64,000 nt of DNA from Hyalella azteca (taxonomy: Eukaryota > Arthropoda > Malacostraca > Amphipoda > Hyalellidae). Of this stretch, positions 1-64,000 are shown piece after piece. Below the pieces are notes generated by a model. It had not been told where the DNA came from and ran no database searches. It saw nothing but the letters and a program-made list of their open reading frames with translations. The stretch spans positions 310,001 to 374,000 of the forward strand of contig NW_025941636.1 of assembly GCF_000764305.2 (NCBI RefSeq). Reading direction: 5' to 3'. How positions within the stretch are numbered: position 1 is the stretch's first letter; each line of letters starts with the position of its first letter. The translations under genes and the position numbers were made by a program.

Positions 1-14
1 AATCAGTCTTCATG

Positions 15-58
15 CCGCGTTTGTTGACTTTTACACGCGTTTGTTGACTTTTTACGCT
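15..58. repeat. 24-bp direct repeat, about 2 copies
   Basis: The motif cgcgtttgttgactttt occurs twice in tandem with slight divergence. No gene is associated with it. Confidence 0.6.
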
Positions 59-397
59 ATGCCGCCTCAAGTAACTCGTTTGAAGGATATGAGTTAAGAA
101 ATCTTGCACCAAAAACAAACCCCGGGATCAGAATTCATCTTCATTTTTTAGCTCTAGGTTTCATAATGCATGAATTTCAAAGCACAGGAGCGTTGCATTC
201 TCCTAGAACAACGAAAAATATTTTAATTTATTTCATTTCTGGACAACAGAAATAGAACAACATTCTAGCGCATTTCGCTGCTCATTATTTTCTCACCAAA
301 GTTTTACAGCGCTAATTTTAATACCGCAACTTAGCTGCATTTTAAAATGCCTGAAATTGTTATCAGATATTGAGTTTATTGATAATGTAAGTGTGAA

Positions 398-434
398 TTC
401 TTTATTCTTTATTCTTTATTCTTTATTCTTTATT
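398..434. repeat. Microsatellite, 7-bp unit (attcttt)n
   Basis: About five perfect copies of a 7-bp unit. It is a simple repeat in non-coding sequence. Confidence 0.9.
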
Positions 435-439
435 CACAC

Positions 440-3390
440 AGGAGCATACAAAAAAAATTCATAACAAGAAAATGACAAAAATTTGGAGAAAAAAATACAA
501 AATGCTTCCATGCGAATGCCCATATAAGCTAAAAAGCTTCACAGGCGACATTAGCGATATTATACAATCGAAAAACAATAACATATAATGACGATGGGAT
601 AAGAAGATCATCTCTAAGAGATACACTAGGATAGATTAATTCAGCCATTTCTAAAAGAAGAAGACAAGCAATATATAACAATAGACAATGCAATTAGGCA
701 TATGAGTTAAAAGTTAGGAGTTAGGAATATGAGTTAAAAATAAAATTGACATGTAAATAATAAATAAAGTGGCTTTATGTAAACATAAATTGTTGTCCAT
801 CAATGAACTTAATTAGCCCAATTTTCTCCATGAACCAATATCTTTTTCGGAATGTAACTCTTTTGACTATGATCAATCGACGAATAATTATTGTTCTTAG
901 GATTTAAAAAATTAATGTTCAAATTAGAAAGTTGAAACAAGAATATTGAAATCGTGGCCACATCTATTTTAATATTCTAAATTCATTCGTCGCCATTGAA
1001 TCACGAATGAAATCGCATCATTTACAATATTCAGTGGATTTGCTATGTTTCAGAAAGATGCATGTATCTTCGACTTCTTCAGGTTTTTGTCAAGAATAAT
1101 TTATTTACTTCAAAATGTGATCTACTGTTCCCAAGAAGTTTCTCCGGTTTCGTTTTTATCTTCAGCGTTTTATGTCATTATGTTAGTTTGATTCAGCATA
1201 TTTCATTCCTTCAATTTTTATTATGTAATGAAATAAGGATATTCAAAGTATCTGGTTGGAATATTATCAATTTCTGACATGCCCCGACTGTATTCTGCAA
1301 AGTTTACGAGAGCCATATTTTACCAACATTTGTTTTCAAGCCTCGTCTTGAAAGTTCCTAAAGTTACTGAACGCATCGGCCTTCCGAAATACGAACAACA
1401 GGCGACAAATAATTTTTTCCTTATAACGGTATTAGTCGGATGTTCATTTATATTATTCTTCCTTACAATAACATTTTCTCTGGGCAGCGAAAAATGCTAT
1501 GTATCCTAAAATAGTATGCTGATTAATTAAATTAATAATCATAAAACTCGCAAATATAATGTCCTGTGAAGCCGATGAGCAGTAAGGCATTTTGAACTCT
1601 GGATTTTAGTCATGTTGATGATGGAATAATGATGCCATCAGGTTCAATTCTCCTTACAATTAGCAGGAAATAAAATTACATTTCTATAATAATTATTAAT
1701 AATAATATTTATTTGCAATAAATTTTCCAACACTGAGATATATAACGTAAAAGTGGGAATGTTCGATTAAAACACTCTTTTCATCTGTTATAGTAATAGT
1801 CTCGCTAAAGTTATTTTCTTGATTTTTTGATCGTTTAAAGATTGCTTGAGATGTTTACACAGAAATCCATTATAGCGCCTGCCCAATAAAGTTTTAACTT
1901 TTTCAAAGACCGAATTTCTTGAGCTATCGAAGTTGAATGTTCCGCATTTAAGTCTCATCAATACCCCGGAAGCGTCGAGCTGGATTTGCGGGCAATCATC
2001 GACTGTCGAAAGCCATTGGCATCAGCACAGAAGTTCTACGCTGTCTTGTGTCTAACGAACCTGCGGCAAAATGCCTTTATAGCGAACTTTATCTGGTGAT
2101 CGAAGCAATTGACATCTCGCCTTCAGGTTTTAAAAATCATCCGTTGCTCGGAACGATCGTATCTCCCCTCTGCGTAAACTGGAACAGAGAAAAGGTTCGT
2201 TCAATTTAATACGGAATCAGATGCTTAATCGTCGAGAAATATAGCTTACGATCGAGAGTTTTGCTAATATAAAACATTATTTTTTTTAAATTGAAGCATA
2301 ATTAAAATTTCAGCGTTATTAAACTGATACTCAAAAGGAGCAAACATTTCGAGAAAGTTCTCCACGGCACTCCGCAAAAAATTATACGCATGCAACGCTT
2401 GCATGCCTGCGCATAATTCTCACCGTTCACCGTCCTATAGTTCGGTTACATCTAAAAGACGGACGATGTAAGTAAGAAGTAGGCCTCCGTAGACTTTCTT
2501 CACCCTTGACCAGCATGGAAGTTGTGCAATACTTACGGCTGATTACACATCTTCAGAGGGCAATCCAGCTGATTGCTTCAGCCGCGCTGCTCTACAGTAT
2601 CGATAAATTTGCCAAGATACTAAGTGTCTCTATTGTAAATTATTTGGCAATGCTAAGCGCAGAGCACTTCTACATTGTCCCCAATTGCGAGGGTACGGGT
2701 CACTGGCTGATTACATTTATTTTTGGTGTTCCTGCTAGCGGTAAAGTTTTGGATTCGTTTAGATTCTAAACTTTATTTTACACTTTAAATGCTCGGCCAC
2801 TTGAACCAAGAAATTCAATAGTTTTTTGTCTGATCAGCACCGCAAGCAATCCTTACAGAGAGAAGACTTTAGGCAGGTCTAGATTGCTCCGCGGTAGATT
2901 TTAATCTAGAAATTCCATTCCACCACAGGGTATTTTAATCTCATCGAAAGATATTAAGAAGGAAAATAGTTTCATTGAAACTTTTCATGCTCCCGACATT
3001 AACGCCAATTGAACGTATTTTTCAATTTGGAAGGTTCTCTATACATGACGAAACATTAGCACAACTCCCCATTGTGCGATGAGAAAAAATTTATTCTTCA
3101 ACGAGTAATTTCATTCTGGACACGAATAAATAAAATCTTAAAAATGCTTATTGAGTTCAGCAAATTATTATCATCGTGCATCTTTATCTATAATTAATAA
3201 AAATGTTTTCGTTCATGCCACTGGTAATTTATAGAGGTGACTTTCATTTTTTAATTTTCCACAAAATTTATACTAAACGAGTTTTACGACTACAAGAAAT
3301 AAGTTAAACTAATAAAATGATAAATTCTTCAAATGTGAATTCTTTTGTGGCGTGTTCTAATTTTTCTGAACTTAGCCACGGATAACAGAA
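440..3390. other. AT-rich sequence without a supported gene
   Basis: I find no exon with convincing splice borders here. Three plus-strand stretches stay open for 70-90 codons (1062-1509 in two frames, about 1953-2208, and 2515-2769), but none shows a recognisable motif or good splice sites. Missing downstream GPCR exons on the minus strand could lie here; I saw no TM3 or TM7 motif. Confidence 0.5.
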
Positions 3391-3400
3391 ACCTGGTACG

Positions 3401-3638
3401 AGAGACAAGGGCCTTCTCTCTAGAGGCTGCGAAGCTATAGCGTGGCCTTCTCATATTCAAGAGACAGATGCCTTCACTCTAGAGGCTGCGAAGCTATAGC
3501 GAGGCCTTCTCATATATTCAAGAGACAGGTGCCTTCACTCTAGAGGCTGCGAAGCTACAGGGCGGCCTTCATATATTCAAGAGACAGGTGCCTTCACTCT
3601 AGAGGCTGCGAAGCTACAGGGAGGGCTTCATTTATTCA
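3401..3638. repeat. Minisatellite, about 60-bp unit, 4 copies
   Basis: Four tandem copies begin with gagacaggtgccttcactct and include the shared core gaggctgcgaagcta. Copies differ by a few bases and small indels. It lies about 0.4 kb downstream of the GPCR donor array and probably falls in the first GPCR intron. Confidence 0.85.
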
Positions 3639-4028
3639 GCGCATACCAAGAATGAATAATTTTACGTAGGCTGTGAATCGGGATATTTTTAAGAATGTTT
3701 TTAAATAATAAGAAGTATCATGCAACCAAAAGTTCTTTTATAGTATTTATATTATATAATCTATACATATTTTCTAAAGGCACAATAGACTCACGAAGAA
3801 ATATAATTTACAATTTTAGAGACGCGTGTAAAAAATTTTGCTTTTAAATGGAATTAAATATATTTAATAAAACTTCTTTTTGTGAACGATTTTGGTGATT
3901 TCAATTCAATTAGTGTATGAGGATGCAATATCGGAGTACATGCGATGGTGACCACCAGATCCGCCAAAATCATCATAGGCAGCAAACGCAGCGTAAATAA
4001 ATCAGCAGTTCAGTGCTGCACGGTGAAA

Positions 4029-4405
4029 ACTCACCCGTGTACACGTTGCCGATGAGCGTTGCAGTTGTGGACTGTGTGCACTCACCCGTGTACACGTTGC
4101 TGATGATCGCTGCAGTTGTGTACTGTGTGCACTCACCCGTGTACACGTTGCTGATATTCGCTGCAGTTGTGGACTGCGTGCACTCACCCGTGTACACGTT
4201 GCACATGATCGCTGCAGTTGTGGACTGTGTGCACTCACCCGTGTACACGTTGCACATGATCGCTGCAGTTCTGGACTACGTGCACTCACCCGTGTACACG
4301 TTGCACATGATCGCTGCAGTTGGGGACTGTGTGCACTCACCCGTGTACACGTTGCACATGATCGCTGCAGTTGTGGACTGTGTGCACTCACCCGTGTACA
4401 CGTTG
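4029..4405 (-). repeat. 51-bp minisatellite made of repeated GPCR exon 1 donor sites, 8 copies
   Basis: On the plus strand the block actcacccgtgtacacgttg recurs with exact 51-bp spacing, starting at 4386, 4335, 4284, 4233, 4182, 4131, 4080 and 4029. Read on the minus strand, each copy carries an exon end plus donor, TACACGG|GTGAGT. The copy at 4386 is the natural end of GPCR exon 1. The other seven lie in the intron. The frame stays open through two extra copies and is closed by TAG at 4273-4275 in the third. The most distal copy (4029) again encodes ATLIGNVYTG, using different third-codon bases from the exon. Confidence 0.95.
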
Positions 4406-4722
4406 CCGATGAGTGTAGCAGGCACGCAGAATATTATCACAAGCAGGTCTGCAAGCGCCAAATTGAACAGGAAGTAAAACACAGTCGTCTTCATGATGCG
4501 GGTGCGAGCGACCACCATCATGACCAGCACGTTACCCACCAAGCCCACCACAAACACTATTGAGTACGCTACTATGTACACCAACGTCGTGATGAATGAG
4601 TGTCTAAACTCATCGTATTCTATGCGGTCATCGTAGTTGTAATAACTATAATTGAGGCTATCGTTGTAATTGCTGTTGTTATAAGGGCTGTCCAAATGAT
4701 AGGATTCATTCATAAATGCCAT
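4392..4722 (-). CDS. First coding exon of a class A neuropeptide GPCR, trissin-receptor-like (partial gene)
   Basis: The exon encodes about 110 residues. First comes an extracellular N-terminus rich in Asn, Tyr and Asp with several N-glycosylation sequons. TM1 follows with the class A hallmark GNVLVMMVV, then a short basic loop (ARTRIMKT), then TM2 with NLALADLLVIIFCVP carrying the conserved LAxxD core. The exon ends at VPATLIGNVYTG, just past TM2, with donor G|GTGAGT at 4391 (phase 1). The CVPATLIGN sequence after TM2 reminds me of the insect trissin receptor group; orexin/QRFP-like receptors are the alternative. Met is at 4722, immediately after ATGCAG|G, which suggests a non-coding 5' exon upstream. 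TM3-TM7 are not in the window and should lie beyond its left edge. The donor is embedded in an eight-copy 51-bp array. Confidence 0.85.
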
Positions 4723-4924
4723 CCTGCATATGTTTGGTCTTGTAAGCTTTGAAAAAAAAAAATTACGGAAAATATGCCCGAAAATGTAATGTTACCATGA
4801 ACTAGTTCACTCCATTATCACGTTTTAATTCACGTTATATTCGTCAAACATAAACGATTAATTGTTTGCGTGACACTTTCGTTAGATTGTTTACGAATAA
4901 ATTTCTTTCTACCTCACTTCTTGC

Positions 4925-5065
4925 ACTCATAATAATTCTATAACCCTAGTGCGAGTTGCAGGTCGGCATCCTTGAAGTACGGCGAGTGACTCCCGCGGAG
5001 TAACAGACACCGACGCACGTCCCGTCCCAGGCTCAGTGCACGAATGACCGAACGAGGCGACTGGT
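4925..5065 (-). promoter_or_regulatory. CpG-rich patch, candidate 5'UTR/promoter of the GPCR gene
   Basis: This is a GC- and CpG-rich island of about 140 bp in AT-rich surroundings, 200-340 bp upstream of the GPCR ATG. The ATG sits just behind an acceptor-like site, so a non-coding first exon is expected in this direction. No core promoter element is certain. Confidence 0.35.
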
Positions 5066-5940
5066 GAGCCGAGCATCGCTTCGTAATTCATTGTTACATC
5101 GCGAAAACTCTTGGATTCACACGAAAAATATGCAAATCAAAATAGAATAGTCTAGGCTGTCATAATTATTGGTCATGAATTATCACGAAACTGAGACTTA
5201 TTGGAATTGTCAGGGAACTTAGACTTAGGGTGATCATTTAGCAGCTACTCTTCAGAAAATTAATTTGATCAATTGAGAATTTGTGCGTGGTAGGAACAAA
5301 AATGTGCTAAAATCTATCAACTTATTATCTCTTTAAGAGGATGTGATTGAACCTCATAGAAATAACATACTCAAGACAAAACACTTTGTTTGCCAATCAT
5401 TCTTTCCATGTCTAGAATTCAAATGATTACTACACTCTAGATACAAGTGGGAATTACAGTGCAGATATTGCGGTCTGCCAATTATTTAAGCGAGGGTACT
5501 AATGCCCACTGGTGAAATACAGCGACTGTTTCAGTGTTGTAATTCTCGATAATACTCGAGCTGATCGTTTTTTTCTGTCTCGGAATATGTTTTTCTGTAT
5601 GCGGATGTTTATTGGCTATTCTCCTTTCGTCTGTGCCGTACGATCAGGACAATTTAAAACATTATGACAATTCACAAGCTACCAAATTTACAAAATGCGT
5701 TGAATATAATCACCGTGAACCTGGCAGTCTAGTTGTTAACTTGTTCTAGAATAATTATAATTTATTAATCAATAAATAATCAATGTATTTATTGTTGTGC
5801 ATTCATCCATGAGATAATAGCGGCCTGGAATTTTACAGAGGTTTAATTTTCTTTCCTTTAATGTTCAAACTTAATTTCAATTAGTAGATAAATCGATTAA
5901 TTATTCCTCGTAAGGATGAGTGATAACCAAATAAATCATA
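5066..5940. other. Intergenic, nothing recognised
   Basis: AT-rich spacer between the GPCR 5' region and the 3' end of the next minus-strand gene. I see no reading frame with coding character. Confidence 0.5.
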
Positions 5941-5944
5941 GCAC

Positions 5945-5950
5945 TTTATT
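5945..5950 (-). terminator. AATAAA polyadenylation signal for the 433-residue gene
   Basis: A canonical AATAAA on the minus strand, about 200 nt past the stop codon at 6147. Confidence 0.5.
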
Positions 5951-6146
5951 GTATCTTTACAATGAATAATTTATGTGGCTAATATCTCATAAGTTTAGAT
6001 TAAGTTTAAGTGTAGATTTCGGGTTATTTTCGAACAATTTTCAAAATCTTTATCATCGGCTCACTTACGAAGAACATTATTCTTTTTCCACAAAAGTTTT
6101 ATTGTTTTGTGAAATAATTGCCCATTCTTAATTAACATTAATTTTG

Positions 6147-7448
6147 CTATTTGGCCAATATAGCGCAAATTTCGTCGGTGAGGTAGGCGAGGTCGAGCAG
6201 CCCTATGGCGGACTGTAGGTGCCATTTGGCGTGAGGGATAAGAGGACTGCACCACGAAGTTCCAGGGTACAGGTTAGTTCCGTTCTGAAAGTCAGGGTCG
6301 AAGTATTGGAACGAACTAAATTGATTCGCGATAAGATTTACTCGAGGCAGAAGCTCCCATCCTATATAATTAACGATCGGGTCGAGAAACAATTTACTTT
6401 TAGTCAAGACGCGTTCTTGCCACAGAAAGGCGTAAATTAGCTTCATGGTTGTGCTGAGTGTGTTGCCTAAAAGTTTGGCATGATCAGCAGGCGGAAGATG
6501 TATACTAGATGTCGCCCGACGAATTTCTGGAATATAATCGTCGAGGACGAAGCGACGAAGATCTTTCGGTAGCTTGAAGGCGTCCGCAAGCATCGGAACT
6601 AAGCTGTCCACAATAACGGCATCAAAACTCAACGTCAAAATCGTACAGTAAATACCAGAATAAATTAGCATGTAATCGGGAATGTCGAAACTTTCAGTGA
6701 TGTTATACCACTCACTCACAGGCCGCGTGAGGTACATCGTCTGGAAATCATCAATGATCTGGACAGCCGTTTTGGCCCGTGGAGTGGCACTCAGATCGTG
6801 GATGACTGAAGACTTGTAGTCAAGATTTGAAAGGCTTGCCTGATGGAAAGCGTATGCCAAAACAGCGAGAGTTTTACGGTCCTGTTGACGTCCAAGTCTG
6901 GTGTTGCTGCCATGCCAGAATGCGGAGCCCCAGGCCAGGGCTGAAAAACCTTTTCCCATTGCTTTCACATATTCATCTGACATAGAAAATCCTCTCCCCG
7001 AGAACTGGCGGAAGCAAATTTCTAACACGTCATGATAATATGCCAAATTTGAGGCATAGTCACACGGCTCATAAATGGTCATTCCGTGCATGGTTGATGC
7101 AGTAACGTTGTGCTCGTGATAAAAAGAAGGAAATTTACCCCACTCATCTGAAGGAGTGCCGTTGGAGTCCCAGTAATCGATGATTCCTTGCCATGCTTTG
7201 TCTTGGGCTCGAGGTAACTCGGGATCAAATTTCGCCATGCACGCCCTCAACTCTTCGAAAAAGTGAGCGTCGAAGCCCTTTTCTCCGCCCGTCATGAGGA
7301 GCTGCATGGCGTGTTGCATCGCCAGCATGGAGTCGTCGGACTGAACATTTTGTGATGCTTTTTCATGGTAAGGCAGAGCACTGGCAACCACTATTATGAA
7401 ACTCCACAACCAAGCTTGGCAGCCTTGCATGCTGATGTTATTGTCCAT
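6147..7448 (-). CDS. Secreted protein of 433 residues, single exon, unrecognised family
   Basis: An uninterrupted 1302-bp frame ends in TAG at 6147. Residues 7-25 (from MQGCQAWLWSFIIVVASA) form a signal peptide with likely cleavage before LPYHEK, so Met7 may be the true start. The mature part is mostly helical in appearance, with seven or so scattered Cys and NxS/T sequons (HNVTAS, YNITES, QNGTNL), which fits secretion. Distinctive segments are TMHGMTIYEPCDYASNL near residue 120, WGSAFWHGSNTRLGRQQDR near 175, and TLSFDAVIVDSLVPMLADA near 280. I cannot assign a family or activity. There is no transmembrane segment apart from the signal peptide. No intron is needed, unlike its neighbours, so it could be an old retrocopy that stays intact. 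Confidence 0.9.
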   Translation of the reverse strand: MDNNISMQGCQAWLWSFIIVVASALPYHEKASQNVQSDDSMLAMQHAMQLLMTGGEKGFDAHFFEELRACMAKFDPELPRAQDKAWQGIIDYWDSNGTPSDEWGKFPSFYHEHNVTASTMHGMTIYEPCDYASNLAYYHDVLEICFRQFSGRGFSMSDEYVKAMGKGFSALAWGSAFWHGSNTRLGRQQDRKTLAVLAYAFHQASLSNLDYKSSVIHDLSATPRAKTAVQIIDDFQTMYLTRPVSEWYNITESFDIPDYMLIYSGIYCTILTLSFDAVIVDSLVPMLADAFKLPKDLRRFVLDDYIPEIRRATSSIHLPPADHAKLLGNTLSTTMKLIYAFLWQERVLTKSKLFLDPIVNYIGWELLPRVNLIANQFSSFQYFDPDFQNGTNLYPGTSWCSPLIPHAKWHLQSAIGLLDLAYLTDEICAILAK

Positions 7449-8200
7449 ACTGAAGAGTCTTGATCATAGTGGATACGAAGCTCAAGTGTGCTTGTCCATT
7501 CATATCTTATCAAGATTTGAAGGAGAAACATTGATAAGAAGGATAAATACCTTGTAATAATTCAGGTGAAAATGTCTGAGTGTGACCGTATTTGTAGAGA
7601 TTTCGGAATGAGGAACTGGGAGAGTCTCAACATTGGTATATAAATACCTGTAGAGTCATTGAACAGAAACATTTTAACATAACTCAAATGCAGACGCATA
7701 AAGTAAAGTACGTACGATACTAAATAGATCAGCGGGACTTCCTATTCAATAATTGAATCTTCGAAAAATTTCTTGGACGTTTGCTCCAACGGTTCGAATT
7801 TATCATTCCAGCAGAGGTCAGAGACTATAATTGTAAATAATCTATTAGGTATACTTAAAGTAATTAACTAATTAATTATACAATAGCTAATATGAAGTGC
7901 ACCTAAATTACAACACTGCATCACATAAGACAGATACAACACTGCATCACCCTTTACAACATCGAACAAAGCCTCACTATCTTTTGCTGATTACGCATTT
8001 TGAAAAATTTCAGTCATTTATCAGTATTGCTCGTAAAATAAAATAAATTTTTTCAAAGAAGAAAAAAATATTTACCTGGCAAGGTATAACTTTTTTTAAA
8101 TACTATTTTATCAAAATCATGTAAATTTGGTTGAATTTAATTTAGAATTGTCACAATTGTTTTCAAACCATTCCCCTATTTGGATGCGTTTTTAAACAAA
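7449..8200. other. 5' flank of the 433-residue gene and spacer
   Basis: Non-coding. A TATA-like run (tatataaata, 7637-7646) inside a near-palindrome lies about 190 bp upstream of the ATG and could serve transcription in either direction. A short direct repeat (acaacactgcatcac) occurs twice near 7910-7950. Confidence 0.35.
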
Positions 8201-8202
8201 GG

Positions 8203-8440
8203 AAGGTAATGTTGGTCATGGAGGCCCACTGTAACCTTAAACCCTGCTCTTAATGTTGGTCATGGAGGCCCACTGTAACCTTAAACCCTTCCCTTAATGT
8301 TGGTCATGGAGGCTCACTGTAACCTTAAACCCTAGGTCATGGAGGCCCACTGTAACCTTAAACCCTGCCCTTAATGTTGGTCATGGAGGCCCACTGTAAC
8401 ATTAAACCCTGCCCTTAATGTTGGTCATGGAGGCCCACTG
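8203..8440 (-). repeat. 44-45-bp minisatellite built from the last codons and stop of the LRR gene, about 6 copies
   Basis: Units carry ttggtcatggaggcccactg and aaaccctg in tandem. The copy at about 8404-8440 is the real 3' coding end of the LRR gene, covering the last 12 codons; the stop codon is at 8402-8404. The other copies continue into the 3' flank. The fourth copy is shortened. This is an exon-edge array at a stop codon rather than at a splice site. Confidence 0.9.
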
Positions 8441-8555
8441 GCCATCACACACAGAGTTGAAGGTCATGTCGTACACGAGGCGGCCGCCGAGGTCACCAGG
8501 GCCCCGACACTTCGGTTGACGGTCCCAGATTTTGTCTCCATGAGCGTGAAGCCAA
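8402..8555 (-). CDS. LRR gene exon 11: LRRCT end and stop
   Basis: Acceptor CTGCGCAG|T, phase 2. The exon completes the LRRCT (WLHAHGDKIWD, CRGPGDLGG, CDGQWASM) and ends at TAA 8402-8404. The last 12 codons are the founder unit of the adjacent 44-45-bp array. An extended LRRCT ending in GQWASM plus a short tail is consistent with a natural stop, not a truncation. Confidence 0.8.
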
Positions 8556-11500
8556 CTGCGCAGTTGCCGATAATTACAATTATTAATTATTAGGCTGAAC
8601 CCTTTCATCTCATTCCTCCTCAATTATTAGGATCCTACATCGAATAAGCTGAATCCCTCATTCCGTTCCTCCTCAATTTTTAGGTACATACCTCTATCAG
8701 ACTGATCTTTTCTAGCCCATTCCTCCTACACTGATATTCTTACCATCGATCCCAGCAGACTGCTGGTGAAATTGATCACTCGTATCCTCCGGGTTACGTC
8801 ATGTTAACTTGCCACTAAGTTGCCCAATTTTATTGTACCAGTACTGAGCTCCTATAAATTGATCTCAATTCTAATTTTACATTCTCTTAACTAACAAATT
8901 ATACTTAAATTCTGCCTTATTTCGCCAGCATTAGTTATAGTTTTTATTATAGTAAGGATCGTTCATAATTTCATTAAATTTACAAATTAATTAAAATAAG
9001 TATTCGAAGGGTTACAATTTCCAACTCTCTTCGAACATATGTGATTAAAAGAATAATGATACGAATTTACTTATTAAAGTTTTATTTTGCGATATAAAAT
9101 GAGAGTAATTATTATCTATGATAACCGCGAGCTCAAATCCTTCTCATCTATAAGTATTATCTCGTTAGTCTTAGCAGAGGCGTTCTTTGAAGAACAAGTC
9201 TTTGTTAGATCTAATTGGTGGCTCGTGCTCAATGTGAAAGCGTTCGATATATTTCTTAAGGAAATGAGGAAGTGCTTATGATGAGTGCACTGTAGGTCTG
9301 TAGCATTCATGCTTCCCTAAACTATTAATTAAATGTCAGGTCAAAAGTGAGTCTTTCAGTGGTGGGCATATATATTTGAAGAATGGGTATTAATTTGCTA
9401 GGTTATTATCATATATAACTGCTAAACTTTAGTACTAATTACTCTTAATTAATTAGCAAACGTTTCTCGCCGTGGGCATTTTTCATTAAATTTTCTAGAA
9501 GTTATATAGGTAATGAAGAGTTTTTATTCCTCAAGGTATAAAGTTTTTTTTAAAGAGGATTTTTTAGATAATTCCCATTCCCTATAAATAACTTTTTTAT
9601 TCTTTCTCAATCAATAAGTGATAACTTTCTTTGAAAAGAAGTGCATTAGGCTGTGATATTATTTGGGAACACATTCATAACTCAAGTGACAAGATTTGAG
9701 GCCAATATATTTATAAAAACACTCCACTAAAATTATATAAATTAGTCCATTAAGGCATATATGAGACTTTTAAAAACAGAAGAAGTAAAGCACAACACAT
9801 CGCACACTTGAATTAAAGTAAGGACCCAGTAATGCTGTAAATTTATTGGTATGAGAGAGCATTTTACAAGCAGCATGACATTCAATCAGTGAGTTAGAAG
9901 AAGTTAAAGCGACACGCTACTTACTTGGTGAGATAGAGGATGTTGCAGAGCAGCATGACATTCAGCGCTACTTACTTGGTGAGATAGAGGATGTTGCAGA
10001 GCAGCATGACATTCAGCGCTTCTTACTTGGTGAGATAGAGGATGTTGCAGAGCAGCATGACATTCAGCCCTTCTTACTTGGTGAGATAAAGGATGTTGCA
10101 GTCACAGTGCCAGGGATTACGAGATAACTTCACTTGCTCAACTTTTTCTAAGTCATCCAGCAGTCCTGGCGGTAGTCGCATGAACTTGTTGCTGTCAATC
10201 TGACTGGAGAAGTAACACATTTCAAAGTGTTACCTTTAAATACATTTCATCTATTTTTCTTCAAGAATATATCAACCATAAAAAATTATTATTCGAAAAT
10301 GTTACCCAGTTCAACGTACAGCCTGAGAAGATTAGGCGAGCGGACGAAGATGCGCCTGGGCAGGTCGCTGAGCAGGTTATTGTTTAGCAGGAGCCATGTT
10401 AAGTTGTTCATGCCGGAAAAAGCGGCAATTTCCACCTTGGCAATTTTATTAGAAAATAAATATAACTTCTCAAGCTTCGGGGTACCTGCGGGAGCAACAA
10501 GTAGAGAAATTAATGACACGCAATTGCAGTAATGATTTCTCTTTGAGCAACCTTTAATCACATTAATCAATGTTATGGGAAATGGTAATTTCAATACTTC
10601 ATCCCCGTATTTAAAAATAACTAAATTATGTAAAAAAAGTAGAAAATAATTGTTGACATTACAGACCAGCAAACGTGCGGTTGAGTATTTTCCCGATGTT
10701 GTTCTGGCCGAGATAAAGCTCCTTCAGGTTGCGCAGCCCTAAGAAGTCGCTTGCTTGCACAGACTCGAGGCTGTTGCCTGTGAGCTCTAACATCGCCAGG
10801 GACGCTTGGTGGCTCAGGAGACTGGGTGGTAGCACCTTCAACTGGAACGATTTGTACAATATTGCTTCGTGTTATTATTTCTTCTTAGATGCGTTAAAAT
10901 TATTTTGAAGCAGCAAGTTGTATACATCATTGGATGTAAAAAATTAAAATAACTTTTTTAACACATGTGATTGAAAATTTTAAAGCCTGACCTGATCATA
11001 CACCACATTTTAAAGAAAAAACTGTTTTTTTTTTTGTTATTTTACGATTAGATAATCTATTCATGAGTTTGTTCATTTGGATCCAAAACTCGTGCAGTTG
11101 AACTGTTTCATCAAAAATTCGCTTCTACATAGTGTATTGATTTTTCGATCAAATGGAACTTTGTAATTCAATTTCGTAGCGCAATGGTAAAATTTTGATG
11201 AGCACACGGCTACATCAAAGCCGGAGTGAACGAGATATTCAGTCCCTAAATCAGACTCATTTCAGCCATAGCATTGACGAATAAGTCCTATTCTGATTAC
11301 AAAATATTAGGAATTTCAACTAACATTCAAATTCAAGGGAAATGGGCAGTCTTCTAAATCGAAACAAATTAATATGATTTGCAGGTTATTTGATATGATA
11401 TTAAATTTTAATATAATTATACAGAATATATGATGTGAAAACCGTAGAACAACTGTGCTCTGATTGCTTCAATAAAGTCATGTCTAATAATTCGTTTTAA

Positions 11501-14500
11501 AATAATCACTCTATTATTGTTCTTCAGTGGCAGACTGGCAGAAGCAGTTAAGTTGTCACGGATATTGGACGCATTCACTGTGTAATATTTTCCTAACAAA
11601 CATCCTAGCAACTTTAGAGGCAGTTTGGCTTCTTTCGCATAGTTAGTCCGTATAGATCAAAACTCTAGAATGGGAGCTAAGCTCTCCCACCGTTCAACGC
11701 TAACGGCCTCCGCTTTTCTCAAACTTTTATTGTAGATGTTAAATTAGAGAGCTAAGTTAGGTCCGGATTTTAATCTAACTATACTTTTAAATGAAATCTT
11801 TATTGCCAAAGTTTTTTCTTGCCAAGATTTGCACTCAAGAATGCTATGCTCCTCAGAACTCTCAAGGAAAAAATTGAGTTAGCTGAAGGCAATATCCTAA
11901 CTGTTACACTTGATTCTCATTGCATTCTTGAATTTTTATTCTCTGAGGGTGATCAAAAAACTATGATTTAGTTTTCATTAATTTAATGTTTGATAAATTT
12001 CGGGCATAAATTTTCCATCCTCACCTGCTCTGTGCCACAAATGATTTGGGTGACGTTTGAAGTAGTTTTAATGTGCACATTCCACGTGAAACTAACATCT
12101 CGCCCAATACTTGACTTCACTTTCTCTGAAGAATTTGTGCCAGTTCGTTGCCTGACCTCACAGCAGCAACTCCTAAGGTGCTGTTTTGGGCCAGATTCAT
12201 TTTGAAACTCTCCTGTATACGCTTCAAGTTAGATGGTATGGACTAACCTTTTCAAGAATCTTTGGCCCCTGTTCACCTTTGAAACTATGGATTAAAGCAA
12301 CCAATGGAAGCTTAGCTTGAGCTCTGTCGGGACTTTGGACGCATGCGTGGGCACGTGCTGAAGTGGATGTCGTCTGCGCTACGACTTACCTCGATGGTAC
12401 ACCTGACGTTTTGGATGCGACCAGTACCTTGACCCCGGCATCTTACCTCTGCGCGGGCGTGGATCAGCTCCAAGAACCGGCACCTCACCAGCGATTCACC
12501 GAAGGATTTTTTAGCACTTCAGGTACGTCACCCTATCTTCGTAGGCACGGAGCAAGCGGTGATGAGGTGTTAAATCCTGTTCCTTTTCACTTGAAACCCG
12601 AATAAATAATAAAGCCCGTAAATTATCCATACTCTAATATTTATTGGTAATTTTAAGACTTCATTCATGATTATCCAATAATAAAGATTGCTCTTACTCG
12701 GAACGTGTGGCAGCAAGTTGCACCAGCTCGACCTACTTTTGCTACGATTGCAAACTTTGTCATTTAAGACCTTTCATTGCATCGAGCGTTTTTTCGCCTA
12801 CTTTGAGCTGAACTTTGTGCCTTGCCTGATCACCGTTTCCTTTTCTTCAGAATTTTCGGGTTGGGCAGACGCAGGAGCGAGTTGCGGCTCCTTTGCCTCT
12901 TCACGCTTATTGAAGAGGAGCCGCTACCAAAATTAGGCAGCACCAAACTAACTATCTCGTGGAATTGATGGCTATTTATACCATCTTGAAATTTTTTAAA
13001 TAAAGAAAAGATTTCTTTAGCCTCCAGTCCATTCTTGTTTTGCTTGCCTATATCTTCATTTATCAGCTCGTTCCTCAAAGTATTGTCCAGAGGGTCGCTA
13101 AATTATGGTTAATGAAGTAGAATGATAAACATCTTTTAGAGCTGAGATCCTGTGAATTGTCCTAATTAGAATCTTCTTGTAAACCAATTCAATTAACGGC
13201 AGATTTTCTGATAAAAGATACTATCATATCCAAAAAATTGAAGTTTCTTTCAGAGAAACACTCTGCGTCCTCGAAAATTATTTGTGGAAGGTTTCGTTCT
13301 CGCCAAATTAATTTCAGTGAGATTTTATTCAAGTCTTCCTCTACGGAGCCTTTAAGTTGTCAGGACTAGAGCGATATTTCTGTCTTGCCCTACGTGGGGT
13401 TCTGGGGAAGAGACTCCTGTGGAGGAGTTAAACTACGAGAACTGCTAGGCCAAGCACCTGAGTATTTTTTAAATATATTTATTATTTTAAAGATAAATGT
13501 AAGACTTTAAACGTTATTTGAGTGCAGATATAAAAGTAATATGAATTCATGGACGACCATTTAATAATTGATGCTAGATTTTACCTTAAGAACAGAATTC
13601 TCAAATCATAAAGATCATGTGTCCCGATCACCGGCAAGTTAACCTGCCAGGATGTGTTAGTTGCTCGCCTTGTTATGGTCGAGCCTGAGCATTTCCAGGC
13701 TCGTCAGAGGCGAGAACACATCAGGTGCCAGGTGCTCGATGTTGTTGTGGTGCAGGTGCAGCTGCCGCAGCTGACTGAGCGAGCTGAACACGGTCCTGGG
13801 CAGGTCCTGCAGATGAAATTAATTCTGCATGAAAATTAAATATTTTGTTGCAAAAAATAGTAATATATTCCACGGATATGTTTAGATGAGGCCACACCTG
13901 CGTCACGTGGATGCAACAATCGGTTTCAGAATATTTTTTAAACTACATTTCTTATGTCATTTTTCAACCTCTGAATAAGGAAAATAATTAGACAGTTCTA
14001 GTTGCAGAAGAAAAACAAAGCAACGAAGCAATGAATCACTGCTACAACAATGCTCAGATCATTCACTCTCAAGTGAATGACTCACTCATTCACATTGAAT
14101 TAACAAATTCATTAGTGAATAGAATTTCCCATGTACGATCTAGCCTACTTCGCTCATCAATAATCAAATATTTGTAAATACGTCAGCATCAATAATTCTT
14201 ATTACTTAGCATATTCCAATAGAACTTTTAGGAAGTGAAGACCTCACCTGGATTTTGTTCTCGGACAAGTCGAGTTCCTCAAGCTTTCGCAGCTGCGAGA
14301 AGGTGGCGGCCTGCAGCGTCGTGAGCGAGTTGTCGGAGAGGCTGAGCGTGTGTAGGTGAGGCAGGCCCATGAACGTGCTGCCTGGCAGGCTCTCCAGGGC
14401 GTTCACTGAAATGTCGCTGCTCCCGCAACACAAACTATAATATGAGTCTTTGCATAGAAATGACACTGAATGATTATTACTTTACTAAAAATATGAATTG

Positions 14501-17500
14501 CGTCGCTGCTCCCGCAACGCAATATATAGACTATAAAATCAATTTGAGTCTTTGCATAGAAATGATACTGAATGATTATTTTACTAAAAATATGAATTGC
14601 GTCGCTGCCGCCGCAACATAAAAAATAGAGTGTAATACGCTTATTAATGCAAGTATAAGCAGGATATACAATTATGTAGATGCTAAAATTACAGTACATC
14701 ATGAGCTTTCTTCGGGAATTAGTGGTGAGCACATTGTACAAAAATATGTCCATTCAATTTTGGGTAAACAACCCATAAAATTTGTCCGTCTTTTCACAAA
14801 TGCAAGAAATTATCGATCTTACTAAACTAATTTAAAAAAATGGATTTAATAAATAGCAAGAAATTCAAGCATATTTCTGCCTGAATGGAGATGAAGCAGA
14901 ACCAAGCCAAATTATGCACGCAGAAAATCAATACATTTTTACGTCTTCGCTGTGAGGGTAGAAAATGTAAATTCTTTATGCATCCGTCCTCATTATGCGA
15001 GATTAATTACTTAGTAACTACTTACGCAGTCAACGATAGTTAATTAATAGGCAAACTTGATGATTACGTTTGCTGGAAGTGATTTATTTTTAATGCGATT
15101 GTGGTCAGGTACTCAGAAGCTTCTTTCGGTAAAGAAGTAAAATAATGAATCAGTAAATAACTTATGTTGAGCGGTATTTCATTCTCAATTATCGTGTTAT
15201 AGTACAATAAATTAGATGACCATAAAATAAGTGTGATAAAGAACTAGATATGGTGTAAAAAATCGAGAGTTGAAGATGAACGTCGTACTAATATGCACGA
15301 GGCTTTTTCATGGGCTGCCGTTACCTGTACCATTCGCACCAGAACAAAACATTCATGGTGAAGGCTTTTGAAGTGAATGACGCTCTACTCTGCCCGTGAT
15401 GCTCATGCGATTAATCTAATTTTTAAAGCCCTTTGATGCTCTGGAAAATGTTTCATTACTTATTACGGGCGTTGAGAGTCCGTATCTTGTATTCAAGCGA
15501 CTCGTTTTCAGCAGAATAAGGAACAGATTCAGATATTTATGATAAAAGCGGCTGGGTCGTCCACTTGAAAGACATAGACGCATTTTCACCTTAATTATTT
15601 AATTAAATTCATATCGCCTAAATTTACAGAAATTACGGAAATAAATTGAAAGCTTGACCTAGAATTTGCCGGTAAATTTATTAGCTAATACAGTTTAATT
15701 TTGTTTGAACGTTTTTAACTTATTTTTAAAAGAATTCAAATGAAAATCACTATCAAATGCTAATCAATTTCAAATGCTTAATCACTATCACTATCCTATT
15801 TTATCAATGGTTCGTTTTATAGCTAACACGTTGGTATCAATCAAAGTTATGACGTTAAATTTTTGTTCCTCTTACATCTTCGTCAAACTCACGCTACTCA
15901 CAGTTTTTCTAGGAAGAATGCTAGCTCAAAACTTCTCGCATATTTCAGTGAAGGGCCTCTACCGAATTTGCCAGTTTCGAGCACTTTTAATGTAACCTTA
16001 CAGCCTAACCAAAAAAAGGGGCTATTGCTCGGGAAATCTTACATGGTCTGCAGGGATCTTGAATCCATGAAGAGGTCTGGGGGCAAGTGACGTAAGCTGT
16101 TTTTTCGTAGCTTCCTGAACACATGAAAGGAAGCAGTGAATACCAAACTGTCATTTGCATCATCACGGACAAATTTAAATTGGAAAATAAATTGCCTTTT
16201 CAATCAGAATCGTAAGTTTGATCGGGCTTCATGGGCTTGAAAACTTGCGAAGTATTATATCGGTTGCTGTGCGAGTTGCCGTACATTGCGACTCACGTCT
16301 CTGATCTTCTATAAGAGGCAACATGCGTGACATCACAAGTCTATAAAGTTGATTAATTCAGCAAGTTTTACATGCAAAAAATTGCAATCGCTCTTAGACT
16401 TTAGACAAGAGACAAAATCTAGGTGAACTTAACATAAATTTAGAGATAATTTGTAACCAGTTTTATTTAATGCAATATTCACTTACCCTTCGCAATCAAT
16501 ACGTTATTGGCTTTAAATTAATATCTGTGTTTTCATGATACATCTCAGATAGGGTCGGGAATAATGCTTGCATGTCGTAACGAACACAAAGAAAGATACG
16601 ATTAAAGGTTGTTCAAATCACATCCTTTATTGATGAACGAACCACATTTAAAACTATTGGTGAAATAATATTTGTGAGAGTGCGAGTTATTGACCTTGTC
16701 TATAACTCACACGTGCTGTAGATTCTCCAGATCAAAGAAAATGCTAGGAGGCAGCTGCTGCAGGTCATTTTCGCTCAGGTCTCTGGAAAATTCCCATCAT
16801 ATGCATATAAGTTGTTTCGAAAAAGCATAATTCAGTTATGATGATTGAAAATCTTAATTTATATGTAATTATCAGTTACGAATGAAGAAAATTCTGATTT
16901 ACTGAAGTATCACATTAGATTTATTTACATATGCCGTTTTTCATAAGTATCACAAAAAGAGTAATACAGCGTTTTGAACAAACTTGCTCGAGCATGAGCC
17001 GTAAATTCGAAGAGCCAGAAACGCAAGATCCTGCACTCTTCGAAGTATCACACCTGCATGATAAATCTCACTGAACCCTGGCCACGCTATCGCGGAAACT
17101 TTGCAGCATTTTTCAGGCCGAACTAAAGGAGCCCTAAGCCTAAAATATAACTGGGATCGCTGGTCTCTACTCGAGTCAGCGATCCTTTTGATCTCAGGCG
17201 TGAATTACTTCATTTTTCAGGAAGAAAAACAACTCCTGATAATATTTATAGTTGTAGAGTAGCGCAGCATATTCGAACAGTGATTGCTAAATATATAATT
17301 CTTATTAGTCGATGAAATTATGATGGGCAATGGGCAATTGTCAATTGTAATTGTTGTTGTAATTCATTGATCAATAATTGTAGTAATGGGCTATCTGGCA
17401 TAAGAATTTCTCATGTAAGAGAGAGAGAGAGATAAGTTAATTCATGCTTAATGAATTTTTCATGACGTTTTAAGAAAATTTAAGTTGAGTTTAAGTGGTC

Positions 17501-20500
17501 GGGTTAACTAAGCAAGAGCACAATACTCAATCAATTACTAATGCTTGGTATGATTTGCTTAAAATAGATTAATGAAAGTTTTTAGCAATGTTTTGCTGGT
17601 CAAAGCATAAAAATCTAGCATTTATGAATTTTTCATGAGAGAAACTATTGACGATCCCAGCTTTTATGAATCTGAGAAAAAAGAAAACAATCTCACATCT
17701 CCTCTAGGTGTGTCAATCGGTTGAAAGAATTCTTGTGAAGATAACGTAGCTTGTTCATGCTCAGGTCTCTGTAAGGCAAACGACCCGGAAATGTTACGAA
17801 CATTAAATACATTAGAAAGTAGCATTATTTATAGTATATTAGTGTGTCTATCATCTCATTCCGTTTTGGAACATACTATACTTTAACTTATTTTATGTTG
17901 CCGTAGAATTTAATAGTGGACAGCAAATTAAAATAACTACTTAGGTACGCACACATTATAGGTAGAAAGCACAAATTCCTTTTTACAACTAAAATAACTG
18001 TTGATATTCTGGTATAATATTTTGTTATAACATTACGAGTGTTTTAAATAAACACATAAACTATAAATGCTTTATTTCTTGCCAATAGATTTTTTTCCTC
18101 CAGAATATCGAAAATGATTTATAAAATGATTCACATGGATATGGTAACAGTGATGTACACAAAGCCTCACAGCGTCTGGACGTCGACCGGCAGATGTTGT
18201 TTTCTCGGCACACGGTCCAAGCCCTCCAGCCTCCAGCAGCTCACGGCTCGCGTGTCTTCAGTGCAAGAACACGGGCCCTCCGCGCACCGCGACCACCGCG
18301 TCACTCCGGTGCCCACGGGCCACACTTGTGACAAGTGGTCGGGTTAAACTCAACCTCACTTGGCATAAGTGATTAATAAATGTCAACCGAACTTAGCATA
18401 AGTGGTTGGGATAATCTCAACCTCACTTAATTAGCATAAGTGGTGAGGTTAAGCTCAACCTCACTTAGCATAAGTGGTGAGGTTAATCTCAACCTCACTT
18501 AGCATAAGTGGTTGGGTTAATCTCAACCACAGTTGTGACGGGTGCTGGGTAGTCACAACTAATCACTCGTGACTATGCTGGGTAGTCACATGTGTTTGGT
18601 TAATCTCATTCCGGCTTTTGACGTTTTGACGTGTGCTGGACCAATCTCAGCCACGCTTGTGACGTATGCTGGGCCAAATGCAGCACGGATAAGACGTATT
18701 TTTGGCCAATTTCAGTTACATTTTTGATGTGTGTTGGGTCAACCTCAACCTCGCCGGAACGTGCGTTACTCAATCCAAGTTCGCCTGTCTGGGTTTTCCT
18801 AGTCAGGAAAACTTCTTTGCGACCGTCACAACATCAACCTAGAGACACACATTCAACCCATGTTGTGCTAGGAGTGTGCGAAACACATTTAGGATGTTAC
18901 CATTATCCCTTTGAAATCGATCACATATTTTATGAATATTACATTATCTTATTTTACAGAATAATTTCCATACCAATAGCAAACGTTTACGTAGAATCTT
19001 AATGACCTCACGCTCTTATGATAAGAAGTACGCTTTACAAAAGCGTAATGTTAATTCCGGCATAAAACCAATTTTTGAGGAGAAAGTTCTAATGGTATTA
19101 GAACCCATGCATTATAGAATGTTATAGAACCCATGCATTATTTCCTGTATAACTTATTTACAGAAAATTGCTCAATATATAGTTATTATGATTTTTCATG
19201 CTTAGTTAACAGCATTGCATGTTCATTCATAGCTAACTAGTAACTCTTCGATTCACAATTCCCCTGTTTTCTTTGAGGATGTGGACTTAGATGCTTACGG
19301 GGTTGTAGCGGAAATAGATTAAATTACTTGCTTTATATATATATTTATTTATAATTTGTAAGTGTAATGTATTAGTTTTAGGATTTTGGTTCATTATTTT
19401 CAGTCTTCAATCACCTTTCAATCACCGTGACCTCCAGTAGTAGGGCGATTAGTAAGTATATATAGTAATATAGTAAGTAGAAAGCTCTCTGATATTTGTG
19501 ATTGTTGAATTTAATCGTGAAGAGTGTTGTATTATATTTACAATTTTCGTGTTTTAATTTAATTTGTTTATTATTTTATTCATTATAGGCCGCAAGTCAT
19601 GTATTTCTCGATTTATGGTCTCTGGACTTGAAACTTCAGAACAAATAGAAAAGTGCACTATTAGCTGTTGAAATGCCCGGTTTGTCTTGTGCAAGTGTTA
19701 GGGTTGCAGGTTGTTAGGATATTAGGTTTGTTGTTTGTATTTCTATTCATTCAACGTTAATTATATACATTTAATGACTTTTTATACATTGAAAAATCCT
19801 TAGTTTATAGAAGTATTGCATGGGTAAGGAACGATCACGTGCTGTGTTGGGGAGAGCCAGTTCGATCATTGATTGGAAATTCCTATATTGCGATAATGCT
19901 CGCGACACTTAAATAGTACAAGGGAATTGAGACGAGTGAGACAACACTAGAACTGAATTTAGCCTGATCATATATGACTTAATTATCTGTACCATTTGTA
20001 AAATGCTTGATGAATATAGCATTTGCCGGTGCTGGAATATAATCTGTCGATGTGATATTTCGTGAATCCGAGTGGAGATAACCGTAAAGTCTGTGTTGTT
20101 GAAACATATGATGACTTGGATCATTTTACTTAGACCACTGGCGCTGCAATTAGAATCATTCGTTTTTGGAGATCGAATTTCCTGAATTTTAAGCGTTATT
20201 GAAAATGCATTGGTTAACATGTTTGCACTCACTCAAAATCACTCATCAATAACGGTTCCTCTTCAGTAATGAATAGTCGTCAGAAGTTAACTCAATTATT
20301 GGCCGAGTCACTTCGATTATAATTTTAAACGCGAATGAGAAACCGCGCATGTCCATTTTTCATTGAAAGATCTAATGAGTAACGTCTGAAACATGAATGA
20401 AACCATAGAAGCTAGAATGGTTTACATACAATTGAATTTAAAAATTAATGAAATTGATGATAAATTCGTTATCTTCATTATCAGAGTAGAGGGGAGTAAA

Positions 20501-20855
20501 ATCTTTACCAGGAATAGTTGAAAAATATTTTACATCAGAAGGCAAAAATTTTCGATAAAACTCTCAACTCACCAGGCTGGAAGAGACTCTCGACTTCGCG
20601 CGCCAAGTCGTCTACTTTAGTGATGAGACCTTCCATTCTTTCCATATTCTGAAAGACTTCTTCGAGCGCCTCAGGTTTGATCATCTTGAGCATCTTGTGC
20701 ATAGTTTGCTCGGTGTATTTCTTTGCAATGTCGACCGCATGGCAGCCCGACAAGCCGCATAATTCAGCCGACGAAGAAGCATTGGACTTTGGCAGAGCCT
20801 CGAACAGAACAACCGTCAGAAGAAAAAAAACCAATCCGGGTAAAATGAAGTGCAT
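8402..20855 (-). CDS. Secreted leucine-rich-repeat protein, 11 coding exons, 526 residues (LRRNT - 13 LRR - LRRCT)
   Basis: Exons in coding order: 20855-20573, 18324-18171, 17768-17697, 16782-16711, 16114-16043, 14416-14248, 13806-13669, 10841-10667, 10485-10316, 10199-10078, 8555-8402. Junction phases are 1,2,2,2,2,0,0,1,0,2, and all are compatible. Three consecutive exons are exactly 72 nt, each one 24-residue LRR with phase-2 borders, the usual LRR exon pattern. The protein has a signal peptide, a helical segment with two Cys, an LRRNT (CAEGPCSC...VSC), 13 repeats of type LxxLxLxxNxL, and an LRRCT with NPWHCDC and later CRGPGDLGG and CDGQWASM. No transmembrane segment follows, so it is probably extracellular and mediates protein-protein contact. 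It resembles invertebrate proteins annotated as carboxypeptidase N subunit 2-like or LRRC15-like. The exact orthologue is uncertain. Some splice sites are non-canonical or weak (see findings). Confidence 0.85.
9915..10100 (-). repeat. 51-bp minisatellite carrying the LRR exon 10 donor, 4 copies
   Basis: On the plus strand ttacttggtgagata recurs at 9921, 9972, 10023 and 10074, exactly 51 bp apart. On the minus strand each copy reads GCAACATCCTCTATCTCACCAA|GTAAG or nearly so; the copy at 10074 is the real exon end and has CTT where the copies have CTC. Intron-side copies are decoy donors. Extension past the real donor meets TAA at once. Confidence 0.95.
10078..10199 (-). CDS. LRR gene exon 10: last LRR and start of LRRCT
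   Basis: Acceptor TCCAGTCAG|ATTGAC (phase 0), donor CTCACCAA|GTAAG (phase 2). It encodes IDSNKFMRLPPGLL, then SRNPWHCDCNILYLT with the LRRCT cysteines. The donor edge is repeated downstream in the 51-bp array. Confidence 0.85.
10316..10485 (-). CDS. LRR gene exon 9: LRR 11-12
   Basis: Acceptor GCTCCCGCAG|GTACC (phase 1). The donor that restores the LRR pattern is CTGTAC|GTTGAA (phase 0), which is weak. A better-looking GGTAACA eight bases further on would put a stop in frame after joining. It encodes KLEKLYLFSNKI and NNLTWLLLNNNLLSDLP. Confidence 0.75.
10667..10841 (-). CDS. LRR gene exon 8: LRR 8-10
   Basis: Acceptor CGTTCCAG|TTGAAG (phase 0). The donor consistent with frame is GCTG|GTCTGT (phase 1), weak. 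It encodes SLAMLELTGNSLESV and NLKELYLGQNNIGKI. The join to exon 9 gives FAGTPKLEKL, matching LRR spacing. Confidence 0.8.
12025..12228 (-). CDS. Candidate coding exon or decayed fragment in LRR intron 7
   Basis: Open for 68 codons between a TAA and a good donor (GAGCAG|GTGAGG at 12024). It includes SIGRDVSFTWNVHIKTTSN and VTQIICGTEQ, which reads like the start of an extracellular beta-sandwich domain. No clear acceptor and no start Met are visible, and a second frame on the same strand is also open. It could be an exon of a nested gene, a relic, or chance. Confidence 0.3.
12300..13078 (-). pseudogene. Coding-like but broken sequence in LRR intron 7
   Basis: The stretch is GC-richer than the surrounding intron, and minus-strand frames carry protein-like pieces (82 codons at 12830-13078; FLELIHARAE near 12460; DQARHKVQLKVGEK near 12815) interrupted by frameshifts and stops. 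The plus strand is also open at 12363-12605. I cannot identify a parent. It may be a decayed gene or transposon remnant. Confidence 0.25.
13669..13806 (-). CDS. LRR gene exon 7: LRR 6-7, ends in a GC donor
   Basis: Acceptor TTTCATCTGCAG|GACCTG, phase 0. Encodes DLPRTVFSSLSQLRQLHLHH, then SLEMLRLDHNK. The only junction that restores the LRR consensus is AAG|GCGAGC, a GC-AG intron. Reading on gives a stop after three codons. Confidence 0.8.
14248..14416 (-). CDS. LRR gene exon 6: LRR 4-5
   Basis: Acceptor GCGGGAGCAG|C (phase 2), donor ATCCAG|GTGAGG (phase 0). Encodes DISVNALESLPGSTFMGL and LSLSDNSLTTL, then LEELDLSENKIQ. The acceptor edge is repeated upstream. Confidence 0.85.
14413..14620 (-). 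repeat. Three copies of the LRR exon 6 acceptor edge, 89-99-bp spacing
   Basis: The block gtcgctgctcccgcaac (exon edge plus acceptor) occurs at 14413 and 14502, and a diverged form at 14601. The intervening sequence is shared and contains gtctttgcatagaaatga and actaaaaatatgaattgc. Each copy presents TTGCGGGAGCAG|CGAC on the minus strand, so the intron has duplicated 3' splice-site sequence. Confidence 0.8.
16043..16114 (-). CDS. LRR gene exon 5 (72 nt, LRR 3)
   Basis: Acceptor TGTTCAG|G and donor ACCAT|GTAAGA, phase 2 both ends. Encodes KLRKNSLRHLPPDLFMDSRS. Exactly one LRR. Confidence 0.85.
16711..16782 (-). CDS. LRR gene exon 4 (72 nt, LRR 2)
   Basis: Acceptor TTTTCCAG|A and donor CACGT|GTGAGT, phase 2 both ends. 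Encodes DLSENDLQQLPPSIFFDLEN. Confidence 0.85.
17697..17768 (-). CDS. LRR gene exon 3 (72 nt, LRR 1)
   Basis: Acceptor TGCCTTACAG|A and donor GAGAT|GTGAGA, phase 2 both ends. Encodes DLSMNKLRYLHKNSFNRLTH. Confidence 0.85.
18171..18324 (-). CDS. LRR gene exon 2: LRRNT
   Basis: Encodes WSRCAEGPCSCTED, then a further Cys (AVSCW) and HLPVDVQTL, the LRRNT pattern before the first LRR. Donor ACGCT|GTGAGG (phase 2). The best acceptor is TGTCACAAG|TG (phase 1), which joins exon 1 in frame but has a poor pyrimidine tract; it borders a minisatellite. The start is therefore less certain than the end. Confidence 0.75.
18335..18790 (-). repeat. Minisatellite next to the LRRNT acceptor (35-bp units, then diverged 38-bp units)
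   Basis: From 18335 to 18535, five or so copies of about 35 bp share aagtggt...ggttaatctcaacctcactt, partly self-complementary. From 18525 to 18790 more diverged units share cttgtgacg.gtgctgggt. The exon edge itself (ccacacttgtgac) resembles these units (ccacgcttgtgacg, ccacagttgtgacg), so the array may have grown from the acceptor edge. Confidence 0.75.
19361..19990 (+). repeat. Diverged dispersed repeat, copy 1 (partner at 36985-37540)
   Basis: Shares ordered blocks with 36985-37540 in the same orientation: ttcaatcacctt, gggtt/tgttagg, tttctatt.attc, taattatata, gaaaatcctt, and cacgtgctgtgt versus tacgtgctatgt. It is probably an old interspersed element of unknown class; no coding region is recognised. 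Confidence 0.5.
20573..20855 (-). CDS. LRR gene exon 1: signal peptide and helical segment
   Basis: ATG at 20855. MHFILPGLVFFLLTVVLFEA is a signal peptide. Then come ELCGLSGCHAVD with two Cys, and about 45 residues of amphipathic helix with heptad-like hydrophobics (QNMERMEGLITKVDDLARE). Donor CAGCCTG|GTGAGT, phase 1, compatible with exon 2. An upstream GTG could extend the frame by five codons, but ATG is the natural start. Assignment to the LRR gene rests on phase, strand and order. It could instead be a separate small secreted protein. Confidence 0.7.
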
Positions 20856-21019
20856 ATTTGTGTTACTCACCCCGCGGCAGCGCTACAGAAGTATACCTGT
20901 CGTACTAGTTAACTTTACACGTTTTACGGAATCAAGGAGTTTGAAACTCGTCTAGAGAGTTCCGCGTCTACTCATTTCACATGTGTTAAAATTAAACTTT
21001 TTATTTTAGATCCAAAGTC

Positions 21020-21310
21020 AGAGCCTATAATAGTTGACGCTTCAAAACGGACGCTAATAGTTGACGCTTCAAAACGTAACAGGAAAGTAAAACGCGAATG
21101 ACACTAAATTGTTCACGGCGCGCATTAAATGCCTTGCTCACGAGTGCAGTTGGGGGTAGAATGGACCGCGTGGACGTCCCTGGCGTGGCGCTGCGACGGA
21201 CGCGTCACCAGACGCCGGACGCTGCAATTGGACGGAGGGTGTGCGGTTACCCTGGCCAATGATGGCGCAATAAAAGCCATTGGCAAAAGAATCACTGCAC
21301 ACGTCAATTG
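21020..21310 (-). promoter_or_regulatory. CpG-rich flank with a 29-bp duplication, candidate promoter of the LRR gene
   Basis: A CpG-rich block (about 21110-21260) lies 250-450 bp upstream of the LRR exon 1 ATG. Between them aatagttgacgcttcaaaac is repeated twice (21028-21080). Open frames on both strands here are composition effects. No TATA is assigned. Confidence 0.3.
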
Positions 21311-21311
21311 A

Positions 21312-24300
21312 AGCTAAAAACGATTTATTTGTTAGAAGTTAAAAGCCACTGGTCCTATTGACTGTTTTAAGCCACAAATTGACAATAATATTTTATTCGA
21401 ATCTCGTAAATAAATATCATTTTTAGTGACAGGACTCCGGAACACTTTACGTTGCTAATCCCATGTGGTCTCCTTGAAAGTGAAAGACAGGAATTAGCCA
21501 CAACCAACTTAGGCTGAAATGTTTGCAGGACACAATGGGGAACAAAAGAATGCTCTTGGTGCAGGAATTTATTTTCATTCCAGTTATTTTTCATTTGAGT
21601 TATGTCACCCATTCTACCTGCAATTTGCTTAGGTACTTTGTTCGCCTTGAAGTGCGGGCAATGAGACAGGCAGTAAAACGAAATTTTGAAGGATCACAGC
21701 TGGGAGATTTTCTGTTACACATCAAATTTACATTTAGCGATTATTCATTCAACTGTCGGCGAATGATATGATCTGAGAATGGGTTCAATGATTTCCCTAA
21801 GTAACACCTATAGATGCGTGTATGGTATTACTAAAAAACGTGCGCTGAATTAATAATAAAATTAATCAATTTGAGGAATGAACTTCGAGTCATACATAAG
21901 TAACAATTTCTGTTTAGTATTAAAAGTTAGGTGTTTATTGAAGGAAATTAACACAAATCATGATAAGTGTATTCATTTATTTAGTTTTAGGTGAGAATAT
22001 GTGCTGCTTTGCAAATGCATGCCTGTGATAGCAGGTCGGTGGAGGTCGGTGGGATATGTTTTGCGAAGGTTGATAATTTCTAGAGATATTATTGATAAAA
22101 CATAAATTATCTTATACGTAATAGCTACAATGACTGGACAATAAATTACTCAATTGAGAAATATCTGATAATTATATTTATTCTGAAGTATATATTATTT
22201 TCTTACCAGTGATGCACATACTTTAATTAATTAGTGAAAAGTGACGAAATATATATTTTCCGTACTCATCATAGCTTTTTTGTTCATACAATCGATCGGA
22301 GGCTTTTGAATAGATAAGTAGAATGAACTCAATTGATGAATAATATACTCGGATTTTACTCAAAAATTCTTAACTCTTTCCAAAACTCTTTTGCGAGGTG
22401 TGTTATTTATTGCAATGTTATTTATAATAACCTTACGATAATTGGTACGGTGGTATTGGACGCTGTCATCAATCTGATTTCTTAATTCATAAAAAGTTTT
22501 TTAAAATTATCTGCAATAACTTCACAATAACATCAATATGATGAACATCGTAAATTTCATAAATATTATAATGCTGAAGATGCTCCAGTCACTTCAAGTC
22601 TTTTTCAACGGCATAAAAACTTCAATTCAAGTTTTATCACAACCTAGGGACATCTAAACACAACCACAATCGACAACGCCTTCTGACAATATTTTCCTTA
22701 GTTTAACAAAGTTACAAGCTAGATAATGAGGCATATTCACAAGTTACTTTTGTTTCGCTTCCATGCTCTAAAATTTTCAAGTAATTTTATTGGAATGATA
22801 GATAAGAGTTTCCGTAAATTCTCTTAGCAATAATCTACAGTATTGAGCATCTACTCCTAAAACTATGAGAAAGACTCGATGCTCTAAAGATATCATTCAA
22901 TAATTCATAAGATTAAAATTGCTATTAAGTGACAACAATCGTGCGAGATGCTCGCTCGCAATATTGAGACTCCATTGCAATAAATGCACTTAAAAAAGTT
23001 GCCAAGGAAGCAGGTGCAGTTCATCGTCCAAGATTTTTTTCATAGCTTCTTTTGTAGGGGAGCTAACTTCTTCAAAAAATATCTGATTTTGCAAACCACC
23101 ATTAAAAATACTTATATTCATTGCTTGTGCGTGGACGTGCTAAATAAGCTTGAACGAAAAGATCCTCATTTCACACTTCGTTGTTATTCAACGAGGATAT
23201 TTCGAAATGGTATAAGCTGGTATGATGATTATAATATAAGCTGACGGTGCTGTTACTTATTCCAGTCCGTTCATTTGAGCCTTCTTTGAGTGCATAGAAA
23301 TTAGGTTTAAGTTACGTTGGAAAAATGAAGCCGATCGTCAATTGGTTCATTATTTCTATTAAATACTTCATAATATTCTAATCCAACGCGAACGCCATGC
23401 AAGATCTAGTTCAATTGGATCCGAAGCAATGTTGTCACAAGTAATGACAGGCACCAGAACGAAAAATTTCAGCGATGATAGAAAATTGGTCAAAACGCGG
23501 TTCATCAAAATTCTAATTAATTACAGTTCCTAATATATATTTCACGAACAGTTTCACATTTCCAAGAAAATGATCGCATGGCTATACGTTCACAACCCTA
23601 AGCAATAATTGATTTATATTTAATACTACTAAATATTATAATGACATGGTTCTCTAGACTAAATGCGGTTGCGGAAGCGCCTACATTGCAGGGCAATAAG
23701 ACCAAAGTTGTAAAGGGCACTGACATCACTATTCTAACTATCACTGACATCACTATGCTATCACTGACATCACTATGCTATCAGCAACAACCTTAATTAT
23801 TGAAGTGCACAGACGCTGCTCTTGCTACCACGGAACTACCGTTAAAATTGAAGGGCACTAACATCACTAAAGCCAGCACGCAGCTTAGAGTTCAATGTTT
23901 GATATACATGCAAGGACGTTGTAGAGCTCGTCCAGTCGTCATCCGATAAAGATTTTCAGTAGCTCGCAAGTTTATTCTAAATAGAAACACATCCTGGAAT
24001 CAAAGATAGTCTATACGCTATGTATAGTTAAATGAAGCTTTAGATGCCGATTGCAAAACTTAAGACGAATTTGTTGCTGAATTTCTTCATTGGTTTATTC
24101 TAAGCCAGTGTAAAAATTGTTATCATCAACTTTTTATCCCATTATATCATTTAATATTACCGTAACTTCACACTAGATCTAAAAGTATTTGTAAACATCG
24201 ACTTTTCTCATGATAGCGACACGACCTTAGCATGTTTATGATCTGTTATAATCTTTGATTTATGAAAGCTATCGTATTCAGTAAATCCTATCGTGGTTAA

Positions 24301-24780
24301 TCCGGGCCAGCCGGTTATTATATCAGAAAATGACCTATAAGTTCAATAAATTGGTTTCAATTAATTTAAATTGATTGATTATTACAATTCTATAGTATAT
24401 ATTCAAATGACCAAAGATTCCAGATGTTTATAAACAGTGCATGATTTGGAAATCTTCTTGTGAAATGCTATTTTTATTTCGACTCAGAAACAATGAGGAA
24501 ACAAACTTTTCAGATTATATTTTGCTGAATTCAAAGCCGTTGAAGAGAAGGTAAATACATTACATTCAATGCTCATTTTATATATGCATGTGTCATCTAG
24601 AATCTAAAACAGCTCACAATCGACTAATTAATGAAAAGATGTTTGTGATTTTGATTTATCAATAGCATTTATAAATTATTATTTGATTCATCTTCTTCTT
24701 AATTTGATGTCAGAAAACTTGCCTAAATAGTTCCCAAATTCAAAATTTCATTAGTGAAAAAATGAAAGGTCTATAGATGT
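21312..24780. other. AT-rich intergenic sequence
   Basis: Only short frames without motifs. Notable items are the 20-bp tandem at 23716-23783 and a 16-bp word cgggccagccggttat at 24303 that recurs at 24949. Confidence 0.5.
23716..23783. repeat. 20-bp tandem repeat, about 3.5 copies
   Basis: Repeats of atcactgacatcactatgct in tandem, with one diverged copy at the left. Confidence 0.8.
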
Positions 24781-24924
24781 TAGAAAATATCCAACGTTCC
24801 GCTTTTCGTGAAAGAAGAACTTGATGGACTGAGATTTCCAACAGTTTCACAACTCAAGAACAGGTGATTCCGGTAAATGGAATCAGCCGCATATATGGGC
24901 CAAATTTGAATAATCGAAATGCAG

Positions 24925-24930
24925 TTTAAT
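24925..24930 (-). terminator. ATTAAA polyadenylation signal for the long phosphatase isoform
   Basis: A minus-strand ATTAAA about 130 nt after the stop at 25059. It is weak evidence in AT-rich sequence. Confidence 0.3.
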
Positions 24931-25058
24931 GAATCATATTTGGTTAGTCGGGCCAGCCGGTTATGATGAAGAAAAGTATTGAGCTCCGACTTGGTAATTA
25001 ACTTATTAATCAGAATAATTTGGTAACACACTTAACAAACAAGACGACAGGAACACTG

Positions 25059-27573
25059 TCATGCATCCCGACTCGACGCCGAAACCTGTCGCCGTGGCGC
25101 ACTAAGCTTGCGCAAATTTGGAGGACTGGTGGAGGCCAAAATCCTGCTGATGGTCTGCCTCATCCAAGAAGGCACATTGGACGTCGAACTTGTTCTTATA
25201 GGACATTTCACTTCAGAAGCTTGACATATTCGAGTTGTTGGAGGAGAGCACGATGCTGACTTAGTTTGAATCAAGTGAAAGGAGGCCGAAGGCTTCGAAT
25301 TTTCTTTGGCAACTCGAGCGGACGAAACTTCTTGGTTAGATGCTTGAGCTGGTCTAGAAACGGGCCTACACATTAATTTTTGGCCGTGCTTCGGATTTGG
25401 CAAATTTTTCTGCATATCAGATTGCATTGGTGAAGAAATTTCCTTGGAAGAAGTTTTGTTGTTTGTGTATGAAGTTGACCCCGGGTTTTGATCGCTGGTA
25501 CATGAAGAATTATTATTCTTGAACGAGCTACAAACTGATGAATTCGATGTGCATGACGATGTTTCTATTTCTTCCATTGGATCTCTGCCGATGTTATATG
25601 GTCCCATTTTGGGACTAAAGTTCGACTTGCCTGTTGAGCGATTATTATCGTGACTGTTTCTTCTTTTCAAACTGTTAGAGTTAAGCTTTGATTGGCTAGA
25701 ACAAAATTCCTTTCGGGTTCCACTGTCTCTTTCTAAAGTTCGTTTTGCTGAGACCACATGAGGCGCTCTGTTGCAGTTAGAGCTAATAGAGTAAGTTTTA
25801 TTGTGGACTGAAGAAACTTCTGACATCTTACAGTTAACACCATTTGATAAGTTTAATGCATGGCTGGAAGTCTTATGTTTCGACCCAGAAAAATTTAGAT
25901 TGAAGTCATTATCACTTGTAATACTTATAGTTTCCTTCGAATTTGTCTTACCACATTTCGCAACATCTCGTGTTACTGAGAGATGAGGCATTGACGGGGC
26001 GTTGTTCAAAGCAGCGTCAAAATTATCATTTATCTTGTAAGTTCTCTTGACTACAGTACCATTAACTTTCACGATTTTTTCTGATATATTCCTTGTGTCT
26101 AAGTCAAAACTGTGGCTATTTATTGCTGCAAAGCGTTGCCTTAGAATGGTTGAGCTCGATGGTCTACCACAGGGGCTGCTTTGAGCGATGATGGCGTGCC
26201 GTGCTCTGGGACCGGCGCTTGTCACTGGAGGAGGAAATTTGATTGGGTGCGTCGAAGTGGAATCGTGTGGTGAAAATGATTTTTCTGTGCTTCTTTGAGA
26301 GTATGGAGCGTTTATGGACCGCAAACTAGCTCTGGGAGTGTAAAATAATGTGGCATAGCTCAATGTTGCGCTGTTGAAAGAATTGTCGCTCATCGTTCCA
26401 TCCAATTTTGCAAAGTGAGTTACTGCCTCGGGGGTCACATTAATATTTTTCTCGGGTGCTTCGGCTGTGAGTGTGGACGCTCGTCGAAGAGGAGGTTTTC
26501 GACTGTCATTCCTTGAGGGGTCAATAGAATGAATTTTAGCGCACGGATGCAAAAGGCCGTCGTCTGGTAAAGAATTTTGGCGTTGAACTCCGTTAGCATT
26601 TGTTTTGGGGCCCATGCTTAATTTTTTTAAAGTGGGATTTCTTGCAAAATTAACTCGCTTCAAGCTATTATGTTCAGGATCCTGTGTTGTATCTTTGCTT
26701 GTCAATTTAACAGCAGAACATGGCTCAATTTGTTTGGGGGATGTTGGAGACGTGATGTGAACTATTACCGTTGGCTGTTCTGTTCTCATTTTTATCGACC
26801 CACCATTGTCTAATTTACTTCCAGGAAGTTTAGAATGAACTTTTTCTTCTCGCCGAGGCAGAAGAGTGTCATCACTTTTCTTGCTAATATTTTCAGCTTT
26901 TGATCTTTTACCTCGAGAGACCGATTGCGATTTCAATTTTACCCCTGGAGTGCTCTGAGTTCTCTCCCCAACTTCTTTGTAAGCAGCTTGCAATACGTAT
27001 TTGTTAGCGGATACAGTTATGTGGTGCGAAGATTTCGGTGATGTCTCAGCTATTGTCGAAGAGCTTGACGTCGATACTTTTGATTTACGTACGGATCGCT
27101 TCGGGGAACTTGGAGGAGTACCTTGATGCCAAACGATGGTATTGCTTTTGTTTGAAACCGTGATTCCAGTGGTCTGGCTGACTCTCCCCTTATAAGGTGA
27201 ACCTGGAGGCGTAAGTTCCGCGCTGGAAGAAGTGTAGTACCCGTAGCTCCGAGAAGGTGACCCAGGGGCCGTGTATTGACTAATGCCCGTTATGCCATGC
27301 TTAGGAGAATTAGTAGGAGAAACTGGAGGTGTTGATTTATTACTGACTGTAGGAGACTTATTTTCATCATTAATGAGTTTACTTTTGGACGGGGAAGGAG
27401 GGGGAGTTGGCTCAGTTAACGGTCCTGCTGGAGATCCAGATGGGGGACCAACGGCACTCGGACTTTCCGGTAGATTGTGCAAAGATCCCGAATTGTTTCT
27501 TGAGAGGACGGCACTCGCTGATGTCGTTGGACGGCTTGCTTTCTCTTTTGCGCTTCGACGAAATATCCCGCTT
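25059..27573 (-). CDS. DUSP22/15-like gene, alternative long last exon (837 residues, Ser/Pro-rich)
   Basis: The acceptor TTTTTTTCAG|A at 27574-27576 has an excellent pyrimidine tract. The frame then runs 838 codons to TGA at 25059. An internal TTG at 27482 is not the start. The protein is disordered, rich in Ser, Pro, Thr and Asn, with many proline-directed phosphorylation-like motifs (TPPPSPSK, TPPVSPTN, LTPPGSPYKG, TPPSSPKR). It has a basic C-terminal section (PSWMRQTISRILASTSPPNL). The acceptor needs a phase-2 donor, exactly what phosphatase exon 5 supplies. Its first residues SGIFRRSAKEKASRPTTS resemble those of the short terminal exon (LFRRSTPRPTSM), so I read the two as alternative ends of one gene. 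The alternative is a separate scaffold-like gene with unseen 5' exons. Confidence 0.75.
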
Positions 27574-29029
27574 CTGAAAAAAAGGTTTTAATTTATCTGT
27601 AAATTTACAAGCTGCCAAAAAATAGAATTCACTCGAATGAAATAAAAACCTGATATCATGTGCTTGATAATAAATTGTTCTTTATCATTCAAGTAAGACT
27701 CGCACATCAATAAGCGCAAAAATTAGTACGTAGATTTTACTAAAATAGTTAATCTTCAACTATATAATGAAGACATGACAATCAGCTGTAATTCCCAGCT
27801 TTTTAGTTGAAAACAATAAAATATTAAAAGGTATTCCTTGCTATTAGTTAGTAGTCCACACGCAAAACTAAACCAAGTCTGATGGTAGAGGTTAGTGGTG
27901 AATGAGCGCTCATTTGCACCCTCAATGCAATATAGTGAGTGCATCAATGAACGACATGCTGTGGTGACCGTGAACTTCCCAGCTGCTGCGTCTGGAAATG
28001 TGCCGCTGTGGGCCACGCTCGAGGTGGGGTTAGGTTTTATTCCTAAGGTCATAGAACAATTAAGAGATTTATTGAAGCACGACTGGCCTGGTTCAAAAAT
28101 TTAATGTGCGTTGTTTGCAATATGTGAAGTTATTATAAGAGGCTGTGAAATTTTAGTTAACCATACACAGGATTATTTCTGAACTAACCAAGAAAAAAAT
28201 TTTTGGTACATCTGTTTCTTGATTTAATCATGATTTTTATCGTGATGTATTAAGAAAACATGTGAGACGAAAAATTAAATTCTACAGTAAATAATAATAT
28301 GACTCAAATCTTTTTCACTTTCTGCCTACACATGCCCTCAAATTGGTGGTTATAAGTGATTGAAAACTAAACTATTGTATTTTACCAGCTATTTTTAGCG
28401 AGCATCCAAGTAATCTTAAAACAATGATACGATGCAAAACTCCATGCGGAGGATAAGACATCTATATTAAATTGATATTCAAAAACAACGCTTTACGACC
28501 GTTGTTTGAAGCTACTTAACTTGTCAATAACTACCGTATATGTATGTTTGCAATTTCTACAGCTGACATTCGAGCTATTGATATTGAGCCATGGTTGTGC
28601 TCTGCCTATCTACGCGCAACATTTTATAAATTTTATTGGGGCCCATATCCTTTACTAAAAATGAAGTATTAACTCTATGCGGCTTTGTTGTTGTTGTACA
28701 ATAGTTATCAACTGATGTGCTCAAAAGTTTTACAGGCTACGGAAGAAGACCAGGTGCTACGTTGAAGTAGGACATTTCACCCAGCCACCGCTGTAAGCAA
28801 GCACGAATCGAAAGCACCAAATAATAAAAATTTACAAAATAACACAAATATTTTAAAAATACTGCTGACGCAAATTAACTTTTCTGTGTTCTTAATCTAT
28901 TCGTATGTTATAGTTCAATTCTTTCAGATTACATGAACATTTAAAATTAAAAACAAGCTTTAAGGTTTACAAGAAGAAACAAGGATTCACACCCACTTTT
29001 CAACTTATTTTTTGTGAATATAAGTTCAC

Positions 29030-29035
29030 TTTATT
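29030..29035 (-). terminator. AATAAA polyadenylation signal of the short phosphatase isoform
   Basis: A canonical AATAAA on the minus strand, about 170 nt beyond the stop codon at 29206. Confidence 0.6.
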
Positions 29036-29205
29036 TGACTGCTTTTGATGTGCTTGTCCAGCAATTAAGGGTAGGAAGGAGCATGGAAAGGGAAGGCAGA
29101 ATACTAAAGCATCAAACAAGGAAGACTGCGGCCCAAAACCGAGCACAATAAATATAGGTAAATTAAAGCAATCAACTGAACGCTCAATATATACTCAGTT
29201 GGCCG

Positions 29206-29263
29206 TTATTTTTTCTTATGAGGTGCCATCGAGGTCGGTCTAGGCGTCGAGCGTCTGAACAAG
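29206..29263 (-). CDS. DUSP22/15-like gene, short terminal exon
   Basis: Acceptor TTTGCTCCAG|C, phase 2. Encodes LFRRSTPRPTSMAPHKKK and TAA at 29206-29208. It has a polybasic tail. It resembles the first residues of the long terminal exon. Confidence 0.75.
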
Positions 29264-32200
29264 CTGGAGCAAATGATAAAAAGTTAAAACTATTACAACA
29301 AATGTGGATAAAAAATAAACGCGAACTAAAAAATTATAAGACTTTTCGTCATTTCAGTGAAAATATTAAAACTTCGTTAACTTAAGGAAACGGAACATGA
29401 GTAACCAATTACTCGTGATTAAAAATGGAAGAAGAGATGACGTTGTAGACGTTGTAGGAAAATGTTACATATGATAGGGCTACGTATACTAACATTTTTA
29501 AAATTGTTCAGCGACTCCAAAATACTCGATAAGTTATCGCTTTTCCTGATTCAATTACGGATGTAACTGAAATAATCAATTGACGACTTCCGTAAATGAG
29601 ACACATGCAATATGAGCAGCACAAGGTCAATTTTTGACCACTACCCTATCAATAACTTGAGCGCGTACGCTGTTTTAATTTAGGGGCCTTGATAATTTAA
29701 TGGCCACAATTTGAAAAAAAACTAAACTATGCTTGAGTTCCAACTATTGTGATTACTTTTGCTCAAATTTAAATAAATTATATTTTGAAAATAATTTAAA
29801 ATTTCATTCAACATCACAATGGTAATAGCTCCCGATGCGTTTAGCTGCTTATTGACCAAGTTACAGTTCCTATTGTCTTTGCTGGTTGCCCATTGCAGGT
29901 TGCTGATAACATGCAGCATTTATAATAAATTCACAACAGGATGAAGCAAACAAACCTCCTGCGCTGGTTGCAAAGTCCTCTAGGACAAACCGACCCCACG
30001 GGACACTCGCCGTCACAAGTTTGTCCGAGGCTCAGGGACAGGTTGTAGGATGCTAGGAACTCCTGCGCTACTCTCTCATCCTCCTCCATCATGCTTACGT
30101 ACGCAGGATACTTTTCCTTCAGACGACGACGCTCCTGAAAAAAATATCGTGTACATTTAAAACGTCACAGACGCAGTTGTGCTGTCAACAGTTGACATGG
30201 GGAATGGGGAAGGGGTTAACGTACACCAAATTATTATAGCCTATTATTGGTATAGCGTTCACCACGTTGCGTTCTTTTCAAAAGGTTTTTTTTTGTCTAA
30301 TGTTTGTGAATGAAATTACGGGCTAATTTGAAAGACGCTTATCTTTATGATAACCTATACCAATTTTCAGTGATATTAGTATGTGTGATGACTTGAATTT
30401 TCTGATATTGGAAAAATATTTGTTGACTACAAATAATTAAAGTTTAAAAATTGCTTATTCCGAGCACATTGTGTAACACGAATAAAGTATTTTGTCCAAT
30501 ATGTCCACAAATATTAAATAAAAAATGAGGCTAAAACATCTGAAGTATGAGTTAATTCTGGGAATTTTGAGTGCCGGAAAATCTGTAAAGCATATTTTAA
30601 AAATTAATGCTAAATTTCACCTCTATGTCAATCGCTATTAGCCTCCTAAAATCGACGAGAAAATCAAAGTTTTAGTTTTAAATATTCTACTTGATATAAA
30701 ATTTTATAAGGTTTTTATCTTTTACTTATGTAGCATCTAAAAAGTTTTTGATTTAAAAAGATTTTTGATACTTGATATAAATTTTATAAGCTTTTTATCT
30801 TTTACTAATGTAACACCTAAAAAGTTTTTGATATTTTACATGATATATAGGTTTTTACATCAAACTACAGTAACTTTTTTGTGTTTTTTTCAAACAGACG
30901 TCGGTAAGACGCTCTGCGTCGAACTCGCTGAGTTGCTTCAAGAAGCCGACGTTAGGGTTGGCGACGTTACGAGCTCCGCGCACAGCGTTGAGAGCGTCAC
31001 GCCAGTTGAGGCTCGTCACGCTCATCACGTAGATAACGGCCACCGTCACCGAGCGTGACATGCCCGCAAGGCTGGGGTAAAATACTTCAATTTAATTCAA
31101 TGATCACCAATAACTATGCCAGTAAGGCATCGCACTGGACTAGGAAGAGAACACGTGGATTAATTTCGGATAATAACTGTCGTTGCATTTAGTCCATTGA
31201 TATGGCTTGTTAACTTTCATTGTCAATTGGCATGTTAACCAAGCCTAGTTTTGCATCGATAATTTTGTAATTTTAGAATCTCCAATCATGTCATTCCAAA
31301 CGCCGTTAATAATTAATACAGCTAATCAAAGATTGGCAAGTTAAAAATCCCATTTGCACAAAAAATAAAATTACCATCTTAATCTCGTTGCACAGTACAA
31401 AGCAAAAAATTTGACGTTCTTTTAATTAAATTTTTAAGTACCAATTTTAAAATATAAATTTTAATTTTTGATCAAATCTTGTCCTCCCAGCTTTGCAATG
31501 CCATGCAATTCACTCACTATGGGTGCATTCTCAGGTCCATGTTATATCCCAACATTATAAGTACCGGGTATTTATATAACCAGGCAGGATACGAAGCCAT
31601 TTAAAGAGTGCGTAGGAAGAGCAATACAAATAAATGGGTCAAATTGTCCAAATAATGACACATTTTCTTACACACAGCGCAGGCAGAGTGTGTGTATCCT
31701 CACACGCGAGCGGAGTGTACGCCAGTGCCTCGTAATTTGAACAAGTCTCTCATTTCTACGGGAGTGGGCAAAAAAATCAAATGTCTTATTTCAGATCTCC
31801 ATCCTTCAAATAGCTTGAACAACTCCCTTTTTCAGCAAAATTTTCGGTTTACCATTCCGGTTTTATAGAACACACCAAGTTATTTTTAGACTAATGTTCA
31901 TTCAAACGATCTTTTCTTGTTGAATGATATCAAAAGTAGCATCTAAGATAACATGAATCAGAGTTCGACACATTTAATGTGTGCGTTTTTCGCTCATATT
32001 ATCGTGAAGAGTAAAAATAATTTAAATTGAGGTTTTTCACATGTCAATAAAATGCTGAAATCAAATTGGACGAATGCAGGCAGTCGATTTCACATGGGCT
32101 TCCGCTCTCCAGCGACGCTTAAATTACGCTGACTCGGCATCTCCGACACCAGCAGATCACTCACTGAAACGTGAGATCCCCGTGGTGCTTACGACCTGAG

Positions 32201-35200
32201 GAAATCCGGCGTGATGTTCTCTCGGGAGGATAGTTGAGTGCTCGGCCTGCCATTCCTCCTGACCTTCACTGAATTTATTGCGGAAACGAAGTTTGTCCTC
32301 TAATGAACCGTGAGAATTTTTAGCCTCTATAAATTTTCCTTTGATGTGTGATGACGCTGATTCTATATTGAGCAAGGTTTTAAATGGCCCGTAAAGAAGT
32401 GAACCTGTCGATTTAGCCTCAATAACTTGCCTTTGAACAGTGTCAATGTCGAATATGAAATTTTTAATGATATGAAAGAGTCTCAGAGAAAAAAAAATGA
32501 CTTGAACGTTCGACGTTGCAAGGAAGGCTTTTGTTAAACGTCTTATTCGGTGACCTAGTAAAAAGATGAATTTTTATTTCTTTACAAAACTTCTTCGGAA
32601 AGAAGCATCCACTTACATGTTCATTGCCAATTAAACTTCTTCATACTAATTGCTGCTATTTAAACTTAAAAGTCTAGTTGTATTCTCGTTTATCCCATAA
32701 CATTCGAATATAAAGTTAAGAATACGTGCTATAAATAAAGTTAGTATATCCACCAATGGATGAGGACGGAGCCGCCCTTGAGCCGAGCGGTGTGGATGAA
32801 GTCGTTGCAGACGGGGAAGAACTGCATCAGGCTCTGGCCCGGCGAGTCAGACGCAAGGATGCACAGATGTTCTTTGTCCTGGAACATAATTTGGCCCAGG
32901 TTACTTTTTCCAGCAAATCGATCAATTGCTTCAAATCTGTTCTGGCAAATCATGTAAACGTGACAACGAAAGAGGACGCCAAATACTTATTCGTGTAAGA
33001 GATCTATTGAATCCAATTCTTCGTTACCGCTGCTGTTTCTATCACGGATCATTGCTGAGATCTAACCAAAAATTTCCATTTGAATCGTGAAATACTGTAA
33101 GTGATGAGGTTCAAAATTGAACCATTAAAATGCTAAACAAATCAGTCGTCGGGCAAGCAGCTGGCATTGCGGTGTTGAATGGTCCCTTAGATCAGCCACA
33201 TTAAAATTGCTTGTCAAGGTACGTCGCAGTCATAATAATTGAGTTCCAAATGTGAGATTGACTATATATATTTTGACGCACGGTAGCTTCCAGGCATTGT
33301 TGTTCTACTTAATCACGATACGCAGTGTAAAAAGACAAGAGCCACTTACTTTTTTGCAGGGCAGCATCCAGGCATTGCCGTACTTCATAATCAAGATTAA
33401 CTGTGCAACAAGATAAGAGACTGCATACTCACGTTGTTGCACGGCAGCTTCCTGGCGTTGTCATGCTTCTTGGTCAAAATTAACAGTGCAACAAGACAAG
33501 AGACTGCATACTCACGTTGTTGCACGGCAGCTTCCTGGCGTTGTCATGCTTCTTGGTTAAAATTAACCGTGCAACAAGACAAGAGACTGCATACTCACGT
33601 TGTTGCACGGCAGCTTCCTGGCATTGTCGTGTATGGCGAGGATGTGCGTGATGCCGTGTTCCTTCAGCTGCCCCGTGTCCTTGCTGTCTCTGAAGTTGCC
33701 TACGTACAACCCAGGCAGCACCTGCACGCACCTCACGTTTTAATAATGTTCTACAAACATTTTAATATTGACTTATAATTCAGTCACACCAGTTGACATG
33801 AGAAGGCTGTTTAAACAGTACACGTAAGAGCATCACAGGCACAGCCAAATAAAAAATTCCAATATTGTTTATCCAACTTTGAATATTCAGAGCATTGAAT
33901 ATTTTCCGTCAAAATTACGGCACCGATTTATTCCGCCAATCCTGAGTCTTGCCACGGAAGGGGATATTTTTCATTCTCCTTAATTAATTATCTGATGAAT
34001 TACACACACAATCAAAGCTACAGATGAATTTCCTGTCCTGTTTTCCAGCTGAGTAAACAAGATGGCTGGATTATGTTAAAAAATACAATTATGAGGCTAA
34101 TAATTCGAAAAGTATTTTTTTAATATCTACTATTTCAACACTTGCATCAACGTTTGTTGTGTTTCAGAGAATATTCGTCCGGATTAAAGGAAAATCCATA
34201 TTAGTCACTAGTCTTTTTGTGTCCCCCTGGCAGGCAAAGCTGCCATTATTTTTCAGGAATGTATTCAGTCTGCACAAAAGCTATTGTCAAAGTTAATAAC
34301 AAAGAACACAAAAGTTTCGACTTGGTTGCACTAGCGCCACCTGATGCCACTGGCCGGCGGCCGTAGCTGCGATCGCGACGCTAACGATCTTTACGCATAG
34401 AGCGGAGAGCTAACGTGACGGCTTTTACACATTGAAATCAAATAATAAATAAGCACTAGATTACTGACAAACCTTCTCATTAATTCCTGTATGTCAGAAC
34501 TGAAAAAAATTTTAGAGCTCTTTAAAAGTTGAAAAGAGACTCTCGGTGGCATGCAAACAATAATAATGGTGACATATCGATATAAATAGTAGTAATAACG
34601 GTGGTTGCATTGATGTCATCAGACTTGTCGTTGATTCTGAACATCGAAGATTTTTCACAGCTTGCTGCGGGTCTCGAACATGCAATTCACTGCTACAATT
34701 TTGCGGTCCATCAGCGTATGACCACAACGCCGCTTTTAAACAGAACTGTCGCAGGTAGGTGGGATAGAACCCTCAACTCACCGCTGCTATTTTGGAAATC
34801 CATTCATCTGATTTATAGCCGGTAATTGTAAGAAGTCTGATTTCGTCAGGCTGGAACAATAATTCCACACTTAACATCTTATTGTTTAGCCTGATTAGCT
34901 ACGAAAAAGTACTAACTTTTTTGATATTTTTAATATTCCCATGCACGAAATTCCCATCGATGTATGGGAACTAAATTAAATGCTTCACATTGCCTGAACT
35001 GAAGTGATTTTTGGCTACGTGTGACTTAATAAAACCCTTCTCGTTAATTCCCCAATTTTAGTCCCATTCTGACCAATTGTCAGAATTGGACTACAATAAT
35101 GTAATCCTCTCGTCGCAAAAAGTGTACTTTTGTCATTACAGCATTAAAAAAATTCTAGTACTTGAATTTTATAATATAGAGTGGCTTTATTGACAAAATA

Positions 35201-38200
35201 TTGTATTTAAAGTTGAGACAAATTAAGTGAGCCTCAGTTCCATAATTTTTTCACCTATTTCCTTCGCAGCAACAGCCACGCAGAAGTTCATTGAGCACTA
35301 AGCCGAGCAGTAGTCCCTCACAAGTGCAGGAGGCAGCGCACGGCAATAACTTGCCCTGATGTGGGCCGTGGCGTGGAATAACAATGCTTTGCCTTCCTGT
35401 GGACCAGAAAGAACGAGCGTCTCTTGTGTCTGCGGTGCGGCTGCGCTATAAAACTGATGAATTGAGGGCTTGAAGAGTGTCTTACTGTGTGGTGGTTTGT
35501 TGACTAGGGGTAAGTTAGTTGTAAACAGATAGTATTTAATAAAAAATATTATTCAAAGAACAACTGTAATAAAGAAATTACGTTTATTGCCACAATGAAA
35601 TCTGTTGCTACGTTTTCAATAACAATTTTTTTAATTTTTGTAGGCGGTATCAGAGTTCATGAGGAAAAAAATTTATTTGAATAATGCAAATGTATATTTA
35701 TTATCCTTCATTCTGGTTAAATCGAAATTTTAACTTCACGTCCTGCATGAACATTCGAGCCTGCTCTGTCAGCGAGTGTGCTACAACTGACAGAGAGCTG
35801 CATTCATCACATGCAGCGCTGATCATTCAATAGCATCAAGTCAGATCGGTCTGCAAGTATGCTACAGCTGGCAGAGCTGTATTCATCACATGCAGCGCTG
35901 AACATTCAGAATTATCAAGTCAGCTCGGTCAGCAAGTGTGCTGTAGCTGGCAGTGCCGCATTCATCACCTGCAGCGCTGACTGGTCAGCTCGGTCAGCGA
36001 GTGTGCTGCAGCTGGGCTACATTCATTATAGGTCATCAGAACTCCATCAGCAAGCTAACTGTCTCGTGTGGAGGGAGGCTCCCTCTGGACACGCCATAAT
36101 CACTGTGCCCTCGTTCCTAGCATTGCAAAAGTAAAACTTCTATAGCAAGAAATAGCTACTTTTTTGTAAAACATAGCAGGCTGTTAATACAAGGTATGCG
36201 ATTTATTGGAAAATGTAGACAACAATTTTCGATCATCTTTTACCACAATTTGCACGAAACTCTCACGACCAAATTTTCGAAGTCTCTGCCACGATTTACA
36301 AGAAACTCTCACGAACTAATTTTCGACCAGTTTTTGCCACGGTTTACACGGAACTATCATGAACAAATTCAGGAACCGTCTTTGCCACGATTTACACGTA
36401 ACTCTTACGAACAAGTTTTCAAACCGTCTTTGCCACGAACAGAACTGTCGCAAAGCTTCTCGGGCAATTGAGAGTTTAGTTGCTTCGATCTTTTCGCGTC
36501 TGCCACGTTACGGGAGACTGGCATGCCATCGTCGCATTTATTCAGCTTCTCTGACGGGAAGGTAAGGTTGATATTCATGAGGAGCCAAAGCATTCGATTC
36601 TCACAATCATTTTGTGTATTTTCAAACATTTTCATTCACTTTATGCGCATTTTGTCTGACTATTGAAGTTCACTTTTTCATATTAAAAACCTCGTACCTA
36701 CATTTTTCGAACAATTCCACTCACTTTTTTAGATATTTTTTTAAATATTTTATGTTAATGTCATAATTTCCAAATACCATTTAAGGCTTTTTTCCTTTCA
36801 CCATGAATTCATTTTTTCATGAATTTTGTTGGTATATATTTTTCATTATCACACATTTATTGAAAGCTTGGTCTTGAAAACATGTGGGTTTGAGCAAGCC
36901 TCAATTATTAACCCATTCAAAAAATCGCACTTGTACATAATAGTGTAGAGGAAATAGATTTACTGCTGATTTCTAAATTGCAATGTATTATAAACCTAAT
37001 ATTTCGGTTTATAAGATTTCGGTTTTTCATTTTCAGTTTTCAATCACCTTAGCCGTGTTCTCCAACAGTATTTCGCTTTGTCGATCATTGTGTCTAGTGA
37101 TCTTGACGTGGAGAAAGGCCTCAATATTTGAAATCGATATTTGTACTCGATCATTGAACTTTGAAGTGAATTGAAAGTGATGGAAACTCACGGTCAATTA
37201 AAGTTAAAGTGAGGTTAGGATTAGGGTGTTAGGTTCGTTGTGTTTGTTTCTATTTATTCGTTTCTATTTATTCATCCTTAATTATATATACACTCAACTG
37301 CTAATTTATTGAAAATCCTTGGTCTTGAAAAGTTGATTGAAGTCTTGAAGAAAGATTACGTGCTATGTGTCGAGGAGACGTCAGTTTATTAAGATATAGT
37401 CCCCCAACAATATAAGAACTCGGTATGTCACCACTATCTAAAATTAGATAAATAAGTGAGATACAGTTCAAGAATTTGTATCCGATCATAAAGTACAAAC
37501 TACTTTGTCGTTCCAACTAACTAAATTCTGCCAAGTTACACTCAAAATATTAATCAAATCCTTTTAATTAGTTACCACAGACTCTTTAGCAAGTAAGCCT
37601 GCAAATTAAAATATGTGCAAATAAAACTCACATTAATGTTGCCCGTACGTGCAATAAGCTTGCATAACTTATTTTATTTACCGGTGAAAATAAATTCTAA
37701 CTCTATTTATGTATTACATTATTAGAAATCTGAACTCTTATTCATGAAGTCACGTAATATCGTCGTTCAGCCTCGACAAACAGCGACCGCGTGATGCAGC
37801 TTCTCAGCTGCTCGTTTAAAACGCCAAACGAGCAGATAACCTACGCGCTTGTGGCCCGAGCAGCCTTAATTCAAACGCAGTACAAAACAAGCAGATCATA
37901 ATTGGAATGTGGCCTACCGGGCACCTCATTATTGAAGCAATGCAGCTTTTGCAGGAGGTAACTGGCGCGAGAATTCAGACGTAGTGAGTTTTTAAGCTCT
38001 GATAAGTTCACTAATGCAATTTTAATTCTCAATGATAGATGTAGGTTGACAATTTCTGCTAAAATTGGAATAGTGATGAAAATTATAAAATTAAGGCCAC
38101 GTTAAATATGGTTATAAGAATTAAGAGAGAATAATCAATAGTGATAAAAACTATTTAATTTGAAATTGCTGTTTAAGATTAGGTTCATTTCTAATCAATG

Positions 38201-41200
38201 TCTGGATTATTGCATTTACTAAAAAATAACCTTTTTTTACCGAGTCAGGGACATATATTTCTGTTGCCTATTTTTTAGATTGCAGCAAGTGTTTTTGAAA
38301 TCATTTGCATTTCTTTCATTTATCTAATATTTGGCTTGGAATCGAGAGCGACTTCATTTCTTTTCGTTCGGCAAACTCAACAGCAAATAAGATGTGTGTA
38401 AATAGTGGCTTGCTGCTTATCGGTGCCGCATGGCACCATATTTGGTATTAATTTAAATATTCTTGGTAGCATCATTAAGAACATTTAATGAGCAAAAATT
38501 GCTTATGTAAAGTCCGCGTTTTAATGTGGAAAACTTTCAAACTCGGTTGTAACGTAAAGCTGTATCAGTGATGATGGTCCTTGCACGTGATCTATAATTA
38601 AAGCTCGATGCAGTTGAATAAAATTATTATGGAAAATTTCGCGTGAAATATTTTTCTGCATTTAAATTTTGCATCAGTACCTAGAGACACCGCTCGCAGG
38701 ATAAAGCTACACATTCCTAAAAATATCTTTTACACTGCTCACGCACTATGAATAAAATTTTGGACCTAGTGATCGCAAACGACAGTACAAATAACATGTA
38801 TATAACCTCCTTCTGCTCCTGACCTCACCGACCAGGACTGATGGCGAGTTTGAATAGCTCATGACTTTAACACGACTGCGTATTATAAAGGTATTAAAAT
38901 CTTTTCTCAATCATTTCGTTCTGTTACATCTAGCTCTTGTTCATAAACATGAAATTTTGTTAAATTGAAAAGAAACGGATAATGAAAGTAGACTATTAAT
39001 TTCATTTTGTATATGTTATTGAGCCATTCAAGAATTGATGTCACTTATTTGCTTAAATCGCAAGTTAACCAAAAATTTAAAAGCAAGGATTTAACCACAA
39101 ATGTTCATATCTTTATGGAAAACGTTTCGGAGTCCAGCTCCATCGTCAGTTCGTAGAATCTATAATTTACATAGAAAGTCACAAATTAGTACAATTGAAA
39201 GCACAAAAAAAAACACAATTAAAAACCTAAACTTACAAGTACCAGGGCACAAAACCTATCTATTAACAATTTCAAGAGGATAGGAGCTACCAGCTGAATT
39301 TAAACTGGGCCTAAGTTTAAAAATGTACAATGATTCTAAAATACGCAAATCTGAAGTACCGGAGGTGGAAGCTAACACTCTAAAGTCACTGTCAGAAACA
39401 GGGACACCACACTGCTCGGCGTGAGTGCGCACAGCCGAATGAGGGGGGCGCGACAGCAACTGTCCGGTCCTACAACTCCTGCCCTTATGCTGCCCTTATG
39501 GAGCTTGAATCTAACAATAGTTTGTCCTTCCTCGATTGCAATATTACAAAGTCAAATGGCCGTTTTTTGACTTCTGTGTTCCGAAAACCGACATTCACCG
39601 GTCTTAATACAAGTTTCTTTAGTTTTTGTTCATTCCGGTTCAAGTTAAATGGGCTTAAAACTTTATTATACAGAGGTTTTCAATTCAGCTGGTAGCTCCT
39701 ATCCTCTTGAAATTGTTAATAGATAGGTTTTGTGCCCTGGTACTTGTAAGTTTAGGTTTTTAATTGTGTTTTTTTTTGTGCTTTCAATTGTACTAATTTG
39801 TGACTTTCTATGTAAATTATAGATTCTACGAACTGACGATGGAGCTGGACTCCGAAACGTTTTCCATAAAGATATGAACATTTGTGGTTTAATCCTTGCT
39901 TTTAAATTTTTGGTGAGCCATTCAAGTGGTAACATACATATACTCCAACTTGAATTGTGTCTTTCTTAATAGAAGGAAATCTTTTATTTTTTCTCTACAA
40001 GATTTAAATACATTAATAATAAAAACATCATCAAACAATAGAATTTCCATAAAAAAAACTTCAAACAATAGAATTACAATATAATACATCAAACAAACAA
40101 TGGAATTTCAAACAAATCCAGAACGCTCTTTTGTCTCAGGGGAAACGAGATATAAAACATACAAATATAAAACATATAAAATCAGTCCTGAATTCTGGTG
40201 CATGCGAATCCCGGACCAGCATTCGCCGGCGGGTTATTGGCTGCGCCGCCAGAAGCATTGGCGCCCGGGATCATTGGCTGCACCGACCACCAGAAATGCT
40301 TTAGGCAAATTCCAACATTCCTGGGCATGTGTATGCTAGATTCGGGAAATTCACAAGCTGCCAGGAGTCTAGTTGAGGGAAAATCTACGCAGACTTGGGA
40401 ACGCAAGTATTCATTATTAGCAGAGTACCGTTTTTTATGAAGAAAATGCCATTTATTGGATAATCAAGATCATTTATACATTTTTTGATCGCCATTGATA
40501 AATTCTTGAAGCAAATCCCTGCAATTCCATGGGAACGAACGAAAACAAAATTGTTCTTTTTGAACAAATGAAAACCGTCTCATCGAAAGAACATTCAGTT
40601 GAAGCTTCGTTTATTTTCAGCCTTGTTTAGATCATTCGGATGCTGACCTGGCTGTTACTTTGAATGATTGGTATAATTGAAAGTGGCCTCACGCTACTTA
40701 TGAATAGAGCGCCTTTTCTTGCTGAAAGGCATGCCTGCATAGCTCTTGAAATGCACAGACGATTACGCGTTCCCAAAGTCCAAGCAAAAGAGTCCACTTT
40801 CAAATTAGAACTGGAAAGTTAAGGCAAATGGGCAGGCATCTGTCGCCGACATGCGGTAGAAAATAGAGAAAGTTAAGTGGTCAAAAAACCCTCAACGAGT
40901 GAACTTTAGGAGCTCTTCATTAGCGAAGGTAATCAGAATCGTACCGTAAAATTGTCAAATATCGTTTTCTAAATCTTGTTTTTGAATTGGATGACGAGAA
41001 AAATATTTTGGGTACAAATTAGAGGGTGAAGTTCCTATCAATGTTGCAATACAATTGAAGTTACTTGACTAATTGTGCAGTTGACTAGCTTTCCTGCATT
41101 TAGATGTGGATATTACATTTATATAACTATGCATTTGAAACAGAACTTATTAATCCAGTTTTGCATTGTGAAGGCTTTCAGGCAAGGTACTTGTACTCTA

Positions 41201-44200
41201 CAAAGACACTATCGCAGATGATGCCGCAACAGAACTGATGGATTCGTTATAACAGTACACACTGCACATATCAGAGCCCTTTGTGATCGTGTTGACTGTG
41301 GTGGAGAGATCGTGTTGCCTGGGGCGTAAAGATCGTGTTGACGGTGGTAGAGGGATCGTGTTGACTGTGACGGAGAGATCGTGTTGACGGTGGTGGAGAG
41401 ATCGTGTTGACTGTGACGGAGAGATCGTGTTGACGGTGGTGGAGAGATCGTGTTGACTGTGGCGGAAAGATCGTGTTGACGGTGGTAGAGGGATCGTGTT
41501 GACTGTGGCGGAGAGATCGTGTTGCCTGTGGCGGAGATCGTGTTGACGGTGGTGGAGAGATCGTGTAGACGGTGGTGGAGAGATCGTGTTGCCTGTGGCG
41601 GAAAGATCGTGTTGACGGTGGTGGAGAGATCGTGTTGACGCCAGACGGAGAGATTGGCTAAGCGCCGTTCAAACACCGTCATCTCGAGTGACAAATCTAA
41701 TGTTTACCTGAGGCCTTCGAAATCAGCCTTGGATTCAGGCTTCAAAGTTAACAGTGCAGATAATACTCATATCCAAGATTATATAGCTAGTATATATTCA
41801 GTAATAACGTAGTTATATATTTTGGGAAGTGAAATAGCACTATAATGCCAACCTGACGTTTATTATGGACGATTCAGCTGAGGGCAGGTTCTGTTGACCA
41901 ATGAGAAGGATATTACAACACCTCGCTGTGAGTCACCGACATGTGGAACAGCCCATCTGATTACAGATCGTTGACGCTCCGAGCAGGAACGCGTTCGAGA
42001 ACAGACTAGATAAAGCTATGGAAAAATATATGTTCAGACTTGAAATGCTAGTACCATATCGAACCCGGTGGAAGTTTAGTAACTATTTCAAACTATCGTC
42101 AGTTTTGAAAATATCCGGTCAAAGGACCTGTTTTTTAGATCTGTGAACAAGTCACGACAAGTAAAATAATTGGCAACAGGCCACATCAGGCCTATTCTTC
42201 AGCGCCGACATCACTATGATATGATTTAAGGATTTTCTTCTATTAATTTCATTAACACAAGTGTTTGTCACACGGATAAACAAGTCATTTAAAGAGGCTA
42301 TCACCCACGATCGTACGTTAGACCGCGGTACTGCTTCTGCAGTAAGTACTACAAAACTGCACTTGTTCCAGTGGTCGACTATTTCCCTGGTCTCACAGCG
42401 TTTAATACATATGGTGCTTCCACCTACAGAGATATTTTGTTCTGACGATACGGAAACTGTCAACTCAGCATTTAGAACGGCAGGGTAGATACTCCAGAAA
42501 TGCAAACCTCGGCGTCTATAATGCAGAATAAATGCTGCATCAGTTTCTGGGCTGATCATTTACTGATATATATCATTTTCTCCGCAACATTGATCGATAA
42601 ATTTGTTGCCCTGCATATACCACTACCATTTTTTTCGAGCGCTCAGTTACTGCTGAATTTAATTTTTAACAAACTTTTAGTTAGAAACGAGAGGAGTCCG
42701 GGTAAGCAATCTGGGGCGACTTGATTGGAAGCAGCTCTGTCAGCACACAGCCTCCCCACCGCGCTTGATTGAGCAGATAGCCCTTGATGGGTTTGCTGAG
42801 CGCACGACACTAATGCGTGCGGGAGAGATGCATGTTAGGGCTGCGTATGGATTTGACATTTCTAAAAGTGAAAAATTTGAATAATTTACAGACTTGACAT
42901 CATCGGACTGGCTGAGCTGATAATAATCTGGCTTGAAATACTTATATATAGATGAAGCAGCAAATAGAAGATGTCAGATGCGCAAGCAATACTTAAAATT
43001 TACACTGACGGTAATATATATTTAATGTGCTAGGATCTATTCCTGCTAAAAGCGAGCCTGAAGTTATCGATGGAAATGAGAATGAAAAATGCTAGGATGG
43101 CATCATCTTTGTACATTTACTTATGTTTCATTTGAGAAGGTTGATTAACTGATTAACTTGAACTTAATTTCAATGTGTGCAATACCTGCTATATAATTAT
43201 ATATGTCTAAGAAAGTTTTTGAGATGCGTTACATTTTGTTTAAAAATATTTAGTTCACGAAATAGTGCAGGTCATGCGTGACCTGTTGTCAGGTTAAATA
43301 AGCGAGTAACCCTCAAGTGAAATTAGCTGAAATAATTCTAGAAGCATTTTCCCAATAATCTAAGCTAAATTTATTGTAAATAATGGCATACAAAATTTGA
43401 ACATTTGTCAAGTAAAACTTGAAAAGAAAAGCATTTGAGTACAGTATCATCCTGCAGTTCAATGTCACAGCTTGCGTGTACGGCGGCACGATGACTGCGA
43501 AATTGGTGGCTTCGGAAAGTTTTCAGCGATTTTGTAGCTCTAGTTATTATTAAGAGTAAAGATACATTTATATTTTATCGTAGTTAGTTCATCCAGCGCG
43601 ACTCAAAATATAAATCGAGAAATGGACTATAAAGGAAATTGAGTTGATCGATCCATCCTTGTCTAAAACGATACTAATACGTTTAGTAGAACGTGACCGT
43701 TCATGACGAGAAAAGCCGTTTTCAGGCGGCTACCTGAAACTACCTCATTTGTGTCGTAGATTCGGGTGCGACCGGCCACTGTTCAGGTCGCAAACTTTAG
43801 CCTTAAGTCTTCTGAATATATGACTATATTCAACTATATGATTTGATATGCATATATAGTCATAAGTGAGTGATTTTTAGGTTAAGTTGTTAGTCAGAAG
43901 CAGCACTGTGCACCTTGATCATGTGCTTGAGTGACATTTTCATACAGTCTCACCTGATTTTCAGCTGCAATCTGTTCACGTATTAGGGAAACTTTTATCT
44001 TCATACTGGTTCCAACTTAGCCACATAAACTCAATCGTGCATTCTTTGAGCTGCTACGATCTAAGCGTCAGCGGTTTTCCGGCCTGACGTCTGTCGCCTT
44101 GCCTGACGTCTGTCGCCTTGCCTGACGTCTGTCGCCTTGCCTGACGTCTGTCGCCTTGCCTGACGTCTGTAAAGCTTCAATATTTTTGTGCCAGTTTTTT

Positions 44201-47200
44201 GCTCCTTATTAAATAAATATCTTGTATTTTCGACTAGTTCGATTTATTTTGTTTCTCTTGGCCTTTCGCGTTTTCGTTAATCCTTCAGCTAAATAACTTC
44301 GATACAGCGTTGATTACGGTTTGATTACGTTGAAACAATTTGAAACAACGTTATTTGAAACAACGTTATTTGAGCGTTAGCTGCCATGAGGGCAGGATTT
44401 CCCAGGATATTTTTCATCGTACTTCACTTTTGTAATCGAGTTATCTTTTGTTGTAGTATTAAACTGATTGATCTATTCAATCAATTAATTCAATGTTATT
44501 TCAGTGAAGGCTTTTCTGCGCTCTGTTAAACTCTGTTGTGAGTTTTTTCCTTGATAAATCAAACGGAAAAACTCTCCCGATTTAAACTATTTTCAACATT
44601 ATTGATTTTAGAAGTACTCCAAAGTAAAGTTAATAAAAAATCGTGGTATATTAAACTCGAACTCATTTAGTTATATTTTCAATGCTATTTACGCTGCTAA
44701 ATTAATTTGTCTTTCTGATGTTTAACACTCCAAAGTCCCAAAAGTTTCAAAGCTGAAATTGACGCGCTGATTAATAGTGAACTTGTAATCAAGCTTCAAA
44801 ACAAGATGCCTGACCTATTGAATGAACAGTGTTCATTAAACCTCGTAAGAGCACACATTTAGAATTGAGCGTAAAGTGAACAATATTGTGAGATATTTCA
44901 GTATACACTCATAAAACGAATCGTGTCATTGTATAATTATATACTCTCTTATCCTTAAACCGAGCGAGTTGACGTAGCATTTATACGCCCCTTTGCCTGG
45001 TCAAACTGGGTCAGGTGGACACACACAAGCGCAAGAAATGAATCAATATTTGTATAATGTCTCAATTGTTCAAAATCTCTACGTGCATCAGTAGTATTAT
45101 ATCGCATGAAAATTAAAGAGTTACAGTATAATTTATAGACTCCATACTTCTTTCGTCGTCAATTGATTTCTTTCCCTTCATCGCTCAGTTCTATTTATTC
45201 CAAGCGTATAAAATGTCAGGAGTGAGCAGTTTGTTGACCTTTCATTTAGTCTGCTTATCATAATTGCATAAAATTTTAATATCAAATACGGACTAAAGCA
45301 TTAAACTTATAGTATTGCTTTAAAAATTATTACAAGAATTTTACTTCCAATTATTTATCTTTTTATGGAACATTCTGTATTATATTTTATTCAGTAATTT
45401 ATGCCAGGTGACAACTAATTTACTTATGAATGGCATGACTAACACGGCAGTGAAACAGCATTGAAGCGTTGCAATGGATTTAGAAAACGATATAAAAGTT
45501 TCACTTATAAAACTTCTGTTTCACATGAAGCTCTGCTTCATCAAACGCAGAGCGCTTCAAAAGAAGCCTGAACAACAGCTTCTTTCTGCTCTCCGGTTGA
45601 TGAGCAACCTTGTTCTCAGCAGGGAATTAGTTCATATTCTACTACGTGATGGGATTTACTGTGGTTAATTGCACGAAGCATTGGATCTGCTAGGAAATCT
45701 TTTCATATAGACTATGTATTTCCCCCTTTATTAAAACGCAGATAAAGAACAGACGGGCGTTGATTACTTGCGTATAAATAATAAACATTACACACGTGGG
45801 CATGAAATTACGTGAAAATTCACATTTTTGCTAAAAGAACTTGTAGTTTTGACCGATTTAAAGATAGATTTATATGAGAGCGTTTTTATTAATTTCTATT
45901 TGTAAGCCGAATACTGCAATTTATAAATTTTACTCATACTGTCATTATGGTGTAATCTTAAGATATCCTGTAGAATTGTACACATCAATGGAATTTAATG
46001 AATAAATAAATTAAATGGAATTAGCTTAAAATGAAAAGGAACTAACTTGTGGCTTGGGCTGCTGCTGTTGTGAGCTTGCTTCTGCGGTAACCGAAGTCGA
46101 GACTTGCGTGAGCTTACATGGGCAAGGTTATGAGACCCATAAATGAATTGGGATTACATTTTATAGGATAAAAAATTTACGGAGGCAGAACTACAAGGCA
46201 AGCGAATATCCAGTACTGCGAAATAATGCGATCAGTCCTACGTTCCAGGAGAGTCATTCCGGGGTAAAAATGCGGGCAGCGTGCCGTTCCACGCGCATCA
46301 GTCCGATGTAAAAATGCGGGCAATGCGGCGTTCCACGCGCATCAGTCCAATGTAAAAATGCGGGCAATGCGGCGTTCCACGCGCATCAGTCCGGTGTAAA
46401 AATCCTGATAGTGCGGCGTTCCTTGTGCGTTTCTTGCAGGTTTGTGTTTACTCAGCTGCATATTGATGAAGAAGGGGTGCCCATATATAAGTCCTCGCTC
46501 GGCCCTTATATCTGCCGGTCCATATGCAGGGATGTTACTTTCACGACAACCATTGAGGGCTTTACGACCACAACCGAGCTGAGCCCCTAGCTTTTCATTT
46601 GACTTGTGAATGCAAATATTAGGTTGATGCATGTAACACTTAATTTTCATATGTGTCACTTCTAGAATCAATCTTAATCGTTAGATTTTTTTAACGATTC
46701 TATTACGCTACCTAAAACTCGACGTTTTTTCCGCTTGTTTCCGTTAGAAAATTTGAATTACCTGGGATGACCTCTGAAACACGTGTCCACGACGTCACGA
46801 ACCCTGCTCATATGTTATAGTTAAATCGTGAGAAGATACCGATCGCGCGAAGCGAAGGATAATTATAGCGTCAACTACGTCAAATTTAGTGCGGAATAGT
46901 TGAAAAATTATTCTCTATACGGACCAGCTGTGAGCATTCAAATGCAGACGAATATTCGCGCTGAAAACGAAAACTATTTATTTAATGTTTTATTACTCAC
47001 CCCAGGATGAATATCAGAGAACCTTTAGATACAGCTTCAGAATTTACAATATGTGATGAAATAGTTTACATAAAGAGCATATTACTCTGTGCAGTTCAGT
47101 GCATGATATTCAGCATTTCAACGTATTGTCCTTAGTTACACTCTAGGCAGCTATGCACATAGTTTAGGGTACATAGCGTCAGAACTCAATCGATCACAAA

Positions 47201-50200
47201 GCCTACTTTTGTAGTTCGATTGTCACATCGCAAGACTGGAAAATTATTTGTTCATTGCAAATAAAAGTCAATATTTTGAAACTGTTCAATAGTAAATGTC
47301 ATTCTTTGCGGAAAGGAAAACTCCCATATTCAATTGCTTAACTTGTGTTACGCAATTGTTTATCTTGAGTTACTCAATTGTTTATCTTGTGTTACTCAAT
47401 TGGTTATCTTGTGTTACTCAATTGGTTATCTTGTGTTACTAAATTGGTTATCTTGTGTTACTAAATTGGTTATTTTGTGTTACTCAACTGGTTTTCTTGT
47501 GTTACTCAATTGGTTATCTTGTGTTAATCAACTGGTTATCTTGTGTTCCTCAACTGGTTATCTTGTGTTACTATGTGTTACTCAATTGGTTATCTTGTGT
47601 TAATCAACTAGTTATCTTGTGTTACTCAATTGGTTATCTTGTGTTAATCAATCGGTTATCTTGTGTTAATCAATTGATTTTCTCGATTATCCGATCAGTC
47701 TCTTGATTAGCATAAATTCCCACGATTATTTTCTGTCTGGCTGAATTTACATTTGACTAAATATTATACATAATTTAGTAGGTATTCAAATAAATTGATC
47801 TCATATAATGTGTACAAAAATGTGCAAGATTTGAATTTCAGCCGTGATTGTAGTTATGGAATTTTTCCGAGTCTGTTTAATCAATTATTAATTCCTGTAA
47901 CTATTTTTACACCTTATTTTAAAAAGTTACATACAGCTGGCTATTAAAAATAAGGTCAAATACCGATCATTTAATCGGTAATCTAATTTTTCGTTTATCA
48001 ATCATGTCCATGACATGTTGCTTTCCACTTTCAGCAATTGAAAATTTGCACAAATATTACTTCACCTCGAAATAAGTAGGCGTATCCATTCTCATTGCAA
48101 ATCGCTTTAATTTCTAGTGTTGTGTAAATTTCGGCCGAGTAATCCAAGCAAAACAGTAACTTCAAAAATTTTAAATGTTACTAGAAAAATGTGGTATTAT
48201 TTCATGTCGGTTCTGAATCTTTTGAATCTCGTTTTAATTTCATCATGAGATGTGGAAATAAAAATAGAAAATTGCCCTTGCCCTGAAAATTACTCGGAAA
48301 TTAGTCAAAACATTCTGAAGCAACATAAAATGAGATCACATTTTTCTAAAATCATTTAAAATTCTCGTAGATACTGGTTTGCTTGGATTACTCGGCTGAA
48401 ATTTACACAGCGCATGAAATTAAAACAATTGAAAATTGCTCAGCAATTCCGAAGGTCTCTGCAACTTTCATTTGCAGTGCATGAAGGTCATTGCAACTTT
48501 CCTTTGCAGTGACCTTTGCAATGAATCTTTCAAGTCTTTGCCATGCATAAATTATTACCAATCAAACTGCCTGAAAGTCCTCGTAGAAATTAAATGTTTT
48601 AATATTCATTACATCCTTCCATGTGCTGGAGAATTTATTTGCCGATTTTCTTTGCTACACAAATAAAAAATGATAACACTGGTTTTAATCATAAACTTGT
48701 GTGTATCATTTCATTAGAAAAAATTGAATATTTACCGACTACAATTGAAACTTTTAATGAAGAAACGAACCGTCAAATGAATATCTCAGTATGGATTTAC
48801 AGAATGCAGTACGCCTCTGTGGTGATGGAATAAAATATTTCAATGCCCAGCAATGATGAATATTTCTGGGATCTAAATTTGCAGGCTTTGCACTTGCAAC
48901 AAATTGAGAGACACAACAACGTCAGATAATGAACGAATTCAATTTTAAATCAAACAAAATATTTATTAAAGATGCACGGAAATCATTTCAAGTGTACACA
49001 GCGGTTTGGAATAAAATTATCTACCGATATGGCGGGTTGAACATACATTAAATTATAGATTTCAGCCTGTTAATGAAGTGGAAGTTGCGCGCAGCCAACA
49101 CTCCATATCAGCGCCAGTCAGCCGCAAAACTTAATTAAAAAATTTTCAAGCGCTGGTTTTTTTCTTCCCGTGTAGCCTTCATCGTGAATCTCTTTTTCCA
49201 GTTGCGCCTAAAGTCATGGTTCGGGTGAAGAGTTTCGTAATTGTTTCATATAGGCTCATGGTTACATTGTAGCTTCAACATAATAAACAGCTTGATTATT
49301 TCTCATTTGAGTTGGGCACGATCGAAGCGTTCATTACATTTGCTGAGTTTACAGTTTTCATCTCTGAAAACTGATGACAGAATATCGAATTAGTTTTCAC
49401 TGCTGAAGAGAATGTTTTAGAACCAAACATGTAAACTAAATTCACTCTAAATGTAATAGTTTCTCCCAGACATTGTTCTTATGTTCCTAGAATATATCTT
49501 TTTTCTAAGGACAAAAAAAATAACGATAATAATGATGTTGATGCTGACCCAGGGCGGTAGTATCATTACGGGGTGGTATAAAGGATATTCTTTGAAGAAG
49601 TTTATTCTTGTGAAAAAATAAAGCGTTCCACGAAACACCAAGAAAGACTTAGGAAATGGAAAATGAATGTGAATGAATGTACACGCATTCAACGAAGCTC
49701 ATTGAAAATTCAACTTATGCTTATGTATCGGCTCGCTGACTCTGGTTGTGTTTTGATGTATTGAACCTTTCCTACATTTGTATATTAATAGCTTTAGCAT
49801 TAGTTTCATCACTCTAAGTTTAAAATGATTTCTCTCCACAACATCTATAATTTTTCGAAATGAACGATTTACTCAATATATTTTTTTTAATTTATAATTA
49901 TTAATAAAATAATTCTTATGTTAAACCTGCTACCCTGCAATTAAAACCTTTGCTGAGAGCGATACAATTCACACAATTCTAATATTCACATACTATGACT
50001 ATGGCTTTTGATGAAATTTTTTGATCTGATGAAATAAACGAGCATTATGAGATTCATAGCTTCATGCCCTTATTTATATTCTGGGTTCTCGTCTTCTTCT
50101 AACTGAGCTGGAGAACAACCATCATGAACGAGAAAACCTCCATCTAAAATTTCTAGCTGGAATTCCGGAACTTCCCCATAGTCTGTGCTGCTGCTAACAC

Positions 50201-53200
50201 TTGGCGTGTCTCTGCCAGAACTTCGCAGCGACGTGACACTGCAGTTGTCCGAGACATTGTCGTGAATTAATTACCATGAATCTCTTCTCATTAAAGTTTC
50301 TTTTAGAGTTGCGCTCTTCGTGCATCCAAAACATAAATGAGGATCGTTATTTGAAATTGTAATTTAGAAGTTCTGCAGAATAACCTTGAAGGCTATTATA
50401 GTGCCGATAGAGATCATTTTGTTGAGAATATGAAAACTTGTGATCTATTATATTTCTAGCATCAAATTTCTTTAATTCGAGCGTTTAAATAATATGCTTC
50501 AGATGACATCTGACTCAAAATATATAATTAATCATTCAGTAAATTTTGTCATAATCTAATTACTGGAAACTGAACGTCTCATGTTCATAAAATATTAACG
50601 CTCGCCTCTTTAAAATTTATTAAAGCTCCTCCAAACCCGCATCAAATACGAAATAATTGTATTAAAATCAGATGAGGTTCGGAAAAATTGTTCATACCTC
50701 GGAAATATGAGTAAAAGCTGCAGTCCGATCACATTTCTGCATGAGCCATTTAATTTGATCCAAGCCATTCGCCTTAGGCCATTGCAAAGATTTTGTCGTC
50801 GCGGCTGGAAGTACCAAATACAGAATCAAATTCGCATATTGAAATTGAAACTAATAAGGAATTGAAAAGCGCAAGTACAGTTTTACGGTAAATTGATTTT
50901 AGCTACACCTTTTTACCTTTACCTCCGGTAAGTTGATTTTACCTTTCCTTCCGGTAAGTTGATTTTACATCCACCAATAATAAGCAAGCTTATTCACACC
51001 GAAAAGTTCAGGCTAGCAATTCAAATCCTCAATAAAAACATAGTAAATATTTTAAAATTTTAATTAACAGAAGCCTGATATTATCCCACGTTTCCTCAGA
51101 ACCGTCTTACTTCACTGTATTGACAAAATGATGCTCATCACATCATTTTAACAAAATGATGATGAACATCATTTTAACAAAATGATGTTCATCACAATTT
51201 GCATCGATGGATCTGGCCGATATGATGACTCTAATACATTCACCTGCAGAGCACGGAGCAGGTGTGGAGCTTCTGGTCAATACGCACAGGCCGGCCTGAC
51301 TGCAGTCGTAATCGATCACCGCCCCAAGTCCGGCCGCGGTCCGGCCGAGTGTTCGGCTCCCTGATCACTTATCACCAAGCATGCTGCGCGATAACCTCGG
51401 GCCAGGGGAAATTTGATCCTTTACTGCAATAAATGATGCTAGGGAAATTTTTACTTGTATTCTTCAATAAAACGTGGAAAAGTGAAACAATAATATTTCT
51501 ACTATTAGGAGTGACGATATCAATCGTCGAGAGCGATCGCGACGGCTATGAAATATTCAACATGTAAAATATCTTTTAAATATGCGTGATGAAATCGTTC
51601 CGCACCCAGACTGGTTTTTTGTGTTTATAATGCCCCTCAGTGATAAAAATGTGATCATTTCGATCAAAAGCAAAATCGTCGGCCGCCGTAACTCTTTTGC
51701 GTCAAGCATTGATGTATGCAAAAATTTCGGCTTCTGGAATTTGTAAATCGCACTTCAAAAATTTATTAAATGCAGTTACTACGCAAAATTTTTTCATTTA
51801 ATATGAAATTAAGCATGCAAATGCGAAGAGCGACAACATAATATTCATTTGAATTCGGTCTAATCAAGTTACCTTAAATAATTGAATCAATATTGCTTCT
51901 TCTGTAATCTAAAGAAAGCGGAACGTGCGTCAATTTCATTGCCCGAGTAAAAACTCTCATTTAAATACTCATATTTTTTGGGGGGAAGGATAAGGAGTAG
52001 GAAGGAGTATGAAACGAAAGATAAGGTGATTGGCGATTGGGCGAAGCATGATAACGTTGCCTCCAACACAAACCGAGGGCCGTTTTAGGTTTTTTAGGGG
52101 AGATCTTAAGTGAACATGTATGAATGGTAACTTGCTCGTAAAAAGATTAAGCATAAGCGATCACAAGCCAAGTCGTCGGCCGCCTTAGGCATAAGCGATC
52201 GCCAGTCAAGTCGTCAGCCGCCTTAAAAGCATAGACGATTGTCAGCCAAGTTGTCAGCCGCCTTAAAGATAGATGATCACCAGCCAAGTCGTCGATCGCA
52301 AAAAGCAAAAGTTCTCTTCAGCTATGCACATCAAGTCGATAGCCGCTCTTGACAAATGGTCCTCTTGCCTTGTTCTACTATTCAACGTTTTACAGTCGAT
52401 CTTTTCCGAATAAATTTGAGTAGGTCATTCATTCCTCATGCCTAATGCCTAATATTTTTCCAGTTATTTTATCCTAGCTCGTGTTTTGACAAGAGCCTGT
52501 TACCTCAAAGCCGCGATCGCCTCGATTCCTGAAGCTCCAGCTAAATTAAATTCTTCCGCCCAGAATATTTTTAGGCTCTGTTAGCAAATTTTATAAAGTG
52601 CCAATGATGTTGACTGAATATCTTCATGGATATTAAAGCAGGACTTTCATAAGCTCAGAAAAAGTGAACGATGAAGGTAGAAAGAAGGTATGTAGACTTA
52701 ATTCTATTCAGATATTGTAGTTGCTCAGCTCCGCGGTCGGTTCCGCTGTTTACTAACGGAGCTCACAATAAAGCAGATTTAAGAACAAATGACAAATGCA
52801 GTAAAACTATAACTAATATTTCATAGACATTGTTTTACTGAAATGTTCTCACACAATGTTCTATTTCACATTTTACTTGTGTTATGTCTTTTATGACCAA
52901 GATGATATTCTCACCTGAGATAATTTTAGATAAATCTTTTTGTCCACAGTGTACCTTTCGTTCGGGTGTTATTCCTTTCTTCTATCGTTGTGCAAATAAT
53001 CGTTAAAATATCCTAACAAAGTAAAAATTTTTATCAATAGTAGACAAAAACACTTATAAGCACCATTATAAATGCATGCCCATGTAAATTGTCATTAAAT
53101 TCGTAAAAGGAATACTTCGAATCGCATTTTTCAAGACACAGCCTATTTAACAAAAATTACCTTATTACGTGAGTGAAAAAAACCTTCCTAAGGGCATGGG

Positions 53201-56200
53201 AATTTTTTGTACTTAAAAAGCTAGAAAAAATTGACTGATTTTTATAATGTTATAATACACGTTATTACATTTTTTAGTTGATAAGCCCCGCTTCAATGGA
53301 CACAACATTTTTCCGAAGTAATTAAGATAACGGTAGCAGTGCATCATTAGCTCTATTTTGTTAAGCCGAACTTTTCGACTTTGATTAAATGACAGTGCCA
53401 TTAATTGGTATGCGTTATTTACTTCATTATATTATGTTGTAGAGTTGAGTGAACACAATATTATATCATTAAATCAACAAGCAAATGTTGGTGGAATACG
53501 GAGTAGCTCAGCTCAAAATATAAAGTTTTTTTATCTTCTCATTTAAGTGTCATGTATGACAAGTGGCAACCTGCATGTAATGATGAGTTACATACTAGTG
53601 AGAGGGTCTTGACTTAAATGAATTTACCACTGGAAAATTTAAAATTGTCATTACTGTAAAATTGAGAAGAAAAAATGAGCCATGAAACTAAAAGTCTGAC
53701 CAAAAATAGGAATTCGATAAGGAATTATAACAGGGGATGTTCATTGGTTACTTGAAATGTATAGTACATTTTTCTTGAAATGTGCTTTGATATTTCTTCT
53801 TTGGTTAAACATTTACTTCGGAATACTTGTATCACGCCGGAATCTTGTTGAGACTTGCCTCCAGGTACTCACCGCTCCGTTCCACCGTGTCATACTACAT
53901 ATTAGATGCTGAAAAGAAATATTCGCTGCATTCTAATTGAAATAATTCGTGAACAATTAGCAAATGAAGTAAATATACCATATGAATTTATTAGTTTGAC
54001 ACTGGGGCTATGTTTTTGGTGTGTGGCAACTGCTGTATATCGTTGCGAGATTATTTTGTGTTAGACATAAAATACTTTTATGAATAAAAAAATAACGAAC
54101 TGAAAATAATTGATAACTCCACACAATTTGGGGTGTTAACGCCCTCTCGTACAACTAGTGGTATCACAGTTTTGGATCAACCTTTGTATTGGCTACGTTG
54201 AATTTTCCAGCAAAAAACTTTCATTCATGAAGCGCTGACCATGTAATTCTTTCTATTCCAATATGTTTCAATTCCAATTCCAAAAACAAACACTTCCAAT
54301 AGAAATGTTTTTTGTATGTCATCGCTGACCCTGTGTCGCTGACCGACGCATGGAGACCATGAAGTGTTTGCCTCGTCTAAGAGGTTGGGTCAGATTTCTC
54401 TGCCCAAGTATGGACTTAAAGATCAAATTTTATGAGGTATCGGGTTACATGAGGGACTCGAGTTGTTGAAACATACACAAATGAGCCCACAAGACGAATG
54501 GTTGAGCTTAGAAAAGAATTCCTAAAACTTATTATGAACTCGGGCGTTTTTTTTTTTAATTTGATATCAGGTTACGACTTTTGAGAATATTTTGTACAGA
54601 TTCTTTAAGTATGAAATTCCAGAAAAGTTAATATATTGAGCATAAATTATATATTCACGTCCATTCTATTGCCTCGCAAATAAAATTTAATGGAAATAAA
54701 TTCAATTCAAGTAGCAAGGTAAATTTATTTTCGAATGGTAATTTCATTGATTATTTTCTAAGGGAATTTGTTGCCTTATTAAAAGGCGAAACACACAAAA
54801 AACCTGAAACCCAACACAAATCATATAGATTCCCCATTTACTTTGTGTCTACATGAATAATACGTTAATTAACTTATTGGTACCTACCTTATATAGTTAT
54901 ACACTGAGCTCAAGTATAATATTGCTCTGCGACTCTCATTATCTTAACATTTGTGGTGCTACTCATTATCACCCTACTTGTGTCAATTTAATTAGATTAA
55001 ATTTCCTAGTTGCATCACTTAAATAATAAAAGTAATTTCTTGCCTGCTGAGCTTTAACCGACAAATAGTGATGAACATAGAGAAGAGCACAAAGAACTCC
55101 GAAATATTGTTCATCTCCTTGACCTATGATGCGCTGAAACTAACAATTTCTAAACGCATCGCGCCAAAAAATATAATTTTACGTTTTCAATGAAAAAGCA
55201 CCCGGTTTTACTACCCCTGAAATGTTTCAATGGGGCAGCTCGTGATTTTCAGTCCCAATAAATAAATCTTTTATAGTGCAAATATTCCTTGAAATACCGT
55301 AACGGATTATTTAAATTCTCCTAAAATTGCTACTGAGCGAGACACGCAAGCCTGCAATGCGGAATACTGTTTTTTATCCGACCTGACGACTGCCAATAAC
55401 AAGAATGCTGGACATCAACTTCCGATATTGAAAAGCCGGACAGCCTCGCTCACCGCTGGACCACCATACACTGCACCAGGTATTCAAGGAGTCCACGGAA
55501 ATTCCATCTTTTGAAAATCGTATTTCGTTAAATTCCAGTGTATTTTTCTTCAACATTGTATGTTATCACTTTACACTGTTTGAAAATGAATACAGCATAT
55601 AACAATAAAAAAATTTAATCTAAATAAAGAAACGATTTTTTCAAATTTTGATACAAGAAGCTGACACTCTGGCCGACAAGTTCATATAAAACATCTCAAG
55701 CCATTTAGTAAACGTCTTCAGTAAAACTGATGCAACGAGCAAGACATAAATCCCAACCTGAATTCTTCCGGCATTCTAGCCGTATTGTTGCAAAAGTAAG
55801 AAATTCACACCTAGAATTTTTTTAATTTACAGACACGTGAATCTTGACAAAGAATAGGTTTTCTCGGCAGTTTCCTCCAGCAGGCAGGACGCAACGATGA
55901 CTCCCAGAATAAAAGGAGCCACGTTGCGAAAATTATGAGGTCGTTTCCGAGTGCCATTACTTTTGTTGCGATCGATTTCTTTGTGTAACTGAACGCAGGT
56001 GAGCTGAATCAATATATAGCGAGTACCGGGTAATCCAGCTGATGAATGTGAAGCACGCAATGAGTAATCGTTTTATAGCGTCTTGATTTCGGAGATATTG
56101 TTGAACAACTTCAAACTCGGCTATCGAAATCTTTTCTGAAGATGTTCCACTGTATATAAACATTCTTTATATTTATAATCACTTGGAAAATTTTCTCATC

Positions 56201-59200
56201 CTGACTATTAAATCACCAAAGATCGACATTAACACTGATATCAGCAGGGGTACTTTTATCGAGCATTACTTCTTAAAAATATCTGGACACGATAAAGAAT
56301 GAACGAAAAAGAGATGCACATATTTTATTTCGCGGCATATTTTTCATCGCAATACACCTCACCTTAGGGACACTTGTTTTGTTATTTGTTATTATTCAAC
56401 ATTTGTAATTTTTCCGTGTAATCTTTTTTGTAAACCTAGGTTAGGATGATCTTGTGAGGTTTAAGTAACATCGCTCCCTACTTTAATTGGATGATAATTA
56501 ATAACCTGAAGACCGTGACTCAGCACAATAATGACAGGGCATGTCCCGTTCAAATGCTCACAATCAAAGCTCCCCTGCAGCCATTCAGAGTTCAGACCCG
56601 CAGCCATTCAGACCTGGAGTGTAGGGAATGAATAAGCGAGAGCCAACCTTATACTCTTGAATAAATATGAATAACTACATTAGTTATTCATATATGGGTT
56701 AAAAAACGGCAATGTATACACAGCAATTGCAAGATGAATTGAGAGCAGTCCATTTTCCTTTGTAGTATTCCTGCAAATCAAATTGGGGCTCAAAATCGTA
56801 ACTATTAATCGAGAATAATGTGGTATAATTTTATTATATCACAATTACAATCTTGTGGCAGAAACGTGTTATTTTCCTTGATCGTATATCAGGTTAATGT
56901 GAATTAATTATTTGTTTTGCAGTGCAAGTATTTCAACCGGATTCTGACATGTATTTTTAAGAAATTGGTGCTTTAAGGAATTCTTTTGATGAAATTCATC
57001 AAAGAGAATGTCTCTCGAGCAACACACTGCGATAACGACTTTAAAGTTCCTGGTCAAAAAGAGACCTCGAAAACCAAGAAGAAGAAGTCTTGTTGAGCTC
57101 TTCAAGGCAACTACATCTGCCAAGGACAACAAGGCTGGGTGGCAGTGGGAGTTTTCCGCCAAGAAGAGCAGACCAAGAAGCAGTCTTTCTGTCCTCGAGG
57201 AACATGGAATGTGGCTTATTTGCGTCCAAATTAAGCAGATCAGAGGCCCTGTTAGGGAGTCAACTGGCTTTTGTTTACGACGTTCGCGTGTCCCGAGCTC
57301 AGCTGCACAAAATTCCTAATGAATCCAACAAAATTTTTCCCAAATTTAAATTATATTCGCCACCATTGTACGCCATTTATAGCTATGCTCGTACGTAATA
57401 TATACTTTTATTTTTATTTATTCATTGATTGATTTGTGACCTAAACGCTGCCCACTGAATTTCCAGAAACATAAATTCTTCCCACTTATAAATGACGTCA
57501 TTTTTTTATTGTGTATGGCCACAATAAATTTTTTATTCTGCAGTAGTTGTAGTTGATTCTTGTCTCTAATTATGAAGAGCACTTTACGGGATCCTAACAG
57601 TGAATTAAAGTTAGACATAGCAACGAGCAGAGACAAATGGAAAATGGCAACAAGCCATGGCAACAAGATAAATAGAAAATGAGCTCTGCCGCAGTCATCA
57701 ATCAAGGTTAGGACTTGGCGGCGACTGCAGCCAGAAAGCTCGCCAGTTTCCTTGTTAATCAAAAGCGCATTAACGTCTGGGGGCTTAGGTTGTGGGCGCT
57801 ACGCAATGGACTTAAGTCGTTCTGACATCCACGGAAAATGTATTGTTCTGAGTTCTTCAAATTTTTCCTACCAACAATAACACTGATAAGTGGCACATTT
57901 GTATCGAACTTTTTCATACCCTCACAAAATCCTAGACGAAACAGCGCCCGACATAAGCTTTTCAGCGGTTAATTTCGTTCGTATTCGATATTAATGAGTT
58001 TGTGTGACTGTATGACGTCCTTTAATTCATTTAAATCTTTCATTGTCAATCAGTGATTTCTTATCATTCTATTATCCATCATAATGTATGTAAGTTTGTA
58101 TTATATTAACGGGGCGGACCAATAAAAAAATTAGACTTCACAATCCTTATAAAAATCCTTCACAATCCTTATCCACTAAAGTTGTATTCTCAAACTATTA
58201 CTCAGTCATGAGGATAAAATTATATGCACATTGAATTACATAGTATCATTGGCTCTAATAAGCTAATTAAAAAGGGAACGATTTAAATAAAAATCAATCG
58301 AACCAAGTTTCCAAATAATGGCTTCCGAGAAGGAGAAAGCGACACTTTTATTCCTTCCTTGGAAAGCTTATGGCTGCCGCACACAAACAAATTTAATGAG
58401 TCGTCTAAAGTCGTCTGCTTCAAATGGCGCAGCAGCGCCAGGGCTGCTAAAATAGCTCATTTGAAGCCTTTAATATCACGAGTTCGTGGCGATATTAGAC
58501 TCCTCTTGGCGCTGTGGGATTCTCGGTGATCTCATTACCATAACAACGTAAGCCTTATGATTAAAATTCGGATTGAACTGACATTTTTCAATTGACCTAC
58601 TTGACTTTTGGCCGCTCATAATTATTAACAACATTTTTGGGCTGATAGCAAGTTTTTCGAAGCCTAATGTTGATATTTCAGCCAGCTGTATCGTGATCAG
58701 ATGCCATCAGTTCGATTATTCGGTAAAAGCATATTGTCAGGATTAGATCTCTTCTCTGGAGCAATCTATTTTGTTTAATTAGATTCAAACCACAGAGGTA
58801 ACACTTTATTTCGGTGCCACTAGTTGCCCACCTAAGTTTTACTGACTCAGTGGTTAGCTGAAATTTCAGTGCGTGCCGCACGTAATGTCTGATAAAATTG
58901 AATATACAGTATTAGTCGCATCAGTCTGAATGATTTTTTTTTCTAAAAATCCTGCAAACAAAACAAAAACATAAGGTGATGCGCAAAATAAAGACTGAAA
59001 ATCCCATATCCTTCAGCCTCAAACATTGGTGTTGCTCTTTCATTTTAATGATAAACCTAATTCATAGCTTAATATTAGTATATAATATGAGCCTTGTATT
59101 GAAAATACCACATAAAAAAACTTAATACTGATATCTAAAACGATCCCCAGAACTAAGAGGAAAAATAAATGTGTTGCGAAAGGTTACAGAAAATTGCAAA

Positions 59201-60013
59201 GGTATCTAACAAAGTCTTTTTGTGTTAAATTTATTTATTTATTTTTTGCTCTCTCACCGTAGTTCAGTGGCTCACGAGACAATAATTTGTCTAATAAGTA
59301 CTAAGCAAATTCTTCAACTATGAAAATAAATGAATGTATATATGAAGTATTCCGTCCACGAAGGCGGCTTGATCTCGCATAGCCGCAAGGCTCCGAACTT
59401 TTGCGACAGCTTGAAGGAAATTTCCATTCAGGAGCCTAACTTATAATTAAATGAATTGAACGTTGTTGATTCAGGAGGCTGGAATTTTTAATTAAAAAAT
59501 TTTTGTTAATTAGCGCAAAATTATTACTTATATTTCCCCACAATGCTGGCCAAGATTATTTCAATTTGTTATTATTAGCCTTAATATAACACAAAATCAC
59601 AGTTTGTAATTCCGTTCGAGAGGAAAAATTAATAATTAATTTACAAAACACTTGACATAGGCATTATTTATATGATCATTAATTTATTTGATGTATATGG
59701 AGATCTCTTCCAATTGTCAGTGGATTCTTGCAAAAATAACATTTTGTCATCGTCATGCAGAACAAGTCTGCGGTCTTTACAGCCAGTATTAAACTTACTC
59801 GTTTATTTCCCTGGCAAATATGTTCATACGTGGTAAAATTGTAGGTAAATGATATTTTTCTTGCATTTTACCTTCGTTTCCCAGTGACACATGCTCTAGC
59901 CTTCAGTCAACCCATTGTTATTTCGAACAAAAAAAATGGATTAAAGTTCGTTTACAAAATATTCACAATCGTGCAGACTTATTTACCCTTACCTTATTCA
60001 TCCCATTTCCCAT
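29206..60013 (-). CDS. Dual-specificity protein phosphatase, DUSP22/DUSP15-like (short isoform 225 residues)
   Basis: Exons in coding order: 60013-59993, 33721-33599, 32878-32754, 31071-30900, 30134-29956, then either 29263-29206 (short) or 27573-25059 (long, about 1044 residues). Phases 0,0,2,0,2 all fit. The N-terminus MGNGMNK-VLPGLYVGNF is the DUSP22/15 signature with a myristoylatable Gly2, implying membrane association. The family's general-acid Asp is in ASDSPGQ. The catalytic P-loop HCLAGMSRS (Cys about 90) is intact, followed by NPNVGFLKQLSEF. The alignment to DUSP22 holds without gaps through the KEKY region. Family members dephosphorylate Tyr/Ser/Thr and act in JNK and related signalling. 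A Cys-rich tail (CDGECPVGSVCPRGLC) follows the domain. The first intron is 26.3 kb and holds a Penelope element, many minisatellites and candidate exons. Confidence 0.9.
29956..30134 (-). CDS. DUSP22/15-like gene exon 5
   Basis: Acceptor TTTTTTTCAG|GAG (phase 0), donor AGGAG|GTTTGT (phase 2). Encodes the end of the phosphatase domain (ERRRLKEKYPAYVSMMEED) and a Cys-rich tail (CDGECPVGSVCPRGLCNQRR). Confidence 0.9.
30689..30833. repeat. 81-bp direct duplication in a phosphatase intron
   Basis: Two AT-rich copies starting acttgatataaa, at 30689 and 30770, sharing ctaaaaagtttttgat. They lie just past the exon 4 donor. Confidence 0.8.
30900..31071 (-). CDS. DUSP22/15-like gene exon 4: catalytic P-loop
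   Basis: Acceptor TACCCCAG|C (phase 2). With TG from exon 3 it makes the catalytic Cys of HCLAGMSRSVTVAV. The donor that preserves alignment to DUSP22 is ACCGAC|GTCTGT (phase 0), weak. Confidence 0.9.
32754..32878 (-). CDS. DUSP22/15-like gene exon 3: general-acid loop
   Basis: Acceptor TTATGTTCCAG|GAC (phase 0), donor CATTG|GTGGAT (phase 2). Encodes DKEHLCILASDSPGQSL through GGSVLIH and the first two bases of the catalytic Cys codon. Confidence 0.9.
33245..33625 (-). repeat. 83-bp minisatellite carrying the phosphatase exon 2 donor, 3 clean and 2 diverged copies
   Basis: Plus-strand actcacgttgttgcacggca recurs at 33593 (the real exon end), 33510 and 33427. A diverged copy at about 33344 reads acttac (donor GTAAGT), and a remnant lies near 33261. 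The two clean intron copies still encode HDNARKLPCNN and differ from the exon at CAC/CAT and AAT/AAC, both synonymous. Read-through past the real donor hits TAA within 12 codons. Confidence 0.92.
33599..33721 (-). CDS. DUSP22/15-like gene exon 2
   Basis: Acceptor TGCGTGCAG|GTG and donor AACAAC|GTGAGT, phase 0 both ends, 41 codons. Encodes VLPGLYVGNF, GITHILAIHDNARKLPCNN. The donor edge is repeated at 83-bp spacing on the intron side. Confidence 0.9.
33722..35740. other. Start of the 26-kb first phosphatase intron
   Basis: Mostly AT-rich. Two CpG-rich patches stand out, at 34330-34420 and 35270-35460. No exon is recognised. Confidence 0.4.
35270..35460 (+). promoter_or_regulatory. CpG-rich patch ending in TATAAAA, possible plus-strand promoter
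   Basis: A GC-rich segment leads to ctgcgcTATAAAAc at 35447-35453. No following open frame is evident, so this is only a suggestion of an intronic antisense or non-coding transcript start. Confidence 0.2.
35745..36035. repeat. Diverged minisatellite, about 80-bp unit, 3-4 copies
   Basis: Units share gtgctacagctggcagagct, attcatcacatgcagcgctga and tcagctcggtcagc. Copies are truncated at the right. Confidence 0.8.
36225..36450. repeat. Minisatellite, 40-45-bp unit, about 5 copies
   Basis: Units share tgccacgatttacacgaaac and tctcacgaac.aattttcga. The array runs into a plus-strand open stretch that ends at a good donor (GGGAAG|GTAAGG, 36564), so a plus-strand exon of unknown identity is conceivable. 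Confidence 0.8.
36985..37540 (+). repeat. Diverged dispersed repeat, copy 2 (partner at 19361-19990)
   Basis: See copy 1. Blocks occur in the same order, including ttttcaatcacctt, gtgttaggttcgttg and gattacgtgctatgt. A local tcgtttctatttattc duplication is specific to this copy. Confidence 0.5.
37541..39032. other. Intronic sequence, nothing recognised
   Basis: AT-rich except for a CpG-rich patch at 37760-37880. No supported frame. Confidence 0.5.
39119..39152 (-). ncRNA. Hammerhead ribozyme-like core in the left Penelope arm
   Basis: The minus strand reads CTGACGA, a GGAG/CTCC stem II closed by CTGGA, then GAAAC, the conserved hammerhead core order. Penelope-like elements are known to carry hammerhead motifs with minimal stem III. 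Stems I and III are not resolved here. Confidence 0.6.
39256..39459 (-). pseudogene. C-terminal fragment of Penelope-like GIY-YIG endonuclease (left copy)
   Basis: The frame contains RTHAEQCGVPVSDSDFRVLA and RILESLYIFKLRPSLNS, typical of the end of the GIY-YIG nuclease domain in Penelope-like elements, and stops at TAG 39256-39258. The reverse transcriptase and the first part of the nuclease are missing from this copy. Confidence 0.8.
39498..39726 (+). pseudogene. Penelope-like reverse transcriptase fragment joined out of frame to the nuclease end (right copy)
   Basis: 39498-39690 encodes SNNSLSFLDCNITKSNGRFL, then VFRKPTFTGLNTSFFSF and LKTLLYRGF, a Penelope-like reverse transcriptase block. 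At about 39682 it runs directly into the last nuclease codons (AGSSYPLEIVNR, stop 39724-39726) in another frame. This is an internal deletion of the rest of both domains. Confidence 0.8.
39829..39864 (+). ncRNA. Hammerhead ribozyme-like core in the right Penelope arm
   Basis: CTGACGA at 39833-39839, stem II GGAG 39841-39844 with CTCC 39850-39853, then GAAAC at 39854-39858. Same core as the left arm, in the element's sense orientation. Confidence 0.6.
40020..40110. repeat. Short tandem repeat, about 35-bp unit, 3 diverged copies
   Basis: Units share catcaaacaatagaatt. AT-rich. Confidence 0.6.
40111..41280. other. Intronic sequence with a short GC-rich patch
   Basis: 40190-40345 is GC-rich and open in several frames on both strands, with no motif. 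The rest is AT-rich and non-coding in appearance. Confidence 0.4.
41288..41645. repeat. Minisatellite, 21-23-bp unit, about 16 copies
   Basis: Units of agatcgtgttgac.gtgg.gga alternate between two main variants. A minus-strand frame of 161 codons through the array (STRSLHH-like repeats) is a product of the repeat and is not called as a gene. Confidence 0.9.
41646..44080. other. Intronic sequence without a supported gene
   Basis: A minus-strand frame of 135 codons at 42152-42559 is the only long one. It has no recognisable motif and is within what chance allows in a 64-kb window. Confidence 0.4.
44083..44170. repeat. 19-bp tandem repeat, 4.6 perfect copies
   Basis: cctgacgtctgtcgccttg at 44083, 44102, 44121, 44140, and a partial copy at 44159. 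Perfect identity suggests recent expansion. It contains the TGACGT (CRE-like) core in every unit. Confidence 0.95.
44171..46220. other. Intronic AT-rich sequence
   Basis: No supported exon. A small duplication of aacaacgttatttgaa is at 44340-44372. Confidence 0.5.
46225..46415. repeat. Minisatellite, 44-bp unit, about 4 copies
   Basis: Units share gtaaaaatgcgggcaatgcg and gcgttccacgcgcatcagtc. The outer copies are diverged. Confidence 0.9.
47337..47690. repeat. Minisatellite, 22-bp unit, about 16 copies
   Basis: Units of ggttatcttgtgttactcaa with point variants (aatcaa, ctcaac). Plus-strand frames through it are repeat artefacts. Confidence 0.95.
47700..50060. other. Intronic AT-rich sequence
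   Basis: Short frames only. At 48450-48530 the words tttgcagtg and gcaactttc recur locally. No exon supported. Confidence 0.5.
50070..50238 (-). CDS. Terminal coding exon of an unidentified gene inside phosphatase intron 1
   Basis: The frame is open from about 50262 and closes at TAA 50070-50072. An acceptor ACAACTGCAG|T gives phase 2. The product end is Ser-rich, then acidic: SLRSSGRDTPSVSSSTDYGE, FQLEILDGGFLVHDG, QLEEDENPEYK. It looks like the cytoplasmic tail of a membrane protein, but I do not recognise it. The phase matches the candidate exon at 51244-51360 on the same strand. Confidence 0.5.
50905..50970. repeat. About 25-bp tandem repeat, 3 copies with GGTAAGT
   Basis: The word ccggtaagttgattttac recurs, with a diverged first copy cggtaaattgatttta. 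Each unit shows a donor-like GGTAAGT on the plus strand. Confidence 0.75.
51121..51196. repeat. Alternating direct/inverted short repeat
   Basis: Repeats of acaaaatgatg and catcattttaac alternate and can fold back. Length about 75 bp. Confidence 0.7.
51244..51360 (-). CDS. Candidate internal exon, phase 2 at both ends, unidentified
   Basis: Acceptor GTGATCAG|G and donor CTCTGCAG|GTGAAT frame 38 complete codons. The sequence is basic and CpG-rich: EPNTRPDRGRTWGGDRLRL, SGRPVRIDQKLHTCSVLC. Its phase joins the terminal exon at 50238 without a stop. The plus-strand 60-codon frame here is an alternative reading. Confidence rests on splice borders and phase only. Confidence 0.4.
52150..52310. repeat. 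Minisatellite, 40-45-bp unit, 4 diverged copies
   Basis: Units share gcataagcgatc.ccagtcaa and gtcgtcagccgcctta. A solitary relative (aaaatcgtcggccgcc) lies about 490 bp to the left at 51670. Confidence 0.8.
52311..57000. other. Intronic sequence, no supported exon
   Basis: AT-rich. The 55375-55510 stretch is open on both strands with protein-like composition (plus: AGHQLPILKSRTASLTAG) but has no good splice sites or motif. Confidence 0.4.
57008..57319 (+). CDS. Possible small basic open frame, 103 codons, uncertain
   Basis: The plus-strand frame has Lys/Arg-rich segments (FLVKKRPRKPRRRSLVELF, FSAKKSRPRSSLSVLEEHG) and is GC-richer than its surroundings. Other frames on both strands are also open, so the coding strand is uncertain. 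No family recognised. It could be a retrocopy fragment. Confidence 0.2.
   Translation: MSLEQHTAITTLKFLVKKRPRKPRRRSLVELFKATTSAKDNKAGWQWEFSAKKSRPRSSLSVLEEHGMWLICVQIKQIRGPVRESTGFCLRRSRVPSSAAQNS
57320..59990. other. 5' part of phosphatase intron 1
   Basis: AT-rich. It contains an imperfect hairpin (58417-58468) whose arms are gcttcaaatg and catttgaagc. A short minus-strand stretch near 59345-59430 (KLSQKFGALRLCEIKPPSW) looks protein-like but has no convincing borders. Confidence 0.4.
59993..60013 (-). CDS. DUSP22/15-like gene exon 1: ATG and seven codons
   Basis: ATG at 60013 encodes MGNGMNK, then AAG|GTAAGG (phase 0). This is exactly the family N-terminus before the conserved LPGLY of exon 2. 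Gly2 fits an N-myristoylation signal. The coding part is only 21 nt and is too short for ORF finders. Confidence 0.88.
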
Positions 60014-60280
60014 GGTGAAAGATTTCAAAGGCACCTTCCGACGTCCCAAAAATTGAACGACGTGGGAAAGCTGCTACTTTCCATTTGAAAACACCAGAAG
60101 TAAGTGAATTTGATTCTTTTATGGCGCTGCTTGAAATTATGTTGCACGAAATAATCAAACAAAACTGCAGTCAATTCGATCGCCAGTAGCAACTCGTTAG
60201 CAGTAGTAACCACAGTAAATCGTTAGCAGTAGTAACCACAGTAACTCGTTAGTAATAGTCAGTCCAGAATTCACAGTTGT
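60014..60280 (-). repeat. 5' leader of the phosphatase gene with a 30-bp direct repeat (60185-60265)
   Basis: The word ctcgttagcagtagtaacca is present in tandem 2.5 times just upstream of the start codon, probably in the 5'UTR or proximal promoter. Confidence 0.6.
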
Positions 60281-60539
60281 CCACAGAAAGTAGGAGAAAG
60301 TTATGTTCCAGCATCAAGACCAGAGCTCGGTGCTAGGAGGCTCAATACGTTCGCACAAACTGTAGATTCAAGTCTCTGGAATTGGTGGTAGCGAGACTGC
60401 ACTTGGGCATTGTAAAGCAGTAATTTGACTTGGCCAATGGCAACTTCAAATGATCAAAGAAAAATGATCCCGTGGTTCCGTTCGATACCGTAGAAAAAAT
60501 AACGTGATAAGTGATTAGTTATGAATGGAACAGCTGGTA

Positions 60540-60760
60540 TACATTATAAGCTGCCGGGCGTGGTGAGCCGACACAGCGAACGTATGTTTCCTCGCCGGCG
60601 TCGCGTGAGGCACTGAACAACTGGCACTGAACCAAGCTCAGGACGCGACATGAGGGGTATTGTGGCAGTGCCGTCTGCAGGGCCTGCCTCTGCGCCAGCC
60701 TTACGCCCTCCGGCTAAGCCACTCAGCCATGTGGTGCAAACCACTCACGTAGAACTAAAT
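60540..60760 (-). promoter_or_regulatory. CpG-rich patch, candidate phosphatase promoter/5'UTR exon
   Basis: A GC-rich island about 530-750 bp upstream of the phosphatase ATG, directly adjoining a minisatellite. No certain TATA element. Open frames on the minus strand reflect composition. Confidence 0.35.
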
Positions 60761-60960
60761 TATGTAATGTAAACTACTCAGCCAACTGGTGCAAGCTGCT
60801 CAACCATGTGGAGCAAACCACTCAGCCATGTGATGTAAACTACTCAGCCAACTAGTGCAAACTACTCAGCCTCGTGATGCAAGCCATTCAGCCGTGTGAT
60901 GCAAACCATTCAGCCGTGTGATGCAAACCATTCAGCCGCGTGTTGCATTCCACTCAGTCA
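60720..60960. repeat. Minisatellite, 22-24-bp unit, about 9 copies
   Basis: Units of cactcagccatgtgatgcaa with variation; the rightmost copies (cattcagccgtgtgatgcaa) are most uniform. It borders the CpG-rich patch upstream of the phosphatase. Confidence 0.85.
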
Positions 60961-63384
60961 GACGCAGTATGAAAATTCAGTTAATAGGCCGCTCGGTCAT
61001 TTTTGCTGTGTATGCCAATGCAATTCACTGTTCAATTTATTGAAGGAATACAAAATTTTATAACAGTTATTTCATCTAACTACAAGCAAATAACGCTATA
61101 AATTCTTATGTTTAATGACCTGTACAACCTCGGAAATTGAGATTTAGATTTATGAGCTATAAAAATTGTAACTCGAGCGTCCGCGTACAAAATTGAATCA
61201 ATAACGGGAAAATATTAAGTAAATATTTTCACTGATTTCTAAATTTAAATTTAGACCCTTAATAGAAATTTAACGATCAATTAATATATTTTACTCACAA
61301 GGCAAAGCAGATATCTTCCAATTATAAAAAAATACCTTGCAGCTTAAATTGGCATTGCCCAGGACTAATTTTACTTCACATCGTGCCACAGTATTCATTT
61401 AGTGATCATATTATCGAACGACCACATCAAAATTTGAGAGTACCGTTATCCCGACTACCATTATATCAAATTCCGCTATTACGGATCTCGTAGGTAATAA
61501 AAGAACTAAAGTGTCGTAAATAAGAGATGTCAGCGATATCCATCGTGTGCTCAAGATCTCTTTAATACTGTAATTCATGGCTGTTCATGCTGTCGTATTG
61601 TAAAATTTCTGTGAGTTACACCGAAATTTGAATATCATTTTGGTGTATATGTTTGCCTACAGCGCTTGTTTTTATCATACTTAATTTTCAAATTTAGCAA
61701 TCAAACACTAAAGACTTCACGAATCTGTCTTGCTGAAATCGTGGGTCAGCCTTAAATTTTTGATAAGCCATGGCATAATTTGGGCTAACTTCCAGAAATG
61801 TTTATTTGTAGAAATTTGTATAATCTGAGACGAAGTTTGTTGAAAAGAAAGTTCCCAAACTACTTATTTCTTTCTATATTTCTATGTTCGACCAATTTAG
61901 TGTGCACTTGTCATTTCTGGAGTAGTAGATATTTAAAATTTATCGGTTTAAATATTTTCACTTCATCTTGATCACTCTCATATCTATCTAAGTTGTATTT
62001 CACTAATTCCTCGAACGACTCATTCTGATGGTGTTTAAACCATTATATTCATTTAACAGTATTATTATAAAATGAATTTCATGAATATGATAGTTATTAC
62101 ATTCATTGAATGCAAAATAATTTCTATAAATAATTCCATTTGGGCCTTGAAATAATTTATTTTGTAATAGAAAAGATTTAACTGTTATTTATTCGAAATT
62201 ATCTCTGTCCTCCAAACATTTCAATGCCACTCCATTTAATTTGTGCGCCTTTTTTGACTGTAAGGCGATCGTCCGGCCCTCTTTGAATTTTCCATTGCGT
62301 TTGGAATTTATGATCAACATATTCATTTATTCTATATCTACTGCTCGCATCTGAAGATAAAATGAATCGAAATATTACATTTGACCCTTTTTGTCCTCCA
62401 TTTGCTGCATTTGACTTCATGAAAGCCTCTTAGGTACATTGAAAAGAATTGGCTCTTATCTTCTGCGTTTATCTTTGATGGAAACAAACTGCAGGCAATC
62501 TGGACTGTTGCCTGAACCATTTGCTTCTGGCCGGGCGCGGTGATCGCTTCACGAGCTCGGATGAATGCTGCATCAGCAAAATATCTTCCATGGCTTTGCT
62601 TCTAGCACGAATTACATGTAGTTATACACTACATTGAAACAATTTTGCTACCATAGGATCTTTCAGCATCAAATTTCGGAAAAGGTATACGGACAATTGA
62701 TACGGCACGAATAAATTTTTACTGCAGACCCCAAGAAACAAACATATGACGCATATTTTGTTTATATCGTGTTGAAGATAAAACATTATTGAAAGTTCTG
62801 TAATCAAATATCATGACTCGAACGAATCACTATCATAAACAGAATTTTTCTCTTCGAATTTACAAGTTAACTTCCCAGAAAATTTTATATTATTTATTCG
62901 TATTGAAGTGCATGTTATTGCATACAAATAATGTGAAGTCTTTGGACAGATCTGAATGATGTTATCATTGAACTCTTTGAAGCTCATGGTCTACGAGTTG
63001 CAAAGTGCATCTCAATTGTATTCTCAATAGAAGTTATTTTGCTCGGCCCTCGACGAGTTAGTCACTGGAACGAAGGTTAGGGCATAGAAGTCATCTGATG
63101 TTTTTCGTTAATGTTGAAATTATCTGCATTTAGAGGCCAGAATGTTGTTGATTATGTTGGTACTTTATAAAATCAAATTGACGAAGCAAAAAAATTATTA
63201 AGCAAATTGATTAAAGTCTGTTAGCGATAATTTAACAATCGCAGGATTGAAGCCACTGTAAAATATTGCATTATTTTGTTGGCGCCATTAACCGTGCTGC
63301 AATCTGCGTGATACTACAAATTAAATATTCTAAATTAAGAGGATCTAATTATGGAAGCAGCTGAATTGGAATTTGTTGACTTAC
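60961..63384. other. Intergenic or intronic AT-rich sequence
   Basis: The only coding-like part is a minus-strand frame at 62199-62420 (RYRINEYVDHKFQTQWKIQR, VKKGAQIKWSGIEMFGGQR). It has an acceptor-like TATCTTCAG but no recognised family; it may be a last exon. Confidence 0.35.
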
Positions 63385-63486
63385 GTTAAGGTAAACTGGA
63401 CCCCCAGCAGTGATGTCTAGACCGATGAACACCGGCCAGTATCCCTCCGCCAACCTGAGCCAGGGCAAAGGAACCGAGGTGTAACT
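63385..63486 (-). CDS. Candidate internal exon of 34 codons, unidentified
   Basis: Donor CTTAAC|GTAAGT is strong. The acceptor ACGTTATTAG|AGT is weaker. Phase 0 at both ends. Encodes SVPLPWLRLAEGYWPVFIG and LDITAGGPVYLN, which looks like folded protein. Its gene would extend left and right on the minus strand; no partner exon is identified. Confidence 0.45.
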
Positions 63487-64000
63487 CTAATAACGTATAG
63501 ATGTTTAAATTCTTAAAATATTTGGCCAACATATTTATACTCCCAATACGCTGGTATATTCTGCCTCTATGATATTTTATATTAATTATTGTTAAATGTC
63601 TACAGTATTTTACTGATTATAATACATGGATAATCATTGCGTGTTTATTCAGAACGGAATATTAGACTAATGATTACTTTGAGAAATATTTTTTCGAGTT
63701 TATTTTTGAGACAGGAGCGCAAACATCATGTCTTAAAGCAGAAATTCCGCTTAAATAAAACAGTCGGTAATCTAGATTCTACCGGGTGAGAAAAATTAAA
63801 GCTTTTTGAGTATGACTCACCTACATCCTGCTCCGTGCCTCGCTCTGGTTGGTAAGCTCGCGTGTCGTGTTATCACGCTCGCCGAGTCTTGTTTTGTGCC
63901 GTGGTAATGTTCAAGGATTCCGGCCCGTCCTTTTCTTGCTAAGGAATCTCGTAGGAATATTTCAGAATGGCTTTTCTTCTCAGTCCGTTGAACTGAGGGA
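63487..64000. other. Right edge of the window
   Basis: Non-coding in appearance; CpG content rises from 63820 onward. No feature supported. Confidence 0.4.

Follow-up and report, generated by a model that had tools for sequence, protein, structure and literature searches.

Mirage-like tandem arrays at exon edges in three genes of the amphipod Hyalella azteca

Lancelet mirages and a comparable amphipod locus

In lancelets, minisatellite-like tandem duplications that run over exon–intron boundaries, at donors as well as acceptors, have been described under the name of "mirages" (PMC3087553, PMC3902484). The reports give as examples the genes for Adh3, globin and troponin C together with an imperfect case in PGBD5, unit lengths from 10 to about 160 bp, and an AG or GT preserved in many of the copies (PMC3087553, PMC3902484); in PGBD5, repeats of 60 and 108 bp are located on splice sites (PMC3902484). 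They further describe boundary copies that escape homogenisation, as seen in globin, and a regular splicing of the affected genes despite the arrays (PMC3087553, PMC3902484). Local duplications within or across exon borders that supply splice signals are also reported in Drosophila (PMC2891723) and in human segmental duplications (PMC2812944), with new introns or splice forms as their reported outcome, and further related work deals with intron gain (PMC4974935).

The window analysed here is a stretch of 64,000 nucleotides from the amphipod Hyalella azteca (RefSeq assembly GCF_000764305.2, contig NW_025941636.1, positions 310,001 to 374,000). Within 30 kb of it, six tandem arrays are found in three genes, all on the (-) strand, and each of them repeats an exon edge: a donor in three cases, an acceptor in two and a stop codon in one. 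Judging from their layout, they look like the same kind of structure as the lancelet mirages, this time in an arthropod and with a stop-codon variant. Exon–intron boundaries are spanned by the three donor arrays and by two weaker acceptor arrays; both 5′ and 3′ boundaries are thus affected, although the acceptors were missed by the stricter of our alignment tests. The AG/GT signal is kept in many but not all copies (16 of the 17 donor copies here), and the inner copies of the receptor array are homogenised while the boundary copy is excluded, as in lancelet globin. On the other hand, the host is an amphipod, six arrays are packed into 30 kb, splicing is predicted here from the reading frames of one sequence, and the stop-codon array copies the last codons and the stop without spanning any intron boundary. 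As for the Drosophila and human duplications, the likeness lies in local duplication at an exon border, and the difference in the new introns or splice forms reported for those cases. A limited literature search returned no mirages in crustaceans, lancelets being the sole animals seen with that name. Six mirages within 30 kb of amphipod DNA suggest that such structures recur in distant animals. They would offer a natural test of how one splice site is chosen among several that are nearly identical, and of the way in which new introns may arise by tandem duplication.

Genes and arrays

The original prediction of at least four, perhaps six, arrays over three genes is borne out, as all six carry copies of an edge, the acceptor arrays being the weaker ones. 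Reading frame and homology identify the gene-side copy as the functional edge in these arrays, in agreement with the idea that they grow from exon edges. They were also expected to begin exactly at the borders, which is inaccurate: the four clear arrays start 14–38 bp inside the exon. The anticipated copy numbers of the receptor (eight), LRR exon 10 (four) and stop-codon (six) arrays proved right, and the three to five copies proposed for the phosphatase resolve into four with a donor and a decayed one. Donor copies were scored against the 9-base U1 consensus, and the 16 that keep a donor show seven to eight matches out of nine. The copy farthest from the gene is the most diverged one in the receptor, phosphatase and stop-codon arrays; those of LRR exon 10 differ too little to judge the divergence of the boundary copy.

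The first gene is represented by an exon 1 that starts from its ATG (4392..4722, (-)) and encodes part of a class A receptor of the neuropeptide-FF/SIFamide type, as assigned with Pfam (7tm_1) and PDB. Its best PDB match is Neuropeptide FF receptor 1, and the SIFamide-type label is one that we presume. No exon following exon 1 was found within the 64-kb window. The donor array of this exon (4029..4406, (-)) consists of eight head-to-tail units of 51 bp, each made of the exon end and GTGAGT, and both TRF and unit comparison recover CGG·GTGAGT in 8/8 units (the dot marks the exon end). Of these copies, the one with the highest coordinates holds the real donor, the exon ending at 4392. The inner copies are 82–98% alike and the last one is 75–82% identical to the others (44 columns). 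Frame prediction indicates that the next two copies keep the reading frame open and that a TAG is met beyond both, so the first two extra donors may be used. Among database matches related to exon 1, similarity stops near the same residue in 14 of 19 (by eye), and 14 of 19 proteins match the donor motif under a loose definition. None of the 14 ORFs repeats this motif past the donor, where only 5/14 extend at least 17 residues beyond, the length needed to reveal a second 51-bp copy. Because no related ORF repeats the motif after the donor, the receptor array looks young, on what is thin evidence. Adjoining the array, the stretch 3900-4028 (-) encodes a TM2-like peptide, MILADLVVTIACTP, and is perhaps a decayed exon. 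As a larger copy of exon 1 it shows no DNA similarity (p 0.30); its resemblance to the TM2 of exon 1 consists of a 14-residue match in one frame, a level reached by 0/300 shuffles.

The LRR gene (8402..20855, (-)) carries four of the arrays. Its gene model comprises 11 coding exons and is open over 526 aa, with exons 1-4 at 20855-20573, 18324-18171, 17768-17697 and 16782-16711, exons 5-7 at 16114-16043, 14416-14248 and 13806-13669, and exons 8-11 at 10841-10667, 10485-10320, 10203-10078 and 8555-8402, all on the (-) strand. Exon 7 ends with an apparent GC donor, AAG·GCGAGC, at 13669 (-). The closest relatives of the model are decapod proteins (61% identity to a Panulirus protein), in which the joins at exons 2, 6 and 10 are continuous by alignment. 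At the donor of exon 10, an array of four 51-bp units (9915..10101, (-)) presents CAA·GTAAG(A/T) in 4/4 units; the real donor GT is at 10077, and the use of any later donor is predicted from the frame to lead to an immediate TAA. The stop-codon array (8207..8440, (-)) was delineated by TRF and unit comparison as six units of about 44 bp, each corresponding to the last 12 codons, TAA and the five next bases, with one unit shortened to 33 bp and a degenerate last unit. The real stop belongs to the gene-side copy, the coding sequence ending at 8402. Since 5/5 aligned decapod proteins end almost alike, with a nearly identical C-terminus QWASMT.I.GRV, these terminal codons are taken to be genuine.

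By sequence comparison, the two acceptor arrays of this gene appear weaker than the donor and stop-codon arrays. That of exon 6 (14410..14629, (-)) contains two upstream copies and the real acceptor with a period of about 99 bp, and that of exon 2 (18325..18528, (-)) is made of diverged 34-bp units that end at the real acceptor. The original proposal of arrays at these positions fares differently with each method. TRF stops short of the edges, by 23 bp at exon 6 (exon start 14416) and by 9 bp at exon 2 (exon start 18324). Direct comparison does find copies across them, as the two upstream copies at exon 6 span the edge with 5/25 and 6/25 mismatches, and the best upstream copy at exon 2 spans it with 8 mismatches out of 30, each a level equalled by 0/300 random stretches. 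An alternative acceptor of exon 6 at 14405 was rejected, as the 11-base shift breaks the frame that is kept by 14416.

The third gene encodes a DUSP22/15-like phosphatase (30855..33721, (-)), recognised with Pfam and solved structures, with exons at 33721-33599, 32878-32754 and 31071-30855; its 5′ exon was not found in the window. The join between exons 2 and 3 is continuous in human DUSP22 over a small gap. The donor array of exon 2 (33278..33628, (-)) has 83-bp units and the real donor GT at 33598. A donor is present in 4/5 units (GTGAGT in three, GTAAGT in one), the remaining unit being decayed, and using a downstream donor is predicted from the frame to give a TAA after 11 codons.

Placement of arrays relative to exon edges

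The frequency of arrays at exon edges was evaluated with 32 merged arrays, 15 of which measure at least 90 bp, and 33 edges (13 donors, 13 acceptors, 4 stops and 3 starts). Exons at 36-64 kb may be missed, which leaves the list of edges incomplete in that part; a Pfam search of ten single ORFs from there yielded no family above the cut-off and one below. As originally estimated, recognised coding exons sum to about a tenth of the window. The tests bear on one window chosen after the fact, with tolerance and cut-offs set by the analysts. In addition, nulls that place whole arrays count the full expanded length of an array, and the seed null places one unit length.

Under strict overlap, 4/32 arrays (three at donors, one at a stop, none at acceptors) coincide with an edge against 1.9 expected (p 0.10, circular shift), and the long arrays (at least 90 bp) give 4/15 against 1.4 (p 0.04, circular shift); across the different sets of edges, arrays and regions, p ranges from 0.02 to 0.11. 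With a tolerance of 25 bp, the counts rise to 6/32 against 2.5 (p 0.025) for all arrays and 6/15 against 1.7 (p 0.001) for long ones, and in positions 1-34000 an edge is no more than 25 bp away from 6/7 long arrays (p about 0.001). Acceptors alone are not enriched, either strictly (0/13, p 1.0) or with tolerance (2/13, p 0.18-0.34). Two further tests rely on alignment. A TRF-independent one that requires 8 bases to either side of an edge detects a local copy at 4/33 edges (p 0.09) and at no acceptor, and an ungapped version for which 6 bases are enough on one side detects 6/33 at a cut-off of 8 mismatches (p 0.04), with p 0.03-0.14 for cut-offs from 6 to 10 mismatches. When seeds of one unit length are placed instead, 0.27-0.55 hits are expected against the four observed (p 0.00005-0.0016, whether or not GC is matched). 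Taken together, the edge enrichment is suggestive. The claim that about a third of the arrays are located at borders is too high for all arrays and fair for the long ones, and the statement that chance could not produce this placement is too strong in view of the strict tests, even if the seed null points in its direction.

Since random unit-length seeds underpredict edge arrays, an edge bias may exist. Expansion could be preferentially seeded at edges, for instance where exon ends are GC-rich, where replication stalls or through repair linked to transcription, and would then appear as an excess over the whole genome of this lineage. The GC-matched seed null (p 0.0007-0.0016) and the clustering of long arrays near edges in the first 34 kb speak for such seeding, against which stand the modest p values of strict placement and of both alignment tests, the unenriched acceptors and the choice of a single window after the fact. 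The bias is thus suggested, as originally proposed, and one window gives no proof of it. We regard preferential seeding as possible, although we lean against it; it is compatible with the explanation that we favour.

Origin of the arrays and alternatives

That explanation, which we consider probable, is tandem duplication across exon edges, tolerated through the gene-side copy in a mirage-like manner. A short segment straddling a donor, an acceptor or a stop codon would serve as unit, and an array would grow from it by ordinary tandem duplication at the site, with slippage or unequal exchange acting afterwards. The outermost copy on the gene side would keep defining the exon, and the others would leave with the spliced intron or remain in the 3′ UTR. 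An array of this kind would be tolerated on account of that working copy, with splicing at the gene-side site and little effect on fitness. While the arrays themselves are observed, we infer the mutational route, their near-neutrality and the gene-side splicing. These surplus copies are probably by-products that do no harm, with removal by splicing or retention in an untranslated tail as their predicted fate.

Whether such arrays are more than by-products can be considered for the receptor. Its six inner units (4086-4370, (-)) each contain CTGCAG, then 24 nt, then the donor, in-frame and free of stops, and so have the makings of putative in-frame 24-nt microexons. A ready use of them is disfavoured by an intron space of just 27 nt between neighbouring units and by an acceptor that lacks a clear pyrimidine tract (both by eye). 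In a broader scenario, edge arrays would be a genome-wide habit of this lineage, acquired independently of lancelets, and a place where new exons and introns originate, the receptor proto-microexons being able to lengthen the first extracellular loop by eight residues. We find this scenario unlikely.

Another proposal was that donor arrays are under selection, the extra U1 sites helping to define the exon or shielding the intron from premature polyadenylation. The good U1 matches of 16 of the 17 copies are in line with it, and so is the receptor array, in which 0/9 donor columns vary over eight copies against 16/35 elsewhere (p 0.01) and an invariant run of 21 of the 44 columns is reached in 0/20,000 column shuffles, bearing in mind that these shuffles ignore the kinship among copies and that the first and last copies bring their own flanks. 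However, when the six inner copies are taken separately, 10/51 columns vary, the donor by itself is no longer significant (p 0.12), and what stands out is an invariant block of 25 nt that covers both exon and intron sequence (p 0.009). The same test on donor columns gives no signal in LRR exon 10 (p 0.90) or in the phosphatase (p 0.39), and acceptor and stop-codon arrays have no donor role. One array hints at constraint and the others do not; the proposed benefit of U1-binding copies thus finds no consistent support, we make no claim of selection on donors, and we hold it to be very unlikely. Finally, an assembly artefact is hardly credible, given that copies differ by substitutions and indels, that units vary among arrays and that edge and non-edge arrays coexist.

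Besides the three genes described above, two other ORFs were noticed. One, at 25059-27587 (-), is 842 aa long, rich in serine and proline, and assigned to no Pfam family. The second is an intronless ORF of 433 aa at 6148-7448 (-), located between the receptor and the LRR gene and likewise assigned to no Pfam family. Its relatives, in a list of 94, include amphipods, a copepod and many metagenome or read-set contigs, with the alga Aureococcus near the end, and its identity to a protein from another amphipod, Trinorchestia longiramus, is 69%.
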